Below, in pieces: positions 1 through 64,000 of a stretch of DNA of 64,000 nt. The notes beneath the pieces are model-generated. The model was not told the origin of the DNA. It ran no database searches and saw only the letters and a list, made by a program, of their open reading frames with translations. Location: the NCBI RefSeq assembly GCF_024347575.1, contig NZ_AP025505.1:1-64000 (forward strand), given 5' to 3'. Origin of the DNA: Vibrio pelagius. GTDB taxonomy: Bacteria; Pseudomonadota; Gammaproteobacteria; Enterobacterales; Vibrionaceae. A program made the translations under genes and the position numbers. The first letter of the stretch is position 1. Every line of letters starts with the position of its first letter.

Positions 1-2
1 AC

Positions 3-56
3 TTTGGAGATGGCATTGACGGCGACTGGGCAACGATGCCCATTTTCGCGCCGTAA
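3..56 (+). CDS. C-terminal tail of an unidentified protein (partial)
   Basis: The frame starting at base 3 is open from the window edge and ends in TAA at 54-56, encoding FGDGIDGDWATMPIFAP. It lies convergent to the aspartokinase gene, whose stop is only about 30 bases away. The residue composition looks like coding sequence, but 17 residues are too few for me to name a family. It could also be a chance open frame. Confidence 0.35.
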   Translation, partial: FGDGIDGDWATMPIFAP

Positions 57-86
57 AAATGAATAGGGGCATGTTGATACTCAACT

Positions 87-1451
87 TTATGACTGTAAAA
101 AAGCACCATGCAAAGCGCATGAAGACGCTCGATAATGAGCACTTGATACAATAAATTTGACGCTGTTTTTGCTTTCAGATTTGTAAGTATGAAGAGGTTT
201 GATTCCATTTATTTCCAGAGCATGACAACCTTTTAGGAGCGTCTGCTCTAGTTCTATTTTTGAACCAAGAACCGAAAGCAAAGCAACTTGTTGAATCGTA
301 ATATCGCTATCTGGTATAAGCTTTTTTACTTTAGTCAGAATCGCCCCAAAATGACGAACGTCACAATTGAAATAGTAATGCGCGACTTTCCCCTTCACGT
401 ACCTGTGCAACAAGTTAAATTCAGACTGTAGTTGGATCTGCTTCTCTAATTGATTGAAGTCGATGCTGTGATTTTTTAGCTCAACTTTTAACGAACATAC
501 ATCTTCTTTACCTGATACCAGTTCAATTTTATGTTCAGCGGAGCTGTGATCGCGACTAATAAAAGTGCCGGGATGCTCTGGCTCAAAGGTACATCTCATG
601 TGAAGATCAATGTTTTTCTCAGACAGCTCTGCAATAGCTGCCGGATGAACAACATCATTTGATAACGCCGATAGTTGATCGACTACTTGGTAACTCGAGT
701 CTTCCATAGGAGAAACCTGACCTTCACCAATCAATGTAGGATCCCCTGAACTCAGATGGTGAGATTTATGAATAACAGCTTGCTTGGCATCTGTTATTGC
801 GGCAATACGGCTTAATGTTAAATCTCCATAACGGCGATCGTGTTGGTAGCTCTTATTGATGTCATGTGAAGAACAGGCTGCCACTACAGGGAGCTCACAA
901 CTTAAATCTACATCTTCTAAGTTATTTTTTAACTTAGTATCAAACGATTGAGAAGGCTCATTCGTAGCATCACTTAGATCAATGAACTTTGTTTGGACAC
1001 CATAACGTTTTGCTTTTAGCGCAGTGTTATAAGCACTGTGTACTTCTCCAATAGCGGCTAATTGCTCCCGAATTTGGGGGAGACAGCGTTTAGTAGCCAA
1101 ACTTTCGCGCACCCAACTTCGAGTATGAGAGGTTCGCTTGATAATGAAATCATCAGCCTCTCTACGCAACATCGGGTCTGCGAATACACTTTCATTTACC
1201 CACAAAAGTCGTTGAACGACACTATCTAACTTGCTTTCCCATAAATCGCTGCCACTTAGAGCGTAATGATAGACACCAGGTTCATAGGTGTTTTTACTCT
1301 CCAAAAGCGCATCGGTGATCCCCTGATAGGCTGGAATGACAAGAATTCTATTGTATCTGGCTTGAGACGTCGGTTTGAGAATAATGTTGTCTAGAACAGC
1401 ATCAAACGCTGTCATGGAAGAACCACTTATTTTTTCAACCGTATGAGACAT
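87..1451 (-). CDS. Ectoine-cluster-type aspartate kinase (Ask_Ect-like), orphan
   Basis: The protein resembles the aspartokinase found in ectoine operons, which phosphorylates aspartate as the first step to aspartate semialdehyde and ectoine. Matching blocks in order are an N-terminal kinase strand (VEKISGSSM), AIGEVHSAYNTALKAKRYG, FIDLSD, LSRIAAITDAKQAVIHK, HHLSSGDP and FEPEHPGTFIS, followed by a C-terminal ACT-type region to about residue 454. I start at the ATG at 1451, which has AGGGAG just upstream; the open frame extends 33 codons further without a good ribosome site. Two points are odd. The usual KIGGTS loop reads KISGSS and the usual DRGYSE-like motif reads DRRYGD, so activity may be reduced. 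No ectABC genes lie next to it: the upstream neighbour is divergent and unrelated. It is probably an orphan, diverged paralogue. Confidence 0.75.
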   Translation of the reverse strand: MSHTVEKISGSSMTAFDAVLDNIILKPTSQARYNRILVIPAYQGITDALLESKNTYEPGVYHYALSGSDLWESKLDSVVQRLLWVNESVFADPMLRREADDFIIKRTSHTRSWVRESLATKRCLPQIREQLAAIGEVHSAYNTALKAKRYGVQTKFIDLSDATNEPSQSFDTKLKNNLEDVDLSCELPVVAACSSHDINKSYQHDRRYGDLTLSRIAAITDAKQAVIHKSHHLSSGDPTLIGEGQVSPMEDSSYQVVDQLSALSNDVVHPAAIAELSEKNIDLHMRCTFEPEHPGTFISRDHSSAEHKIELVSGKEDVCSLKVELKNHSIDFNQLEKQIQLQSEFNLLHRYVKGKVAHYYFNCDVRHFGAILTKVKKLIPDSDITIQQVALLSVLGSKIELEQTLLKGCHALEINGIKPLHTYKSESKNSVKFIVSSAHYRASSCALHGAFLQS

Positions 1452-1770
1452 ACTCTCCCTTAATGTTTCTGAGTGACTGTTGTGACCAAAAATAATTTGA
1501 ACACTAAGTATATTTCGTATGATACACCAATTTATTCCTCCTTCAAACAAGGTTTTAGTGCTGGCCCCTGAGTTTTTAATGAAAAAAATTGTTAGTGCTG
1601 TAATTTTGTAAGGGCTTTCTAGGTCCAGTTTATCTGTGGTGGATTAAACTTGTCTAAATTAGAATTGACTAATATATAAAGTTAAATCATCATAGTAGCT
1701 AGATTTGCGTGGTGAGCTTGATGGTGTCACTTCACAACGCATTTGCGCACATAAACAAGAGGAGAAGTAA

Positions 1771-2193
1771 ATGGAGTTCTCAATACCTTGGCACGCTTTA
1801 ACGGGGGGTGCTTTGCTCGGCTTATCTGCAGGTTTACTTATGTTGTTTAGCGGAAAAGTTGCAGGTATCAGTGGGATTCTTGGAGGGTTACTGACCTCGA
1901 AAGCGGGAGATCGATTATGGCGAGTATTGTTTCTGTTTGGAATGGTGATCAGCATTGTATTTACGCGTCCAATCGGCTTTGAGTTACCTGATTTAAGCGC
2001 TATGAACCTTGGTTTAGTCATTGTTGCTGGGGGATTAGTCGGTATAGGCACTCGTTTAAGCAATGGCTGTACGAGCGGACATGGGATTATTGGCATGGGC
2101 CGTTTTTCTAAACGTTCTGTTGTTGCAACATGTACGTTCATGATCGTCGCGATTTCTGTTGTGTTTGTTCGTCGTATGTTAGGAGTGCTTTAA
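1771..2193 (+). CDS. YeeE/YedE family sulfur transporter, first half
   Basis: This is a 140-residue inner-membrane protein with about four hydrophobic segments and the family signature SNGCTSGHGIIGMGRFSKRS near residues 95-115, whose cysteine is typical of YeeE/YedE (TsuA-like) thiosulfate or sulfur-compound channels. The family occurs either as one long protein or as two half-length proteins, and here it is split: the partner starts on the base after this stop codon. A good ribosome site (GAGGAG) precedes the ATG. The substrate is inferred from the family; nothing in the neighbourhood names it. Confidence 0.85.
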   Translation: MEFSIPWHALTGGALLGLSAGLLMLFSGKVAGISGILGGLLTSKAGDRLWRVLFLFGMVISIVFTRPIGFELPDLSAMNLGLVIVAGGLVGIGTRLSNGCTSGHGIIGMGRFSKRSVVATCTFMIVAISVVFVRRMLGVL

Positions 2194-2628
2194 ATGAATC
2201 CTGTCTCGCTATTCATCGCTCTTTTGTCCGGTGTTCTGTTTGGTATTGGAATGAATATTTCTGGCATGGTTGATCCTGCCAACATTTTTGCGTTTCTTGA
2301 TATCACAGGGGATTGGGACCCTAGTCTTGCTTTTGTGATGGGAGGAGCTTTACTCGTATTTACGCCTTTTTACCATTTCATTATCAAACCCCGTGGTAAA
2401 ACTTTTGATGGTAACGCCTTGAATCTGCCTACGAATACAAAGATTGACCGAACACTGGTTTTGGGAGCATCTATTTTTGGTTTAGGCTGGGGGTTGGGTG
2501 GGATTTGCCCTGGGCCAGCGGTGGCTAGTTTCGGTGAGGGCAGTATTACCATCATCTTGTTTATCATTAGCATGATGAGTGGGATGAAGTTGGTTGCCTT
2601 CGTTTCCCAGAAGTTTGTTACATCCTAA
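2194..2628 (+). CDS. YeeE/YedE family sulfur transporter, second half (DUF6691-like)
   Basis: This 144-residue membrane protein starts immediately after the stop codon of the first half, so the two are translationally linked and presumably form one transporter. It carries the second-half signature GLGGICPGPAVASFG around residues 100-115, with the conserved cysteine, and an N-terminal FGIGMNISGMVDPANI block typical of the family. About four membrane segments are visible. The probable cargo is thiosulfate or a related sulfur species, as an inference from the family. Confidence 0.85.
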   Translation: MNPVSLFIALLSGVLFGIGMNISGMVDPANIFAFLDITGDWDPSLAFVMGGALLVFTPFYHFIIKPRGKTFDGNALNLPTNTKIDRTLVLGASIFGLGWGLGGICPGPAVASFGEGSITIILFIISMMSGMKLVAFVSQKFVTS

Positions 2629-2810
2629 CCAAACTAGCCTTAGGATAGACAGATTTAGTTGCAATCTAAACTATCAAGTAAAACAAAATTTATAGTCGAT
2701 ACAAGGCGAACAAGTCATCGTATTATCAACATATTGGGATCGCCCAAATTCCTTGACGATCCCAAGTGGATATTATCTTAATCAACTATGTCGGCATCTG
2801 TTAGGCAATA

Positions 2811-3821
2811 TCAGTAAGCGATCTCTGGCGGGTGGACGGTCATGACGTCATTAGCAAATTGTTCTGGGCCACGTAGAATCGCCCGCCCGACGGCCGCGAG
2901 ATCGAAATAAGAATGTTCTAACGCTTGCTCGATATAGTCGGCAGTTTCTATACCGCCTACACCAATGATAGGTACTCCCAAGTCTGCTTTCTTAAGATAG
3001 TGAGACTCTGAAACCAAATAGCCTTCACCCCGTCTATCTTTTGGTCGGTTCCAGCCGCCAATTCCAGAGGAGACATCAATGATGCTAACTCCAGTTGCAA
3101 TAAAAGACTGACACATCTTAACCACGCTTTCTTGAGTTAATCCTTGTGGGTAGAGATCTTGTCCTGGGATACGCACCATGACTGCCAACTGGGTAGTCGA
3201 GCGAATGGCTTTGATGATATCTACAACCATTCGAATACGATTTTCTAATGATCCTCCATATTGGTCGTCTCTTTGATTAGTGATCGGTGATAAAAATTGG
3301 TTAAGGCCATATCCATGCGCGCAATGGAGTTCAACAAAATCAAAACCTGCTTTCTCGACTCGAATCGCTGCTTGGACAAATGATTCAATCCATAGCTTAA
3401 TATCATCTACCGACATTGCTTTTGGTTGAGGTAGTGTCCGGTCATAAGCGGGGACTGTTATTCCTGAAGGGCCCATTAAATCGGGACAGATATCGAGTTG
3501 TGCTTTGCCACCGCAATGGGTGAGCTGAAAGCCTGCTTTCGCACCGTTACTGTGGATTGCATCAGCAATTTTCGTCATCCCTTCAATGCATTCATCATTG
3601 TGAGCACCAAGTTGGTTAGGTTCACTTTTGCCTGTTGTATGGACGAAGCTGTATTCAACCATCACTAAGCCAGCACCGGAGCGTGATAAGTTTCGGTAAT
3701 GTTCAGTGGTTGCGTCTGTCGTTAATCCATCGGTAGTGGCTGTCTGAGAAGCCATTGGTGGTACAACAAGTCGATTTTTCAGTGTATGAGTTGCGATATT
3801 TAATGGTTGAAAGCGTCGCAT
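2811..3821 (-). CDS. NADH:flavin oxidoreductase, Old Yellow Enzyme family
   Basis: This is an FMN-dependent TIM-barrel ene-reductase of about 336 residues. Visible motifs are the N-terminal LKNRLVVPPMAS, the substrate-binding ELHCAHGYGLNQFLSP, then NQRDDQYGGSLENR and a C-terminal phosphate-binding VGVGGIET and AAVGRAIL. Such enzymes reduce activated C=C bonds with NAD(P)H in the cytoplasm. I start at the ATG at 3821 because AGGAAACAG precedes it; the longer frame to 3854 has no ribosome site. It is divergent from a LysR regulator whose start is about 110 bases away, a typical regulator/target pair. The natural substrate is unknown. Confidence 0.9.
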   Translation of the reverse strand: MRRFQPLNIATHTLKNRLVVPPMASQTATTDGLTTDATTEHYRNLSRSGAGLVMVEYSFVHTTGKSEPNQLGAHNDECIEGMTKIADAIHSNGAKAGFQLTHCGGKAQLDICPDLMGPSGITVPAYDRTLPQPKAMSVDDIKLWIESFVQAAIRVEKAGFDFVELHCAHGYGLNQFLSPITNQRDDQYGGSLENRIRMVVDIIKAIRSTTQLAVMVRIPGQDLYPQGLTQESVVKMCQSFIATGVSIIDVSSGIGGWNRPKDRRGEGYLVSESHYLKKADLGVPIIGVGGIETADYIEQALEHSYFDLAAVGRAILRGPEQFANDVMTVHPPEIAY

Positions 3822-3930
3822 ACTGTTTCCTATGTATCCGTTGATTCGCTCCATTTTAAAGACTTAAGGTGATAAAATTAAGAAACATTATTTCACCAAG
3901 TGTTTTCAAAATGGAAACAAGGGAAGAGCG

Positions 3931-4803
3931 ATGAAATTGAATGATTTGGCTGTGTTTGTTGAGGTAGCTAAAGCGCCAAGTATGCGTGAGGCAGCCAAAA
4001 AGATTGGTATGCAGCCCGGTACAGTATCTAAATTGATTAAGCGCATTGAAGCCTATTATCAACAGAAACTGTTCGACAAGCATGGCACGCAATGGGGGCT
4101 CACCGAAGCTGGAGATATGTTGTTTCAACGAGTTATTGAGATGTTGGCGATCAATGACAAAATTGAACGGGAACTGGGTAAACCACGTCGCCCACATTTG
4201 CGTGTTAGCGGTTCTGAGGCGGTGCTGGGGTATTTTGTACCAAGCTTGATTGAGCGTTTATTGAGTCATAATCATGATGTCTCACTTGAAACAAAGAGTG
4301 CTCAAGACCTCACATTACTTAACAAACATGAGGTCGATATTGCATTAGTGTCTAGCTTAAATGGGTTTCCTCCACACCAACGACAGTTAATAGCAACAGA
4401 GCTGAGTCAGGCAAATTTTGTTACCGTCGCCAATCAAGATCATCCATTGTTCTCAAAGGAAGGAGCGGAAGCGGTCTCGATTGAAAGTTTGCTTCATTAT
4501 CCTTTCGTTGTGCCGTCGAAGCCTATCTATGGTGCAATGGCGAAACATAGAAGCCTTGATGGTTGGCATGACGAAGAGTTCAGCCGTCGCATATCCGCAC
4601 GCGTCGACACGATTTCAACACTGATAGCATTGGTAAAACACCAACCACTTTTGGCTTACCTTCCGGACTATGTTGCTAAAGAGCATGGATTGAAAGTGAT
4701 CACCGTTTTGGGGTGTCCCTATAGCTGCGAGCAAACGGTCTGGCTATGCCGACATAGTGAGGTTCAGCATCATTGCTTACAGGTATTCGATAATGCGCTT
4801 TAG
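3931..4803 (+). CDS. LysR-family transcriptional regulator
   Basis: The protein has 290 residues, the usual LysR length, with an N-terminal winged helix-turn-helix (residues 1-60; MREAAKKIGMQPGTVSKLIKRIE) and a LysR substrate-binding domain from about residue 90. It is transcribed away from the Old Yellow Enzyme gene and probably controls it in response to a small ligand, as is common for this arrangement. The effector cannot be read from the sequence. Confidence 0.9.
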   Translation: MKLNDLAVFVEVAKAPSMREAAKKIGMQPGTVSKLIKRIEAYYQQKLFDKHGTQWGLTEAGDMLFQRVIEMLAINDKIERELGKPRRPHLRVSGSEAVLGYFVPSLIERLLSHNHDVSLETKSAQDLTLLNKHEVDIALVSSLNGFPPHQRQLIATELSQANFVTVANQDHPLFSKEGAEAVSIESLLHYPFVVPSKPIYGAMAKHRSLDGWHDEEFSRRISARVDTISTLIALVKHQPLLAYLPDYVAKEHGLKVITVLGCPYSCEQTVWLCRHSEVQHHCLQVFDNAL

Positions 4804-5512
4804 TAGAGTTTCTATGCCTTTAAAAAATTATTAGGTGTTCGGTAATTTTATGCGCCTATCTATACTTTTGTTCTCCCTCTGGCTATCAAAAATAGGGTTT
4901 AGATGAGACTAATCGTATTAAGTCGTTGCTTACTATGATTGTCATGGTCCCAGTCCGCCCCAATATGTATCTTACCCTCACTTTTTTAGAGTGATGAAAA
5001 AAGATGAACGATCTAGGTAGAATACGTCATCTTTTAAACTCACTGATTTTCATACACTTCTGCCCGTTCTTTTGAGAGCCATACAGCAAGTTAGTACCAA
5101 CCCTACAAAAAAACTTAATTGTAGCTTTGTAAACCTTGTCATGTAGGAATTCAATTTCATGCTAATGGAATATCTCACCATCCAGTGATAAATCACAATA
5201 TTTATAAAATAGGGATTGATATATAAAAAATAAAACATGTACCTCAGCTTTGATAGTACATGCCCGTTTAATGGAAAGGTATATTTACGCCATTAAAATT
5301 AGGCGCTGTCGGTGTGTTTATAGTGATTGCATTGGTTCCTATTGGATCTGCGTTAGCGGGAAGTATTTTAAAAATGAAATTGATGAGCATGACTCACTAT
5401 AAGTGTTGGATTAAAAACATAATGATTTTAAAAATAGAATAATAATATTTTAATTTCTTCGTCAGGAGCAAGGGAAACAATACTTTAATGATAATTAGAC
5501 AGGCACGTTATT
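4804..5512. other. Long intergenic region with a hairpin and no convincing gene
   Basis: About 700 AT-rich bases separate the LysR gene from the adhesin gene. A hairpin with 9-bp arms (AAAAGATGA at 4999-5007 and TCATCTTTT at 5027-5035) could end transcription on either strand. A frame at 5272-5442 reads like a membrane or signal segment (GAVGVFIVIALVPIGSALAG) but lacks an ATG and a ribosome site, so it may be a fossil. The stretch before 5513 presumably holds the adhesin promoter and a long 5' leader. Confidence 0.4.
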
Positions 5513-7123
5513 TTGAATACATTTACTAAAACACTTCTAGCTAGTTCCGTTCTTCTAGCGACTTCTTCAGCAATCGCAGCCACTGCTAATGTTCAAAGCT
5601 TTGGTGATTCAACTACAGCCGTAGACGGTCAGGGTTTACAACAAAAGATCCAAGTTAATGCCGATGAGATTGAAAAACTAAAGCGTGATTTAACGCCGCA
5701 AACGGGCCAATCTATCTCTGAATTACAGCAAAAAGTGAGTGCTATGGTGACTCAAGATACTCCTAAAACGAAGATGTTACAGGACAACCGTAAGCTTCTC
5801 ACTGGTGGTGATATCGTTACTAAGAGTCATGTTGATATGACCGACCCGCAAAATCCGCGAATGGTACCTCAAACCACTACTCATACCGTAGGCTTGAAAG
5901 CTCGCTTAGATGAGTTGGAGCAAAAAGTAGGTGTACAACATGCAGAGAATCACCTAACTCAGAAAGCTGATACCTTGTCCAGTCAAATTGCTGGAGCCTC
6001 GTCAACAGCGGGAACGGCGCTATCTACGGCAAACCACAACCAGGATCATATTGCTAACCTAGTTGCAGAAAATAGCAATATTCATGCAGAACTCAGCGGG
6101 GGTGATGTAACTACGCCAGTACTTGACTCCAATGGGCATCCTACAGGCAGCACAACCCACTATAACGCTGAAGGCTTAAAGAGCCGCTTGGATAAAGTAG
6201 AGCAAGCGTTAGGTACGCCATTAAGCCGCGACAATACGCTACAAGCTAACGCTGACTCAATTAGTCACAAAGTTGAACAAAACAAACAAAGTGCAGCTAC
6301 AGCAGTTAGTAATGCAGCAAGCGCTCAAACTACAGCTAACAATGCGATGACAGCATCTCGCACGAATGGAGGTGCAATAACAGCACTGCAATCTGAAACT
6401 CATGCATTGCAAGGTCGTGTTAATACTATTGAGCACTCTGCTTTAAATGCAGCTTCCCATGACCAGTTGGCTAAAGTTAATACTGAATCTAAATCCGAGC
6501 GTACTCATCTAGCAGAGGGTGTTAAACAGATAGCGCATGATATGGATGAGCGTCAAGATGTCGTCGAACATGTTCTAGGGGGCTCAGATGGTCAACATGG
6601 TGTCGTGGGTGACGTAGACCAATTAAAAGCTAACCAGGGCGTCATTGCGACTAACCAAGGACACTTTAATAGTCGTATTGGTCAAATTGAACAATTGGTA
6701 GGTGGTTCACCTACTGCCACCGGTATTCTCGATCAAGCAACGAATAGTGCCAACCAAGCAAGAGATGCTGCAGATGCAGCTCAATCAACAGCAGATCAGA
6801 ATACAACGGATATTCAATACAATTCAGCGAATATTGCGAAGAATGAACTGCAAATTAAAGATCTGCGTGAAGCACTTAAAAAGCAAGCTAAACGTATAGA
6901 CGGCGGAATGGCTCAAGCGTCAGCATTTGCCGGTTTAGTCAGCCCTTATAATGTAGGTAAGATTAATACCACAGTTGCATTGGGTCACTCTGGAAGTGCC
7001 AACGCATTAGCTTTAGGTGCGGGTATGCGAATTAATGAGCAGTTCACTGTCAAATTAGGTGGTGCTTATGATACCGGGACAGAACAAGTGTCTAGCTATG
7101 TAGGGGCTGGTTGGGAATGGTAA
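5513..7123 (+). CDS. Trimeric autotransporter adhesin (YadA-like)
   Basis: The 536-residue protein has a signal peptide (residues 1-23, ending SSAIAA), a long polar stalk rich in Ala, Asn, Gln and Thr with coiled-coil heptads, and a C-terminal YadA anchor domain in the last ~85 residues (AFAGLVSPYNVGKINTTVALG ending GAGWEW). Three such chains build one outer-membrane barrel that exports the stalk for attachment to surfaces or cells. The stalk holds an internal duplication: residues about 97-145 and 196-240 both run GGD-V-T...TTH...GLK-RLD-EQ. Translation seems to start at TTG; no in-frame ATG lies nearby and the ribosome site is weak, so expression may be low or regulated. A lipoprotein gene follows 138 bases downstream. 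Confidence 0.88.
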   Translation: MNTFTKTLLASSVLLATSSAIAATANVQSFGDSTTAVDGQGLQQKIQVNADEIEKLKRDLTPQTGQSISELQQKVSAMVTQDTPKTKMLQDNRKLLTGGDIVTKSHVDMTDPQNPRMVPQTTTHTVGLKARLDELEQKVGVQHAENHLTQKADTLSSQIAGASSTAGTALSTANHNQDHIANLVAENSNIHAELSGGDVTTPVLDSNGHPTGSTTHYNAEGLKSRLDKVEQALGTPLSRDNTLQANADSISHKVEQNKQSAATAVSNAASAQTTANNAMTASRTNGGAITALQSETHALQGRVNTIEHSALNAASHDQLAKVNTESKSERTHLAEGVKQIAHDMDERQDVVEHVLGGSDGQHGVVGDVDQLKANQGVIATNQGHFNSRIGQIEQLVGGSPTATGILDQATNSANQARDAADAAQSTADQNTTDIQYNSANIAKNELQIKDLREALKKQAKRIDGGMAQASAFAGLVSPYNVGKINTTVALGHSGSANALALGAGMRINEQFTVKLGGAYDTGTEQVSSYVGAGWEW

Positions 7124-7261
7124 TGGATTTACTTTACAACAATTAAAGTAAACACGATTCATAGAGAGTGATTGTGTGTGCCCAAATCTAAAGTCGATAG
7201 AAACACACCCATATATTCCAACTAAAAATTAAATAGAAGTAATGTAGTAAGGTAAAATGCA

Positions 7262-7609
7262 ATGAATATGATAGTGAAATCAGCACTAGTTATGGCTCTT
7301 TCTGGAATAATGCTAACAGGTTGTGCTTCGGCATTAAATGGTTTGTCAGGCTCATTTGAAGACCAAGAAAACGATTATGCAATGACTTATGGCACATATT
7401 CGATTCAAGATGGTATATGGTACTTTAATACTAATTGGGACCTAAAAAACCAAGATATGGACCAAAAATTGTCGGATTGCGATAAGGTGCGCCAGGTTCT
7501 AAAAAATGATCTTAAGGATGAAAGTAAGAAAATGGAACTAGACGTTAATATTATTCCAACACAGGGCGCTGCCTTCAGTTGTCACGTATCGATTAATAAT
7601 GAGAGATAG
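7262..7609 (+). CDS. Small lipoprotein of unknown function downstream of the adhesin
   Basis: This 115-residue protein has a lipoprotein signal peptide with the lipobox LTGC at residues 18-21, so it is lipidated and lies in the periplasm or at the outer membrane. The mature part has no family I recognise; it contains two further cysteines (near residues 75 and 107) that could pair. Its position 138 bases after the trimeric autotransporter, same strand, suggests a helper for adhesin assembly, in the manner known for small lipoproteins encoded next to other trimeric adhesins. That role is inference. Confidence 0.7.
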   Translation: MNMIVKSALVMALSGIMLTGCASALNGLSGSFEDQENDYAMTYGTYSIQDGIWYFNTNWDLKNQDMDQKLSDCDKVRQVLKNDLKDESKKMELDVNIIPTQGAAFSCHVSINNER

Positions 7610-7655
7610 ACGATTAAAATAGTGTACTAAATTTTCTTGTACTCATTTAAAAATT

Positions 7656-7694
7656 AGACTGACAAATACCTATTTTCTTAGTACTTGTCAGTCT
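7656..7694 (+). terminator. Probable terminator after the adhesin-lipoprotein pair
   Basis: Perfect 10-bp arms AGACTGACAA and TTGTCAGTCT enclose a 19-base interval and lie 47 bases after the lipoprotein stop codon. The following T stretch is weak, so it could also stabilise the mRNA end. Confidence 0.55.
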
Positions 7695-7957
7695 ATCCTT
7701 GTTTGACTTTTAGACGTAATACGACGAGAGATCATAGAAAAGCCAGAATTTTCACACACCGATACCAATCACAATGTTCAAAGCTCGTCCGTCGGGCAAT
7801 GAACCCATTCAGCGAAACCTCTCTACTACTACTCGATTTATGAGCACAACGTGATCAACTCCGACCAAATTTCCGCGAGAAATATATTTTCATTGCACGA
7901 TTAAATTTATCAATAGTAATATTAAAACCTTAAATTGTAAGGAAAAGAGCAAATAGA

Positions 7958-9022
7958 ATGTCTAAAGCAGAGTCTTCATCTAGAAAATTGAGTTTCATAG
8001 TCATAGGTGTCGTTCTTGTTGTTTGGTTGTATAGCTTATGGGCTGACAGAGTCACACCTATTACAAGCACTGCCAGAATTCACTCGTACCTAGTACGTAT
8101 TACACCTGAAGTATCAGGGAATCTGACTCAAATTCATGTTCGCAACAATGAGATTGTTGATGCGGGTGAGGTCCTTTTTGAAATTGACCCAAGGGACTAT
8201 CAAATTAATCTGCGATCAGCAGAAGCAAATTTAGCCATCGCTGGTCAGAATATTGGAGCGAGCACCGCAGCCGTTGAAGTTGCGCAAGCTAAGGTCATTG
8301 AGTCACTGGCTGCAAGAGACAATGCGAGAGAGCAAGCTGCTCGTGTTTCTGAGTTGGCTGCAAAGGGTGTACTAAGTAAATCTGAGTTAGATGATGCGAA
8401 TGAACTAAAAGCACGTGCTCAGGCTAACTTAGAGGCAGCTGAAGCTGGGCTCGTTCAAGCAAAGCATAATCTAGGGCCTGAAGGGAAAGACAACCCACAG
8501 ATCTTGGCTGCCATTGCTCGTTTAGAAAAGGCGCAACTGGATCTACAAAGAACCAAAGTTGTTGCTCCATCGAATGGTATCGTTTCAAACTTACAGCTTA
8601 CGACAGGACAGAAAGCGACGACGGGCTCGCCACTGTTAACGTTCATAGATCCTAGAGGGGTTTGGGTATCTGCGCTCGTACGTGAAAACTCTCTTGAGAA
8701 TATTCGTGCCGGTCAAAAAGCACAAATTGTATTAGATGCACTGCCTGGGCGAGTCTTTGAAGGCCGAGTGGAAAGTATTGGCTGGGGGACTGGAGGCAGT
8801 AATGAGGTGGATTCTACGACCGGCTTTTTGGTTGCAGACAACAATTCTCTAAATGCACAGCGCTACCCAGTAAATGTTGTTTTTGATGAGGAGATTATTC
8901 CAGAAAACATCCGCTATGGTTCTAAAGCAACGGTAGCCTTTTACACTGAGCAGAGCTCGTTTGGAGAATGGCTTGCTTCAATATGGATGAAAGTGCTGAG
9001 TATTTGGACCTATGTTTCATAA
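7958..9022 (+). CDS. HlyD/EmrA-family membrane fusion protein
   Basis: The 354-residue periplasmic adaptor has one N-terminal membrane anchor (about residues 11-28), a split biotinyl-lipoyl domain (VRITPEVSGNLTQIHVRNNE and VVAPSNGIVSNLQL), an alpha-helical hairpin rich in Ala, Gln and Glu between them, and a beta-barrel domain (GQKAQIVLDALPGRVFEGRV). Such proteins bridge an inner-membrane pump to an outer-membrane channel for export of drugs or aromatic acids. The next gene overlaps its end by 11 bases and encodes a DUF2955 membrane protein, so the two form one exporter. The ribosome site is AAGGAAA. Confidence 0.9.
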   Translation: MSKAESSSRKLSFIVIGVVLVVWLYSLWADRVTPITSTARIHSYLVRITPEVSGNLTQIHVRNNEIVDAGEVLFEIDPRDYQINLRSAEANLAIAGQNIGASTAAVEVAQAKVIESLAARDNAREQAARVSELAAKGVLSKSELDDANELKARAQANLEAAEAGLVQAKHNLGPEGKDNPQILAAIARLEKAQLDLQRTKVVAPSNGIVSNLQLTTGQKATTGSPLLTFIDPRGVWVSALVRENSLENIRAGQKAQIVLDALPGRVFEGRVESIGWGTGGSNEVDSTTGFLVADNNSLNAQRYPVNVVFDEEIIPENIRYGSKATVAFYTEQSSFGEWLASIWMKVLSIWTYVS

Positions 9023-10001
9023 TCCGGCAAACCCAATCTTTAGGTTGGTTTTCACTCCGATTCTATTGCTGTTTTACTTACACTATTCTGGTGCTCCAGT
9101 CCCATTTCTGGCACCCGTATTTGTTGTTATTTTGTTGACACTTATGCCGTCTAAACCTCCGTTCAACATGATGTTGAAATTGTTGGCGGTATTGTCAGTG
9201 CTTAGCTTTGGTATCACAACACTGTCAGAAACTCTCTTGAGCTCTAGTACTGGCTTTTTGTTGTTTAGTTGGTCGCTTCTTTGCTGGAGCTACTACCGAA
9301 GTCATCGCGATCCAAAAGATATCGTTTCAACACTTACGTTGATAGTGGTGTTGTTGGTTATAGTGATGAGTCAACAAACGGCGGTATCTCTATCTGGTTT
9401 ACCTTGGATTCTCTTTATGGGCTTTGTTGTGGCGTTAATTGCCACATACGTCAGTTTCTGGTTGTTTCCTGGTGATGAGAAAGATATACAGCCAGACGAC
9501 AGCAATATTGATGGTGCAAACGAGTGGATAGGAATCATCCTTTTTAAAGCGACAGCGCTCTGTGTGGTCTTATACGCTCTTATTGCATTGGAAAGTACAC
9601 AAACATTGTTAATCGCCATCACATTTGGGTGCATGATTAGACCTCCAATCAACCGAGATAGCCACTCTTTTGGGCAGCATCGATTTGTTACAGCAACGTT
9701 GGGGATACTGTTTACGTTGCCGTGTATGCTAGCGGTTACGATTGGGACGTCTACCTATGTTGTGTTAGGTATCGCTATTTTCTGTGGCCTACAGTTGGCG
9801 TGTTTTGCTATACGTCGTCAAACGAATTTGACTATTTATCAGTTGCTTTTTACTAACTTTACAGTACTGACCTATCAGATTATCAGTAATCCTGGTATCG
9901 AGTCATTTTCGGCTCAAACTACGCGACTAATTTCGATTTCCATTGCGATAGCCCTTGGTGTGTTGGTGTTAAACTTATTTGGCTCAAAGCAAGAAAAATA
10001 A
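9012..10001 (+). CDS. DUF2955 family membrane protein (fusaric-acid/aromatic exporter-like)
   Basis: This 329-residue protein has about ten hydrophobic segments in two groups separated by a charged loop (around residues 155-175, PGDEKDIQPDDSN), the layout of FUSC/AaeB-like pumps and of the DUF2955 family. Members are normally encoded directly after an HlyD-type adaptor, as here, with an 11-base overlap. The pair probably exports a small amphipathic or aromatic compound. No outer-membrane channel gene is present nearby, so a housekeeping TolC would be needed (inference). Confidence 0.8.
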   Translation: MFHNPANPIFRLVFTPILLLFYLHYSGAPVPFLAPVFVVILLTLMPSKPPFNMMLKLLAVLSVLSFGITTLSETLLSSSTGFLLFSWSLLCWSYYRSHRDPKDIVSTLTLIVVLLVIVMSQQTAVSLSGLPWILFMGFVVALIATYVSFWLFPGDEKDIQPDDSNIDGANEWIGIILFKATALCVVLYALIALESTQTLLIAITFGCMIRPPINRDSHSFGQHRFVTATLGILFTLPCMLAVTIGTSTYVVLGIAIFCGLQLACFAIRRQTNLTIYQLLFTNFTVLTYQIISNPGIESFSAQTTRLISISIAIALGVLVLNLFGSKQEK

Positions 10002-10087
10002 CGAGTATCTCACTTAAAACACGTTATTGAGAATGTCTTTGAACTTAGTTTCAGTTTCCTCCGTACCAAAGAGCTGCGGAGGAAAGA

Positions 10088-11386
10088 ATGAAACTCAATA
10101 GTACGACACTTTATGAACGACTTTCGAACGAAGAGGATGCGAGGGCGTGTAGCGGTATATCCGAAAAGGCTTGCCGAGAAATTCCCGGTAATTTTCTAAA
10201 AATCTTAGTGGCCCAATTCAGCACCAAGCTTGCCGATTCGTTTAGCAGCAGTAAAGTTGTTCTGCCTTGGCTACTTGCTTCGGCGGGTGCTCCGGCTTTC
10301 TTTGCTGCGCTTTTGGTTCCCATTCGTGAGTCAGGTTCTCTCATACCACAGCTATTTCTTGGTGGCCTTGTTCGGCAATTTCAACAGCGTAAGCAATTTT
10401 ATGTTATTGGATCGCTGCTGCAGGGAGCTCTGGTTGCGTTGATGGCTATTTCCGCTACTCAACTTGAGGGTGTTGAATTGGGTTGGGCCATCATTTTATT
10501 GTTGATCTTCTTTTCGTTCAGTCGCGGCTTATGCTCCATTGCAAACAAAGATGTACTAGGGAAAACGGTACCTAAAGCACGACGAGGTCGGCTAGGTGGG
10601 TTGAGCGCCAGTCTTTCCGGCATTGTGACTTTAGTTGTTACTGGGAGCATGCTTTCCTTTCAACAACCCTCAGTCACATTCTTGCTTGTCATGCTAGTGA
10701 TCGCGAGCCTTTGCTGGTTATTAGCTGCACTGAGCTTTGGGTCGATCATTGAATATGCTGGTGCGACCGAAGGAGCCAATAATGGATTTAAAGTTGCTGT
10801 TCGCAACCTCAACCTTTTACGATACGATAAGCAATTCCAATGCTTTGTTACAGTGCGTACGCTGCTAATGGGCTCTGGACTGGCAGCACCATTTATCGTT
10901 TTGCTTGCCACGCCTCATACCGACTTTGCGGGTGTTCTCCTTTTTGTGATTCTAACTGGGCTTGCCAATCTAGCCAGTGGTTTGTTTTGGGGACTTCTCG
11001 CTGATAAAAGCAGTCGATATGTCATCCTATTAACGGCGACATTGTCGATTGGCATATTTCTGTTCTCGGCCTTGTTTCACATTCTGTTCGAACCCAACTT
11101 GTCATCAAATTCTGTTTTAGCCGTTTATCTCTTACTTTATTTTCTTCTTGCTGTCACTCATCAAGGGGTGCGGCTAGGGAGAAAGACGTACCTTGTTGAT
11201 ATGGCTGACGGTAACAAACGAACAGACTATGTCTCTGTGAGTAATACGGTCATTGGTGTTCTGCTTCTGATATACGGGGTAGTCAGCGGATTTATGGCAC
11301 AGTGGAATATGGCAGCGGTTCTAGTGCTATTCTCATTGAGTAGCTGCTTTGCGCTCATCGTAGCTTTCAAACTGAAGGAGGTTTAA
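10088..11386 (+). CDS. MFS transporter
   Basis: The 432-residue protein has about twelve hydrophobic segments with a central loop near residue 230, the layout of the major facilitator superfamily, and an unusually polar N-terminal leader of about 40 residues. A short basic loop (KTVPKARRGRLGGL) lies between helices four and five. A strong ribosome site (GGAGG) precedes the ATG. It follows the HlyD-DUF2955 pair by 86 bases on the same strand and could be cotranscribed. Substrate unknown. Its 3' end carries the ribosome site of the truncated gdhA that follows. Confidence 0.8.
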   Translation: MKLNSTTLYERLSNEEDARACSGISEKACREIPGNFLKILVAQFSTKLADSFSSSKVVLPWLLASAGAPAFFAALLVPIRESGSLIPQLFLGGLVRQFQQRKQFYVIGSLLQGALVALMAISATQLEGVELGWAIILLLIFFSFSRGLCSIANKDVLGKTVPKARRGRLGGLSASLSGIVTLVVTGSMLSFQQPSVTFLLVMLVIASLCWLLAALSFGSIIEYAGATEGANNGFKVAVRNLNLLRYDKQFQCFVTVRTLLMGSGLAAPFIVLLATPHTDFAGVLLFVILTGLANLASGLFWGLLADKSSRYVILLTATLSIGIFLFSALFHILFEPNLSSNSVLAVYLLLYFLLAVTHQGVRLGRKTYLVDMADGNKRTDYVSVSNTVIGVLLLIYGVVSGFMAQWNMAAVLVLFSLSSCFALIVAFKLKEV

Positions 11387-11389
11387 GGC

Positions 11390-11545
11390 ATGTCCGTAAC
11401 ACAAGACCATCAAGATTTTTTCCAATGGCTGGAACAGCGTAATCCCAATCAGGTGGAGTTCAATCAAGCGGTACAGGAGCTTTACAAAGATCTCGTCCTG
11501 ATCGTCTCTATATGGAGTGCTGGCTTGTACCTAACCCAGACGTGA
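11390..11545 (+). pseudogene. gdhA: 5' remnant of NADP-specific glutamate dehydrogenase gene
   Basis: The 51-codon frame starts MSVTQDHQDFFQWLEQR and continues NPNQVEFNQAVQELYKDLV, which I recognise as the N-terminus of bacterial hexameric NADP-glutamate dehydrogenase (normally about 450 residues). After residue 36 the similarity stops and the frame ends in TGA within a strong terminator hairpin. Everything needed for catalysis is missing. A good ribosome site (AAGGAGG) within the end of the MFS gene precedes the ATG. The simplest reading is an internal deletion joining the gene's start to its downstream terminator. Confidence 0.75.
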
Positions 11546-11570
11546 CTCAATATGTCCGTCTGGGTTTTTT
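11533..11570 (+). terminator. Strong intrinsic terminator
   Basis: Perfect 10-bp arms AACCCAGACG (11533-11542) and CGTCTGGGTT (11557-11566) with a 14-base loop are followed by a T run to 11570. It ends the HlyD-DUF2955-MFS transcript and the gdhA remnant. Confidence 0.9.
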
Positions 11571-11681
11571 ATGCCCTCTAACACTTCTTTGGGCGCAAAC
11601 GCATGAAGAAGTTCAAAGTTCAAATTGCGCGTTTGCTGGTGGCATCTATTTCCCAGAGAAAGTAGGTTCAGTCTTTGATGT

Positions 11682-12065
11682 CTACACGCGTGATAAGTCG
11701 TAACCCGCAGCCAGGAGTAGACCTCGCTCATGCTTGATAAGTTGTGCTCTATCTAGGATAAGTTCATGCAGTGCTTGCTGTGGCTTGGACGCAATGGTCT
11801 TGTAGTCTTCGAATGAATGAGCCGCATCGATGGCTTTAAACATTTCGCTAATCACATTTCGAGCTTCACACGGGTTTGATGTAGTCTTGAAGTATTCAAC
11901 ACCTTGAGCTGCTTCGCGCATTTCCACAAGTAGCTCGGTTGGGCTTGTTTCTTTCGCCACAGCTAGATAGTTGTCCAACACTCGCTTAGCAAATAGGAGC
12001 TCCGTTAGTGGGATATCGCGACCGCTTTCGATCAATGCTTGGTCTAAAATTTGAGTTGAGCTCAT
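11682..12065 (-). CDS. Hypothetical small helical cytoplasmic protein
   Basis: This 127-residue protein has no signal peptide or membrane segment and is predicted helical and acidic, with blocks such as LTELLFAKRVLDNYL and LHELILDRAQLIKHERGLLLAAGYDL. I do not recognise a family. I start at the ATG at 12065, which has AAGGA at proper spacing; the frame extends six codons further without one. It is alone on its strand, convergent with the gdhA remnant. The coding character (regular helix periodicity, good ribosome site) supports a real gene. Confidence 0.7.
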   Translation of the reverse strand: MSSTQILDQALIESGRDIPLTELLFAKRVLDNYLAVAKETSPTELLVEMREAAQGVEYFKTTSNPCEARNVISEMFKAIDAAHSFEDYKTIASKPQQALHELILDRAQLIKHERGLLLAAGYDLSRV

Positions 12066-12533
12066 TGTCTGTCCTTGTTTCATTTTACAACTTTTAATCG
12101 CAGTCTAAAGTATCGTGGGAACAAAATAAATAACGCTTTTCATTTAATATCTATTCAAAGATGTGCGGCTAAATGAATCACTTATCGGCGTGAACGAAAC
12201 GTGGTCGGAATATAGCTATGGAGAATAGGAATACACCAATGAATAGCCTATAACATGGCTTACAACACCAAGAGTTAGACGGGCACTTCCCTAGAGATGA
12301 ACTATTGCAGTTTACCTGATGCAACAATTGGGTTTTTTGACCATTTAAGGTGAATAATTATTTACGAAGATTGATGCAAATGATGTGAATGCGTGATGGA
12401 TAGCGCTAGACAGAACTAACGGTGACGTCGTAACTTAATGGGGTGTTGTGAGCTGAAGAATCAGGCGAATCTAATAGCGTTGATGGGCTCGTCGCAATAG
12501 CAACGAACCCACCCTTAGCGCCTCATGAGAGGG
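12066..12533. other. Intergenic region between hypothetical gene and eptA
   Basis: I find no convincing gene in these ~470 bases. An imperfect hairpin at 12485-12510 (GGGCTCGT and ACGAACCC arms, closing further through GC pairs) lies just downstream of the eptA stop and may be its terminator, though a T run is missing. The upstream part should contain the promoter of the small minus-strand hypothetical gene. Confidence 0.4.
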
Positions 12534-14159
12534 TTATTGTCGACATTGTGCAAAGAGATCTTGGTCCTTGCGATATTCTGAGGTCTGCACATCCATAATC
12601 CCCAGTAGCGAGTCGAATATGTTGTCATGAGATAGGTGTGCGTTTTGTCCCTTTTCTCGTAAACAATTCACGTTAAGATTTTTCTGAGTCGCAAAATCAT
12701 TTGATGACCAGAAGATCATCGGTACATGTGTTTGCTCTTTCGGTGCAAATGAATAAGGCATACCGTGCAGATAAACGCCATTCTCTCCTAAAGATTCACC
12801 GTGATCAGACACATAGATTAGCGCAACATTGTATTTATCTTGGAGTTGCTCAAGCTTGCTCATGATTTGTGAAAGAAAGTAATCCGTAAATAAGATGCTA
12901 TTGTCATAGCTGTTTACTAACTGTTCATGAGTGCAGTTTTCAATGTCCGCTCTAGGGCAATCCGGGATGAACCGGCGATGTTCTTTAGGGTAGCGTTTGT
13001 AATACGTTGGCCCGTGTGAACCGACGATGTGGTAGAACAATACGTTATTCTCACTCAGGTTTTTAGTGTCACTGTCAAACTCTTCCAACATCGCAGTATC
13101 ATAGCAAACCTGACTATTGCATAGGTGGTCATTATCGTGTGGTAGTAGAGCCATTTTTCGAATTTTGTGGGCGACGCCTTTATCTCCGCCGTCATGCTCT
13201 CTCCAATTGATTTGGACTCCTGCTCGCGTCATGATATCGACGACGTTGTCTTGATTGTACGCTGTCTCTTTGTCGTAATTACTACGATTCATATTGGAAA
13301 ACATACAAGGTACGGAAACAGCAGTGGCAGTGCCACAGGATTGAACATTCGAGAAGAAAACAGGCTCGTAAGGCTTTGTGTATGCGTTAGTTTCTCTTTT
13401 GTAGCCGTAATACTCGTAGTTGTATACTCTAGCTGTTTCCCCGAGAACGAAAACAAGTAGTGTGGGTTTTGTTGCCGAAAGGGCAGAGTCTGTTTGCTTC
13501 GCGTCCAGGCCTAGCTCTTGATAGGGTTGTGGCTCTTTGATGTAGGTATTATTGATGTATTTCGCCGTAGCACCTACATAGGCTGTCGGAATGATCATTT
13601 TTAATAGGTAGTGGTTGTTGCGGCCAACGGAAGCGTAGTTTTGGTAATAGAGTGCAGCAATGATCGATATGACAAGCATCGAACCTGTCATTCCAATGAG
13701 CTTCCAGCCCAAAAAGTTCTTCCAAGATTTCTTCTCTAACGATGTAAAGGCAAGTAATAGTGCGGGTATACCGCCCATAAGGGCGAACCATATGACGGAG
13801 TAAGCACTAATGTAGTTGCTCGCCTCGGTAGTGTTTGTTTCGAATAAATTTTCAATCATTCCATAGTCGACAAAGATACCGTAGTTGTACATGGTATAAC
13901 TGACTATGCTGGAAGACAGTAGCAGAAAAACATAGAAGATTTTGGAAAAGCGTGGCCAATTGAATAAATGAAAGATCAAGTAAAAAGCCGCAAAGAAGAA
14001 CAACGGTATAGAAACAACAAAGCCAATTTGTGCTGCTTCTAGTTCGCTGACGATCTTCCATAGTTCTCTGACGATGGGTATGTTTACAACTAACGTGTAA
14101 TAGAGCGCCATTACAAAAGGCAGCTTATTTAAGGATAGATGTGGCTTATTGAATAGCAT
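12534..14159 (-). CDS. eptA: Phosphoethanolamine-lipid A transferase
   Basis: The 541-residue inner-membrane enzyme moves phosphoethanolamine from phosphatidylethanolamine to lipid A, lowering surface charge and giving resistance to polymyxins and host cationic peptides. Five N-terminal membrane segments span about residues 14-180, followed by a periplasmic alkaline-phosphatase-like sulfatase domain. Visible sites are the first metal-binding Glu in LGETAR, the catalytic Thr region CGTATAVSVPCMFS, and the metal-binding DHGESLGENGVYLHG. Cysteine pairs typical of the EptA/MCR family are present. A good ribosome site (GAGGAA) precedes the ATG. It is divergent from an SgrR-like regulator about 240 bases away, but no two-component system is adjacent. 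Confidence 0.93.
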   Translation of the reverse strand: MLFNKPHLSLNKLPFVMALYYTLVVNIPIVRELWKIVSELEAAQIGFVVSIPLFFFAAFYLIFHLFNWPRFSKIFYVFLLLSSSIVSYTMYNYGIFVDYGMIENLFETNTTEASNYISAYSVIWFALMGGIPALLLAFTSLEKKSWKNFLGWKLIGMTGSMLVISIIAALYYQNYASVGRNNHYLLKMIIPTAYVGATAKYINNTYIKEPQPYQELGLDAKQTDSALSATKPTLLVFVLGETARVYNYEYYGYKRETNAYTKPYEPVFFSNVQSCGTATAVSVPCMFSNMNRSNYDKETAYNQDNVVDIMTRAGVQINWREHDGGDKGVAHKIRKMALLPHDNDHLCNSQVCYDTAMLEEFDSDTKNLSENNVLFYHIVGSHGPTYYKRYPKEHRRFIPDCPRADIENCTHEQLVNSYDNSILFTDYFLSQIMSKLEQLQDKYNVALIYVSDHGESLGENGVYLHGMPYSFAPKEQTHVPMIFWSSNDFATQKNLNVNCLREKGQNAHLSHDNIFDSLLGIMDVQTSEYRKDQDLFAQCRQ

Positions 14160-14402
14160 GAGGTTCCTCGTGGGTGTAGGTGTACCGGGGAATCACGGTG
14201 ATCACGTTTTGCCAAATTGGTATGTCGGTAAAGAGAGTGGGAGTGTATAGACATTGGTTTATCTAAAAGATGACGGCTTCTCTTGGGTGTGTTCATGTTT
14301 TTGTGTCCCATACTATAGAAGTATAGACGCTGTTTATTTTCGGGTATCTTGGTGTGGGTCACCGGTATCCTAATCCTGAAACTCATTAAAAGAGGGATCA
14401 AT

Positions 14403-16049
14403 ATGTATGAGGCGATCAGTGCGATCCATCTGCAAAGATTGAGGCAATTGGAAGATGCTTTCGGGCTGGGGGACATAGAAACGAGTATTGCCGAGCTTTC
14501 TGAGGTGTTGTTTTGTTCAACTCGAAATGTGACCAAAGTGATGAAGAAACTGCATGCGCTTGGTTTGATTAATTGGGTGGCAGGTCGAGGGAGGGGGATT
14601 AAGTCACACTTCTCAATTGTCGTGAAATTCGAAGAGCTGTTGACTCTTCAGGTTCTATCAAAAGTTCAGGCTGGTAGTTTGAATGACGCCTACCAGTTCG
14701 CAGAAACGTTCCACTATCAAGGATGGTTTAGGAAAAATTTGCCTAAGTGGCTTGAGACCTATTCAGAAAGTAACGAAAATTCCGATCAAGTCATCTTTAT
14801 TGTCCCTCATGCGTTAGAACGTTGTCATCCAGTCGATCTGTTTGACATACATTCAGGTCTATACGCCACGGTATTGTTTGATACTTTAATTAATTTTGAC
14901 CCTTTGACTGATTCCTTTACGCCTCACCTAGCGCATCAATTCCAAAAGACTGATTTTGGTTTTGCCTTTCGGATTCGTCCCAACGTGCATTTCCACAATG
15001 GCGTCTTACTTACTCCCCAATTAGTTCGAGAACATTTTCTTAAGTTGAAAGACTACAACGATCTTTATCGTCAACTACTCGCATCAATTGAAAGTATTGA
15101 AGTTAATAGGCAGTGGGTGGAGATACGAATGCGCTATGACGATCCTATGTTGCTGCATTTGTTATCTGATGTGCACTTTTCGGTGATTTTAAACAACGAG
15201 ATTGAAGAGGGTTTTCCTATCGGTACAGGAAGTTATAGTTGGGATACCCGTAATGAGTCATCTTGGTCACTCGTTAAAAATGAACGTTATTTTGGAGTCC
15301 ACGGTATTTTAAGCCGTGCCGATTTTTGGCGTCTTGATTCGGCGGAGGCGCAACTTAATCCTTATGTAATTCGATATGAGAGCATTAATACGCCAAAGTC
15401 TTTTAGCAGTGAAGACATCCCAATCAACGGATGTAATGCATTATGTTTCCACCAACGACTACCCAAAAACATGCGTAAGGTTTTAGTTTATCTATTTAAG
15501 CACAAGATTAAACGCGCCCCCAATACATCTAAAAATCCATGCACTACCTTAATCGGATATGGCGAAGCGTTGGAGTTAAAAGCTTTAACTCCATTGAGCG
15601 ACGAGCAAATTGTAGAGAGTTTGGAGTTCACGACACTGCGTTACTTTGTTGAGGACTCAGGAGTGTTGCATTCAGCTTTAGAACACCTTAATCATCTTGG
15701 GATAGAGACCATTCCTGTAAATAGCATTGAAGCTGCCGATTTTTGGGTTGGAGATTACTCGTTTGGGAACAACGTTACTCTTGGTCAGTATTACTGGCTA
15801 CTCTGTAGCGATTACGCTCAATTAATGCTGCCTGTAACGACCATTCAGCGTTGGAGAAACCAAATGTTACTGAGTCAGTCATTGCCTGATTTCTTTTATC
15901 AATTGGAGCAACACTGTATCGATGAGTATCGGGTACTGCCACTGTGGCGTAAGTCGACACGTTATAATTGTCACTCTTCAATAAGAGGGCATCGACCAAA
16001 TAACTTCGGTTTATTTAACTTAGCGGAGATTTGGTTAGATAAGCGTTAG
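14403..16049 (+). CDS. SgrR-family transcriptional regulator (HTH plus solute-binding domain)
   Basis: The 548-residue protein has an N-terminal winged HTH of the SgrR type (residues 1-100; LSEVLFCSTRNVTKVMKKLHALGLI) fused to a periplasmic-binding-protein family 5 domain (about residues 150-400; PHLAHQFQKTDFGFAFRIRPNVHFHNG). It has no signal peptide, so it is a cytoplasmic ligand-sensing regulator. E. coli SgrR responds to sugar-phosphate stress; paralogues in other bacteria control transporters. I start at the ATG at 14403, preceded by GAGGG. No SgrS-like RNA or obvious target is adjacent, apart from the divergent eptA. Confidence 0.85.
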   Translation: MYEAISAIHLQRLRQLEDAFGLGDIETSIAELSEVLFCSTRNVTKVMKKLHALGLINWVAGRGRGIKSHFSIVVKFEELLTLQVLSKVQAGSLNDAYQFAETFHYQGWFRKNLPKWLETYSESNENSDQVIFIVPHALERCHPVDLFDIHSGLYATVLFDTLINFDPLTDSFTPHLAHQFQKTDFGFAFRIRPNVHFHNGVLLTPQLVREHFLKLKDYNDLYRQLLASIESIEVNRQWVEIRMRYDDPMLLHLLSDVHFSVILNNEIEEGFPIGTGSYSWDTRNESSWSLVKNERYFGVHGILSRADFWRLDSAEAQLNPYVIRYESINTPKSFSSEDIPINGCNALCFHQRLPKNMRKVLVYLFKHKIKRAPNTSKNPCTTLIGYGEALELKALTPLSDEQIVESLEFTTLRYFVEDSGVLHSALEHLNHLGIETIPVNSIEAADFWVGDYSFGNNVTLGQYYWLLCSDYAQLMLPVTTIQRWRNQMLLSQSLPDFFYQLEQHCIDEYRVLPLWRKSTRYNCHSSIRGHRPNNFGLFNLAEIWLDKR

Positions 16050-16096
16050 TGCTCTGATTGTTTTGCCTTTGGTAGGTGCATAGGTGGGGATAAAGT

Positions 16097-16121
16097 GGGG
16101 CCAATTAAGAGTTTCGGCCCC
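16097..16121 (+). terminator. Hairpin between convergent genes
   Basis: GGGGCC (16097-16102) and GGCCCC (16116-16121) form a 6-bp GC stem between the SgrR-like gene and the convergent outer-membrane gene. T runs are short on both sides. Confidence 0.5.
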
Positions 16122-16146
16122 TTACTGACTACGATAGTTTGTGTAC

Positions 16147-16701
16147 TTAAAAGCGGTAGCCGACATCAAATGTCCATTGTCCTAATTTAAAGCCACTCGT
16201 TTCTTTTGAATACCCGATTCCGGTAACAAAGTGTTTGCCAAACTCGCCTTGAATGCCGGCACTTGACATAAAGCTATTGTCTTTTTGATTAGCACCACTA
16301 CCAGCGTCTGAGTATTCCACTTTATCCCAAGACCAACCTGCAGTCGCGTACGGTTTGAGAACCACAGACTCAGATACTTGGAACGGGTAACCCAGACCAA
16401 GGGAAGCCTGATATCGATTCAAATCAACATCTTGCTTGATTAAATTGCTCGAAGGATCAAGCCAATAATCCTCTTTACTAGTCGTTGTATATCGAAAGTC
16501 TGTAAACAAATAGTCTTTTAAAGAAGGGAACAAAGTGCCTTGAGAATAAACAGAGTAACCTCCAAGTGTAGACCCTTCAGCAGAATCGGAAGCATAACCG
16601 GCTCCGATTGTCACACCGTCGAACAAGTCAGTGAAGGTATTTGCGTATGTTGATGCGGAAAAACAAGCTGCGCACAAAGCAATGATTGTCATACTTTTCA
16701 T
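16147..16701 (-). CDS. Small outer-membrane beta-barrel protein
   Basis: The 184-residue protein has a signal peptide (residues 1-20, ending STYA) and then alternating amphipathic strands ending in an aromatic residue (WTFDVGYRF), the C-terminal signal for outer-membrane assembly. Its length suits an eight-stranded barrel like OmpW- or OmpX-class proteins, but I cannot assign it to either. A ribosome site (GAGGTT) precedes the ATG. It sits alone between the SgrR-like regulator and the iron locus, so a function cannot be inferred from context. Confidence 0.75.
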   Translation of the reverse strand: MKSMTIIALCAACFSASTYANTFTDLFDGVTIGAGYASDSAEGSTLGGYSVYSQGTLFPSLKDYLFTDFRYTTTSKEDYWLDPSSNLIKQDVDLNRYQASLGLGYPFQVSESVVLKPYATAGWSWDKVEYSDAGSGANQKDNSFMSSAGIQGEFGKHFVTGIGYSKETSGFKLGQWTFDVGYRF

Positions 16702-16840
16702 GGTTAGAACCTCAACTCTTTATGATGATGAAAGTATGCGCTGGCGGAATTCAAATAAAGAGGAATAGGTGAATTTACATTGTTCGCCTTTTCCTGCTTT
16801 TGAGGGTTGATTGGGTAGTATTCAGTTGAAGAGATAAATG

Positions 16841-16864
16841 GAACCCTGCACAGTGACAGGGTTC
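16841..16864 (-). terminator. Probable terminator of the esterase-receptor operon
   Basis: Perfect 8-bp arms GAACCCTG and CAGGGTTC with an 8-base loop lie about 40 bases after the receptor stop codon on its downstream side. The trailing T run is weak. Confidence 0.5.
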
Positions 16865-16905
16865 TCGATGGTTATTGTTGCAAAGAGTGAGGGTGGTGAG
16901 TCAGA

Positions 16906-18888
16906 TTAGAAGTCGAAATCGACTTTTACATAGTATGTTCGGCCCATCTCTGTCTCTTCGTAGTTTTGTGTCGATTGGTCTAAACGTTCATCCGTCAGGT
17001 TAGTTACGCCTGCACGGAATGTGAAGTTCTCATTAAGCGCATATGCACCACCTAATGAAACAACCGTGTAGGCGTCGAGGTTATTGTCGCTACCATCTTT
17101 TTGCTTACCGGTGTAGTTAAGACCAGTAAAGAAAGATAAATCACGTGTTGCCAGCCAGTTTAGATTTGCGTTTGCCAACCATTCTGGAGTGTAAGCGATG
17201 TCTTTATCATCTACTTTGTTAACAGCATCGGTGTAGGTTGCATTGGCTGTAAATGACCAGCTTGTAGAGAACTCATAGCTACCCTCAAGTTCAACACCTT
17301 TTGTTTCAACTTTGTCTACGTTTTCGTATTGAATGATGGTCGATGTTCCATCGAAGAAAGGTGTTAAGTCACGGTCAATCAAGTTCTTAACATCATTGAA
17401 GAAACCTGTAGCTTGCACATAACCATCGACGCCAGAGTACATGGCAGATAACTCGTATGTTTTCGATGTTTGTGGCTTCAGATCGGGATTACCAACAAGT
17501 GTGCATCGTCCACCACAGCTTACCAGAGAGAAATCTTCCGACGATTGGAACAGGGTTGGTGACTTAAAGCCTTCACCGTAACCACCTTTTAAGGTTACGT
17601 TATTAATACCGTTGTAAACAAAGTAGACACGTGGGCTGAAGTCATTGCCAAACTGGTTGTTGTGCGTGAGACGTCCGCTTAATGTTGCTGCGAAATCATC
17701 CGTCACGAAATACTCATCTTGAAGATAGACGGCACTTTGCGTCACTGAGCGTGAGCTCGAATAGTCACGTTGGTTCTCGACGCTAGTGTAAGAGACCTGG
17801 GCACCGAGCGATAGAATCTGGCTGTCAAAATGGTCGACCACAAATCTTGAATCTACGGTGTGGTTGTCTTGGTTCAGTTCAGCTTCATCAACCAATGGGT
17901 GGAAGTTGTTTTCGTTCACTTGTGCTGTTTCATAGAAGTAACTGGTATCCGATTCGCCCCAATCCCAACTGCGCACATGGCCTAAAGTACTGGTCAGCTT
18001 TTTGCCATCGTAATAACTCGTTGCTAATAAATTTCTACTGCTAAAGTAGCTGTTCTCCACACGTTCATCTTTTGAATAGGACACATCAAGGTAGATGTCG
18101 TCCCTGTCGGTGACAAACCAGTTTAAAGAGCCTCGGAACACGTTTCTTTTCTGCTCTGTCTGAGGGGAAAAGTTCTCGCCTGCATTATCTGGGAACCACG
18201 CTTCTTGATCACTGATGTCTACGGTCGCGGTGTAGGTTAGTACATCAGGAATGATTGAGCCGCTAACAAATGTATTCCCTGTCTTTAATTCGCCGCCAGC
18301 ATTGGGCAACAGTGCATTGGCGTTGTTGTCTTCTGGCATACTGTAACTCAGGCTGCCTGAAACATGGGTTTCTGTTGACGCTTTTTTCAGGATTACGTTG
18401 ACCACACCCCCAATCGCTTCACTACCGTAGAGCGAAGACATTGGCCCTCTTACCACTTCGATCTGTTCAATAGCGCTCATTGGAATACTTGATAGATCGA
18501 ATGAAGCACCACGGATCACGGTTTCACTCGAGCTGATTCGACGTCCGTTGATCAAAAACAGAGTGTAGTTACCGTTAGATGAATTTTGATTCTGCAGACC
18601 ACGGATAATAATTCTTGGCTCAGCACCTGTTGTCTTAGCAACGTGCACACCTGCCACGCTCTCTAGTGCTGTCGATATGTCGGTAGCAGGCAGTTTGTCG
18701 ATATCTTCACGCGTGATCACTGAAATGGATGCCGGTGCGTTTTTTATCGATGTTTCGTATTGGTTGGCTGTTACCACCATAGTCTCTGTGTGTTGTGCCG
18801 ATTCACTTGCCACTGAAGGTAACGAGGTGAAGACCGCCAAAGCGACGGCCACTGCTAATTGATGTTTCTTTGTTTTTATATGTTCCAT
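16906..18888 (-). CDS. TonB-dependent siderophore receptor (FepA/IrgA-type)
   Basis: This 660-residue outer-membrane receptor has a signal peptide (to about residue 28), a TonB box (ETMVVTA), a plug domain (ASISVITREDIDKL; EQIEVVRGPMSSLYGSEAIGG) and a 22-strand barrel ending in FDF. The extracellular cysteine pair in CGGRCTLVGNPDLKPQTS is shared with catecholate receptors such as FepA, CirA and IrgA, so a catechol siderophore is the likely ligand. It follows the exported esterase gene by 21 bases, and both lie downstream of a Fur box. The receptor brings the ferric siderophore in and the esterase probably processes it. The exact siderophore cannot be read. Confidence 0.9.
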   Translation of the reverse strand: MEHIKTKKHQLAVAVALAVFTSLPSVASESAQHTETMVVTANQYETSIKNAPASISVITREDIDKLPATDISTALESVAGVHVAKTTGAEPRIIIRGLQNQNSSNGNYTLFLINGRRISSSETVIRGASFDLSSIPMSAIEQIEVVRGPMSSLYGSEAIGGVVNVILKKASTETHVSGSLSYSMPEDNNANALLPNAGGELKTGNTFVSGSIIPDVLTYTATVDISDQEAWFPDNAGENFSPQTEQKRNVFRGSLNWFVTDRDDIYLDVSYSKDERVENSYFSSRNLLATSYYDGKKLTSTLGHVRSWDWGESDTSYFYETAQVNENNFHPLVDEAELNQDNHTVDSRFVVDHFDSQILSLGAQVSYTSVENQRDYSSSRSVTQSAVYLQDEYFVTDDFAATLSGRLTHNNQFGNDFSPRVYFVYNGINNVTLKGGYGEGFKSPTLFQSSEDFSLVSCGGRCTLVGNPDLKPQTSKTYELSAMYSGVDGYVQATGFFNDVKNLIDRDLTPFFDGTSTIIQYENVDKVETKGVELEGSYEFSTSWSFTANATYTDAVNKVDDKDIAYTPEWLANANLNWLATRDLSFFTGLNYTGKQKDGSDNNLDAYTVVSLGGAYALNENFTFRAGVTNLTDERLDQSTQNYEETEMGRTYYVKVDFDF

Positions 18889-18909
18889 TTCTTGGAGGAT
18901 CCTTGGTAC

Positions 18910-20502
18910 TTATTTATTAAATAACGTTGTTAGTCCATCGGCCAGCATCACGCGCCAGCTATAGTAGTCATGTCCACTCGCGACGCTTTTGAACGTCACG
19001 GAATAGCCCTTTTGTTTTAAGGTGTTGAATAGGTTTCTGTTGGTTTGATAAATACTTGCGTTCTTTGGCTCTGTCTCAAATACACCGGCGTTGAGGTAGA
19101 ATTGAATGTCCATTTTTCTTTTGGTTGCGGCAAGCTCACTCATCCAACTCTGTTGCTTGAGTAACTGCTGTTTGGCGTCTCGTGGTTTCCACCAAAATGA
19201 ACCAGATTGACTCAGAACCTTGCCAAAACGTTCTGGGTGCTCCAAAGCAATATAAGTCGATGCTAAGCCGCCATAACTCGAGCCAGACAACACCGTGTTC
19301 TCTGCGGTTGGGCATATAGACTGCGTGTCACAAAGCCACGGCATCAGCTCATTTGCCAACATGTTGGCGAACGTCTCATTGGGAGTGAGTTCCTTACCCC
19401 GCAAACTTGGCCTTGGTGGGTTAACAAACACGACTCTCATTGGTGGAATGGCTTTGTCGGCAATCAAGTTATCCATTACAAGCGGAGTTGGTACTTTATC
19501 TAGGTAGGCATCACCATCGAAGAGAATCAGTAGAGGTGAAGTCCTATCTAATGGGTACACTTTATTAGGCTCATAGATACTGATCTTTCTCTCTTCGTTA
19601 CTCATTGAGTCACGGTAAGAAAGGTGGCGAACCAGCCCTTTAGGTTGCTCTTGTTCCGTTGCGACCTTATCTGTAGGCGCATAATCCAGCGTTAACGTTG
19701 AAGCCGAACCAAAGAGACCTGTGTCTGCTCCAAAAGTTGGGTTCAGGTTTAGTGGGTCGGGTGCTGCTGTCGCTAGCACTGCTTTTCTCTGTTCGCGATT
19801 AATGTCATCTCGCAGTTGCGGCACATTGGGCGCAATTCGGTATGAAAGGCGTGTCGTGTCTGGTACTTCAAATGAACGAAACCAAATGTCACTACCTTTA
19901 ATTTGACTCATCTGAGCGTGGCCGCCATAAGGAGCACCTAACAAGCGCACATTGTTAACGTTACCTCTATATAAAAAGGTCACGATAGCTTTGTTGGGTG
20001 TTTGGTATTCAACTAACGGTGCGCCTTGCGATTCAATGATTTGCCAAAATTTTTTTTCGGCATCTTTTACACCACCTTTTATATCTTGAGCGGTTTGAGA
20101 GAGAGTTGAACTAATTATTGGTAGATCGGGAGATAGATACTGATCGCTTTTTAGCGCCATCGGGTTGAGTTGCATCTCGACGTTGACTGGTTCGTTGCTG
20201 TCCGTAGTTACTTCGATTTGATAGGTATCAGCTTCATCCACGTACCAAAATATCTCCGTTTCACGAGAGTGGTCGTTAAGTAGCTTTTTGATTGGGTCGC
20301 CAGAAGAGTTAAATGCAATCACTTGGTCCATAAACCCTTCGCTGCGAATGTAGCCACGGTAATATCCGGGTTTATCGACCTTTAAAATCAGTTCCGTTTG
20401 AGAGTCGAACTTGATGTTTTGAGCTTTGTTTGCATCAACGCTCATTGCTAGAGCACTGGGTAGCTGAGTGATTAAAGCAATAGAGAGAAAAAGCCATTTC
20501 AT
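18910..20502 (-). CDS. Exported Fes/IroE-like siderophore esterase
   Basis: The 530-residue protein has a signal peptide (residues 1-19, PSALA) and an enterochelin-esterase layout: an N-terminal Fes-type beta domain (about 140-240, TFLYRGNVNNVRLLG) and a C-terminal alpha/beta hydrolase with nucleophile GSSYGG, acid region near the C-terminus and catalytic His in SGHDYYSWR. E. coli Fes is cytoplasmic at about 400 residues; this one is longer at the N-terminus and should act in the periplasm, as IroE does. It likely hydrolyses ester-linked catechol siderophores. It is the first gene of an operon with the TonB receptor and lies just downstream of a Fur box. Confidence 0.85.
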   Translation of the reverse strand: MKWLFLSIALITQLPSALAMSVDANKAQNIKFDSQTELILKVDKPGYYRGYIRSEGFMDQVIAFNSSGDPIKKLLNDHSRETEIFWYVDEADTYQIEVTTDSNEPVNVEMQLNPMALKSDQYLSPDLPIISSTLSQTAQDIKGGVKDAEKKFWQIIESQGAPLVEYQTPNKAIVTFLYRGNVNNVRLLGAPYGGHAQMSQIKGSDIWFRSFEVPDTTRLSYRIAPNVPQLRDDINREQRKAVLATAAPDPLNLNPTFGADTGLFGSASTLTLDYAPTDKVATEQEQPKGLVRHLSYRDSMSNEERKISIYEPNKVYPLDRTSPLLILFDGDAYLDKVPTPLVMDNLIADKAIPPMRVVFVNPPRPSLRGKELTPNETFANMLANELMPWLCDTQSICPTAENTVLSGSSYGGLASTYIALEHPERFGKVLSQSGSFWWKPRDAKQQLLKQQSWMSELAATKRKMDIQFYLNAGVFETEPKNASIYQTNRNLFNTLKQKGYSVTFKSVASGHDYYSWRVMLADGLTTLFNK

Positions 20503-20520
20503 GAAAAGTCCAATTGATGT

Positions 20521-20541
20521 TAATGATATTTATTATCATTT
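20521..20541 (-). promoter_or_regulatory. Fur box upstream of the esterase-receptor operon
   Basis: The palindrome ATGATA-TTTAT-TATCAT (20523-20539) matches the 19-bp Fur consensus closely and lies about 20 bases before the esterase start, in the gap shared with the divergent AraC gene. It predicts repression by Fur with iron. Confidence 0.75.
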
Positions 20542-20623
20542 ATGGTAATTTCATTTTTCTTTCTGGAACAGCAGTTTGAGTTATGCAAAGTAACTAGACT
20601 GTTATGAAAATTGGCAGGCACTT

Positions 20624-21619
20624 ATGAATAGTCGAATATCTTCATCTTTTAGGAAAAGTGCTCTTGTGCGTTGGATCGAGACCGAAGAGAAGTACCAAAT
20701 GGTGTCTGAACAATTCACCGAGGCAGATCCACTTCTTGAAGGGAATGTGGATACGTGCAAGGTCAAAGAGAGCTTCTCTCTTCATTGGGGAACGACAACT
20801 GAGCTTAAAGATCATCAAGTCATATCCACAGCACGTAAGGCTTTGATCCTAATAATCTTAACGAATGGTAAACTTGATTTTAGTTACGATGATTTGAACT
20901 TTAAGATGGACTCTAAAGATGGCTATCAAGGCCTAGTTGTTAATTTGGCCAAGCCTGCCACTTTTAGACGTACTGTTCAAAAGGGGAATAAGGTGGCTAA
21001 GTTGAAAGTCCTGATCCCTCAGGAGTGGATTGCGGAGCGAGTAGAAGAAGGCAGTCGAGTAGACGAATTTATCTCGCAACACTTATCTAACTTTGACCTG
21101 TATTCCAATGAGCACTTACGTTCAACGATCGATAAGATTATTGAGTTACACAACGGAAACGAAACATTTAAGAAAATTAAGTTGGAGGCGCTGACTCAAA
21201 ACTTGGTTTTAGAGGTGTTTGAACAGCTCACGAACAGCGATATACCTGTGAAGTCTGTTTTGTTAGAAGCCCCGACAATCACAACGGAGAACACCAAGAG
21301 ATCGATTGATGATCTTATTAACCACATTGAAGACAACCTCGATAGCGACCTTTCTGTTAAGGCGTTAGCGGAGTATACATACACAAGTGAGTCCAACCTC
21401 AGACGCAAGTTCAAAGAAGTGATTGGTTGTAGTCTAAAAAGTTACATACGTCGCCGACGCTTGGAGGTTGCTCGTAAGCACCTAGAACAAGGTTTAGCGT
21501 CAATAACGGAAGTCGCTTACTACGCGGGTTATCGCCACCCTTCGAACTTTACGAATGCCTACAAGAAAGCCTTCGGTTATCCGCCTGCAGACACTGTGAA
21601 CAAACGAGTCCTGAGATAA
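20624..21619 (+). CDS. AraC-family regulator of the siderophore locus
   Basis: The 331-residue protein has a C-terminal AraC DNA-binding domain (about residues 225-325; LSVKALAEYTYTSESNLRRK and ITEVAYYAGYRHPSNFTNAY) and an N-terminal sensing domain without a clear cupin motif. It is transcribed away from the esterase-receptor operon across a gap with a Fur box. AraC-type activators that use the siderophore as inducer are known beside such receptors in Vibrio, so it probably activates the neighbouring operon (inference). A terminator shared with the next gene follows. Confidence 0.88.
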   Translation: MNSRISSSFRKSALVRWIETEEKYQMVSEQFTEADPLLEGNVDTCKVKESFSLHWGTTTELKDHQVISTARKALILIILTNGKLDFSYDDLNFKMDSKDGYQGLVVNLAKPATFRRTVQKGNKVAKLKVLIPQEWIAERVEEGSRVDEFISQHLSNFDLYSNEHLRSTIDKIIELHNGNETFKKIKLEALTQNLVLEVFEQLTNSDIPVKSVLLEAPTITTENTKRSIDDLINHIEDNLDSDLSVKALAEYTYTSESNLRRKFKEVIGCSLKSYIRRRRLEVARKHLEQGLASITEVAYYAGYRHPSNFTNAYKKAFGYPPADTVNKRVLR

Positions 21620-21621
21620 AG

Positions 21622-21658
21622 AAAAAGGAAAGCAGTACCAAACATGCTTTCCTTTTTT
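21622..21658. terminator. Bidirectional terminator between AraC and DJ-1/PfpI genes
   Basis: Arms AAAAAGGAAAGCA and TGCTTTCCTTTTTT enclose a 10-base loop, giving T runs on both strands between two convergent genes. Confidence 0.9.
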
Positions 21659-21678
21659 ATTCGGCTTGAAGTTAATCT

Positions 21679-22350
21679 TTACTTCAGAAGATCAACGATA
21701 GCTTTGCCTACACCATGAGCGCTCGTCGGGTTTTGACCTGTGATGACGCGGTCATCAACGATGATAAGCTCTTGCCATGGCTGCACTTTCGAGTAACGCG
21801 CTGCGCCACGAGCCAAAGACTCTTCCAATAAGAATGGGATGTCGTTGATGGTGCCAAAGTCAATCTCTTCTTCGCGAGTAAAACCAGTCACTGATTTAGA
21901 TGCAAGCAGCTTCTCACCATTGCTCAGCGTAATTGGTAGTAGGGCACCCGGGCCATGACAAACTGCTGCGACAATACCGCCATCTTCATAGTGCTTTGCC
22001 GAAATCTTAGCGAAGTCTTCGTTGTTTGCTAGATCTGAAAGCAGACCAAAGCCGCCTGGGTAGAAGATCGCATCGTAGTTATTTCCATTGATTTGCGATA
22101 CAGGAATTGTGTTGTTCACACGGTTTTGGAAATCATCATCCGCCAATATTTTTGCGTTTACTGCATCGCCTTCGATATCTGTTCCGTATAGAGGAGCTTG
22201 ACCACCTTTGATAGAAGCTATGTCGTAATCAAAGCCGGCATCCAATAATTCGCTCAAGGCATGCGTTAGCTCTGGTGCGTAAGTTCCGTTGGCTTGGTCA
22301 GTTTCACCTAGTGTTGCGTGGTTTGTAACGATAATCAGTACTTTCTTCAT
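21679..22350 (-). CDS. DJ-1/PfpI family protein (class I glutamine amidotransferase-like)
   Basis: The 223-residue protein belongs to the DJ-1/ThiJ/PfpI superfamily: an N-terminal strand KKVLIIVTNH, a Glu-type DYDAIFYPGG loop and the nucleophile elbow VAAVCHGPGALL with the conserved Cys-His. The subgroup close to Hsp31 acts as a glyoxalase/deglycase or protein repair factor, so detoxification of reactive aldehydes is likely. I start at the ATG at 22350, preceded by AAGGA. A LysR gene diverges about 130 bases away and probably regulates it. Confidence 0.88.
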   Translation of the reverse strand: MKKVLIIVTNHATLGETDQANGTYAPELTHALSELLDAGFDYDIASIKGGQAPLYGTDIEGDAVNAKILADDDFQNRVNNTIPVSQINGNNYDAIFYPGGFGLLSDLANNEDFAKISAKHYEDGGIVAAVCHGPGALLPITLSNGEKLLASKSVTGFTREEEIDFGTINDIPFLLEESLARGAARYSKVQPWQELIIVDDRVITGQNPTSAHGVGKAIVDLLK

Positions 22351-22482
22351 GATGATGTCCTTGTGAAATTGCGTGTATTTGTTGAACACCTTCATACTAA
22401 TTGCTAATCAAATAAGTGATAATACGTTTAATTGGCAAAACATTATTGCTAAATAGCAAAGATAGTTATAGCACAGGTGATT

Positions 22483-23367
22483 ATGGATAGTTTCGAAGGC
22501 ATTAACGAGTTTGTTACGGTTGCGGAGAGCAAAGGGTTTTCTGCCGCGGCAAAACAGTTGGGATGCAGCACCAGTCACGTGAGTCGCCAAGTCACGAGAT
22601 TAGAAGAGCGGTTAGGTGTCGCTTTGTTAGCACGTTCAACGAGAATGGTGAGTTTGACTGATGCAGGTCAGGCGTATTATCAACAATGCAAGGAGCTAGT
22701 GATTGGGCTTCAGCAAGCGAATGAGACGTTAACGACGCAGCAGACTCAATTGAGTGGCGTACTAAGAGTCAGTGCTGCTGGTGCATTTTCTGAAAACCAC
22801 GTTGCCCCCGCTTTGATGGAGTTCGCTAAGCAACACCCCAATCTCACGGTAGAGATTAACTTCAACACCAGCATGGTTAACTTTATTGAAGACGGCTTTG
22901 ATTTTGCGATTCGTTACGGAAGGCTCAGTGATTCCGGCTTAATTGCAAGAAAGCTGGTGGACCGTCCAATGGCAGCGGCTGCAAGTCAGAGTTATATTGA
23001 CGAACATGGCTTACCAACGCACCCGGAGCAGCTTAAACATCACAGCTGCATCATCGCAAACAAAGACGTTTGGCTGTTTGAGAAAGACGGACAGCCGTTA
23101 GATGGAGTGAAGGTACATGGTCGATGGAAAAGCAATAATGCCCACACGGTTCTGCAAGCCTGTACCGAAGGCTTAGGTATTGCCTATTTGCCAAAGAGTA
23201 GCTTTAACGATGCTATTTCTTCTGGGCGTTTAGTGCCGATACTTGAACCCTATTGGGGCAGTGGCAATAGTAGCTGGATTGTGTACCAAAACCGACATTT
23301 CCTGCCATTAAGAGCGAGGTTGGCTATTGATTTCTTACTCGAATACTTCGCTGGTTGGCAGGAGTAA
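22483..23367 (+). CDS. LysR-family transcriptional regulator
   Basis: This 294-residue LysR protein has an N-terminal HTH (residues 1-60; GFSAAAKQLGCSTSHVSRQVTRLE) and a ligand-binding domain from about residue 88 (LSGVLRVSAAGAFSENHVAP), close to the large CrgA/AaeR-like subgroup. The ATG at 22483 has AGGTG upstream; an in-frame GTG two codons earlier is less likely. It is divergent from the DJ-1/PfpI gene, its probable target. The effector is not visible. Confidence 0.9.
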   Translation: MDSFEGINEFVTVAESKGFSAAAKQLGCSTSHVSRQVTRLEERLGVALLARSTRMVSLTDAGQAYYQQCKELVIGLQQANETLTTQQTQLSGVLRVSAAGAFSENHVAPALMEFAKQHPNLTVEINFNTSMVNFIEDGFDFAIRYGRLSDSGLIARKLVDRPMAAAASQSYIDEHGLPTHPEQLKHHSCIIANKDVWLFEKDGQPLDGVKVHGRWKSNNAHTVLQACTEGLGIAYLPKSSFNDAISSGRLVPILEPYWGSGNSSWIVYQNRHFLPLRARLAIDFLLEYFAGWQE

Positions 23368-23567
23368 ATTGCACGCTTTTTTACCATTTTCGAGCACCTT
23401 TCTGCGGACACATTTTTACTAAGCTGCGTCGCTAGGATTGTGTATTGGTTTGATTGTTAAACTTGAACCCGTAGCACGCTTTATGCTGCACCGAATTGCC
23501 GCGAATGACGTTCTTCGCTAGTGTGCGGTAAATTATATGTAGTGTATGTGTTTCTGGATTGTCTTAT

Positions 23568-25208
23568 ATGTTAAAGCGTTCTCTATTAAAACTGAGCGTC
23601 TGTTTTCTTAGTCTCTCAATACTCTCAGCGTGCGGTGGAGGCGAGGGAGATTCAACTACACCCAACTCTCTAACACAAGAACAGCGTTACGACCTTCTGT
23701 ATCGCTCGACATTTGGCCCAGAGCCAGACTCTTATCAAGAACTAGCGAATCTAGGCTATTCCGCATGGTTAGATCAGCAATTTTCTATGTCGCCAACGTT
23801 GCACTCAACTCGTTTGCAACAATACACGTTGGCAGAGAACGCAGACACTTACAGCCAATCTGATCGCGTGGCGGTTTGGTGGGATGTTAGCCTGAATGCG
23901 CCCGACCAACTTCGCCAGCGTGTCGCCTTCGCGTTGAGTGAACTGTTCGTGATCTCAAGGTATGGTGCGAGCCTAGGTGGTCGCGCAGTCGAGATGACCG
24001 ATTACTACGATATGCTTATCACCCATGCGTTTGGCAACTATCGTGATCTTATAGAATCGGTAACGCTGCATGCTGCAATGGGTGATTACCTATCCATGAT
24101 GGCAAACCAAAAAGCGGATCCAGACAATAATCGTTTTCCAGATGAGAACTATGCACGTGAAGTGATGCAGCTGTTTAGCATCGGTCTGTATGAGTTAAAC
24201 CAAGATGGTACGGATAAGCTAGATAGCCAAGGGCAACTGATCCCAACTTATTCGCAGGATGATATTGAAAATCTTGCGCGAGTATTTACAGGCTGGCACA
24301 TCGCTGAAAAAACCAAACCGTGGTGGGGATCGAAAGAGGGAAATTGGCTTGTCCCAATGGTGGCGTATCCTGACTACCATGATGATGAGCAAAAAGTCGT
24401 GATGGGCAATGTGTTTGCTCAAGGTCAGACGCCAGAGCAAGACATGGCGCAAGCAATGGATATGTTACTCAACCACCCCAACACCGCGCCATTAATCAGT
24501 AAACATCTTATTCAAAGATTGGTCACGTCGAACCCTTCTCCTGCTTATGTCGCTAGAATTAGTGCATTGTTTGCGGATAATGGTTCAGGTGTGAGGGGCG
24601 ACTTGAAAGCCGTGATTCGTGGCATATTAACCGATAGCGAAGCAGTGAGCGGTGGTGACCGAACACCGGTTAAAATGAAAGAACCCTTGATCGCGATGAC
24701 TAATTTTTTCCGCGCATTTGAGGCTAAGTCGGCTGATCCTACAGGACGATTCCATAACTCCATCAATACATTTGGTGCATACGGACAGTCACCACTGGGC
24801 TCACCAAGTGTGTTCAACTTTTTCTCTCCGGACTACGCGCCAAATGGTGAAATAGCAGCGGCTAACGACGTAGCGCCTGAGTTTGAAATATTGAGTTGGA
24901 ATAATTTCATTTTGACTAACAACCAACTTTGGGCAGCAACCGGCAGAACAAACTATGAGGGAGAGACTAATCCCTCTCGTATTGTGATCAATACAGCGCC
25001 GTTAGAAGCTATCGCCAATGATCACGAAGCTCTAATTGCAGAAATTGAAAGACGCTTACTCTCTGAAAGAATGAGTGATGAACTTAGGGAAATAGTATTA
25101 GAAGCATTAGAAGAGCTTCGAGATACACAACAGAGTTTAAAGGTTCGTAATGCCATCTATATCGCAGTAACGAGCCAAGAGTTTCACATTGAGGAGCTAG
25201 CCCAATGA
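23568..25208 (+). CDS. DUF1800 family exported lipoprotein
   Basis: The 546-residue protein has a lipoprotein signal with lipobox LSAC near residues 18-21, followed by the DUF1800 region: YDLLYRSTFGPEPDSYQ, then VAFALSELFVIS, NYAREVMQLFSIGLYELN and DDIENLARVFTGW. DUF1800 proteins are almost always paired with a DUF1501 protein, as here with a 4-base overlap (ATGA). The family is widespread in marine bacteria and has no settled function; involvement in surface or polysaccharide-related processes has been suggested only from context. The ATG at 23568 is preferred over an upstream TTG. Confidence 0.85.
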   Translation: MLKRSLLKLSVCFLSLSILSACGGGEGDSTTPNSLTQEQRYDLLYRSTFGPEPDSYQELANLGYSAWLDQQFSMSPTLHSTRLQQYTLAENADTYSQSDRVAVWWDVSLNAPDQLRQRVAFALSELFVISRYGASLGGRAVEMTDYYDMLITHAFGNYRDLIESVTLHAAMGDYLSMMANQKADPDNNRFPDENYAREVMQLFSIGLYELNQDGTDKLDSQGQLIPTYSQDDIENLARVFTGWHIAEKTKPWWGSKEGNWLVPMVAYPDYHDDEQKVVMGNVFAQGQTPEQDMAQAMDMLLNHPNTAPLISKHLIQRLVTSNPSPAYVARISALFADNGSGVRGDLKAVIRGILTDSEAVSGGDRTPVKMKEPLIAMTNFFRAFEAKSADPTGRFHNSINTFGAYGQSPLGSPSVFNFFSPDYAPNGEIAAANDVAPEFEILSWNNFILTNNQLWAATGRTNYEGETNPSRIVINTAPLEAIANDHEALIAEIERRLLSERMSDELREIVLEALEELRDTQQSLKVRNAIYIAVTSQEFHIEELAQ

Positions 25209-26515
25209 TTTCACGTCGTCAATTATTAGCGGCTATGGCCTCAACACCCATTGTTTCCATGATGGGCACCAGCTCCGCTTATGCGTTGCCAAATAATGAT
25301 TATAAGGCTCTGGTTTGTGTCTTTTTATTTGGTGGCAATGATGGTTTCAATATGTTGGTGCCTAATGATAACGCACACTACGATGAATACGCGAATGCTC
25401 GCCCAGACATTGCCATCCCACAAGCATCACTGCTTCCTTTATCATTAAACACTGGGTCAAGTTTATCGTTGAGTTTGCATCCTTCTATGGGTGAGGCTCA
25501 AAGTCTATTCGATAGCGGGAAAATGGTCGCTATTGCTAATAGCGGTGTACTCATTGAACCTGCGACTAAGACGGGATTGAAAGATGGTACACATGCCATG
25601 CCACCTTTCTTGTTTTCTCATAATTCCCAGCAAGCGGAATGGCAACGCGGTTGGTCTGGTAGTAATACGACGCTAGGTTGGGCAGGGCGACTAATGGATG
25701 TATTGAGCAGTGAATCAGATGCCATTAGCCCAACTTTCAGTCTTAACGGGTATGCTCAACTTTTGAACGGCAGTGACTATACGGCTAATCTGATCAATGC
25801 CTCTTCGCTACCTAGAGTAAATGCGATTAGCAATACTCAGCGTCGAAAAAGTTTCGATCGTGTTATGAGTTTATCGCCACACACCGCGTTCGGACGAGAG
25901 TTTGACCGGGTGAAAAACGACTCGGTTTCAATAAGAGATACACTCGCAAATGCGATCAGTTCGATACCCGAAGAAGACCACTTTCCCGATTTCTCGTTGA
26001 GTAAGCAGCTACACACGGTTGCTCGACTGATTAAATCGAGCGATCAACTGGGTCACCAAAGGCAAGTTTACTTTGTCGGTTTTGGTGGTTTTGATACCCA
26101 CGCCAACCAATTGAACGACCATGCAGAACTGATGAGCGCCCTGAGCCAGTCACTTGCAGCATTTAATCAATCCATGGAGGCCGCTGGTTTAGGTGACAAG
26201 GTGACCACAATGACCATGTCCGATTTTGGTCGCCGTCTGGCAAGTAATGGCACCGGTACTGATCACGGCTGGGCGAGTAATCACCTTATCATGGGTGGCG
26301 CTCTGAACGGTGGGCAATTGTACGGGCAATGGCCATCTCTGATCCTTGATGGAGAGAATGACTTCAACAAAGGGCGTATGATTCCAACGACATCCGTTGA
26401 GCAAATCGGTGCGACGATCGCGAAGTGGATGGGAGTGAATACAGACAGCGCGATGGACTACGTTTTTCCGAACCTGACGAATTTTTCGGTGAAAGACTTA
26501 GGCTTTTTGAAATAA
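25205..26515 (+). CDS. DUF1501 family exported protein
   Basis: The 436-residue protein overlaps the DUF1800 gene by four bases and is its usual partner. It begins MISRRQLLAAMAS, a twin-arginine-like signal but with RR followed by Q rather than the full motif, then a hydrophobic stretch ending SSAYA. The fold resembles the sulfatase/alkaline phosphatase group (VFLFGGNDGFNMLVPND; FGGFDTHANQLNDH; MSDFGRRLASNGTGTDHGW), with Asp and His residues that could bind metal. It is exported, probably folded. Function unknown beyond the pairing. Confidence 0.85.
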   Translation: MISRRQLLAAMASTPIVSMMGTSSAYALPNNDYKALVCVFLFGGNDGFNMLVPNDNAHYDEYANARPDIAIPQASLLPLSLNTGSSLSLSLHPSMGEAQSLFDSGKMVAIANSGVLIEPATKTGLKDGTHAMPPFLFSHNSQQAEWQRGWSGSNTTLGWAGRLMDVLSSESDAISPTFSLNGYAQLLNGSDYTANLINASSLPRVNAISNTQRRKSFDRVMSLSPHTAFGREFDRVKNDSVSIRDTLANAISSIPEEDHFPDFSLSKQLHTVARLIKSSDQLGHQRQVYFVGFGGFDTHANQLNDHAELMSALSQSLAAFNQSMEAAGLGDKVTTMTMSDFGRRLASNGTGTDHGWASNHLIMGGALNGGQLYGQWPSLILDGENDFNKGRMIPTTSVEQIGATIAKWMGVNTDSAMDYVFPNLTNFSVKDLGFLK

Positions 26516-26617
26516 CTTAGTTTGAGTAGTGAGGAATATGATGCGCTTCTAATTCCTACCACTTTAAGTCGTTCTGGGATCGTGAAAGCTAATTTATCTT
26601 TTAAGCTTATGTCGACC

Positions 26618-26648
26618 AAGAACCACCTGTTTTGGGAAGGTGGTTCTT
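26618..26648. terminator. Bidirectional terminator
   Basis: Perfect 11-bp arms AAGAACCACCT and AGGTGGTTCTT with a 9-base loop lie between the convergent DUF1501 and FMN-reductase genes. Confidence 0.85.
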
Positions 26649-26661
26649 AGTTATTTATTTC

Positions 26662-27255
26662 TTACATCCCATAACGGAATGCTTTACCTGCGTTGACCAT
26701 ATCACGATGAATAGGGGCCAATGCATTGGCGTAAGCGGCAAGTAGCTCCATGGTGTATTGACTACGCTCGTGGAGCTGCTGATCTGTACATTCATGATCA
26801 GCAGTTAGGGTGTTTTCACAATTTCTAAATATCAAATGGTCAGGCAAAAAGCATACGTGGTTATTTTTGTTGCCCGTCAATCGGAGTTCACTTATCGGGT
26901 AAACACCATTTATGCTGGCAGACACGCTCACTAACAACGCGGCTTTGTGAGCAAGTTCATCATCAGAGGTCAGCATCAAAAAGTTTTTGAGTGCTGGTGT
27001 TGCCATTCCATGCCATTCAGGTGTGATAAAGATGAATGCGTCTGATTGCTTGAGGGTTTGAGCGATGGGTTTCCAGCAGTCCCATTCTTCACTGCCTTGC
27101 CACACGCCCTCATTCCAGAACGGTAAATTGAGTTGGTGTAAGTCAAGAACGGTTGTGTCATCAAAGTAGGACGAAGCTAACTTTTGCAAATAATTAGCGA
27201 CATTTAAGCTTTGAGATTGTCCTCTCTGACTTCCGGATACGATGGTAATTTTCAT
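26662..27255 (-). CDS. NAD(P)H-dependent FMN reductase (flavodoxin fold)
   Basis: The 197-residue cytoplasmic protein has a flavodoxin-like fold of the NADPH-dependent FMN/quinone/chromate reductase family: an N-terminal phosphate-binding loop VSGSQRGQSQS, the AFIFITPEWHGMATPALKNF block that holds the isoalloxazine ring, and a helical C-terminus. Its ATG overlaps the stop of the upstream EamA-type gene (ATGA), and AAGGGA lies before it, so the two were an operon under the divergent MarR gene. It probably reduces flavin or quinones. Since the exporter upstream carries a stop codon, translation of this gene may now depend on its own ribosome site. Confidence 0.85.
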   Translation of the reverse strand: MKITIVSGSQRGQSQSLNVANYLQKLASSYFDDTTVLDLHQLNLPFWNEGVWQGSEEWDCWKPIAQTLKQSDAFIFITPEWHGMATPALKNFLMLTSDDELAHKAALLVSVSASINGVYPISELRLTGNKNNHVCFLPDHLIFRNCENTLTADHECTDQQLHERSQYTMELLAAYANALAPIHRDMVNAGKAFRYGM

Positions 27256-28160
27256 AATAATCCCTTTTTAAGATCTGAAGTTGTGATTGATGGTTGTGTT
27301 TTAGTTGAGCGAGGTGTTGAGAGGAAAATCGAGACGAGAACCGCTACAGCACCGATAGATTGGAGCCAAGTAAGGCTCTGATCTAGAATGAGATAGCCAA
27401 GAAAGCAGGCAGAAACAGTGCTAAGAAAGCCTAAAAATGAGACCGTTACTGGTGCGAGCTTTTCAATGCCGCGAAACCATAAAAAGTATCCCAAAATGGC
27501 CCCAATCAAACTTAGGTAGGCGTAACCCAAGTAGTTAGTTGGTGTAAGTTGAGCTGGAATACCTTCTAGCCAAAGCGCGACGGGCAGTAATGCCACTCCA
27601 CCAAACAACAACTGCCAACCAGTGAAGCCAAGCATTGTCATGCCTGTAGGGCGCCCCCATTTTTTCGTTAGTACCACCCCTGAAGCCATGCTTAATGTGC
27701 CAAGTATGGCGATCAGTACGCCTCGTATATCGAGTTGGGTCGAGTTATTAAGTACCAAAAGCGTGACCCCAATAACCCCAAGTCCACATGCTGCCATCTG
27801 TTTTGAAGAAAAATGCGCCCCCAATAAGTACCAGCTTATGATCATCACAATGATCGGTTGTACCGACATCACGACGGAAGCCAATCCGCCTGGTAAGTAA
27901 GTCGCTGCGAAAAATAGTCAGTAGAAAAACAGTCCGATGTTTAGAAACCCGAGCACTGCCATACGAGACCACCATAACCCAGAGGGCAAGGTGCGACTTA
28001 AGAGCACTAATAGGAGACCTGCTGGCAGCGCACGAATAGTAGACGCAATTAAAGGACTTTCTGGTGGTAGTACTTCTGTCGTCACAATGTAAGTGCTGCC
28101 CCAGACAATTGGTGCAACAGCCGTTAGTGCGACGGTTTTCATCTGTTGAGCTCTATTCAT
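27252..28160 (-). pseudogene. EamA/DMT exporter gene interrupted by an in-frame TGA
   Basis: Two frames in the same register, 27918-28160 and 27252-27917, together encode an EamA drug/metabolite transporter of about 302 residues with ten membrane segments. The start reads MKTVALTAVAPIVWGSTYI, the second EamA repeat contains GYFLWFRGIEKLAPV. They are separated by one TGA at 27918-27920 inside GLFFY-stop-LFFAATYLPGG, where a Trp codon (TGG) would fit. A single base change therefore inactivates it, unless it is a sequencing error or is read through. The rest of the frame is intact, so the mutation is recent. Upstream lies a large MarR-type operator. Confidence 0.85.
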
Positions 28161-28187
28161 ACCTCACCTTTCTGAATTGGTAGTTTG

Positions 28188-28227
28188 TTTTTAAAAAGTA
28201 TCTTTTGCAAAAGATACTTTTTAAAAA
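28188..28227. promoter_or_regulatory. 40-bp perfect palindrome, likely MarR operator
   Basis: The palindrome is centred between 28207 and 28208 with perfectly complementary 20-base arms; its core is AAGTATCTTTTGC and complement. It sits in the gap between the EamA-type gene and the divergent marR-type gene, where a MarR dimer would block both promoters. Confidence 0.8.
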
Positions 28228-28251
28228 GTAATTGAGGTTTATTTTCTAGTC

Positions 28252-28275
28252 AAGTATCTTTTTGAAAAGATATTT
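28252..28275. promoter_or_regulatory. Second MarR-type operator
   Basis: The sequence AAGTATCTTTT-TG-AAAAGATATTT repeats the core of the 40-bp palindrome with 10 of 11 arm bases paired. It lies 16 bases before the regulator start and so should mediate autoregulation. Confidence 0.7.
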
Positions 28276-28290
28276 ACTGGAGAGATAAAA

Positions 28291-28773
28291 ATGGCATCAG
28301 ATAAAGTCGATAGGATTCTTGCTCAATGGGATGAAGTGAGACCGGATCTTGACTGTTCAGCGATGGGAGTGGTCGGGCGATTGCGTCGCACCAGTGGTGT
28401 GTGGAAGAAGAAGCTAGATCCGGTGTTCCAAGAATACGGGCTTAGCAGTATCGAATTCGATATTCTTGCCACGTTGCGTCGCTGTGATGCAGCCGTCACT
28501 CCAACAGAGTTGTATCAAACTCTGATGCTTTCTTCAGGTGCAGTGAGTACTCGTATTGAACAGTTGGTGAAACGTAATTGGGTCCAACGAATTGCTAGTG
28601 AGCATGATAGACGAAGCTGCAAAGTCGTCTTGACTCAAGAAGGTGTTGAATTGGTTGATAAAGTTTTGAATTCACATGTCGCCAATATGGATAAAATGCT
28701 AAACGTCCTAAGCAAACAAGAACAAGATCAACTGGCGCATTTGTTGAAGAAAGTACTCATAGCAGAACAATAA
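28291..28773 (+). CDS. MarR-family transcriptional regulator
   Basis: The 160-residue protein is a MarR-type winged-helix repressor: dimer helices at both ends, recognition helix LSSGAVSTRIEQLVKRNWV and wing RIASEHDRRSCKVVLTQEG (about residues 85-120). The N-terminal extension of about 25 residues is typical of the subgroup that represses a divergent exporter or reductase. Two matching palindromes lie in the intergenic gap. Its targets should be the EamA exporter (now interrupted) and the FMN reductase, plus itself. A ribosome site (GGAGAG) precedes the ATG. Confidence 0.9.
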   Translation: MASDKVDRILAQWDEVRPDLDCSAMGVVGRLRRTSGVWKKKLDPVFQEYGLSSIEFDILATLRRCDAAVTPTELYQTLMLSSGAVSTRIEQLVKRNWVQRIASEHDRRSCKVVLTQEGVELVDKVLNSHVANMDKMLNVLSKQEQDQLAHLLKKVLIAEQ

Positions 28774-28973
28774 CTCTAAGATCGATCCTACAGGTTTTAT
28801 TTTCTTAAGAAGCATTGCTGATACTCGCATGTTTTATGGGAGCTTGTTTCCTGCGGTGTAGTTCAATCGTGTTATATCACCTAACAACTTGATATTGATA
28901 TGAAATGAAGTCGCTTGTAAAAATACAACTTCGTGTTTTGACCAATTTGATGTAGAGAATGAAAGGAACCCCA

Positions 28974-29948
28974 ATGCATTACGATGTATTCAATGGAGAC
29001 GCAGACGGCATCATTGCGTTATTACAACTGCGTTTGAGTGAGCCGAAAGAGAGCGTGCTTATTACCGGCGTGAAGCGTGATATTAAGTTACTCTCTCAAG
29101 TCGTTGGTCAAAAGGATGTCTCTTCGGCCACGGTACTGGATGTGTCGATGGAGAAAAATCAGGATGCGTTACGTTCGCTGTTGGATGCCAAGGTCGATGT
29201 GTTCTATTGTGACCACCATCGTACAGGGGAAATGCCTTATTCTGCCCATCTTGAAACTTTAATCGACACAGCGCCAGAGTGCTGTACCAGTTTGTTGATC
29301 AACCAGAAGCTCAACGGTAAACATGTTGCGTGGGCAATTGCAGCAGCCTTCGGAGACAATTTAAAAGCTGTCGCGCTTAAACTCGCGCAAGAAAGTGGCT
29401 TTAACGAATCACAAATTGCGTTCTTGGAGGAGTTGGGTACCTTAGTCAATTATAACGGTTATGGAGCGTCACTTAGTGATCTCCACTTCACGCCTGTTGA
29501 GCTATATCAGACGCTTTATCAATACCCAAATCCATTTGATCTTTTGAGTGATGAAGAGTCGGTGTTCTACCGCTTACGTGCGGCTTACCAAAGTGACTTC
29601 CAACAAGTGTCGAACCTTACCCCTGCTTATGAGAGCCCTTCAGCACGTGTCTTTGAATTACCGAGCGAAACATGGGCGAGGCGTATTAGCGGTGTCTTTG
29701 GTAATGAGATCGTTAACCAAGATCCAAACCGTGCTCAAGCTGTACTAACAAAAAACCAAGATGGCGAATCTTACACGGTGAGCTTGCGAGCCCCTTTGTC
29801 GAATAGAACTGGTGCTGACGAGGTTTGTTCAAGTTTTACAACGGGCGGCGGTCGAAAAGCGGCGGCGGGTATCAATGTGCTGCCAGAGGCGGATAAGCAA
29901 CGTTTTATTCAAGTATTAACGGATTACTATTCGAACACCGTCAGTTGA
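28974..29948 (+). CDS. DHH-family phosphoesterase
   Basis: The 324-residue protein has the N-terminal DHH motifs DVFNGDADGI and CDHHRTG and the C-terminal glycine-rich GGGRKAAAG that closes the active site, all signatures of Mn-dependent phosphoesterases related to RecJ and oligoribonuclease NrnA. It probably cleaves a short oligonucleotide or nucleotide-linked phosphate. The usual C-terminal GGH is GGGR here, a variation seen in divergent members, so the substrate may differ. I start at the ATG at 28974 (AAAGGAA upstream) rather than five codons earlier. It stands alone, before the toxin-antitoxin pair. Confidence 0.85.
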   Translation: MHYDVFNGDADGIIALLQLRLSEPKESVLITGVKRDIKLLSQVVGQKDVSSATVLDVSMEKNQDALRSLLDAKVDVFYCDHHRTGEMPYSAHLETLIDTAPECCTSLLINQKLNGKHVAWAIAAAFGDNLKAVALKLAQESGFNESQIAFLEELGTLVNYNGYGASLSDLHFTPVELYQTLYQYPNPFDLLSDEESVFYRLRAAYQSDFQQVSNLTPAYESPSARVFELPSETWARRISGVFGNEIVNQDPNRAQAVLTKNQDGESYTVSLRAPLSNRTGADEVCSSFTTGGGRKAAAGINVLPEADKQRFIQVLTDYYSNTVS

Positions 29949-30075
29949 TAGCAGCCGTTTATCTTGCGTAAATCCGTCAGCAGATAACGCTTTCACTTTA
30001 TAGAGTTAGTCGGTGACTTGCTACTAAGAGGTTCCCTTCGGCTGTTGCTATACTTTTGTTCACATGTTCAACTTA

Positions 30076-30124
30076 CTGTACAGCTTTTGAATCAGCGTTT
30101 ATAATTGTGCCATAAAATGTACAT
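30076..30124 (+). promoter_or_regulatory. yefM-yoeB promoter with two TGTACA operator cores
   Basis: CTGTACAG (30076-30083) and ATGTACAT (30117-30124) carry the TGTACA core bound by YefM-YoeB in E. coli. The first core falls 17 bases before TATAAT (30100-30105) and so occupies the -35 position; the second lies between the -10 and the start codon. This fits autorepression by the antitoxin-toxin complex. Confidence 0.75.
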
Positions 30125-30136
30125 GTCGAGGTTTAT

Positions 30137-30391
30137 ATGCGAATCGTATCTTTTACTGAAGCAAGGAACAGTCTTAAATCTGTACTAGATGGGGTGGTGG
30201 ACGATGCTGATACCACGGTGATCACTCGTCGCGATTCCGAAGATGCTGTCGTTATGTCTTTAGACTATTACAACAGTTTGATGGAAACGGTGCACTTGCT
30301 GCGCTCACCCAAGAATGCGGAGCATTTGAGTCGTTCTATTGAGCAATACCGTCATGGTAAGACAACGGAGCGAGAATTAATCGATGAGTAG
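30137..30391 (+). CDS. yefM: Antitoxin YefM
   Basis: The 84-residue protein is a Phd/YefM antitoxin: N-terminal DNA-binding fold (FTEARNSLKSVLDGVVDDAD, TVITRRDSEDAVVMSLDYYNSL) and an acidic flexible C-terminus that wraps the toxin. It neutralises YoeB and with it represses the operon. It overlaps the toxin gene by eight bases and is preceded by two TGTACA operators. Confidence 0.95.
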   Translation: MRIVSFTEARNSLKSVLDGVVDDADTTVITRRDSEDAVVMSLDYYNSLMETVHLLRSPKNAEHLSRSIEQYRHGKTTERELIDE

Positions 30392-30653
30392 TAGTCAGCG
30401 CCTGCTCTCATGGACTGATGAGGCGTGGAACGACTATTTATACTGGCAAACTCAAGATAAGAAAACACTAAAACGAGTCAACAAACTCATCAATGATGTC
30501 AAGCGGTCACCTTTTGAAGGTATTGGAAAGCCAGAACCGTTAAAAGAGAATCTTTCGGGGTTTTGGTCTAGGCGAATTGATGAAACTAATCGATTGGTGT
30601 ATGCCGTAGATGATCAAGCGACCACAGTCATTTCATGTCGCTACCATTACTAG
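30384..30653 (+). CDS. yoeB: Toxin YoeB, ribosome-dependent mRNA endonuclease
   Basis: The 89-residue RelE-fold toxin cleaves mRNA in the ribosomal A site when freed from YefM. Conserved features are LSWTDEAWNDYLYWQ at the N-terminus, KRVNKLINDVKRSPFEGIGKPEPLK in two adjoining blocks, GFWSRRIDETNRLVYAV and the C-terminal SCRYHY, whose His and Tyr are catalytic in E. coli YoeB. The gene is full length and intact, so the module should be functional. Context gives no other target. Confidence 0.95.
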   Translation: MSSSQRLLSWTDEAWNDYLYWQTQDKKTLKRVNKLINDVKRSPFEGIGKPEPLKENLSGFWSRRIDETNRLVYAVDDQATTVISCRYHY

Positions 30654-30803
30654 TAATCGACGAGTTTAGTCAGATACTTGGTCTTGCCAAGTTTCAAAGA
30701 TTTTTAATTTGAGGTTATGTATCATCGTGATGGCTCAAACAGTTCGGCTAGCTGAGTATGTCAACTAACCGAAGTGCGTTCATATCAGTAATAGGTATCT
30801 TGC

Positions 30804-32183
30804 TTAAGCTTCATTTGCTTGCGTATTACTTGGTAAAGGTCTTTCGCCTTTCTCAGGGATGATAGCCATTAATCCAGTAATAATGAGGGCGGCGATACCT
30901 GACATGGTGACCGGAGACCCGAAGATACTTTGAACCAATTTGGGTGCCTCTTTTAGCAAGTCAGGCACAAGCATTACGCCAAGGCCTAAACCAAAAGAGA
31001 TGGCGATCGTCATAATACGACGGCGATCTAACTCCTGATTAGCAATAATCTTAATGCCTGCTGCAGCGACAGTACCGAACATCACCAACGTCGCACCTCC
31101 TAATACCGGTTTTGGAATAGTCATTAACACTGCTCCTAACACTGGAAACATCCCCAATAAGAATAGAATGCCCGCGATAAAGTAACCGATGTATCGACTG
31201 GCGATACCCGTAAAGTGAATAACACCGTTATTCTGGCTGAAAGTGGTATTTGGAAAGGTGTTGAATACCGCAGCAATGAGCGAGTTAACGCCATCACCTA
31301 GTACACCAGCTTTAAGACGTTTTATGTATTTAGGTCCTTGGATAGGTTGGCCTGAGAACATACTGTTTGCCGTCAAGTCACCTGTAGACTCAATAGCTGT
31401 GATTAGGTAAATGAAGGCGATTGGTAAGAACGCTTGCCAGTCGAAAGCAAAACCGTATTTGAATGGTACAGGAATGCTCAACAACGGCTGCGAAGCGAAG
31501 TCAGGCATAGATGCTTTACCCATGGCAATCGCGATTGCCCACCCAATGCTTAAACCTATCAAGATAGACGACAGCCTTACCATGATGTTCTGACTCAGAT
31601 TTAAAGCGACGATGACACCAAGAACGATTGCACCAAGCATCAGATTGCTCGGAGCACCAAAGTCTTCTGCACCAAACCCTCCTGCGATATCGGTAATTCC
31701 AACCTTAATTAGAGAGATACCAATAGTGGTAATAACAATGCCAGTCACAACTGGCGTGATGACGACTTTCAGTTTATCGATAAAGCGAGAAAGCGCGATT
31801 TCAACGAAGGCACCCAAAAAGCAGACGCCAAAAATAGTTGCTAACATCTCATCTGGGCCACCCCCATTGGCTTTAACGAGAAAGCCCGCCCCCAACACTG
31901 AGCCTAAAAATGCGAAACTGGTGCCTTGTACACAGATCATCCCGGCGCCGACAGGGCCGATTCGCTTCGCCTGAATAAAGGTGCCAACGCCAGAAACCAT
32001 CAAGGCCATACTAATCAGGAAAGGGATATGTTCTCCCAAACCCAATACGCCGCCGATAATGAGAGTGGGTGTGATAATGCCAACAAAGCTAGCCAAAACG
32101 TGTTGAAGTGCCGCATAGCTGGCGGCTTTCACCGACGGGCGATCATCCAGTCCGTAGATCAATTCACTGTTACGTTGTTCCAT
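30804..32183 (-). CDS. NCS2 family purine (xanthine/urate) permease
   Basis: The 459-residue inner-membrane protein is a nucleobase:cation symporter-2 with about 12-14 segments. It shows the family signature QNNGVIHFTGIASR around residues 316-330, the AYAALQHVLASF start and the transmembrane-8 block AFIYLITAIESTGDLTANS with the conserved Glu. These features fall with XanQ/UacT/PbuX-type xanthine or urate importers rather than uracil permeases. It stands alone, with its promoter in the AT-rich stretch 32184-32270. No purine catabolic genes are adjacent, so the exact base is unknown. Confidence 0.9.
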   Translation of the reverse strand: MEQRNSELIYGLDDRPSVKAASYAALQHVLASFVGIITPTLIIGGVLGLGEHIPFLISMALMVSGVGTFIQAKRIGPVGAGMICVQGTSFAFLGSVLGAGFLVKANGGGPDEMLATIFGVCFLGAFVEIALSRFIDKLKVVITPVVTGIVITTIGISLIKVGITDIAGGFGAEDFGAPSNLMLGAIVLGVIVALNLSQNIMVRLSSILIGLSIGWAIAIAMGKASMPDFASQPLLSIPVPFKYGFAFDWQAFLPIAFIYLITAIESTGDLTANSMFSGQPIQGPKYIKRLKAGVLGDGVNSLIAAVFNTFPNTTFSQNNGVIHFTGIASRYIGYFIAGILFLLGMFPVLGAVLMTIPKPVLGGATLVMFGTVAAAGIKIIANQELDRRRIMTIAISFGLGLGVMLVPDLLKEAPKLVQSIFGSPVTMSGIAALIITGLMAIIPEKGERPLPSNTQANEA

Positions 32184-32826
32184 GTGATTTCCTTAATGTA
32201 TTTATTATTGTATACAATTCTTAATCAACATAGTGAGCAATATACGTACCAATGATGAAATGCCCTTATATCGGGACGCCAGATATCAAACCATGCTGGT
32301 GTTGCACTAAAAGTTGCCAACCTTGGTCGCTGTTGGTGCAATTAAACACATGTTTCGTCGAGAGTATGTTCCTAGTCTTTTCCTTCTTGAGGAGGGTGTG
32401 CACCGCTCGTTGATTTGTGTAGCGTGATAGCAGGTCCTGTTAACTCGGTTGTCATGGCTAAGTTGCTTAAGCCGTGCTTACCTTATTTGAGAGAGTCGTT
32501 ATGAATAGTGCGAAGGTCTATAACGTTTTGAATTAGAAGCAAGCGGTACAGATATGTCGCCAAGCCTAAACAACCAATCAATGCGTCTTTGAATGGGTAT
32601 TGATCCATAAGCCAATCTTCAGTTCTGCTTACACATCTAATCTCAACCTTTTATAAAAAATAAAACTCTTATAAAACAATGTCTTAAATTGGGCTTGGCC
32701 GGGATTTATAGCGGTTACTAAAAGTTAACTGGTTGTATTATAGCTCTAGGTGACCATAATAAACCACAAGAAGGCGAAATCATCTTCGCTTTGGAAAATA
32801 GTCATTTCATTTAAGGGTTAATTATC
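32184..32826. other. 640-base gap with possible decayed minus-strand frames
   Basis: No firm gene is present. On the minus strand a 41-codon frame at 32483-32608 (MDQYPFKDALIGCLG start) and, below it, two short frames in different registers at about 32270-32455 (MTTELTGPAITLHKS start, and a second ending QHQHGLISGVPI) look coding-like but lack clear ribosome sites. They may be one or two decayed small genes. The region also holds the permease promoter near 32184-32270 and the mdaB promoter near 32700-32800. Confidence 0.3.
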
Positions 32827-33411
32827 ATGAGTAACGTTCTAATCATTAACGCACACGAACCATCTCCGTTTTCTGAAGGTAAGCTAAATGCTGCTTTAGT
32901 CGAGAAAGCTCTCACCACGCTAGAGTCAAAAGGTCATGATGTTCGTGTTGTTACCATGCAAGACGAAATCATTGTTGATGAGCAACTGGCACACTTCGAA
33001 TGGGCAGACCGCGTGATCCTTCAGTCACCTGTTAACTGGATGACGATTCCATGGTCATTTAAAAAATATATGGACGATGTATTTACCGCAGGGATGGGTG
33101 GCTCTCTTTGTGCATTTGATGGCCGTAATGCAGAAGAACCGAAGAAGAACTACGGTACGGGCGGCACTCGCACTAACACTAAATATATGTTGTCTTTCAC
33201 ATTCAACGCACCTGAAGAATCATTTAATGATGACAACGAGTACTTATTCCAAGGCCGAAGTGTTGATGATTTGATGTTCCATATGCACGCAAACTTCCGT
33301 TTCTTTGGTATGTCTGCACTTCCAACGTTTGCGTGTTATGACGTAATGAAAAATGGTGACATCGAAAATGATTTCGTACGTTTTGAAGCACACCTAGACG
33401 CTAACTTCTAA
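32827..33411 (+). CDS. mdaB: NAD(P)H-dependent quinone reductase, MdaB family
   Basis: The 194-residue cytoplasmic flavoprotein matches MdaB (modulator of drug activity B), which reduces quinones by two electrons with NADPH and FAD and protects against oxidative cycling. Motifs: N-terminal NVLIINAHEPSPFSEGKLN, SPVNWMTIPWSFKKYMDDVF, and YGTGGTRTNTKYMLSFTFNA. It starts an apparent two-gene operon with an AhpD-like protein ten bases downstream. A second MdaB-like gene lies at 43376-43960, so the window encodes two paralogues. Confidence 0.88.
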   Translation: MSNVLIINAHEPSPFSEGKLNAALVEKALTTLESKGHDVRVVTMQDEIIVDEQLAHFEWADRVILQSPVNWMTIPWSFKKYMDDVFTAGMGGSLCAFDGRNAEEPKKNYGTGGTRTNTKYMLSFTFNAPEESFNDDNEYLFQGRSVDDLMFHMHANFRFFGMSALPTFACYDVMKNGDIENDFVRFEAHLDANF

Positions 33412-33421
33412 GGAGAAGACC

Positions 33422-33988
33422 ATGAGTACTGAATTTACTTACTATGATGCAGAAACTGCGCCTGAAGAGTCAAAAGCTCTGGTGGAACAGTCTCTAAAAG
33501 GATTTGGCATGCTACCAAACTTACATGCTGTTCTTGCCGAAGCACCCGCAACATATGAAGCATACAACACGGTTTTCGAACTGTTTATGAAGAACACAAC
33601 ATTCAGCCCGCTAGAACAGCAGGTGGTCTTCATGACAGCAAATTTCGAGAACAACTGCCACTACTGCGTTCCGGGTCATACATGGATGATGAAAGCAGGC
33701 AAAATGCCAGATGAAGTCATTGAAGCGCTGCGTGAGGGTACTGCAATTCCAGATACGAAGCTCCAAGCTTTGCACGATTTTACCAAAGATCTACTTGATA
33801 ATCGCGGCCATATTGGTGATGAAAGACTGCAAGCCTTCCTAGATGCTGGTTTCACTAAGCGTCAAGCACTTGAAGTACTTACGGGGTTGTCTGCGAAGCT
33901 TATCTCAAACTTCACAAACGCAATCGCACACACTGAACCAGATGCGCCATTTCAAAAGTTTGCTTGGACGCACCCTAGTGAACGTTAA
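33422..33988 (+). CDS. Carboxymuconolactone decarboxylase (AhpD-like) family protein
   Basis: The 188-residue protein has the AhpD-type redox motif ENNCHYCVPGH (residues about 76-87) with Cys-x-x-Cys and a downstream His, the hallmark of peroxidase-related members of this family rather than the true decarboxylase. It probably serves thiol-dependent removal of peroxides or radicals. It begins ten bases after mdaB (ribosome site AAGGAGA) and ends before a terminator, so the two proteins form a redox-defence operon. No adjacent regulator is visible. Confidence 0.88.
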   Translation: MSTEFTYYDAETAPEESKALVEQSLKGFGMLPNLHAVLAEAPATYEAYNTVFELFMKNTTFSPLEQQVVFMTANFENNCHYCVPGHTWMMKAGKMPDEVIEALREGTAIPDTKLQALHDFTKDLLDNRGHIGDERLQAFLDAGFTKRQALEVLTGLSAKLISNFTNAIAHTEPDAPFQKFAWTHPSER

Positions 33989-34016
33989 TTGTCTAGATGT
34001 TTGATTGAACGCTGCC

Positions 34017-34050
34017 AAAGCACTGTAGGCGTTACGCAAACAGTGCTTTT
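34017..34050 (+). terminator. Intrinsic terminator of the mdaB operon
   Basis: AAAGCACTGT (34017-34026) and ACAGTGCTTT (34040-34049) give a 10-bp stem, a 13-base loop and a short T run. Confidence 0.85.
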
Positions 34051-34204
34051 GACTGATTCTGATACGTTTGTTGTTGTTTTCAACCGGAAAGTGGTTAGTT
34101 CTGTTACCTGTCCGATATAGAGTGAGAAAAGCCCCTCTCTGAGCCAATAGCTAAAGTTGATTCAGGGTGGGATGTACTTCAAGGCTCAGGGATAGATTTT
34201 TTCA

Positions 34205-35113
34205 TTAATCGGCTCCAGCGCTAGACTGAAAAAGCAAGCAAACCATGATTAAAGCGATGCCAAACCAACCTATAGGCGGAATGTACTCTTCGAGTATTAA
34301 GACAGCGATGACTGCTGCAACCACAGGCTCGAACAGCGTTAGGATATTAGCTGTGCTGGCATTGATGTGTCTTAACCCCACACCAAACATGATGTAACCC
34401 ACACCCATTGGAATAACAGCCATGTAGATGAGCACTAGGGTATTGGTTTGAGATACAAATAAGTTGTCTCCCGAAGCGAGTAACGTAGGTAGAAGTAAAC
34501 ACGCCCCCAGCCCAAAGATGGCACCCATAGCAGCCTGTGATTGGACCCCCTTATTGATAAGCTCTTTTGCCATTAATGAATATGTGGCGTAACTCAGGCC
34601 AGCTACTAGTCCTAGTAAGATTCCCCAAAGTTTAAATTGCGGTTGAGCGTGACCGTGAGTGCTCTCGGCATTGACGAGAAGTACAATGCCAACAACCCCA
34701 AGACCTAAGCTCACCCACTTTCGAGTGTTTAGATTTCTTTTTGTGCTAAATAGACACTCGAATAGAAGAGTGAAAAGTGGGGCAGAGGCGATAGAGACTA
34801 CAGTGCCTGTAGCAACACCGGCCATTCTCATTGAAGTGTAGAAAGCCATTGGATAAACCATTAATGCAAGTGCGCCAATTAGTACTTCTTTTCTGTGGTG
34901 CTTTAGTCGTGAAGCGTTTCTCTTCAAGGCAGTATTTGCTAAAAAGGCCTGTATCAAACCACCTATACCCATAGAAAATGCACCAACGGCTAATGGACTT
35001 ACCTCCGGAACTAACGTGGCTGCTGCACCTGTCGTTCCCCAAAGTATCGAAGCCAATAATATAAAAAGAGATCCGTGTTGATGTGGTGATAACTGAAAGC
35101 GTGTTGTCATCAT
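34205..35113 (-). CDS. EamA/DMT family exporter
   Basis: The 302-residue inner-membrane protein has ten hydrophobic segments in two EamA repeats (SILWGTTGAAATLVPEVSP at the start; the second repeat includes GLSYATYSLMAKELINKGVQ). Such proteins export amino acids, metabolites or drugs. It lies 97 bases after an AraC regulator on the same strand, so the regulator probably controls it. Unlike the similar gene at 27252-28160 the frame is intact. Substrate unknown. Confidence 0.88.
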   Translation of the reverse strand: MMTTRFQLSPHQHGSLFILLASILWGTTGAAATLVPEVSPLAVGAFSMGIGGLIQAFLANTALKRNASRLKHHRKEVLIGALALMVYPMAFYTSMRMAGVATGTVVSIASAPLFTLLFECLFSTKRNLNTRKWVSLGLGVVGIVLLVNAESTHGHAQPQFKLWGILLGLVAGLSYATYSLMAKELINKGVQSQAAMGAIFGLGACLLLPTLLASGDNLFVSQTNTLVLIYMAVIPMGVGYIMFGVGLRHINASTANILTLFEPVVAAVIAVLILEEYIPPIGWFGIALIMVCLLFQSSAGAD

Positions 35114-35210
35114 GTCTTAATCCGATCATTCATTTGATACTGAAAGGATAAGCGATGGAAGAAAGTTATATTTTGCTGAAAAGACGAAGTTGTATTTTAA
35201 AAGGACGCTT

Positions 35211-35936
35211 TTAACTGCGTGTGAACTGGCGAGGGGGAAGGCCGAAATGAAGAGAGAAGCGTCGGCTGAAAGCAGAAAGGTCGTTATAGCCGACTCTTTC
35301 AGCAACAATTTGAACGGGTAAGTCAGTATGTGTAAGAAGTGCTTTGGCTTTTTCCATTCTATGGTGAGTCACGTATTGTTGGACGCTCATATCGAGGTTG
35401 GTTTTGAAAAGTACTTTAAATTGAGTCGGGCTCAGACAAGCGATTTTTGATAGGTCTGCGATCGAGAGTGGGCTAGCTAAATTGTCAAAAATCTCGCTCT
35501 GCGCAGCTCGGATCCGAGGATCGATTTTTGAGGTTATTGGTTGCTGTGTAAGTAGCATGGTAAAGACATCGAGAATCGAAGCCTCAATCGCTTTGTCCAC
35601 TTGGTGTTCTAGCTGCTTCTCTACAAAATAGATAAAGCTCAGTAGCGGCGTTGTGATAGAAAACACATGTACGCTACTCTCGAGAATATGCTCTGGAAGC
35701 GTTGGCATGTCGGCAACAATAAATCGAGCGGCTTCGTCGGCTTGAAAACCATGAGTCGCGCCTGCTGGAATCACAACGCACTCACCAACGGTCACCTTTC
35801 CAGAGAAGCTATCCATTTGAATATTGATGTTGCCCTGAACTGGAAGCACAAGCTGGTGGTAATCATCGTGCGAATGACTGTTTAGCTTCTTAGTGTAGGC
35901 TCGAATACTGAGAGTAGGTTGCATCGCGAAGTCCAT
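35211..35936 (-). CDS. AraC-family regulator with N-terminal cupin
   Basis: The 241-residue protein has an N-terminal cupin sensing domain (residues 15-70; HSHDDYHQLVLPVQG) and a C-terminal double HTH (about 140-240; LSIADLSKIACLSPTQFKVLF and VQIVAERVGYNDLSAFSRRF). It is encoded directly upstream of the EamA exporter and is the likely local activator or repressor. The first ATG is taken as the start; a second in-frame ATG four codons later is equally possible since both have weak ribosome sites. Confidence 0.88.
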   Translation of the reverse strand: MDFAMQPTLSIRAYTKKLNSHSHDDYHQLVLPVQGNINIQMDSFSGKVTVGECVVIPAGATHGFQADEAARFIVADMPTLPEHILESSVHVFSITTPLLSFIYFVEKQLEHQVDKAIEASILDVFTMLLTQQPITSKIDPRIRAAQSEIFDNLASPLSIADLSKIACLSPTQFKVLFKTNLDMSVQQYVTHHRMEKAKALLTHTDLPVQIVAERVGYNDLSAFSRRFSLHFGLPPRQFTRS

Positions 35937-36021
35937 CCATTTGACTGAAGTGTAAACAAGGTAGCTGCACTATAAATCGTGCTGAAGGCGTACTCACTTT
36001 GTTATAAGCTTTTAAAGCTTT

Positions 36022-36819
36022 CTAGTGCAAACCACTTAAGGCTTCACCCAAAGGTTTTAAGTAGGCTTGCAGTGCGTTGTGTATCTTTATTCGGTGTTCT
36101 AAATCAGGGTAAACTTTGATGTGTTCGGGTTTGGTTGTCCCGGAGACTAAGTAACTGTTTTCAATGCCTGAACACGATTCTACGACTGACTCAAAAGCCC
36201 TCGCCATCATCTCAGTTGGTAGAGAAAAATAATGACTTCCCATCGCTTTGTCAGCAACCACACTTCGTGACACATAGTCGTGTCGATCTTGTTGATCATC
36301 CGTAAGTAACGCCGCATCAAATATTTTGAGCAATCTGTCATTCAACGGATGCGGAAAATGCGCCACGCTTTTCAGCCAACAGTCACTGGCAAAGATCGTT
36401 CGTTTTTGCGGCCCTGATCTGTCACCTATATCAAACGCTTTCTCTGCAATGTAGTGGTCAAACGCGTGCCAAAATTCATGAGCCAAAGCGCCAGCTCCTG
36501 CGTTTTTCGCAAGTGCTAGTTCTCTTTGGTTTGGTGCGTAGTGGGCTTGAACACCTTTTTGTCCACCGCTACCGAAAGCCAAATTTAGACTACCTCTCAA
36601 CCCAATGGCTTTGGGTGGTAGCGCCAATATATAAGCAAGATCGGCAAACGAATCAAAGATCAGATTAGCCGCTAGGTCTTTCTCTTCTTGATTGACCCAC
36701 TTGCCAACACGAATACTACCAATGCCAAAGGTATCTCGAATGTCGATAAACGACACTTGCTCCCCATGACGATAGTCTGGGCCCTTACGAGTTTTGTATT
36801 TAAAGCTAGTTAAACGCAA
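36022..36819 (-). CDS. CLCA_X family protein (putative metallopeptidase)
   Basis: The 265-residue protein matches what I recall as the CLCA_X family, related to large-polyvalent-protein associated domains. It contains a zincin-type motif HEFWHAFDHYI (HExxH, about residues 112-122), suggesting a metal-dependent protease, and a region SGGQKGVQAHYAPNQREL. Translation starts at TTG with a good AAGGTG before it. The HExxH helix and the polar sequence fit a cytoplasmic hydrolase, but no substrate is known. It stands alone, downstream of an AraC/EamA pair, and next to the first copy of the repeat family described below. Confidence 0.72.
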   Translation of the reverse strand: MRLTSFKYKTRKGPDYRHGEQVSFIDIRDTFGIGSIRVGKWVNQEEKDLAANLIFDSFADLAYILALPPKAIGLRGSLNLAFGSGGQKGVQAHYAPNQRELALAKNAGAGALAHEFWHAFDHYIAEKAFDIGDRSGPQKRTIFASDCWLKSVAHFPHPLNDRLLKIFDAALLTDDQQDRHDYVSRSVVADKAMGSHYFSLPTEMMARAFESVVESCSGIENSYLVSGTTKPEHIKVYPDLEHRIKIHNALQAYLKPLGEALSGLH

Positions 36820-37127
36820 GATTCACCTTGAGCGATGGGTAGTGATTGGGGCTGCGTCTATTGTACATCAATTGATGTGGGTAGCGTTTGGAAAAAGACA
36901 GAATCGCTTGGTGATCACATGGTTACTAGAATTTGTCCAACAACCGGTTGGACAATTGGGAAACAGCTTGTTTCACAAATAAATCTCATGGTGGTTTCTT
37001 GCGCTCTAAACACATCTTGGGGCAGAAACTTGTCAGTGGCTTTTCCAATTTAGCATTTAACGGATTATCTTCGGTATCGCTAAACTTTTAACCCAGTAGA
37101 GAAGACTACACATTATCTGCAGAACTA
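36820..37127. other. Intergenic gap with a palindrome and the first repeat copy
   Basis: The gap holds a palindrome TTGTCCAAC-AACCG-GTTGGACAA (36933-36955), a possible regulator-binding site, and a half-site of the repeat family at 37016-37036 (CTTGGGGCAGAAACTTGTCAG-like, minus orientation). No gene with a ribosome site is visible; the plus-strand frames here are chance. Confidence 0.5.
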
Positions 37128-37955
37128 TTACAGGACTTTTATTTTATTCTTAGCTAAGTTCTCTTGTTGTTTAAGGAACATGAAGAAGTTTGTCTCACTA
37201 ATAAATGGATTCTCATTTGCACCTAGCTTCTCCCTATTCTCAAATAGGTAATTTTTATGTGGATGGTTCGAAAGGTTGACGCTCACAACAGGCGACTGGA
37301 GTGAAATCTTTCTAATTTTCTCCATACTACTCAAGAACTGGTCAATTATTTTTGGGTCGTTGCCACTTACGCTATGGCCACCAACGATAAAAGCACGATG
37401 TTCAGCACCTTTATCTTCGACTGCGAAGTCTAGGGAAAAATCACCTTCAGTGTGACCCGGTGTGAGATAGAACTTAAACTCATGATCACCAATAACCATA
37501 GATCTATCGCTTTTTATCTCTATGTCTAGGTTTGGTGGAAGGAACTTGTTCTCACCTTTGCTTTTATTTGATTGCTGTATAGATAGCTCATGAGCGCTTT
37601 TGGTCATCACAACTTTAGAACCATACATCTTTTGAAGTAACTGAGCGCCCCCAACATGGTCAGAGTGTCCATGAGTGACCAATATGTGAGTTACTGGTTC
37701 TTTATCTAACCCTAGCTTCTCAAGGTTGATAGGAATCCATTTCGAATAAGGGAAATCGAGAGTATCAATTATCACGAGTCCATCATCTGTGACAACTACA
37801 TATGATGAAACCCATTTGTCCCCAACATAGTAAACATTATCAAACATCTGAAACGGTTCTACATAACCGTTCTTATCATTCATCGTTGGAACGTCTTTGC
37901 TTGAAGAAGCAAAGACCGATGCACTGAAAAGGGCACCTAATATAATTTTTTTCAC
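37128..37955 (-). CDS. Exported metallo-beta-lactamase-fold protein, subclass B3-like
   Basis: The 275-residue protein has a signal peptide (KKIILGALFSASVFASS) and a metallo-beta-lactamase fold with metal ligands in THGHSDHVGG (HxHxDH), TPGHTEGDFS (His) and a C-terminal His in SNHPHKNYLF. Spacing and the HGHSDH variant resemble subclass B3 enzymes, some of which hydrolyse carbapenems; relatives with other hydrolase activity also exist, so beta-lactam hydrolysis is not proven. I start at the GTG at 37955, preceded by AGGTGA. It lies between two copies of the repeat family and is alone on its strand. Confidence 0.78.
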   Translation of the reverse strand: MKKIILGALFSASVFASSSKDVPTMNDKNGYVEPFQMFDNVYYVGDKWVSSYVVVTDDGLVIIDTLDFPYSKWIPINLEKLGLDKEPVTHILVTHGHSDHVGGAQLLQKMYGSKVVMTKSAHELSIQQSNKSKGENKFLPPNLDIEIKSDRSMVIGDHEFKFYLTPGHTEGDFSLDFAVEDKGAEHRAFIVGGHSVSGNDPKIIDQFLSSMEKIRKISLQSPVVSVNLSNHPHKNYLFENREKLGANENPFISETNFFMFLKQQENLAKNKIKVL

Positions 37956-38220
37956 GAAATCACCTGAAAACACTTACTGCTTAGTTTGGATTCTGACTTA
38001 CCAAGACACTCATTGAGCGCTGAGTTAGTCCAAAAGGGAGCTACGACCTTAAGAGCAATTTGTTGCATAATCAAGGAAAAAGATACGCTATTTACTTTAT
38101 GACGTACCGATAGAACTACATCATTTGGATAGCGAAACAAATCTTTTTAGAAATGAGGGTTTTTGAATTGACTATGTTGACTGAATTAATCTTGTGAAAT
38201 TTTGGGGCTATCTAAACAAA

Positions 38221-38240
38221 CTTTGGGGCAAATCAGAGCG
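38221..38240 (-). repeat. Repeat-family half-site near 38.2 kb
   Basis: CTTTGGGGCAAATCAGAGCG matches the minus orientation of the family core (TTTGGGACAAAAGCGCC), with one weaker TTTGGGGCTA copy about 20 bases before it. The site lies upstream of the metallo-beta-lactamase gene. Confidence 0.45.
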
Positions 38241-38283
38241 AACAACTAAAAACATACGTTAACCATCAATCGCAACCACCAAA

Positions 38284-38312
38284 CAAAAACGAGGAGGTCA
38301 TCCGATCCTCGC
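38284..38312 (-). terminator. Terminator following a lost gene
   Basis: CGAGGA (38290-38295) and TCCTCG (38306-38311) form a stem; on the minus strand it is followed by a T run. It lies just after the truncated frame at 38330-38415 and would have ended that gene. Confidence 0.55.
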
Positions 38313-38329
38313 TTTTCCCATCCATCGCT

Positions 38330-38415
38330 CTACAGTAAGTTAAACGCCAGTGCCCCAATAATGGCACAGGACACAGACGCGTAGGCGATTTCAACGATAT
38401 ACTTCTCGAAACAAA
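38330..38415 (-). pseudogene. C-terminal remnant of a membrane protein gene
   Basis: The minus-strand frame ending in TAG at 38330 encodes EKYIVEIAYASVSCAIIGALAFNLL, a hydrophobic C-terminal helix like that of a transporter. A stop codon lies just upstream in the same frame and no start exists, so only the tail and its terminator remain. The family cannot be named from so little. Confidence 0.45.
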
Positions 38416-38468
38416 CATCTCATCGGTTTATTGACCTCTTTTTCAGTGGTGGCAGGTCTGCGTTTATC

Positions 38469-39272
38469 ATGAAGTTACTTTTACCCATTATTTTGTCGCC
38501 ACTGTTGGTGGCGTGTGCTGAGCAATCGGTCGCTCATTTGAGCTGCCCTGATATCAAACCCGATGACACAGCGCATCAATGGCACAGTCCATTTGATGAT
38601 TTGCAGGGTTGGGGAAGACATTTTGGTTACCCGCACTCAGCGATGATAGTCCAAGATCCGATGGACTCAAACAATAATGTACTGCGATTAGAATTGCGAG
38701 ACGGCGATCAATTTCACACTCGCTCTGGGTACGCTTATCGAGCGGAAGTGTACGAGCGCTATAAAGCACCGTTCAATCAGCCAATACACTATCGGTTTAA
38801 AGTGCTGATCACTGACCAATGGCAGCACGACAATGTGCGCGCTTTAATTGCTCAGTGGCATGCCACGCCAGATCGTCATTTGAATGAAATCAGCCGTAGC
38901 CCTAACCTTGGGATTGAACTGCGTAATGACCGTTTTCTGATACGCTCCCAAACTAGTCAGTTGGTGGTGAACAGCGACAACAAACACGGCATGACGAGAA
39001 CTCAGCACTACCTTAGCGCGCCGATCGAAAAGAATCGCTGGTATCAGTTTGATGTCAAGGTGAAGTGGACGCCTAACTCTGATGGCTACCTTGCCATTAC
39101 CATTAATGACCAACGTGTAGTGAACCACCACGGGCCGACCAGTTATGTCGATTGTCTCGGCCCCTATTTTAAAGCGGGCATTTACCGCGACCACAGTGTC
39201 AACACCTTTGCTCTGCTGTTGGATGATTACTCACGAACCTTGATTGAGGAATCAAATACGGATTTGGAATAA
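38469..39272 (+). CDS. Polysaccharide lyase-like lipoprotein (heparin-lyase-I-type fold)
   Basis: The 267-residue protein has a lipobox LLVACA (Cys 17) and a beta-jelly-roll domain resembling the polysaccharide lyase/heparin lyase I superfamily: YAYRAEVYERY, PIHYRFKVLI, LIAQWHATPD, RWYQFDVKVKW and YFKAGIYRD. Such enzymes cleave uronic-acid polysaccharides such as alginate, glucuronan or heparin by beta-elimination. It is anchored in the cell envelope. No other carbohydrate genes are adjacent; the flank downstream is a decayed SGNH hydrolase fragment. The substrate is unknown. Confidence 0.78.
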   Translation: MKLLLPIILSPLLVACAEQSVAHLSCPDIKPDDTAHQWHSPFDDLQGWGRHFGYPHSAMIVQDPMDSNNNVLRLELRDGDQFHTRSGYAYRAEVYERYKAPFNQPIHYRFKVLITDQWQHDNVRALIAQWHATPDRHLNEISRSPNLGIELRNDRFLIRSQTSQLVVNSDNKHGMTRTQHYLSAPIEKNRWYQFDVKVKWTPNSDGYLAITINDQRVVNHHGPTSYVDCLGPYFKAGIYRDHSVNTFALLLDDYSRTLIEESNTDLE

Positions 39273-39456
39273 GCCATATTCCAAATCTACGATCCTTATC
39301 GGAGTTGTTGGTCAACATAGAGTCTGGCGGTCAACTAGAATTGTTCCAGCCACTATAACGTCCGGTCATCCCACTCGGTCAGCATGAACCGAAACATTTG
39401 TGGACAAGAAGTTTGCCAGCGACTTTGCTAAATTAGTAATAAATGAATAACTACAG

Positions 39457-39555
39457 GTATGGAAAACTCGCCTGCGTTATTTACGCCCTTGCTTGGAATC
39501 TCATCGGCCTGACTTGGTCATTATTATGCTCGGCACGAACGACATGAAAAACTGC
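39457..39555 (+). pseudogene. Fragment of an SGNH/GDSL hydrolase gene
   Basis: One frame reads LRYLRPCLESHRPDLVII then MLGTNDMKN, which matches the central block of arylesterase-like SGNH hydrolases (LESHRPLDLVIIMLGTNDLK), including the GTND block that supplies active-site residues. The nucleophile block upstream and the DxxH block downstream are missing and one residue of the central block is lost, so this is a remnant. Confidence 0.7.
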
Positions 39556-39743
39556 TATCTGGACCTTGATGTACTGGAACACGATGTATCCTTGCGGGAT
39601 TGCCTTTTACGTGCGCCTACATCCGCAACATTGGACGATTTGCAACAACCTCCGCCTTTGATCGGCATACGTGAGAACATCACACCAATTGCGAGCATCG
39701 CAATACAACTTATGAAAATAAGAACGGTAAGAACTAAAGTCAT
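39555..39743 (-). CDS. Small NqrM-like membrane protein, possibly truncated
   Basis: The 62-residue frame begins MTLVLTVLIFISCIAMLAIGV, a single membrane helix, then FSRMPIKGGGCCKSSNVA. A helix ending in an arginine and followed by KG-G-C residues is typical of NqrM (DUF539), the iron-delivery factor for Na+-translocating NADH:quinone reductase, but NqrM continues with further cysteines that are absent here. A very strong ribosome site (AGGAGGT) precedes the ATG, so the start is real. The C-terminus runs into the SGNH hydrolase fragment on the other strand, so a deletion probably replaced the original end. The NqrM assignment is tentative. Confidence 0.45.
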   Translation of the reverse strand: MTLVLTVLIFISCIAMLAIGVMFSRMPIKGGGCCKSSNVADVGARKRQSRKDTSCSSTSRSR

Positions 39744-39973
39744 AACACCACCTCCTATAAATCACTGTATTGTCATCTTTCTCCAATTTTATAAACAAAG
39801 CAATGGTTGTTTTGTAACCACTTATTATTTTTATCAATAGTCAGGCCTTTGCTGGTGGTGACACATGATAAGAAACGAAGGTGAGTTTTGTTACACCAGC
39901 CTCTGTGGTCTTAACCGGCTCTTAATCTTTCAGTCTAAGACAGCAATTGTATTCCTTCTATAACTCATTAAAT

Positions 39974-39988
39974 TGTTATGTTATAACG
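39974..39988 (+). promoter_or_regulatory. Zur-box-like operator upstream of the COG0523 GTPase
   Basis: TGTTATGTTATAACG matches 13 of 15 bases of the enterobacterial Zur core TGTTATAWTATAACA. It ends 31 bases before the GTPase start codon, a position fit for repression by zinc-loaded Zur. Confidence 0.6.
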
Positions 39989-40019
39989 TTGGTTTATTCA
40001 GAGTTTGCAGGTCAAAGGT

Positions 40020-41225
40020 ATGCCATCAATTCCAGTCACTATTTTGCATGGGTTTCTCGGGTCAGGGAAAACCACGTTTTTACGCAATATTCTTCAACAA
40101 GCCGATTCTTCTGGTGTTGAACTGTCCGTTATTGTGAATGACATGAGTGAGTTAGACGTCGATGGCGTGCTTATCTTAAATACCGATGCGGTGAGTGAAG
40201 AGCAGGGCAACTTTGTCACGATCAGTGGAGATAGCATCAGCAGCCAAAGTGGTGTAAGGAAGCTTGATAAAGCCCTTAAAAAGCTCTGCGTAGAAAAATC
40301 GCCAGAATGGATTGTGATCGAAACGTCGGGCAGTAGTCATCCTTTGCCTTTGGTTGAGTATTTCAAAAATAACGCACCATTCGCTCTCAAAGACGTGATT
40401 ACGTTGGTGGATACGACTTGGTTGCGAGATGACTATCGTCAAGGTTCTGTCTTAATTCCGAAGTGGCAGGAGAAGGTGCAGCAGGGTGTTCGCGGCGTTG
40501 AAAACTTGTTGGTAGAGCAAATCATGTTCTCAAACCGTGTCATGCTTACCAAGACGGACAAAGTGGATGACAATACCGTTCGCAACATCGCGCAGGCGAT
40601 TCACCCGCTTAATGTTTATACCGAGATAATCAAAACGTCATGGGGAAACTTGGATATCCGCATGTTGAAAGGTGATCAAGACTATAATTTCTTCCTCGTT
40701 GAGCAGTTAATCGCAGAACTTCGTGAGACGGTGAATGAGCCGTTGAATCTCTCTGATAAAGACGAACAAAGCCTTGTCGCGAAAGTGATCAAAGATGATC
40801 GACCTTTTCATCCTGCGCGTTTGTGGAATACCTGCCATCAGTATTTAACTAAAGGTGTCTTCCGCAGTAAGGGGTTCTTTTGGTTCCCAAATCGAGACGA
40901 TGTTTCACTGCTTTGGAGTCAAGCGAACGGTAATATGGGGCTTGAAATCACAGGCTTTTGGCGCGCTTCAGTAATCAATGACGAATCGCAAAACTTCACT
41001 GATGAACATCGTCAAATCCTGCAAGATAAGATAGACAGCGTTGAAAGCCGTTTTGGTGATCGTCGTTGTCGCTTAACAGTGATTGGGCAAGAAAACGAAG
41101 TCGATGTGTTTATCGATGCGCTGGAAAACTGCTTTTTAACGGATGCGGAATTGGAGCAATGGCAACAAGGAGCAACATTTGAAGATCCTTGGCCAAAGAA
41201 AATAGCTAAGTTAAGCCAAAAGTAA
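40020..41225 (+). CDS. COG0523 (CobW/YjiA) family GTPase, probable zinc metallochaperone
   Basis: The 401-residue G3E GTPase has Walker A GFLGSGKTTFL, switch and Walker B regions (ELSVIVNDMSELDVDG; WIVIETSGSSHPLP), a TKxD-type TKTD and the C-terminal CobW domain. Members insert metals into proteins; those under Zur control serve zinc-starved cells, and a Zur-box match lies directly upstream. The usual metal-binding CxCC loop, expected shortly after the NDMSELDVDG region, is replaced by GDSISSQSG, with serines where cysteines should be. It may therefore bind metal differently or act as a regulator. I start at the ATG at 40020 rather than a TTG five codons earlier. Confidence 0.85.
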   Translation: MPSIPVTILHGFLGSGKTTFLRNILQQADSSGVELSVIVNDMSELDVDGVLILNTDAVSEEQGNFVTISGDSISSQSGVRKLDKALKKLCVEKSPEWIVIETSGSSHPLPLVEYFKNNAPFALKDVITLVDTTWLRDDYRQGSVLIPKWQEKVQQGVRGVENLLVEQIMFSNRVMLTKTDKVDDNTVRNIAQAIHPLNVYTEIIKTSWGNLDIRMLKGDQDYNFFLVEQLIAELRETVNEPLNLSDKDEQSLVAKVIKDDRPFHPARLWNTCHQYLTKGVFRSKGFFWFPNRDDVSLLWSQANGNMGLEITGFWRASVINDESQNFTDEHRQILQDKIDSVESRFGDRRCRLTVIGQENEVDVFIDALENCFLTDAELEQWQQGATFEDPWPKKIAKLSQK

Positions 41226-41394
41226 CCTTTGGAACGAAACAGTTTGTTGTAATCCTTCGCATTATGGAGCGACACCAAGTCAAATAGCACCCATCTTCCC
41301 TGAGACTGGTGCACCAGAAGCAGAGCAACGAGTTAAACACATCACAGAAATTGATGAGTGCTTGCAACTGCTTTATCGAGAAAGCTCAGCGTAA
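41226..41394 (+). pseudogene. Possible gene remnant after the GTPase
   Basis: A frame ending in TAA at 41392-41394 reads HYGATPSQIAPIFPETGA and then EAEQRVKHITEIDECLQLLY, which looks like coding sequence for the C-terminal end of a helical protein. It is open back into the GTPase gene in another register but has no start codon with a ribosome site. I cannot assign it. The rest of the gap to 41556 shows nothing clear. Confidence 0.3.
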
Positions 41395-41556
41395 GCAAGC
41401 TTTATAAACCGATCGAGCAGAAGCGTGTTCTTTAATGGAAGAAAGCCGCTTAAGGTTATCTCATCGGGCAGACTGAATGATTTAGCGCAAACGCATCAAG
41501 TTATTCGAAGGATGGTGTGTATTTAAGTCATGGTTCGCTCTCGTGCGAAAGAAAAG

Positions 41557-42462
41557 CTACATAAACTCGTTTTTCTCAACATTTAAGTTCGCCTTGATAA
41601 ATTCAATAAACGATGAAATTCTTAGAGATGTTGCTGAGTTCTTATAGTAGATAGCGTGAATGGGCTGCTCTATCTTGAGTGAAGACTCTTTGAACAGTTC
41701 TACCAAGGTACCATTTCTTCTATCACTAAATGTCATAAAGTCAGACAAGCATGCGATGCCAGCTCCGCTTAACGCTAGATGCCGGATCACCTCACCGTTG
41801 TCGGCTTGCAAGTCACTCGTTGCTCTAAAGATCTTATCGTTTGCATCTTTGAGCGGCCAGTTTTTCAAAATCTCAGGCCGACTAAAACCTAATAACCTAT
41901 GGTTGGACAACTCATCAATACTACTTGGTGTACCAAATTCATTCAGATATTCAGGGCTAGCAACAATACGTATTCTGCTATTACCGATAAATACTGCTCT
42001 TAATGAGGAGTCTTTCAGCTGCCCGATGCGGATAGCAATATCGGTGTGCTTACCAACTAAATCTATGTTTTCTTCATCTGTCGTCAACTCGATTTCAACG
42101 TCAGGGTAAAGGGATTGATAACGCGAAATGCACGGAGCAAGCCCATGAATCGCGAAGGGCGTGGCTGCATTTATGCGTAAAAAACCTGAGGGCGTCTCTT
42201 TCTGGTGCTTCAACTGCACTTCTGCTAACTCAACCTCTTCGAGCACTTTGCGTACTCTTTTCAGGTAGATACTGCCTTCTGAAGTGACACTCAATTTACG
42301 TGTAGTCCGGTTTAATAAGGTGGTTTCTAGTTTCGCTTCGAGCCTAGAAATAGTTCTACTCACCGCAGCTGGTGTTATAGAAAGAATCTCTGACGCTCCT
42401 CTCACAGTTCCAGTATCGGCAACTGCGACTAGAGCTTTCATTTCATCCAAGGTCGATTTCAT
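41557..42462 (-). CDS. LysR-family regulator of the aldo-keto reductase operon
   Basis: The 301-residue LysR protein has an N-terminal HTH (VRGASEILSITPAAVSRTISRLE) and a ligand-binding domain starting about residue 90 (GFLRINAATPFAIHGLAPCI). It is divergent from the aldo-keto reductase and MdaB-like genes, with an inverted repeat in the shared gap, so it most likely activates them, possibly in response to quinones or aldehydes (inference from the enzymes). Confidence 0.9.
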   Translation of the reverse strand: MKSTLDEMKALVAVADTGTVRGASEILSITPAAVSRTISRLEAKLETTLLNRTTRKLSVTSEGSIYLKRVRKVLEEVELAEVQLKHQKETPSGFLRINAATPFAIHGLAPCISRYQSLYPDVEIELTTDEENIDLVGKHTDIAIRIGQLKDSSLRAVFIGNSRIRIVASPEYLNEFGTPSSIDELSNHRLLGFSRPEILKNWPLKDANDKIFRATSDLQADNGEVIRHLALSGAGIACLSDFMTFSDRRNGTLVELFKESSLKIEQPIHAIYYKNSATSLRISSFIEFIKANLNVEKNEFM

Positions 42463-42490
42463 TCGTTACCTTTTGTAATTTTATAATTAA

Positions 42491-42533
42491 CTAATGTTTA
42501 CTTTAGGGAATCAAAATCATCAAGTAAAGTTAG
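42491..42533. promoter_or_regulatory. Inverted repeat, likely LysR operator
   Basis: CTAATGTTTACTT (42491-42503) and AAGTAAAGTTAG (42522-42533) are near-complementary arms spaced by about 18 bases in the gap between the divergent LysR and aldo-keto reductase genes. Confidence 0.5.
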
Positions 42534-42573
42534 TGCCAACAACAAAGACAAGATAAATACTTAGGAGATAAAA

Positions 42574-43374
42574 ATGACAGTACCTTCATTTGGTGTAGGC
42601 ACTTTTCGCTTAGAGGGTGAAGTGGTAAAAAATTCAGTACGCAACGCATTGGAAGTTGGATATCGTGTGGTTGATACCGCTCAAATCTATGGTAATGAAG
42701 CGAGCATAGGAGAAGCACTGGTTGAATCTAAGTTGCCACGAGAAGAGTTGTTCATCACGACAAAAATCTGGGTAGATAATATGTCTAAGGATAAGCTCAT
42801 TCCAAGCCTCAAAGAGAGCCTAGAGAAACTAAAAACTGACTATGTCGATTTAACATTGATTCATTGGCCGGGTTCAAACAACAACGTCGAAGAGTATATG
42901 CAAGCGTTACTTGAAGCAAAATCGTTGGGATTAACCAAACAAATTGGGGTATCAAACTTCAATATCGAGTTGTTAAATAAAGCGTTTGATGCGGTGGGCA
43001 AGGAAAATATAGCAACCAACCAAATTGAACTAAGCCCATTCTTGCAAAACCACAAGCTGGTGTCATTTATGCAAGAAAATGACATTCAAGTGACCTCTTA
43101 CATGACGTTAGCTTATGGCGAAGCTTTAAAGGACTCAACGATTATTGATATCGCAAGTAAGTACCAATCAACGCCTGCGCAAATTGTGCTCGCGTGGGCG
43201 CTAGCAAAGGGATTTGCAGTGATTCCATCTTCAACCAAGCGTGAGAACCTCATTAGTAATCTTCAAGCTCAACAGATTCAACTATTGAGTGAGGATATCA
43301 AATTAATCGATAGCCTTGAGCGTAACGGGCGTCAAGTTAGTCCTGATGGTCTTGCTCCACAGTGGGACGATTAA
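42574..43374 (+). CDS. dkgB: Aldo-keto reductase, DkgB-like
   Basis: The 266-residue TIM-barrel enzyme matches 2,5-diketo-D-gluconate reductase B/YafB, an NADPH-dependent reductase of aldehydes and ketones such as methylglyoxal. Motifs: [28 protein letters not shown] (with catalytic Asp and Tyr), LFITTKIW (Lys), DLTLIHWPG (His), [11 protein letters not shown] and the NADPH loop [15 protein letters not shown] precedes the ATG. An MdaB-like reductase starts one base after its stop, so the two form a reductive detoxification operon opposite a LysR gene. Confidence 0.88.
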
Positions 43375-43375
43375 A

Positions 43376-43960
43376 ATGAGTAATGTATTAATTGTTAATG
43401 GTGGTAAAAAGTTTGCTCACTCCCAAGGAGCACTTAATAGTAGCTTAGTCGAATTAGCTGTGAGCTATTTGACCGAGCTAAACCACGACGTAGAGGTTAC
43501 TGAGGTTGATAGCGGCTACGACATAGAGACTGAAATAGCAAAGTGGTTATGGGCAGATGTTGTGATCCACCAAAACCCAGCATGGTGGATGGGAACACCT
43601 TGGATCGTAAAAAAATATATCGATGATGTCTTTACTATTGGGCACGGTCGTTTGTATCAAAGTGATGGCAGAACACGAATTGATAGCAACTCAATGTATG
43701 GTTCAGGTGGGTTGATTCAAGGGAAAAAGTATATGCTTTCGGTTACATGGAATGCCCCACAAGAAGCTTTTACTGATCCATCTCAGTTTTTTGAAGGGGT
43801 AGGCGTTGATGGTGTGTACTTACCATTTCATAAAGCACATCAGTTTTTGGGAATGTCCCCCTTGAGCACATTTATGTGCAATGATGTTATAAAAAAACCT
43901 CAGATAGAAAACGACTTTGACAGGTATAAAGCACACTTAAAAGAAGTGTTTTCAAGTTAA
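43376..43960 (+). CDS. MdaB-like NAD(P)H-dependent flavin oxidoreductase
   Basis: The 194-residue flavodoxin-fold protein begins NVLIVNGGKKFAHSQGALN and keeps WMGTPWIVKKYIDDVF and MYGSGGLIQGKKYMLSVTWNA. It is clearly paralogous to the MdaB at 32827-33411, with the same length and motif order. It starts two bases after the aldo-keto reductase stop and is probably translated by coupling. As a quinone reductase it would complement the aldehyde reductase upstream. Confidence 0.85.
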   Translation: MSNVLIVNGGKKFAHSQGALNSSLVELAVSYLTELNHDVEVTEVDSGYDIETEIAKWLWADVVIHQNPAWWMGTPWIVKKYIDDVFTIGHGRLYQSDGRTRIDSNSMYGSGGLIQGKKYMLSVTWNAPQEAFTDPSQFFEGVGVDGVYLPFHKAHQFLGMSPLSTFMCNDVIKKPQIENDFDRYKAHLKEVFSS

Positions 43961-44400
43961 TCTAGACTGATATTTCCATCTTCTGATTGGGCCTAATTGG
44001 TTCTGGATTATTGTCTACTCACCCTTTTATTTGGAGAGGGTGAGTATGTTGGTCATTGCTTGATACATTAAATCTCGACTCTCATGTTTATTTCGATGCG
44101 CTGTATTTAGTCAGGATGCCGTTATGAACTGTATAGACTCACCAACCACACTCTCTGAAACGGTTTGGAGCAAAAGCTTCTTAGCGAAGCCCATTATACC
44201 AACACAAACATCTTTGAGGGTAATAAAGGGGGATAAGAAAAATTATCTCAAATTTAAAAATATTACTTACTTAGTCCTGTCTCAAAAACATAAAGTCAAT
44301 AAGAGCACAGGATTACGGACGGTAGCAATGTAGGCCTTGGATGGAATTATATGGGTGAGTTTTAGATTATACTCCCTCCCAATATTCTGTCGAATTTTGT
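43961..44400. other. Gap with an inverted repeat and a doubtful small frame
   Basis: A hairpin with perfect 9-bp arms TACTCACCC (44016-44024) and GGGTGAGTA (44038-44046) lies 55 bases after the MdaB-like gene and may end its transcript, though no T run follows. A 69-codon plus frame at 44124-44333 has no recognisable features and is doubtful. Confidence 0.45.
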
Positions 44401-44805
44401 TTAATTTTGAGAACACTTTTCTCCAACATCCACCCAATTTCCATATTCGTCTTTCTTAAAACCGATTGCATACCCGGCATATTCGGTTTTTGTCCCCGAA
44501 CCAAGCAAAAGGTCTGATTGTTCAGTGATCTTTTGAGCTTTCACGCTTGCCCATGACCACCCCTTGCTCTCTACTTGTTGCTTAACCACTGGCCACAAGT
44601 AATTTGCTCTTTGACATAGTACTTCCATGTCGCTGAGATCATTAGTCAAATACTTGAGCGTATATACCCACTCATCTGCCCCTTTGACATACCCATATTC
44701 AATACCAATGATTTCTATTTTTTCACCAGACGGAAGCTTGTACATCTGACCTGCAATTGAAGCACTAGAAAACAATAATAAAAGTACTGAGCATATATGT
44801 ATCAT
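44401..44805 (-). CDS. Exported hypothetical protein
   Basis: The 134-residue protein has a signal peptide (MIHICSVLLLLFSSASIAG) and a mature part of about 116 residues with two cysteines (VLCQRANYLWP and the C-terminal KCSQN) that could pair in the periplasm. I do not recognise a family. I start at the ATG at 44805, preceded by AGGAT. It stands alone; no neighbour suggests a role. Confidence 0.65.
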   Translation of the reverse strand: MIHICSVLLLLFSSASIAGQMYKLPSGEKIEIIGIEYGYVKGADEWVYTLKYLTNDLSDMEVLCQRANYLWPVVKQQVESKGWSWASVKAQKITEQSDLLLGSGTKTEYAGYAIGFKKDEYGNWVDVGEKCSQN

Positions 44806-45081
44806 AGACGATCCTAAGTGAACGGGGCCAAAAGTAGTAAAATGCAACCTAACTCAATAACTAGCAAGGTTTCTACTCGATTGTTCATGAAAAATCAGAT
44901 ATACAGCTCATGGATGATTATTTAACTTAACAAGAAAGAGGCAGAAATGAGTCATTTTAAAATGGGATAAACATGCGTTAGAGTATCACTTCAAAATAGC
45001 TATTAGTTAACTTGACCATTGCCTAAATAATAAGCTACTTAATCACTATTCTGAATTTTCAGAACTCCAACCGATAGATAT

Positions 45082-45112
45082 GAAAAAGCCAACTGTAATC
45101 ACAATTGGCTTC
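45082..45112 (-). terminator. Intrinsic terminator of the receptor-hydrolase operon
   Basis: On the minus strand GAAGCCAATTGT pairs with ACAGTTGGCTTTTTC and is followed by T's, 37 bases after the hydrolase stop codon. Confidence 0.85.
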
Positions 45113-45148
45113 GTATAAAGCTGTCTACACTTTTAGATCGAGTATTGA

Positions 45149-46036
45149 TTAGATCTGTTCGTTCGGAAAGTGCGTATTCAAAAAGTCCAAAACGTGAGGA
45201 ACATATTTCTCAGTATCAAAGACTGGTGCACTGTGTCCGACACCCTCTTCAATGTAAAGTTGGTTGATGACTCCGTGCTCATCAAGCTTCGCTTTAAGTA
45301 TTTCACTTTGAGATAACGGTACTCGTTTGTCCAGGGTGCCATGTAACTGAATGTATGGTGGGGTATTTTTATTCACATAACTTGTCGTTGATGCTTGCTT
45401 GGCAAGTTCTGGAATGTTGCTTGGAATATCCCCTAAGAAACGAGACACTGACGATTTCTTGCTGGTTTTCTTGCCACCTTTATTGCCCAATTCAAGTAAA
45501 TCGGTAGGGCCAAAAAAGCTCACCACGGCAGAGACCTTGTACTTTGGTGGCTCATAGAAATCGACTAGGTTGTATGCCGAGTTAGTCGCACCAATAAATC
45601 CCGCTAGATGCCCGCCAGCAGAGCGCCCCATCATCACAAGATTGTCAGCGTTAATACCTAACTTCTCCGCATTATCGTGTAGATAGTTCAGTGCATCGTT
45701 GATGTCTTGAACCGGATGAGGGAAATTCGCTTCCCCACTCAAGCGGTAATCAACGGACGCTAATGCATATCCTTCGTTCAATACAGATTGAAGCAGTAGA
45801 GGGTTTTTCTCTGGAATTGCATCTTTACTTCCACGTTTCCACGCCCCCCCATGTACCCAAACCAACAACGGGTATTGAGTCGTTGCTTCAGCCGATGGTG
45901 TATAGAGATCAAGCTTAATCTCTCGTTCACCGATGGTTTTGAACAAAATGTCTTTCTCTACGTTAAACTCCCCTGCCATGCTGACAAGCGGCATTAGTAG
46001 TAGAGAAGCTATCGCAGATTTTATCTTCGTATTCAT
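45149..46036 (-). CDS. Exported alpha/beta hydrolase (HSL/BD-FAE-like esterase)
   Basis: The 295-residue protein has a signal peptide (ending VSMAG), the oxyanion loop HGGAW, nucleophile elbow MGRSAGGH, acid in HGTLDKRVP and catalytic His in EGVGHSAP. The fold is that of the esterase/lipase group of hormone-sensitive lipase and BD-FAE enzymes. It follows a TonB receptor by 29 bases behind a Fur-like box, so it may cleave a siderophore or its ester-linked cargo in the periplasm. This mirrors the Fes-like esterase and receptor pair at 16906-20502, but the two esterases belong to different hydrolase families. Confidence 0.82.
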   Translation of the reverse strand: MNTKIKSAIASLLLMPLVSMAGEFNVEKDILFKTIGEREIKLDLYTPSAEATTQYPLLVWVHGGAWKRGSKDAIPEKNPLLLQSVLNEGYALASVDYRLSGEANFPHPVQDINDALNYLHDNAEKLGINADNLVMMGRSAGGHLAGFIGATNSAYNLVDFYEPPKYKVSAVVSFFGPTDLLELGNKGGKKTSKKSSVSRFLGDIPSNIPELAKQASTTSYVNKNTPPYIQLHGTLDKRVPLSQSEILKAKLDEHGVINQLYIEEGVGHSAPVFDTEKYVPHVLDFLNTHFPNEQI

Positions 46037-46065
46037 GGTGTCGTTCTTCGTTTAGAAACAATTAA

Positions 46066-48009
46066 CTAGAAAGTCGCTTCAGCGGCTAACCAATAGCGTC
46101 GACCATCTTCAATATAGCCAAACTCTTCTTCTGTAGTCTGCTTATCAAGTAGATTGTAAACAGCCGCCACTAACTTCACATTCTTAGTGACATGCCAGTT
46201 TGCACCAAGATCAACGTAAGTCACAGAAGGCGCTAAGGTTCTAGAGCTCGTACTCGTAACGTTATCTTTCTCTTCGCCTTGATAATTTACGCGTGCCCAT
46301 GAACCGATATCATCACGTATTGCCCAATCACCATTGACAGAGAGCTGATGCTCAGGCGCTTGAACAAGTGGCAAACCATCATTTTCATCATTGGTATTCT
46401 TTTCGCTGCGAGTGAAAGTGTAAGTTGCGCTTAGTGTGATCGAATCTGTAACGCCCTTAGAAACGGAGCTTTCCGCACCATAGCTGATAGCGTCATCAAT
46501 ATTGACGTAGGTGCGGTCGCAGCTTCTACTGTCAGTACAATTCGGGTCAACAAATTCACTTTCTATCTTGTCTTTGAAGTCGCTATAAAACAGAGTGACA
46601 TTTGCGGATAGGTCGCGATTATCTGCATAGTACAAACCCATCTCGGTATTTACTGAAGTTTCTGGCGTTAAGTCTGGATTACCGTAAATGGAACAACGAC
46701 CTCTGCAACTTTCTTGAACCCAATCATCATCCATTTCAGTTAGGCTTGGAGCTCGATAGCCTGTAGATACACCACCTTTTAGCGCCCAATTTTGGTCAAC
46801 TGACCAAACCCCATAAACTCTTGGGCTTAACTGCCCCGAAAAAATTTCATTGTCGTCGTAGCGTAAGCCAACTGTAAGAGCAAAATCATCAGTGATATAC
46901 CACTCATCTTCAGCAAAGACAGCCCACTGTTTGTTCACGGATGCCAAGGATAGATTATTATCAGTCAGGTCTTTCTTCTCAAAAGACGCCCCCAATGTTA
47001 AATAGTGGTCATCAATTGGCAGTCCCCATTGCGTATTGATGTGACTATTCTCGACCTCTTTATCTGCACCGATATTTTTGACTGTTTCATTACTGATAAA
47101 TGAAGAGCTCGAGCCCCAAGAATAGTTACCGTCGTGTCCAAAACCAATAGATTGGCGCTCATATTCCCTTACTGCAACTTGAGACTCTCGCTCCACTGAC
47201 TTATCTAAAGTGGTCTCTCGCTCTTGGTTATGATTGGTGAACTCCAGAGTAAAAGTGTCGTCAGAGGTTGGTGTTAAGTACAAAGAAGCACGATAGTTAT
47301 CGAGTGTCTTACCTGCATAGCCACCGACAATCTCATCTTCATTTCTTTCCTGATACAGTCCAGTTACAGATGCACTCAATAAACCATCAATGATTGGCCC
47401 TGCAAGGTAAAGTTGTCCTTGGTAGCTATTCCCAGATTTCGAATTTTCTTGAAGAGTCGTCTCTGCACGCAAACTACCGTGCCACTCTTGATAGTCTTTA
47501 CGCGTGATGATGTTGATTACACCACCCAGCGCATCTGAACCATACAAGGTAGACATTGGTCCACGAACAACTTCAATTCGGTCAATTGCATTCAGCGGTG
47601 GGAGCCAATCTTGTTCGGTAAACGTGCTGCCATTCGTTTGAGTTTCTCTCCCAGACTGCTTTCTGCCATCAACAAGAATGGCCGTATACTGAGCAGGCAT
47701 GCCGCGAATAGAGATATCTTGACCATCGCCACCGCCAGTCACAGTCACGCCTGGGATGTCAGTTAGAGCGTCGGTGAGATCTTTGTAAGAGCGACTTTCA
47801 AGTTGCTCTCGCGTTATAACACTGATTGTTGCTGGCGCTTCTGTTACAAGTTGTTCGTACCCAGAAGCAGTAACCACCATAGTTTCCATTGTCGTTGTAT
47901 TGGTACCCGAATCGGCAAGTTGGTCGTTGGCGACACAGGCCATGGGTACCAAAATACATGCAGAAACAACTGATTTAGAGAGTAGCGAGTATGAGAAAAG
48001 AGGTTTCAT
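46066..48009 (-). CDS. TonB-dependent receptor (IrgA/FepA-type)
   Basis: This 647-residue outer-membrane receptor has a signal peptide, a TonB box (METMVVTAS), a plug (APATISVITREQLESR; DRIEVVRGPMSTLYGSDALGG) and a barrel ending AEATF. It carries CRGRCSIYGNPDLTPETS, the same extracellular cysteine motif as the receptor at 16906-18888, and several Cys pairs (CTDSRSCDR) more. A catechol siderophore is the likely ligand. I start at the ATG at 48009 because the longer frame would run through the Fur box. It is followed by an exported hydrolase. Confidence 0.88.
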   Translation of the reverse strand: MKPLFSYSLLSKSVVSACILVPMACVANDQLADSGTNTTTMETMVVTASGYEQLVTEAPATISVITREQLESRSYKDLTDALTDIPGVTVTGGGDGQDISIRGMPAQYTAILVDGRKQSGRETQTNGSTFTEQDWLPPLNAIDRIEVVRGPMSTLYGSDALGGVINIITRKDYQEWHGSLRAETTLQENSKSGNSYQGQLYLAGPIIDGLLSASVTGLYQERNEDEIVGGYAGKTLDNYRASLYLTPTSDDTFTLEFTNHNQERETTLDKSVERESQVAVREYERQSIGFGHDGNYSWGSSSSFISNETVKNIGADKEVENSHINTQWGLPIDDHYLTLGASFEKKDLTDNNLSLASVNKQWAVFAEDEWYITDDFALTVGLRYDDNEIFSGQLSPRVYGVWSVDQNWALKGGVSTGYRAPSLTEMDDDWVQESCRGRCSIYGNPDLTPETSVNTEMGLYYADNRDLSANVTLFYSDFKDKIESEFVDPNCTDSRSCDRTYVNIDDAISYGAESSVSKGVTDSITLSATYTFTRSEKNTNDENDGLPLVQAPEHQLSVNGDWAIRDDIGSWARVNYQGEEKDNVTSTSSRTLAPSVTYVDLGANWHVTKNVKLVAAVYNLLDKQTTEEEFGYIEDGRRYWLAAEATF

Positions 48010-48036
48010 ATTGAGTTGGCTTAGAATGTAATTACA

Positions 48037-48057
48037 TTTAATAATTATTCTCAATTA
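48037..48057 (-). promoter_or_regulatory. Fur-box-like site upstream of the second receptor
   Basis: TTAATAATTATTCTCAATT resembles the Fur consensus half-sites AATGATAAT-ATTCTCATT and lies about 30 bases before the receptor start. Confidence 0.6.
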
Positions 48058-48160
48058 AACCTGATGGTCATATTCATTGACAAGGCAATCCTTATCACAG
48101 GAAGAGAATATCACTATCCACCAGGCGAATAATCACAAGCAATTTACCCGGATATTGCAT

Positions 48161-49099
48161 TTAAGATAAGGTGTCTTTTCCTACGTAGAGTTGCTTAAAT
48201 ATGTCCCTTACCCATTCACACATAGGGTCATCGTTAAAGCGTTTGTGCCAATACAAGTAAACCTCTTGAAAATCCAACTGCAGCGCTTTAGGGACTTCAC
48301 GTACAATTAATCGAGGATCTTGACAAGCAGCTTCTGCAAAAGGTGTGGGTAGATGGAAAATAATATCTGTCTCCGCGGCGATACTCGGTGCGGAGCTAAA
48401 ATTACTCAGCTGGACAGGAGCAGATAAACGTTGCTTTTTGTTGGCTAAACCAAGCTCTTGGTACTTATGTTCAAACGATAATCGCTTTTCGCCCTGCAAA
48501 GAAACTTGGCCAAAATCGAAGTCGGCGAGTTTCTCGGGGGTAAGCTCTTGCTCTGCCAGTGGGTGCTTTTTGTTCATCAGTAAGCGGAAAGTTCGCTTAG
48601 CAACAACCATACGATAGATATTCTGCTCTGAGCTTGGTGGTTGATGAGAAGAGAGGGCGAAATGAACGTCTCCCGCTACTAGGGCATCAAAATGACGTTT
48701 TGGTGCCGAATCTAAACTCACCGTAAGGTTTGGCGCTTGTTTTCGAATCTTGGCAATAACCTTGGGCATTAAGGTATTAATCTGAGGTAGAAGACCGTAA
48801 ATCTTGACAGTGCTTGATACGGTACTCGGATCAAATGAGTCTTTATGAGCGAGTTTTTCTAAGCTGCTAATCACATTATTGATATCGTGCTTTACTGACT
48901 CCGCTTTTGGTGTCAGCTCATAACCGTATTTCTTGCGCACTAACAACTCATCATCGAAGAAAATACGCATCTTTTTAAGTGCTCGACTCACCGCAGACTG
49001 ACTCATATTTAAAGCCATCGCGGTGTTGGATACATGCTTTTCTTCGAGTAAATGTTTTAAAATGAAGAGTAAATTTAGATCAATTTGAGATAAGTTCAT
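48161..49099 (-). CDS. LysR-family regulator of the second receptor locus
   Basis: The 312-residue LysR protein has an N-terminal HTH (HVSNTAMALNMSQSAVSRALKKM) of the LeuO/NodD-like subgroup and a ligand-binding domain. It lies upstream of the TonB receptor on the same strand, about 150 bases away. In V. cholerae the irgA receptor is controlled by the LysR regulator IrgB; that gene is divergent, whereas here the order is tandem, so similarity in role is inferred. I start at the ATG at 49099, though a longer frame to 49135 is possible. Confidence 0.85.
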   Translation of the reverse strand: MNLSQIDLNLLFILKHLLEEKHVSNTAMALNMSQSAVSRALKKMRIFFDDELLVRKKYGYELTPKAESVKHDINNVISSLEKLAHKDSFDPSTVSSTVKIYGLLPQINTLMPKVIAKIRKQAPNLTVSLDSAPKRHFDALVAGDVHFALSSHQPPSSEQNIYRMVVAKRTFRLLMNKKHPLAEQELTPEKLADFDFGQVSLQGEKRLSFEHKYQELGLANKKQRLSAPVQLSNFSSAPSIAAETDIIFHLPTPFAEAACQDPRLIVREVPKALQLDFQEVYLYWHKRFNDDPMCEWVRDIFKQLYVGKDTLS

Positions 49100-49260
49100 G
49101 TCAATTATGCCCGCTATGCTTCCAGTAGGTGGCATAGTACATAAACTTTTATAGATTGTGGTAAGTGTTTTCGGCCGTTCGAGTCATGATTCGATTGAGG
49201 CATTGCCTATTATTAGCGATTTAGGTCTAACAAACACAACTAATCTGTTGCGCAAACTCG

Positions 49261-49325
49261 AAATGGGGCAGATTTGAGTTATGAAGTGCTCGCCGCGAAG
49301 GTTTTGGACATAAGTGAGTCAGACT
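49261..49325 (-). repeat. Repeat-family copy near 49.3 kb (two half-sites)
   Basis: AATGGGGCAGATTTGAG (49262-49278) and GGTTTTGGACATAAGTGAGT (49300-49319) both resemble the minus core in direct orientation. The site separates the LysR gene from the DUF2000-LysE-AraC operon. Confidence 0.4.
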
Positions 49326-49381
49326 TACCTCTGACTCCTCACCCTGACTTAGGATTGTTAAAGGTGTAGCTTACTTAAACA

Positions 49382-49792
49382 CTAGTCGTGAAGCTTCGCA
49401 CCTTTGACAACTTTATCCACTATTTTTTTCTCCGCGCACATAGCAATACCGACCAAAGGCAAGCTTTCCGTATCATAGTATCGAACGGTACTTCGATTCG
49501 CTTCATCATGACCTGTCGCGAACATATCTTCGATAAATATTGCGGTTTCAATATTTGCGCGATTAGCGCGTTGGATAAAAGTAGGCAACTTATTTCTCTT
49601 CACTTTTAGTACGATTGTTGGCTGAATACAAAGCGGTAAGTAGGTGTTGTCACTCCCATCTACATATCGTTCACCAGTCTCAACCGCTGATGTTGAAGTG
49701 ATACTACCAGACAAAAAACTGACAACATTCAATTTCTGCCAGATTGGTAAATCCTCTGCCACAACAATGACAAACTTAGAATCAAATTGCAT
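49382..49792 (-). CDS. DUF2000 family protein
   Basis: The 136-residue cytoplasmic protein matches the DUF2000 family: KFVIVVAEDLPIWQKLNVVSF, IQPTIVLK, IEDMFATGHDEANR and PLVGIAMCAEKK. The family resembles aminoacyl-tRNA hydrolase PTH2-like folds and is often found with LysE exporters and AraC regulators, as here. Its function is not established; a role in handling amino-acid or peptide toxicity has been suggested from context only. It is the last of a three-gene operon. Confidence 0.82.
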   Translation of the reverse strand: MQFDSKFVIVVAEDLPIWQKLNVVSFLSGSITSTSAVETGERYVDGSDNTYLPLCIQPTIVLKVKRNKLPTFIQRANRANIETAIFIEDMFATGHDEANRSTVRYYDTESLPLVGIAMCAEKKIVDKVVKGAKLHD

Positions 49793-49807
49793 ATAACCTC
49801 TTATTAA

Positions 49808-50404
49808 TCAGAACACTAAATCAATGACAGGTGGTACACCCATCTTTAAACCAACAAACAGCAACAGCACTGCCATTAGTTTGTTCATTACAGCCAGATA
49901 GTTAGTTTCGTTTATCTTTTTGCCAATTAGGCGTCCAGCAATGTAGTAAGCAGTAGGAGCACCAAACGCAAGTAGTGCCAAAATAGCGCACCATACATAG
50001 ATATATCCGCCTGTAATACCTGCTGATGGGAATTGAACGGTGGCAATAGGCAATGCAACCGTAATGCCTTTGGGATTGAGAAGCTGAAGCATCAAACCGT
50101 CTTGCAGACTCATGCTTTGGCTTGGCTCTGATTCAACTTTACCTACTCGGCTGAAGAATATTTTGTATGCCAACCAAAGAATGTAGATAGCGCCCAATAT
50201 TGCCGTCCATCGTAAGAAAGCATCATTCATTAATGCCTCACCAATCAGCGAAACAGTACCGAATAATGCAAACATGGCGATTGAGACACCGAGACTAAAG
50301 CCAAATATTGAACTTTGTTTCTGTATACCACTGTTTAAACAGATAGCATTGACTGGCCCGGGGGTATACATGACCCCTAGAGCATAAATAATTATGTCCA
50401 GCAT
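49808..50404 (-). CDS. LysE family amino-acid exporter
   Basis: The 198-residue inner-membrane protein has six hydrophobic segments and the LysE/RhtB signature GVMYTPGPVNAICLNSG at the N-terminus (usually TPGPN), plus LLNPKGITVALPIA. It probably exports an amino acid or a related small compound. The operon order AraC, LysE, DUF2000 with short gaps (34 and 15 bases) indicates a single regulated export module. Confidence 0.88.
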   Translation of the reverse strand: MLDIIIYALGVMYTPGPVNAICLNSGIQKQSSIFGFSLGVSIAMFALFGTVSLIGEALMNDAFLRWTAILGAIYILWLAYKIFFSRVGKVESEPSQSMSLQDGLMLQLLNPKGITVALPIATVQFPSAGITGGYIYVWCAILALLAFGAPTAYYIAGRLIGKKINETNYLAVMNKLMAVLLLFVGLKMGVPPVIDLVF

Positions 50405-50438
50405 AGTTTTTATCTTTTAGTAGATGCTTTAGTTGAAG

Positions 50439-51266
50439 CTAAAGCGAGAGTTGTTTTTGGTATTGAGTCGGCGTGATGCCAAACGTGTTCTTAAAGTTAC
50501 GATTAAGATGGCTTAAGTCGGAAAAACCGTACTTAAAAGCAATATTCGCAGCGTTGTCACCTAACTCTAACTCGCGTTTTACACGGTTGATTTTATTGCT
50601 GAGTACATACTGGTGTGGCGTCATGCCAAACTGTTTACTAAACAGTCGAATGAAATGATATTTAGACATATTGGCGGCACTTGATATCTCTTCAATGTCT
50701 ATCTTTCGATTAAGGTTGAAGTGAATAAACTCCTTTGCTCGCTCTAAGAGCATCTCTGTTCGCCCATGAGCCACTTTCTCAATAAACGAACCGCCACCTA
50801 GACGAACTATTGAATGGGCAATGCCTAGTAAGAGGTGTTCTTCCTCTAATGAAGAAAGTGGTTGTTCTGAGTTCATAGAACGTGAAAAAGACATAACCTG
50901 TCGTTGCAAAATCAGATCATAAAAGGATGCCTCTCTCAGCCGAGACTGATCCTTAGATACATTACCTATGCTTTGCATCAGGCTCATCATTATCGAATCA
51001 GGTATGTAGAGCATTTCATACTCCATATCTTTTCCATCTCCAGCATGCCCATCATGAACCTGCTCTGGACTAAAAAAGATTACGTTTCCTGCCTGACTTT
51101 TATGAAAAGCACCATTGCTAAAAAAATCCTGTCGTCCACGGCAAGTTACACCAATACTGAATTCTTCATGCGCATGCTTACCGTAACTAAAGTCTTTCAT
51201 CTTTGCTGAAAATGAACACAACCCTAGCGTGTGCGCACTTTGTTGATAACTAAATTGTTCATGCAT
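50439..51266 (-). CDS. AraC-family regulator of the LysE-DUF2000 operon
   Basis: The 275-residue protein has an N-terminal cupin (YGKHAHEEFSIGVTCRG, about residues 28-45) and a C-terminal AraC double HTH (IEEISSAANMSKYHFIRLF; AANIAFKYGFSDLSHLNRNF). It heads a three-gene operon with a LysE exporter and a DUF2000 protein. The effector is presumably the exported compound. Confidence 0.9.
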   Translation of the reverse strand: MHEQFSYQQSAHTLGLCSFSAKMKDFSYGKHAHEEFSIGVTCRGRQDFFSNGAFHKSQAGNVIFFSPEQVHDGHAGDGKDMEYEMLYIPDSIMMSLMQSIGNVSKDQSRLREASFYDLILQRQVMSFSRSMNSEQPLSSLEEEHLLLGIAHSIVRLGGGSFIEKVAHGRTEMLLERAKEFIHFNLNRKIDIEEISSAANMSKYHFIRLFSKQFGMTPHQYVLSNKINRVKRELELGDNAANIAFKYGFSDLSHLNRNFKNTFGITPTQYQKQLSL

Positions 51267-51374
51267 TCTTACCGACTCAATCTACATAGTGGAAACATAA
51301 TGAAAGTATAGGTAGCAAGTGATAGTGAAGATAGAACAAAATTGCTAAATGCATAGCAGTTACTTTTTGCTCTC

Positions 51375-51442
51375 TAGCAAGCTTTGGGGCAGAAGTGTTT
51401 TAGAGCAGTCGCACTAAGGCGCTCTTGTCCCAAAGCGAGCTA
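51375..51442. repeat. Complete imperfect-palindrome copy near 51.4 kb
   Basis: Arms of 29 bases (51375-51403 and 51414-51442) pair at 21 positions around a 10-base loop. The left arm holds GCTTTGGGGCAGAAGTG and the right arm GGCGCTCTTGTCCCAAAGC, so both orientations of the family core are present in one hairpin. It lies between the AraC-LysE-DUF2000 operon and the metallophosphoesterase gene. Confidence 0.7.
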
Positions 51443-51700
51443 CCGCGTGAGTCACTTCAATGAATATGTACATCACCAGATCTAGGATAATCCCAATGTC
51501 AAAACCACTATTAAATCGTTCATTATTGCCGTAGACCACCATGAATCATTAACTCATCTAAAATAGGTCAGAAATAAAAAAATTATGAGTACGATAGATA
51601 AAAAATCAGATAAAACAGATACTTTTGCTCACATCTTGCCCTCAAAGAACAAAAATCAAGCATACGTAACCACATTCAATGCTATTAGCATTAAACACGG

Positions 51701-52498
51701 TCAATTAAATAACCTAAACAATCTTCGTGAATTAAGGAGGCTTTTTCTGTTGCCATCCTCGTGTGGGTAGCCAATCTGATTAGAGATTTGCCTAACACCC
51801 TCAACAATACAATCGAAATTGTCATGAGTATGTCCACTTACCATCACTCCCACACCGTGCGTAGCTAGCTCTCGGATTAACTCATTATCGTCAGAACAGA
51901 AATAACACGTCAAAAGATCTACTGGATATTTTGAATGCCTCAGTTCAACGGATTGTGGGAAGTGGGTCACAACCAGCTTGTTTTGTGCTGTGGAAGCTAA
52001 CATAGATTTAATACAAGCGTTTCTAAACTCACGGTTCAGTGATCTCATTTTCGAGGGTGTCAGCACTTGGTTATTTACAGAGATGCTTTTGAAGTCATGA
52101 ACTTTCAACTGTAAAGAAAGTGTATTGACGTCGTTCAGCTTACTAATATTAGACCAGCCAACTCCACCAAATAACTCAAGGTCAAATTTGCTAAGGACTA
52201 CAGAAGTGTTTTCTAGGAAGTGTAGGTTGTTGCTTAATTTATTCCAAAGAGGAACGCAAGACAGGTAATCCTGATAATCAAAGCCTCTCTGATAGAACTC
52301 ATGGTTGCCAGCAATAACAATAAACTCAATATCTGGATTAGATTTTGCAGCTTGCAATGCTAACTCTGCTAGCCCGACACCATGTGTTATATCGCCGGCA
52401 GCAATCACAATATCAGCACCAGGATTAACTAAATCCATGATAGTAGTTCCGCAGAACTCCTCATGCAGGTCGGATATTATCTGAAATAAGGCACTCAC
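51701..52498 (-). CDS. Metallophosphoesterase (calcineurin-like)
   Basis: The 265-residue cytoplasmic protein has the dimetal phosphoesterase signature in order: ISDLHEEF (DxH), AAGDITHG (GD), AGNHEFYQ (GNH), a THF motif and SGHTHD (GHxH). It should hydrolyse a phosphomonoester or diester, perhaps a nucleotide; the subfamily is common near phage and defence loci but this is not evidence of such a role. Translation starts at GTG with GAGAG upstream. It lies between two copies of the repeat family. Confidence 0.85.
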   Translation of the reverse strand: MSALFQIISDLHEEFCGTTIMDLVNPGADIVIAAGDITHGVGLAELALQAAKSNPDIEFIVIAGNHEFYQRGFDYQDYLSCVPLWNKLSNNLHFLENTSVVLSKFDLELFGGVGWSNISKLNDVNTLSLQLKVHDFKSISVNNQVLTPSKMRSLNREFRNACIKSMLASTAQNKLVVTHFPQSVELRHSKYPVDLLTCYFCSDDNELIRELATHGVGVMVSGHTHDNFDCIVEGVRQISNQIGYPHEDGNRKSLLNSRRLFRLFN

Positions 52499-52580
52499 TA
52501 ATATGCTCTCAAAAATTACATAAAGTATAGGGCTAACCTATCACATTGCCACTGTGAAAATCTGCTCTCAATATAGAGCC

Positions 52581-52774
52581 CTCACAAGATGCCCCAAACA
52601 TCAATACCACTATTGAACCAGTCACGATTACCATAACCTGAGAATTCTGACGATAAGATGGAGCTGACATCTAATGTCAAAACCACTTTTAAACAGCTCA
52701 CGATCATCATAGCCCTGCGGTTTGACATCTAAATTGTGATGACTCTAAAGGTTAAATCACTTTTGCCCCTAAGC
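52581..52774 (+). repeat. Repeat-family half-sites near 52.6-52.8 kb
   Basis: CTCACAAGATGCCCCAAAC (52581-52599) and AAATCACTTTTGCCCCTAAG (52754-52773) match the plus orientation core in part. They lie in the gap upstream of the metallophosphoesterase gene, before the small hypothetical gene. The gap 52499-52812 holds nothing else. Confidence 0.4.
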
Positions 52775-52812
52775 AGGACACTCCGACCAATACGTTTCCA
52801 TCCCCTCTAAGC

Positions 52813-53250
52813 TTAGCCACGATACGTATCGTCCATACCGTAACTACCAAGTTTTGATAGCGTTTCACTTTCTTCTTCTGTCAATGGCATATTTAACATT
52901 CTGGTATATTCATCCATTCTTATTTGAAATGCTGCACTTTCAATAGCCTCTTTGGACACATCAGGAAACTTTAAAGAGAAAGTGTCAATAATCGCACTCT
53001 GAAGTTGGTCATCATCACAGAACAAATACAACTCTTCAGAAGCGTCGGCGTCACGACAAGACTTTGCAAAAAAGGTGAGGTCACTATGGCCTTTATGGCC
53101 TAACGCAAGGGAAAGCCAATCATTTCGCTTGAAAGCTGAAATTAGAGAAGTTTCTGATTCATTAGAAATCAGGACTGCAAATTGCTTAGCTGATTCTTTA
53201 AATTGTTTAAGCTGTGAAGGGTAAACTGGATACTTGTTTTTTTTAGACAT
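52813..53250 (-). CDS. Hypothetical cytoplasmic protein
   Basis: The 145-residue acidic protein has no membrane segment. Blocks include KRNDWLSLALGHKGHSDLTFF and a C-terminal MPLTEEESETLSKLG. I recall similar unnamed proteins in other Vibrio genomes but cannot assign a function. A good ribosome site (CGAGGA) precedes the ATG. It is flanked on both sides by copies of the repeat family, like a gene cassette. Confidence 0.72.
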   Translation of the reverse strand: MSKKNKYPVYPSQLKQFKESAKQFAVLISNESETSLISAFKRNDWLSLALGHKGHSDLTFFAKSCRDADASEELYLFCDDDQLQSAIIDTFSLKFPDVSKEAIESAAFQIRMDEYTRMLNMPLTEEESETLSKLGSYGMDDTYRG

Positions 53251-53435
53251 TTATCAATCCTCGTTTATTGGGCTAAAGACATGCAATGTGACTCTCATGC
53301 ACTAATCCCAATGAGTACTGATTCATTAGTTAAGATGAAAGCGCCTTGACCACGAGTCAGGTCTAGGTGGCGTCAAACCTAGTCTGTAAAGTATCAGGTG
53401 AGTAATAAGTATGTCAATGGCCATAAAGTAGCCTC

Positions 53436-53458
53436 CTCGCTTGCTTTTGTCCCAAAGC
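53436..53458 (+). repeat. Repeat-family half-site near 53.4 kb
   Basis: CTCGCTTGCTTTTGTCCCAA with AGC following matches the plus core GCTTTTGTCCCAAA exactly over 14 bases. It separates the hypothetical gene at 52813-53250 from the large lipoprotein gene. Confidence 0.55.
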
Positions 53459-53488
53459 ATGGCGACATAATGTAACGGATACAAAAAT

Positions 53489-53534
53489 AACGCCTGCTAT
53501 CTTTGATTTTTTCGAGATCAAAATAACAGGCGTT
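53489..53534 (-). terminator. Terminator of the large lipoprotein gene
   Basis: AACGCCTG and the inner TTTGAT pair with ATCAAA and CAGGCGTT, with a mismatch between them, and the minus strand continues with a T run. It lies 76 bases after the gene's stop codon. Confidence 0.75.
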
Positions 53535-53609
53535 TTATGTTTAAGGGTAATATCCAAGAAGGAAGTAGTTTGAGCCCTTCATATCCAATATCAATGTTAC
53601 CTACATGAT

Positions 53610-55859
53610 TTAGTCTTTAATAAAATTCAGCTTTAATGACTCGCCGTATTCTTTGGCATCCCCTTCTCGGTACTGAAGGTGGACGTAGTAAGTTTCACCT
53701 TGGGTAAAGGTGTTATCACCCATAAGTTCTAGTACATAGTGTGGATCAGCACCGATTCCGTCAATATTGTCCAAACAAAGTCCGCTACCGCCAAAGACAT
53801 TCGGTTTATTGCTGCTTATTTGATTCAATCTGAAATGGTCCTTCAATTGGTCACAACTAACATCGCCAGCAAAAGCTAACTTGATGTAGTTGTCGCCAAC
53901 TTCTGGGGTAACCATTGTTTGCTCAACGTTTTCGCCTATCGCTAATGCATATTCAAAAGGTGCCGGGTTAGAATCGATATCCAGTCTCTGTTCCACTTCC
54001 GATTTATTACTATAGAACATGCGTACATCATGATTATCTTGACCATTGTAATGGTCGATTGATACAGCATAGGCCATACCTGTGTCTGTTGGTTGTTGGT
54101 AACGAACCGTGTAAGTTTTGGTAGAAACAAACACCGATTCTTTTATCGTGGTTAAGTTGACCTCATTATATGACGTTGCATTGATGGTTTGAGACTCTGC
54201 TTGACCACAACCGGAAAAGTCATAGACGTCGCTTAAGGTTTGCGTGACTTTTCCATCGGCGAATTGGACGTAAGAGCAGTAGTTTTTGGTCACACCGTCT
54301 TCTTGTACCTCTTCGATAAAGTACCAGCTTTTCCCAACTAGCGGGTTTGAATCTACTAGCATGCCTTCATTCACTTCTGGTAGTTGAACAGTGACTTGAG
54401 CTGTTGTGAAATTAAAGCCATCCGAAGCGGTAATCGTCAAGCTATGACGGATGTTCTCTTCGCTGAAAGAGCGTACTGGAACTCCGGATATTATAATGCT
54501 ATTTTGATCTTGCTGAGCACTCAACCCTACATCTAACAAGCTACCAGATACGGTGTAGGTTAATGTGTCTCCTTCAGGGTCTGAAAACCACTGTGATAAG
54601 TCTAAAGCTTGTTCAAATCCTTGGCCTTTTTCTAGATTCCAGTTGGCATCAATCAATTGCTGGATATCATTCTGGGCATTGGCACTCACAGTTGGCGATT
54701 TATTAACAGACGAGGTATTGATATCCAATAGTGATAGCATAGAGAAGACTAAGTCTCCGTCTGCGTTATAGTCGTTAGCGGCAAGGAAGAAATCATTACG
54801 CTCCGCTTTAAAGATCTCATCAGACGATAAGGATAGCGTTGTACCGTCCGCTTCAATTTTAACATCTAATCGATTGTCGAAACTGATTTCTTGTTTCGCT
54901 CCATGGGCCCAGAAATGGATTAATGAGTAGTCGACGCCTTGATTTGGTCTATCTGGGTCTTCGTAGAGTGGCGCAGTTCCGCCCTCGATAGGGATTGCAT
55001 TCAAGTCTATAGTAAAAAACATGCCTGAATCACCCGTTGAAATATCACCTATACTATCCCATTGTTTCATTAAGGCATCCCATGCCTCTGGGTTGAAGAC
55101 TAACTTAGTGTTATTTACAGCTTGCGTTGTCTTGTCACCATCTAAGGCGGGTCTGAAGCTCGGATTGTTTAACTCAGCTTCGCCCATTTGATTCACAACT
55201 TGTGCAGCCTCCTGTACAAAATCTTGCCAATCTGTAATCACTTTACTTGGAGAAGCAGCCATTGCATCCGTAAGAAGTTGAGCAACCTTGTGCTGTTCTG
55301 AGGAGCCATTTTTAATATAGTCCTCTTTTAAAGTGAATTTAAGCCCCTCAGTGTCGAGCTGTTGAGACAATAGTGCTTCTGCTTCATCTAAATCGATGTT
55401 CTGCTGGTTTTGAATTACCGAAAGTAAATGAGTGTAAGGTGAGATTACGTCAATTGTAGATGGTGCAACTAAGGTTACTTCCTTAGCCATCGGAGTATTT
55501 GGAAAATCCATATCAATGGTAGATACCCCTTGATATAAATCGTCTTGCTGTGCCATCGCAAGGCTTGTTGGCGAACCCGATATCAGTGTTACAACGCCCA
55601 ACACATCATTATTACCAGCTTCTACCGTTGCTTGCCCCTGTTGATTGGTCAAACCAAGTAGAGCTTCCCCTGAATCCCACTGTTGATTTGCGTTGTTGTC
55701 TCTGAATATCACTGCGTTATACAGCAGTCCGTCCATTGCTGTTACTTGTCTGGTAGCGGTATCACCAGTTGGTGTGTCGCCTCCCCCGGAACCTCCGCCA
55801 CATGCGACTAAACTCGCGACTGCTGCACAAACTATCGACTTTTTGAATACTGTATCCAT
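53610..55859 (-). CDS. Large exported lipoprotein with an Ig/cadherin-like domain
   Basis: The 749-residue protein has a lipobox LVACGGG (Cys 20) followed by a short glycine/threonine linker. An N-terminal domain has AVIFRDNNANQQWDSGE-type repeats that resemble surface beta-sandwich modules, a central Ig/cadherin-like domain (LSQWFSDPEGDTLTYTVSG, about residues 420-500) and an unassigned C-terminal region. It is anchored outside the cytoplasm, probably surface-exposed, and perhaps carbohydrate-binding. I start at the ATG at 55859, preceded by AAGGTGG. Its own promoter lies upstream. Confidence 0.75.
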   Translation of the reverse strand: MDTVFKKSIVCAAVASLVACGGGSGGGDTPTGDTATRQVTAMDGLLYNAVIFRDNNANQQWDSGEALLGLTNQQGQATVEAGNNDVLGVVTLISGSPTSLAMAQQDDLYQGVSTIDMDFPNTPMAKEVTLVAPSTIDVISPYTHLLSVIQNQQNIDLDEAEALLSQQLDTEGLKFTLKEDYIKNGSSEQHKVAQLLTDAMAASPSKVITDWQDFVQEAAQVVNQMGEAELNNPSFRPALDGDKTTQAVNNTKLVFNPEAWDALMKQWDSIGDISTGDSGMFFTIDLNAIPIEGGTAPLYEDPDRPNQGVDYSLIHFWAHGAKQEISFDNRLDVKIEADGTTLSLSSDEIFKAERNDFFLAANDYNADGDLVFSMLSLLDINTSSVNKSPTVSANAQNDIQQLIDANWNLEKGQGFEQALDLSQWFSDPEGDTLTYTVSGSLLDVGLSAQQDQNSIIISGVPVRSFSEENIRHSLTITASDGFNFTTAQVTVQLPEVNEGMLVDSNPLVGKSWYFIEEVQEDGVTKNYCSYVQFADGKVTQTLSDVYDFSGCGQAESQTINATSYNEVNLTTIKESVFVSTKTYTVRYQQPTDTGMAYAVSIDHYNGQDNHDVRMFYSNKSEVEQRLDIDSNPAPFEYALAIGENVEQTMVTPEVGDNYIKLAFAGDVSCDQLKDHFRLNQISSNKPNVFGGSGLCLDNIDGIGADPHYVLELMGDNTFTQGETYYVHLQYREGDAKEYGESLKLNFIKD

Positions 55860-56066
55860 ATTAACCACCTTATCCATAACTAACGTTGTATGTATTGTCC
55901 TAAGCAACTAACTTGAATTTATTTAAAACAATGTATTTCAATTCTATTTAATCGCTTGATGCTAATGGGTTGTTTATAATTTATACAGACTGAATTCACG
56001 GTTGGGTGATGGATATCGAGTTATTTTAAATTAGTATGAGATAGCGCTCAATAATTGGTGTAATTG

Positions 56067-56501
56067 ATGTTTATATTGTTTACCTATTTGAAAAAGGCAA
56101 ATGAATATAAAAATATCTTACGACTAGCGAATTATCTGAGCCTAGCAATCTTTGTTCTAGTGACCAACACAAACCAACTACAGGCCTCTATTAACCATCG
56201 ATATGGTGACAGTGTTAACGCTCAACAATATCTTGAAAAATGCTTCAAGCTTGCTTTCGTAAGGCATGTCATAAATGAGCATCACCTTTAATTACGTGAA
56301 GTGGACACGCTGGTCAGGTACATAGAGGTATACCAACAACTATCAAATGGGCAAGCTCTAGCTGATAACGTTGTATTCGGATACCGACTACTTAGGTTGT
56401 TTGGAGTCATGCTCTTTTACTTTAATAATCAGTTAACTCGCATACTCGTTCAGGATCTGATGCAAAACAGCTCGCTGAATTCTTTGGTTAACATCAAATA
56501 G
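56067..56501 (+). pseudogene. Possible small exported protein gene with an in-frame stop
   Basis: A frame from the ATG at 56067 reads LSLAIFVLVTNTNQLQASIN-like hydrophobic sequence, then QQYLEKCFKLAFVRHVINEHH and a TAA at 56289-56291. The same register continues open for about 70 codons to a TAG at 56499-56501, with QQLSNGQALADNVVFGYRLL. One stop thus splits a frame of about 144 codons. The ribosome site is poor, so this may be a decayed gene or chance. Confidence 0.3.
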
Positions 56502-56639
56502 TTCCCACCCTATAAGGGTCACTTGATTCCGAACAACATCAAATAGTCCCTACAATGATCGCGCAAGAATGTTTGTACAGATCAGACTAGTTTGAGCCTA
56601 GTGATGATCACCATGACTCGGAATGGCAACACTTAATCG

Positions 56640-56666
56640 AAGCCTACTTTCGTCGAGTAGGCTTTT
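56640..56666 (+). terminator. Intrinsic terminator
   Basis: Perfect 9-bp arms AAGCCTACT (56640-56648) and AGTAGGCTT (56656-56664), a 7-base loop and TTTT. No intact gene ends just upstream, so the gene it served may be the decayed one at 56067-56501. Confidence 0.75.
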
Positions 56667-56762
56667 CTCCTAGAAAAAGAGAGCGTACACAAATCGTAGT
56701 GGAAGCAATTTAAGTCCTCAATCTAATGAAAATCATATAAAGCTTGGCGACTTATGCTAATT

Positions 56763-56786
56763 CCTAAGTCGCTTTTGTCCCCTAAC
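56763..56786 (+). repeat. Repeat-family half-site near 56.8 kb
   Basis: CCTAAGTCGCTTTTGTCCCC matches the plus core well. An internal AAGTCG...CGACTT inverted repeat adds a short hairpin. It lies 90 bases before the two-gene JAMM module. Confidence 0.55.
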
Positions 56787-56875
56787 GACTTGAGTTTTCG
56801 TCAAAATCATAAGATTATCTCTTGAATGATGTATATATTACGGGTGCGACCAAATAAATTCATGGGGTGAATATT

Positions 56876-57757
56876 ATGTCATATACGGGTTATCAAGAGA
56901 TCACGAAGGAAGAACTCAAAGAGCTCGAAGAGGAAAGGTTAGAACTGTTAGCGAGCTTCAAACTTCACCTTGAAAATTTCTGTAAATACCTAAACTTAGA
57001 TTTGGATCAACAGGCTGCTTTTCATTCGATAAGTTGGTCATTGAAATCACGCCTTGAAAATCCGAAACATACTCCAGAGAAGACGAATGGGGTACGTATT
57101 TCAGGAAAAGGCCACATAAGCTTAAAAATGATAGACGAGGTAAAGTCTGTCGCTTCAACAATTGTAAATGATCTAGCCTGTAAGATTGCCGCCTCATCAC
57201 AGCAATTGTTATGTAACGATATCGCTTTAAGAGGTTCGCCAGAATTAATTGCAGTGAAACTTACCCATCGATACTTGTTCGGCCATAAACACTTCTATGA
57301 TATTTCCGCTACCCCTGACGTACCCTCTGTGCATCATTATGAAATAGACGCTTTTTCCAAGTATTACCTATTAGATAGAGTTCAGGTATTCTACGAAAGC
57401 CAGTATCATCGATACAAACTCTGGGATGGAAGGTCGATTGCTCTTTTCAACAGTTGTCTTTTCGATACTAAGAGTCAAGAGCACACGTTTTTTAATTCTC
57501 CTAATTTAACCCACTTGTTAGGCGATGATCCGGATCTAATAGACAAAAAATGGTTCAAAGAGGAGTGTATTCAATGTTGGTTAGAACTCAATGCAGAAGC
57601 ACCTTTGCATCAATATACCGAGCTTGCATACCCCGATGACGATGGAGTGATTTTTGCAGAGTATGTACCGCTTACCATGGTTGGTGAAGATGTATGGGAT
57701 GCGTTATATGAACGCTATGAACACAAACTCAAAAATCGCATTACGCACCATTTTTAA
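56876..57757 (+). CDS. Unknown protein paired with a JAMM-motif protein
   Basis: The 293-residue cytoplasmic protein begins with an acidic helix (TKEELKELEEERLELLASF) and shows no membrane segment. Blocks are SLKSRLENPKHTPEKTNGVR, TIVNDLACKIAASSQQLL, HHYEIDAFSKYYLLDRVQ and CIQCWLELNAEAPLHQY. I recognise no family. It is 46 bases upstream of a JAMM-motif gene on the same strand and is bounded on the other side by a family repeat, so the two are probably one unit. I start at the ATG at 56876, with GGGTGA upstream. Confidence 0.75.
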   Translation: MSYTGYQEITKEELKELEEERLELLASFKLHLENFCKYLNLDLDQQAAFHSISWSLKSRLENPKHTPEKTNGVRISGKGHISLKMIDEVKSVASTIVNDLACKIAASSQQLLCNDIALRGSPELIAVKLTHRYLFGHKHFYDISATPDVPSVHHYEIDAFSKYYLLDRVQVFYESQYHRYKLWDGRSIALFNSCLFDTKSQEHTFFNSPNLTHLLGDDPDLIDKKWFKEECIQCWLELNAEAPLHQYTELAYPDDDGVIFAEYVPLTMVGEDVWDALYERYEHKLKNRITHHF

Positions 57758-57803
57758 TATTAAAAATGCCAATCTAAGTCATTAACAAAATAAAGAGAAA
57801 ATA

Positions 57804-58595
57804 ATGGTAGCAACGATTTCTGTAACAAAAAGCGCTATATTTGAGTTAATCATGGCAGGCTTAGAAGCCTACTCCGTTAAACACCAAGAAAGCAGTAGTG
57901 TGTCTGTTGAGACAGGAGCGCTACTTTGGGGTTACGTAAACAAAACCCGTCCATTTAAATGCACTATCAAACATGTTTCGGTTGAGAGTTCTGCAAAACG
58001 AACGAGATCTTCGGTAGAGTTTAACGCCCAATCACTGAAATTGAAAAAAGACATTGCAAAGGTTTTCGGAGAGCAGCACCAATACATTGGAACAGCCCAT
58101 TCTCATCCTTACCTTCGAGCGGAGTTAGTTGATGCGGCCAAGATCAGAAAAGAAAAGCTATATGAACTATCTGCTTCAGATCACAGTTGTGAAACTGGAA
58201 ACCCAGAAATAGAAATCGGAGACAAGTCTTACAGCGTCGCCCTTGTATTAACCGTTCACGCTATGATGAAAGCCAATGACAGAAAAGATGACTCTCATTA
58301 CGGAGAACCACTCGTCGAATTTTCACTTGGCAATATCAAATGTTGGCTATATGGCAGAGTTTTCGAACATAAGGTGAAGTCATCTTTAAGCGATGAAGAG
58401 CATCATTCGTTTGAGTGCTATGGTCTTCCTCTAAGCAAATTCCATGATGATGACATTGTGCCTGTTCCTATGGAGACCGCACTGGAAAGTGACGTTTTTC
58501 TCGATACTTTGTGTAAGGATTTTGGTCGATTAACATTTTTAGATAATGAATCTGAGTATGATGTAGCCGCTGTTGCGGAGCGTAGATGGGCATGA
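57804..58595 (+). CDS. JAMM/MPN-motif protein (putative metalloprotease)
   Basis: The 263-residue protein carries a JAB/MPN+ motif: Glu in VETGALLWGY (about residue 38), HSHP at about residues 102-105 (GTAHSHPYLRAEL) and SASD around residue 128, giving the Glu, two His and Asp ligands of a zinc isopeptidase or Cys-tRNA-like deconjugase. Bacterial JAMM proteins cleave ubiquitin-like conjugates or process peptides, and some belong to defence systems. No E1, E2 or ubiquitin-like gene is visible, so conjugate removal is not supported here. It forms a pair with the unknown protein before it. Confidence 0.78.
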   Translation: MVATISVTKSAIFELIMAGLEAYSVKHQESSSVSVETGALLWGYVNKTRPFKCTIKHVSVESSAKRTRSSVEFNAQSLKLKKDIAKVFGEQHQYIGTAHSHPYLRAELVDAAKIRKEKLYELSASDHSCETGNPEIEIGDKSYSVALVLTVHAMMKANDRKDDSHYGEPLVEFSLGNIKCWLYGRVFEHKVKSSLSDEEHHSFECYGLPLSKFHDDDIVPVPMETALESDVFLDTLCKDFGRLTFLDNESEYDVAAVAERRWA

Positions 58596-58689
58596 TTTTT
58601 CTGCCTTAGTCTCAGCTTACGCTTGTTTTGTTAGCGGTACTGATTCAAGTGCTGCTACAAAGTCTAAGACTTATTCGAAGTTAGTAGGT

Positions 58690-58709
58690 CTGAGGCGCTT
58701 TGTCCCTAC
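58690..58709 (+). repeat. Repeat-family half-site near 58.7 kb
   Basis: CTGAGGCGCTTTGTCCCTAC matches the plus core with one T fewer. It lies 95 bases after the JAMM gene and 18 bases before the next start codon. Confidence 0.55.
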
Positions 58710-58727
58710 ACGAGAAAAACTAAACTA

Positions 58728-59264
58728 ATGACATACACAATAACTGAACATAAACATCGCTTCTCTGCATGGGCAGCTTCCAGAGCATCAAGTGTTAAGG
58801 GGACAAGGTTTACGGTAGAACAAGGTAAACAACTTATCGAGTCTATAGGTCTAGACACATTGGTTGACGATCCAGATAAACTACCAGCAAGAGAAGACAT
58901 TAACAAACAGCACCGCCTATGGCGTGAACAACTTATTACTGAAGCGAGTAAAATTGGATTGGCCTTTACTCATGGGATCGCAGCCAAATTAATCAACATG
59001 TACTTAAAATCGGCTTTGGTTTGCGGGGGATATGATTCGCACGTAAAGGTCACCGATTTGCACCCTCCCATAGATGCCGTGTTGTTGAAAGCTTTGCGCC
59101 GAAGTAATATCGGAGGACTGAAGTCTCGCTGGAAAGAGGCTGAGCTTGCAAAGTGGTCTAGATTTTCCTCAGATCAATATGAACAAGTGATCCAATCAAT
59201 CAGAGAAGTAATGGGCAGCCGCGCGTTATGGCAAATTGAAGAAGATTGGCAAGGGTACCAGTAA
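58728..59264 (+). CDS. Hypothetical cytoplasmic protein (widespread, function unknown)
   Basis: The 178-residue protein begins TYTITEHKHRFSAWAASRAS, continues with RFTVEQGKQLIES, GIAAKLINMYLKSALVCGG and the block HPPIDAVLLKAL. I recall similar unnamed proteins with this start in many bacteria, often within accessory regions, but no function. The ribosome site is weak. The gene is tightly enclosed: a family half-site lies 18 bases before its ATG and a complete hairpin copy starts 8 bases after its stop codon, the layout of an integron cassette. Confidence 0.8.
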   Translation: MTYTITEHKHRFSAWAASRASSVKGTRFTVEQGKQLIESIGLDTLVDDPDKLPAREDINKQHRLWREQLITEASKIGLAFTHGIAAKLINMYLKSALVCGGYDSHVKVTDLHPPIDAVLLKALRRSNIGGLKSRWKEAELAKWSRFSSDQYEQVIQSIREVMGSRALWQIEEDWQGYQ

Positions 59265-59271
59265 TGAATGA

Positions 59272-59359
59272 ACTAAGGCGCTTTTGTCCCAAAACTTGGC
59301 TCTATGAAACGTTTTTGGACATAAACGCGTTAGTATAGTTACTCTAAAACGCTTATGTC
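59272..59359. repeat. Complete imperfect-palindrome copy near 59.3 kb
   Basis: Arms of 24 bases (59272-59295 and 59311-59334) pair at 20 positions around a 15-base loop: ACTAAGGCGCTTTTGTCCC on the left, GGACATAAACGCGTTAGT on the right. A third half-site, CTCTAAAACGCTTATGTC, follows at 59342-59359. It begins 8 bases after the stop codon of the preceding gene. Confidence 0.75.
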
Positions 59360-59395
59360 AGGTTAGAAAAAGTATCTTGAAACCTTAAATGCTTG

Positions 59396-59842
59396 TTATG
59401 TGCGTATTTTGTTGTAAGAACTTCTACAGGTCGTGCAGTAATAATGAGCAGACGAACCTGGCATGTAGAAGTCCCCATTCATCGCAGGGCTAGCTGGTAC
59501 GAATTTCAGATGGATTAGCTTGTTATCACCCTCGTAACATTTTGTACAAAAGGGAGATTCGTCACCATTAGCCCAATACATTTCGGTGTCGTTATCATAT
59601 TGAACAGATTGACGTTCATCGAGTTTTGCTTGGAGTGACCTGATTTCCTCGTTTTTTTGAGCAAGAATACCATTCAATTGAGATGCTTCTACCATGGTTA
59701 AAGACAGTTGCTGTGTCAACGTTGCCAAATGCAGTTGCATTTCCATAGAATTTGGTTCATCTTTTTGAATTAATTTTAGCGTATCCAATGACTTATTTAA
59801 AAAGTCGATCAAAGTTACGCCAGCTGTCAAAGTAACATCCAT
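59396..59842 (-). CDS. Coiled-coil protein with a C-terminal zinc ribbon
   Basis: The 148-residue protein has a helical, probably coiled-coil N-terminal part (residues 15-80; LKLIQKDEPNSMEMQLHLAT and LNGILAQKNEEIRSLQAKL) and a C-terminal zinc ribbon with CTKC near residue 98 and CTTC near residue 139, giving four metal ligands. Similar small ribbon proteins act in nucleic-acid or protein binding, but no family is named here. A strong ribosome site (GAGGAG) precedes the ATG. It is enclosed by two repeat copies (59272-59359 and 60071-60110). Confidence 0.78.
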   Translation of the reverse strand: MDVTLTAGVTLIDFLNKSLDTLKLIQKDEPNSMEMQLHLATLTQQLSLTMVEASQLNGILAQKNEEIRSLQAKLDERQSVQYDNDTEMYWANGDESPFCTKCYEGDNKLIHLKFVPASPAMNGDFYMPGSSAHYYCTTCRSSYNKIRT

Positions 59843-60070
59843 TAATACTCCTCTTGTAGTAGCACATAACGCTTTCTATGCGGCTTTTAGCCGCCTTTCA
59901 TATTGCTATAATGCAACCTTTCTCATACCACATCAACGTGTAATCAATAGGTTAATGAAAGTTAACAGAAATTAGATTGCATGATGCCTTATAATTTCAG
60001 AAAAATGCTGTTACCCAAACTCCTTCGGATAACTTTTGATAGGTGAAATTACTAGGTTCGAAGTAAGTAA

Positions 60071-60110
60071 GAGCTTTTGCTCTGAATTGTTTTGGGGCAA
60101 AAGCGTGATA
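60071..60110 (-). repeat. Repeat-family copy near 60.1 kb
   Basis: TTTTGGGGCAAAAGCGTGAT matches the minus core strongly, and GAGCTTTTGC upstream pairs with it to give a short hairpin. It is the last copy seen, just before the ethanolamine region. Confidence 0.6.
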
Positions 60111-60199
60111 GAGCATATATTCTGCTTAACAAGAGGTGTGTTATTAAATTTAATAATAGATGATGATGGCCTATCTTTTTCTTTTCTAACTTTTGATAC

Positions 60200-61144
60200 T
60201 TAGCCATTAGAACGTGTTTGCATCGGCGATTCACCAAACAATTGTTTATAACTTTGACAAAAGTGCCCTAAATGGAAAAAGCCAAAGTCGAAGGCGATTT
60301 CATTGATGCAACGTCGGTCGCTGGTATCTTGCAGAACACGTCGCACCTGGTTGAGACGCACGCTTTGTATAAATTGTTTCGGTGAAATGTCACAACAAGA
60401 TTCGAAAGTATATTGCAGCGTGCGACGACTAACATGAACAGCATCGCATAGCTCAGTTACGGTAATGGGGTTACGATACTGCGATTTATCTAGGTACTGC
60501 CTAACTCGACGCATGGTTACTTCTCGCTGTGTGGAGGTGGCTTTTCGAGTCCCTTTACTAGAAGACTGAGCAAACAACTCAACCAACATATCTTGAACAA
60601 TTCTCTGATGAGTATCAAAAGACCAGCGAGGCTGATTTGGGGAAAGTAACATAGCCAAGTACGCTTTGATTTGTTGAGTATAGTGTTGAGAGCAAGAAAG
60701 AAACTGACTCTTGTTGGTCAATGATTCTACCTCTAGCTGCTGCTGAATCCTCTCGACCAATGCCGGACTAATAACCAGTCCATAAATAGAAAAGTTTTCA
60801 GGCGTAAGCAACTCAAAATCTACCCCATCCTCACGGACCAAAATGCTATCAGAGTCGCCTTGAGCGTGGTTGATGTGTAAAGGTCTATCGTTTGCACTGA
60901 GGCCCAACCATATCCCTTTATTAACGCGGCATTGCTGCTTGAGCTTTCGGTTACTGTCTTCTTGAAATAGGTGCACGTGAGAAAACTTTCGTTCACGAAT
61001 CTGACCTAGAAAACGGCCGCGGCTTAGTTGGTCATATTCTTGCTGCCAGTTAAAAAGACTGGCTGCCTGCTGATTTGCATCAAATGTGTTAAACGTGCAC
61101 AAATCAGGTGCATGACCCATTAATTGTTTATTTTCTCTCATCAT
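60200..61144 (-). CDS. eutR: AraC-family regulator of ethanolamine genes (EutR-like)
   Basis: The 314-residue protein has a C-terminal AraC domain (ITVTELCDAVHVSRRTLQYT and INEIAFDFGFFHLGHFCQSY) and an N-terminal domain like EutR, which senses ethanolamine with vitamin B12. It is divergent from eutB, so it should activate the eutBC-permease operon. Its last residues QTRSNG and overall length fit EutR-like regulators. Confidence 0.88.
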   Translation of the reverse strand: MMRENKQLMGHAPDLCTFNTFDANQQAASLFNWQQEYDQLSRGRFLGQIRERKFSHVHLFQEDSNRKLKQQCRVNKGIWLGLSANDRPLHINHAQGDSDSILVREDGVDFELLTPENFSIYGLVISPALVERIQQQLEVESLTNKSQFLSCSQHYTQQIKAYLAMLLSPNQPRWSFDTHQRIVQDMLVELFAQSSSKGTRKATSTQREVTMRRVRQYLDKSQYRNPITVTELCDAVHVSRRTLQYTFESCCDISPKQFIQSVRLNQVRRVLQDTSDRRCINEIAFDFGFFHLGHFCQSYKQLFGESPMQTRSNG

Positions 61145-61321
61145 TTCATGACCTACCCATTTGACCCAACTTAGCGAAATTTCACCTTAAATTACTGTTT
61201 ATTAATGATTTTTTATATTTGCCAATTCTTGATATTCAATCGGTTCAAAAATCGCTTAATTACCCTTTATACACAAAAGGTTAGTCAGCAAGAACTGAAC
61301 CAGTTTATTGAGAGGGTATTT

Positions 61322-62734
61322 ATGACAGCAACTTATCGTCGCCAGCAGGGACATCTGGTTTTTAACTTTGAGTCGTTAGCAGATCTCATGGCAAAGGCGA
61401 CACCTGAACGTTCTGGAGATGCTTTAGCGGGTGTATCGGCTGCCTCTGCTGCAGAGCGGGTCGTGGCTCAAATGACACTAGCAGACTTACCCCTCAAGAC
61501 TTTCTTAAATGAGGCTGTGATTCCTTATGAGAACGATGAGATCACTCGATTGATCATTGATAGCCATGATAGAGAGGCATTCAAGCCAATTGAGCACCTT
61601 ACCGTAGGTGACTTTCGTAACTGGCTACTCAGTAATGAAGCCGACAGTCTCGCCCTTGCCAAACTGCGGTCTGGCTTAACTCCGGAAATGGTGGCGGCAG
61701 TAAGCAAGATCATGCGCAATCAAGACCTGATTCAGGTAGCGAAAAAGTGTCGGGTGGTGACTGCGTTTCGTAACACCATAGGCTTGCCTAGTCGATTATC
61801 TACTCGCCTACAACCTAATCATCCAACCGATTCTCTTAATGGCATCGCTGCCACTATTTTTGATGGGCTAATGTATGGCAATGGAGATGCGGTGATCGGC
61901 ATTAACCCAGCCACAGATAATGTACCACAGGCGGTGAAGCTGATGAATCTGATGGAAGAAGTCATTCAGCATTACCAAATCCCAACCCAATCTTGCGTAC
62001 TGACTCACGTGACCAATACAATTGAAGCAATAGAGATGGGTGCTCCGGTGGATCTCGTCTTTCAATCGATAGGGGGGACTCAAGGCACCAACGACACATT
62101 TGGTGTTAACCTTTCGGTGCTCAAAGAAGCTTATGAGGCGGCACTTTCTCTAAATAGAGGCACCGTAGGAAGCAATGTTATGTACTTTGAAACTGGGCAA
62201 GGTACCGCGCTCTCTGCCAATGCTTTTCATGGTGTCGACCAACAAACGTGTGAGACACGAGCTTATGCCGTAGCACGCCATTTTAATCCGTTATTGGTTA
62301 ATACCGTGGTCGGCTTCATCGGTCCTGAATATCTCTTTGATGGAAAACAGATCATTCGAGCCGGACTTGAAGATCATTTTTGTGGCAAGTTACTTGGCCT
62401 GCCGATGGGGTGTGATATCTGCTACACCAACCACGCCTATGCCGACCAAAATGATATGGATAACCTTCTGACACTGCTTGGTGTTGCCGAATGCTCGTTC
62501 ATTATGGGCATTCCCGGTTCTGATGACATCATGCTCAACTACCAAACGACCTCATTTCATGATGCGCTCTATGCCCGCAAGGTATTGGGCCTAAAACCTG
62601 CGCCGGAATTTGAAGAGTGGCTAACTCAGATGCAGATTTTTGATGACGTCAATGAGGTACGCCTAAACGAACGTCTATCCGGTTCATTTGCTGGTGCTCT
62701 CGCACAACTTAATGGGGGGCGCGCACATGGGTAA
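61322..62734 (+). CDS. eutB: Ethanolamine ammonia-lyase large subunit
   Basis: The 470-residue protein is the catalytic large subunit of adenosylcobalamin-dependent ethanolamine ammonia-lyase, which converts ethanolamine to acetaldehyde and ammonia. Visible blocks: GDALAGVSAASAAERVVAQM, NTIGLPSRLSTRLQPNHPTD, DGLMYGNGDAVIGINPATDN, THVTNTIEAIEMGAPVDLVF, GTALSANAFHGVDQQTCETR and FIMGIPGSDDIMLNYQTTSF. I start at the ATG at 61322 with GAGAGGG before it; the longer frame upstream is not supported. It overlaps eutC by eight bases. Confidence 0.95.
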   Translation: MTATYRRQQGHLVFNFESLADLMAKATPERSGDALAGVSAASAAERVVAQMTLADLPLKTFLNEAVIPYENDEITRLIIDSHDREAFKPIEHLTVGDFRNWLLSNEADSLALAKLRSGLTPEMVAAVSKIMRNQDLIQVAKKCRVVTAFRNTIGLPSRLSTRLQPNHPTDSLNGIAATIFDGLMYGNGDAVIGINPATDNVPQAVKLMNLMEEVIQHYQIPTQSCVLTHVTNTIEAIEMGAPVDLVFQSIGGTQGTNDTFGVNLSVLKEAYEAALSLNRGTVGSNVMYFETGQGTALSANAFHGVDQQTCETRAYAVARHFNPLLVNTVVGFIGPEYLFDGKQIIRAGLEDHFCGKLLGLPMGCDICYTNHAYADQNDMDNLLTLLGVAECSFIMGIPGSDDIMLNYQTTSFHDALYARKVLGLKPAPEFEEWLTQMQIFDDVNEVRLNERLSGSFAGALAQLNGGRAHG

Positions 62735-63596
62735 GGTTATTTCTATAGAAAAGCACTCAATTGACAAGGTGGTCACTCAAAACCCTTGGCATGAGCTTAG
62801 AAGTTTTACATCGGCACGCATTGCACTGGGCCGAAGCGGAAATAGTGTACCAACTAAAGAGTTGCTTTCATTTCAACTGGACCATGCACAGGCAATGGAC
62901 GCGGTTCATTGTGCTCTAGATATAGACGCATTCATTGAACACCTCAGTCATTCAAACCCAGTTATTCATCACACTTCTCAACCACCAATTAAGGCACACA
63001 GCAAAGCGGTTGACAGGTTTATGTACCTACAAAGGCCAGACCTGGGTCGTCAGCTTGATGATGCTTGTTGGAAGCATCTACAAGCTATCCATCGCTCGGA
63101 ATCGACGCCGTTTGACCTCGCGATAGTGGTTGCCGATGGCTTGTCTTCAGTGGCAATTCAAAATCATGCCAAGCCCGTCATTGAGTACCTACTCTCTTCA
63201 CTAAAAGAAGACGAAATGCCATGGCGTATTGCTCCAATTACTGTTGTAAATCAAGGCCGAGTGGCGGTAGGAGACGATGTTGGGGAGTGCTTACAAGCCA
63301 AGATTGTGCTGGTTTTAATTGGAGAGCGTCCTGGACTCACCTCTCCGGATAGCATGGGGATCTACCTGACTTGGCAGGCCAGAAGAGGCTCAAAAGACTC
63401 AGATAGAAACTGCATTTCCAATATTCGGCCACAAGGCTTGGTTTATGAGGATGCGTGCCAGCGAGCTATATACCTACTGAAGGAAGCCCGTCGGTTAGAG
63501 CTATCTGGAATCAACCTTAAAGACCGCTCGAGTATCGAGGAAGAAGTTGGTGATCAGTTGGATGACAAGCACATAAGCAATTTTTTAATTGGATAA
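62727..63596 (+). CDS. eutC: Ethanolamine ammonia-lyase small subunit
   Basis: The 289-residue protein is the cobalamin-binding small subunit: TSARIALGRSGNSVPTKELL, LDHAQAMDAVH, FDLAIVVADGLSSVAIQNHA, VLVLIGERPGLTSPDSMGIY and SNIRPQGLVYEDACQRAIYL. It starts inside the end of eutB (GGGGGGC ribosome site) and assembles with EutB. It lacks no visible block. Confidence 0.95.
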   Translation: MGKVISIEKHSIDKVVTQNPWHELRSFTSARIALGRSGNSVPTKELLSFQLDHAQAMDAVHCALDIDAFIEHLSHSNPVIHHTSQPPIKAHSKAVDRFMYLQRPDLGRQLDDACWKHLQAIHRSESTPFDLAIVVADGLSSVAIQNHAKPVIEYLLSSLKEDEMPWRIAPITVVNQGRVAVGDDVGECLQAKIVLVLIGERPGLTSPDSMGIYLTWQARRGSKDSDRNCISNIRPQGLVYEDACQRAIYLLKEARRLELSGINLKDRSSIEEEVGDQLDDKHISNFLIG

Positions 63597-63620
63597 CACA
63601 CAAAGATAGAGGGATTTACA

Positions 63621-64000
63621 ATGTCAGAACATCAGGATTATTTGGCGCAAAGACAGCTTAAAAGGGGCACCGCAGGGTGGATATTGCTAGCTGGTTTGGG
63701 AGTATCATATGTGATCTCCGGTGACTTTGCTGGTTGGAACTTTGGTATCGGTCAAGCCGGCTGGGGAGGCTTTCTTATCGCGGCCATTGCTATGGCAGTG
63801 ATGTACTTCACCCTTGTTCTCTCTTTGGCGGAGATGTCTGCTGCCATCCCTGCTGCAGGCGGTGGCTATAGCTTCGCTCGACAAGCAATGGGGCCAACAG
63901 GTGGGTTTTTTACGGGTTTGTCGGTCTTAATTGAGTACGCTTTAGCGCCTGCCGCCATCGTCATTTTTATTGGCTCGGCAGTGAATGAATTAATGGGTAT
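63621..64000 (+). CDS. eat: Ethanolamine permease (partial, cut by the window end)
   Basis: The first 126 codons encode an APC-superfamily permease: a short polar N-terminus, then WILLAGLGVSYVISGDFAGW and further membrane segments (FLIAAIAMAVMYFTLVLSLA; AAIPAAGGGYSFARQAMGPTG). This start matches the ethanolamine permease found after eutBC in marine bacteria. A ribosome site (GAGGGA) precedes the ATG. The gene continues beyond the window. Confidence 0.85.
   Translation, partial: MSEHQDYLAQRQLKRGTAGWILLAGLGVSYVISGDFAGWNFGIGQAGWGGFLIAAIAMAVMYFTLVLSLAEMSAAIPAAGGGYSFARQAMGPTGGFFTGLSVLIEYALAPAAIVIFIGSAVNELMG

Follow-up and report, generated by a model that had tools for sequence, protein, structure and literature searches.

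The window analysed here, the first 64,000 nucleotides of contig NZ_AP025505.1 of Vibrio pelagius (contig C3, 395,604 bp), contains copies of a pseudo-palindrome, CTAACGCGTTTTTGTCCAAAAACGTGTTAG in consensus and centred on TGYCC, which is the feature common to the repeats. Copies are referred to as core sites and were scored in bits with a 31-nt weight matrix. Sites and units, with strand, are as follows.

37007..37037, minus: core site, TGCCCC at 37,024 (23.9 bits), distal border of the metallo-beta-lactamase-fold unit
38213..38243, minus: core site, TGCCCC at 38,230 (12.5 bits), proximal border of the same unit
44155..44185, minus: core-like site at 44,172 (20.5 bits), absent from the copies listed in the sequence-only reading
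49253..49327, minus: tandem cores 40 nt apart (TGTCCA 49,310, TGCCCC 49,270; 26.0 and 16.0 bits), right end of the AraC-LysE-DUF2000 unit
49262..51395, minus: cassette with AraC regulator, LysE-type exporter and DUF2000 protein (domain matches; six genomes)
51374..51443, no strand assigned: inverted core pair 35 nt apart (51,391 minus, 51,426 plus; 32.3 bits each), a palindrome that separates divergent units and has identical spacing in other arrays
51386..52774, minus: cassette with calcineurin-like metallophosphoesterase (G009, G197)
52764..53453, minus: cassette with 145-aa hypothetical protein, cores at 52,764 (18.4 bits) and 53,448 (22.6 bits)
56237..56781, plus: unit without a called gene of at least 80 aa, ending at core 56,776 (G059, 90%)
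56776..58705, plus: cassette with 296-aa protein and JAB/JAMM-like protein (weak JAB match)
58701..59290, plus: cassette with 178-aa hypothetical protein, from TTGTCC to GGCGCTTTTGTCC (three genomes)
59272..59334, no strand assigned: inverted core pair 36 nt apart joining convergent units (59,285 plus, 31.1 bits; 59,321 minus, 34.5 bits)
59306..59398, minus: element E, with which the zinc-ribbon cassette ends on the right; it consists of an attC-like half, a conserved stretch, a hairpin, and TGTCCA
59317..60104, minus: cassette with 148-aa CxxC protein, a zinc ribbon by eye (G031, G136)
60082..60112, minus: core site, TGCCCC at 60,099 (27.6 bits), left end of the zinc-ribbon cassette

The 145-, 178-, and 296-aa proteins have no match in Pfam or PADLOC, nor do the first two in PHROGs. 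Rfam yields no match at the gathering threshold in the window from 30 to 64 kb.

The core had been described as a recurring 17-mer. Its exact form occurs only once, at 59,277, but the wider degenerate family is real: with up to three mismatches there are five matches versus 0.21 expected, a number reached in 0 of 100 shuffles. The weight matrix was trained on 68 cores of element E and, with double weight, on 14 cores of the window, which inflates window scores. On contig C3, 22 matches exceed 12 bits, compared with 4, 2, 5, 3, and 5 in five random sequences from a first-order Markov model, and 13 of these fall inside the window, all at or beyond 37,007. Just three weak matches of 9.9–11.4 bits precede that position, and as these are at background level, the claim that copies are absent before 36.9 kb stands. 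Most listed copies also exceed 12 bits (37.02, 38.22, 49.27, 49.31, 51.39, 51.43, 52.76, 53.45, 56.78, 59.29, 59.32, and 60.10 kb), but those at 52.59 and 58.70 kb score below 9.5 bits. The 58.70-kb copy has a left arm one base shorter and is still a border by genome comparison. Both long hairpins were recovered, at 51.38–51.44 kb and, within E, at 59.31–59.36 kb. Further copies are located at 254.7 kb and about 316–325 kb on C3 and on other contigs.

The layout had been called cassette-like, and comparison across genomes agrees: other Vibrio genomes contain units from between copies, and similarity stops at the repeat core. The AraC-LysE-DUF2000 unit is present in six genomes (G166, G174, G149, G094, G141, and G159; 85–89%) within flanks unrelated to the window. 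Its near end is at its core in all six and its far end is at one of the tandem cores in three. The metallophosphoesterase unit matches G009 at 98% over 51,386–52,774, with both ends at cores, and G197 at 95% over 51,414–52,571, with one end at a core. For the 145-aa unit, similarity to G085 (88% over 52,792–53,453) has its right end at a core, and for the 296-aa/JAMM unit, similarity to G119 and G172 (67%) has left ends at a core and right ends within the unit. The 178-aa unit is 93–94% identical in G140, G149, and G019; junctions were read in G140 and G019, as was the right core in G149. The three host genomes have one left neighbor in common and thus do not represent three independent insertions. 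The zinc-ribbon cassette recurs in G031 (94%) and G136 (87%), and its left ∼230 nt (59,867–60,099) also recurs elsewhere; in G134 this stretch occurs with other cargo ahead of an E.

Two comparisons bear directly on exchange. At a common locus on contig C2, the relatives G159 and G014 have AraC-LysE-DUF2000 and LysR-LysE, respectively, between the same two cores. In plasmids pNDM-116-14 and p345-185, one right side is joined to three different left sides, with the joint between TGTCC and AAAAGCGAG. At the level of aligned genomes, the comparison shows that units are discrete, are exchanged at the core, and have changed neighbors, and that cassettes were swapped at one locus. Judged on this evidence, the repeats are cassette borders and not attC sites.

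Arrays of cores are also found elsewhere. In G009, 16 cores above 14 bits lie within 19 kb, and V. pelagius itself has an array of seven cores on contig C1 (2,377.7–2,387.4 kb) and another on C3 near 316–325 kb. Cargo of other arrays in this genome includes Gabija, AbiD, CBASS-type cyclase, and Ppl genes.

Element E is also found on plasmids of Vibrio, Photobacterium, and Shewanella. Its hairpin adjoins an almost invariant GTCC, and its flanks are free. Pairing in the hairpin covaries, with a mean of 33.5 of 65 Watson-Crick per pair at the center versus 14.8–18.3 when slid, and the values of three pairs were equalled by 0, 2, and 0 of 300 shuffles; the shuffling takes no account of relatedness. 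Hairpins with at least 10 of 13 matches occur at 39% of E-type ends (n = 56) versus 9% of other ends (n = 110). Covariation at E ends is compatible with, and is no proof of, recombination of a folded bottom strand; the right-end hairpin may act on transcription too.

A candidate enzyme is a single-domain tyrosine recombinase of ∼200 aa found in 93 of 223 genomes, broken copies counted. The Phage_integrase domain (PF00589) spans residues 37–183 of 198 and has the RHRHY residues of that family, with R60, H157, R160, H183, and Y192 invariant in the three sequences aligned. XerD is the best solved-structure match, and no named subfamily in NCBIfam reaches cut-off. The gene is often on its own ∼0.73-kb unit with TGYCC ends. 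Of 30 loci, 10 show the left end and 20 the right; among the 10 loci without the right end, eight are in another context and two have other TGTCC joints. Outside the left end, the arm agrees with the core consensus at 6.9 of 10 positions (random 2.6; n = 10, 8 distinct); outside the right end, agreement is 3.35 of 10, barely different from the random 2.89 (n = 20). Sequence outside TGYCC tends toward the palindrome match on the right side of E cores and at the left ends of recombinase units, a tendency that the right ends of those units do not share. Unit ends often differ in spacer, as in recombinase units (TGTCCA left, TGCCCC right), a difference that simple double-strand exchange would not favor.

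E and this recombinase cluster locally. E is within 10 kb of the gene in 12 of 77 cases versus 0.48 expected under random placement in 5 Mb, a count that includes one module of G003 twice and G011 three times. Recombinase loci have 22 cores per 106 kb compared with 4 per 101 kb at IS91 loci and 0 per 340 kb on C1. Relatives are located on plasmids of many genera; at the one distant locus read, in Paraburkholderia, no core exceeds 11 bits. As far as alignments reach, the comparison shows that an integrase is carried on a unit whose ends are of this kind, along with local clustering.

We consider it probable, at roughly 0.7, that a gene-cassette system distinct from the integron uses the repeats as its recombination core sites, probably served by the small tyrosine recombinase. 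A unit would extend from one TGYCC core to the next, span ∼0.6–5 kb, and mostly carry one to three genes. Its left end would open at TGYCC and its right end would often be a hairpin abutting the core. A tyrosine recombinase is predicted to exchange strands between two pseudo-palindromic sites of ∼30 bp, within TGYCC or next to it, and units could leave, enter, and swap neighbors, singly or as arrays, with no fixed platform. The most likely enzyme would be the small single-domain recombinase, often a unit itself and acting in trans on others. We infer from the comparisons that units are mobile, and likewise catalysis by the small recombinase, circular intermediates, and the strand mechanism.

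The repeats could instead be degenerate attC sites moved by IntIA. Small units in arrays are consistent with this, as is the presence in 49 of 78 distinct E copies of a start like the R''-L'' half of the genome's own attC (read by eye, C1:1,957,475-1,957,595). The sequence-only reading saw no integrase in the window; the genome has an integron integrase on another contig, where the sole match over cut-off (C1:1,958,186) has an IntIA frame without stops. Against this, exchange occurs at TGYCC rather than G/TTRRRY, which bears out the earlier doubt about attC. GTTRRRY/RYYYAAC surrounds the cut in 5 of 174 cores versus 88 of 2000 random 22-mers, in line with the reported lack of a clear GTTRRRY core, and gene orientation relative to the core is indeed mixed. 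Of 148 Vibrio genomes, 75 contain E, and 31 of those 75 have no integron integrase (cut-off E 1e-60); E and the integrase are not associated across genomes (p = 0.50), and G009 has a long array, yet no integron integrase at that cut-off. In the 340 kb around the integrase on C1, no core exceeds 14 bits and one exceeds 12, and a search there for VCR-type attC patterns gave one match, by chance. We regard attC sites as very unlikely. An explanation by REP/MITE-like repeats or terminators that merely lie between genes would fit the hairpins, the intergenic positions, and the T-rich stretch after some stems, but it leaves exchange at the core unexplained, as DNA between copies recurs elsewhere with similarity ending at cores, and we give it almost no weight.

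A closer alternative accepts TGYCC cassettes and has them moved by XerC/XerD, IntIA, or another tyrosine recombinase, with the small recombinase as cargo. Consistent with this, the V. pelagius genome has 16 Phage_integrase matches, and at the genome level E and the small recombinase do not co-occur significantly (37 vs. 32.9 expected, p = 0.19, both samples taken as the same 148 genomes). Cores were also compared with the 11-base XerD box. They are enriched at exactly three mismatches (67 of 174 vs. 38.4 expected) because the core consensus TTATGTCCAAA is itself three bases away; at two or fewer mismatches they are not (6 of 174 vs. 7.2). The three-mismatch result leaves a Xer-type enzyme some probability. 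In Acinetobacter dif modules, 28-bp pdif sites have XerC and XerD boxes (PMC6449649). The counts at two or fewer mismatches, the genomes with E that lack IntI, the absence of association between E and IntI, and the local clustering of E with the small recombinase argue against this alternative, and we hold this alternative to be unlikely though worth keeping in view. Rolling-circle HUH elements of the IS91/IS200 kind, with a hairpin end, a GTCC target, and variable cargo from one-ended transposition, would account for the E hairpin beside GTCC with free flanks, for spacers that are unlike between ends, and for IS91-family transposase genes near some copies. However, a search for Y2 transposase (PF04986) found none in the V. 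pelagius genome, although it also gave no match in any of 14 controls (it matched in 47 of 227 Vibrio genomes), the palindrome match tends to extend outside TGYCC at E cores and recombinase left ends, and two IS91 families in Vibrio have different ends, which also led us to reject IS91 ends as the origin of E. We consider an HUH mechanism improbable.

Superintegrons are credited with much of the turnover of single genes in Vibrio. We tentatively suggest, at a little short of even odds, that marine gammaproteobacteria have a second, integron-independent cassette economy in which defence and adaptive genes between TGYCC cores are shuffled, platform-free, by a single-domain recombinase cassette and which may capture integron cassettes when an attC half is fused to the right end that belongs to this system. 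Such a system could account for the scatter of defence genes and for part of the variation of resistance plasmids. Its borders can be searched for directly with the site consensus, and it offers for study a recombinase without a core-binding domain. We found no description of it in searches of open-licence PMC papers.

Several known systems were compared. A Tn7/Tni-like frame was rejected: 8 of 166 cores have a AAAGTTTGAAACT-like motif no more than 100 nt away, versus 10 of 3000 random stretches, so the motif neighbors some cores and does not reflect a general mechanism. FimB/FimE invertases are about 200 aa and have no core-binding domain. The small recombinase is similar in both respects, and fim repeats TTGGGGCCA resemble TTTGGGGCA (PMC8777976). 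Here, in contrast, whole units change loci, and membership in the FimB/FimE family was rejected because one of two proteins scored 21.3 bits against NF007371 (cut-off 222) and the other had no match. The strand-biased circularizing integrative elements SE-6283 and SE-6945, as described in PMC10214605, likewise occur in Gammaproteobacteria including Vibrio, use tyrosine recombinases, and have a 6-base spacer, whose bases can differ between ends, between imperfect inverted arms. Those with known ends are 6.4–58.5 kb, with intA, tfp, intB, and srap at one end; the SE ends published there do not match the repeats, and the 10 window cassette proteins scanned include no integrase.

Integron cassettes likewise form arrays of small units whose right end is structured and which are presumably shuffled by a tyrosine recombinase. 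Here, however, the site and cut point are different, no attI platform was seen, genes are in either orientation, and genomes without IntI are included. Like Acinetobacter dif modules, the units are accessory modules bounded by two-arm sites of ∼28 bp, with one or a few genes between sites of ∼28–30 bp that have a short center, on plasmids and chromosomes and with cores in both orientations; unlike them, many right ends have a hairpin, the core consensus departs from the XerD box at 3 of 11 bases, and the gene of a small recombinase is itself carried as a module. In how it works the system resembles integron cassettes and dif modules, but its units, unlike integron cassettes, are joined at an exact five-base point of another site, probably by another recombinase.

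Genome comparisons suggest that modules of the window move as separate cassettes, each extending from one core (a pseudo-palindromic site of ~30 bp centered on TGYCC) to the next. When the region 48,900-61,200 was searched against 223 genomes, one per species, with ends read base by base, its modules came back as separate pieces. The sites in the window referred to here are:

59,306-59,398, minus strand: element E, the right end of the zinc-ribbon cassette
51,391: core at the start of the AraC-LysE-DUF2000 unit
49,310 and 49,270: tandem cores at the far end of that unit

The unit encoding the 178-aa protein starts with TTGTCC and ends with GGCGCTTTTGTCC. Its right neighbor differs among the window, G140, and G019/G149, and its left neighbor is common to these three genomes and unlike that of the window. 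The AraC-LysE-DUF2000 unit starts at its 51,391 core in six genomes, three of which place its far end at one of the tandem cores; in the other three (G149, G094, and G141), similarity tapers off 45-49 bases before the far-end core. The short joint found after the 178-aa unit in the window comes instead after the metallophosphoesterase unit (98%) in G009, and neighbors have therefore been exchanged. The G009 region has 16 cores in 19 kb, scoring >14 bits in a weight matrix trained partly on window copies, and most genes are separated by a core; no integron integrase was found in this genome at an E-value of 1e-60. One locus on contig C2 has an AraC cassette in G159 versus a LysR-LysE cassette in G014, and cores are the points where similarity stops and restarts. 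In plasmids pNDM-116-14 and p345-185, one right side is joined by three different left sides at TGTCC/AAAAGCGAG. By eye, both plasmids (L010 and L165, respectively) also have a Tn7/Tni-like frame with ends TGTCGGWGGACA..AAAGTTTGAAACT, flanked on both sides by GTTAT in p345-185. The annotation has no DDE transposase between the ends of the frame, and its right end adjoins a TGTCC core at which different cassettes are inserted.

The sequence-only reading had described a recurring 17-mer core. Its recurrence held in degenerate form, with four further matches at ≤3 mismatches (0.21 expected in all), and the exact form occurs only once; the 17-mer is the visible portion of a longer degenerate site. 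Across the 4.96 Mb genome of three contigs, close matches cluster on C3 (395,604 bp), whose bases 1-64,000 are the window; at two mismatches, those on C1 and C2 are about as frequent as in the backward control. Among 174 distinct cores, centers are TGTCCA (97), TGCCCC (39), TGTCCC (26), and TGCCCA (6). Paired cores are spaced by 36 nt when convergent (six cases), 35 nt when divergent (four), and 38-44 nt when in tandem (~18); some regions enter these counts twice. A 43-nt repeat adjoins cores at 51,495-51,537, 52,597-52,639, and 52,673-52,715; it translates to peptides like YGNRDWFNSGIDV and perhaps represents leftovers of a repeated coding end.

Element E is widespread. Its consensus is present in 75 of 148 Vibrio genomes, and a 151-nt query around it matched 45 plasmid records (42 Vibrio, two Photobacterium, and one Shewanella); all 20 plasmid matches listed cover the E part. 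An 18-base piece also recovered E in Photobacterium and Shewanella contigs, mixed with unrelated chance matches. Aligned copies have a TTTAAGGTTTCAAGATACTTTTTCTAATCT-like stretch, a sequence-variable hairpin, and TTTNTGTCCA, after which they diverge. The consensus of 68 E cores, CTAACGCGTTTTTGTCCAAAAACGTGTTAG, is a pseudo-palindrome around TGTCCA. The hairpin covaries. More than half of copies are Watson-Crick at 11 hairpin pairs, three of which show three to four pair types and exceed nearly all shuffles, which ignore relatedness. Separately, the start of 49 of 78 distinct E copies (in the window, 59,372-59,398, minus strand) resembles TAACAAR..TTTAAGG, the R''-L'' half of an attC, a pattern that fusion of integron cassettes onto an E-type right end might leave.

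Cargo is varied. The window has AraC/LysE/DUF2000, a JAB-like pair, a metallophosphoesterase, and small proteins that match no family, along with a metallo-beta-lactamase-fold protein as candidate cargo at 37-38 kb. Core-bounded arrays elsewhere in the genome encode GajA and GajB (Gabija) with AbiD (C3:316-325 kb; L027, L028) and Ppl with a CBASS-type cyclase (C1:2,377.7-2,387.4 kb; L248). On plasmids, LysE adjoins E, and E also closes a run in which dfrA6 and qnrVC6 are predicted.

Next to two arrays is a ~200-aa protein consisting of only a tyrosine-recombinase catalytic domain. The genome has one stop-free copy (C1:1,729,055), and 93 of 223 genomes have matches at an E-value of 1e-30, broken copies included. 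Among 30 loci, a left end TGTCC/ACCRACGTTTCAG is ~585 nt upstream of the LLGH motif in 10 (variants include one TATCC). In 20, a right end ~135-140 nt past the motif has the inverted repeat CAGGCTTTTC...GAAAAGCCTGTGYCC or a close variant of it; the other 10 loci lack this right end. Eight of the 30 genes (L265, L266, L270, L279, L284, L287, L291, and L292) are in another context, with the usual unit ends absent. The gene and a core co-occur, anywhere in the 10.6-12.6 kb read, in plasmids of Vibrio europaeus, V. tapetis, Pseudoalteromonas carrageenovora, Shewanella aestuarii, and Proteus terrae; the Paraburkholderia locus has no core >11 bits. Type I restriction genes are near the gene in the V. 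tapetis and P. terrae plasmids (L296, L297). Of 77 cases, 12 have E ≤10 kb from the gene versus 0.48 expected, and the genome-level association is not significant; shared ends and clustering are thus the basis for assigning the enzyme, and from them we infer that this small recombinase acts on the cassettes. At C1:355.8/357.6 kb and C1:2,364/2,368 kb, an ordinary tyrosine recombinase frame is paired with a very large one; both pairs are SE-like in size (SEs are strand-biased circularizing integrative elements), and the second precedes the C1 array by ~9-23 kb.

The simplest account of these data is that a tyrosine recombinase carries out site-specific exchange at TGYCC between cores with two arms; the enzyme is probably the small one, which would act in trans on other units. 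Spacers are unequal between the two ends of a unit, which, with the structured right end, would tentatively favor one-strand exchange as in integrons and SEs over a plain Xer-like reaction. XerD boxes at cores are enriched at exactly three mismatches and not at ≤2, and the core consensus is itself three mismatches from the XerD box. The earlier view that the repeats are not canonical attC was borne out, as tests for an integrase beside the array and for the integron box at the cut both failed here. Inspection by eye also placed several of 14 copies of IS91-family elements (family A, which includes a tyrosine recombinase gene; L197-L216) inside attC sites, where a GTT/GTTA box marks the junction. 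In the way it works, the cassette system resembles both integron cassettes and Acinetobacter dif modules, and we file it with neither.
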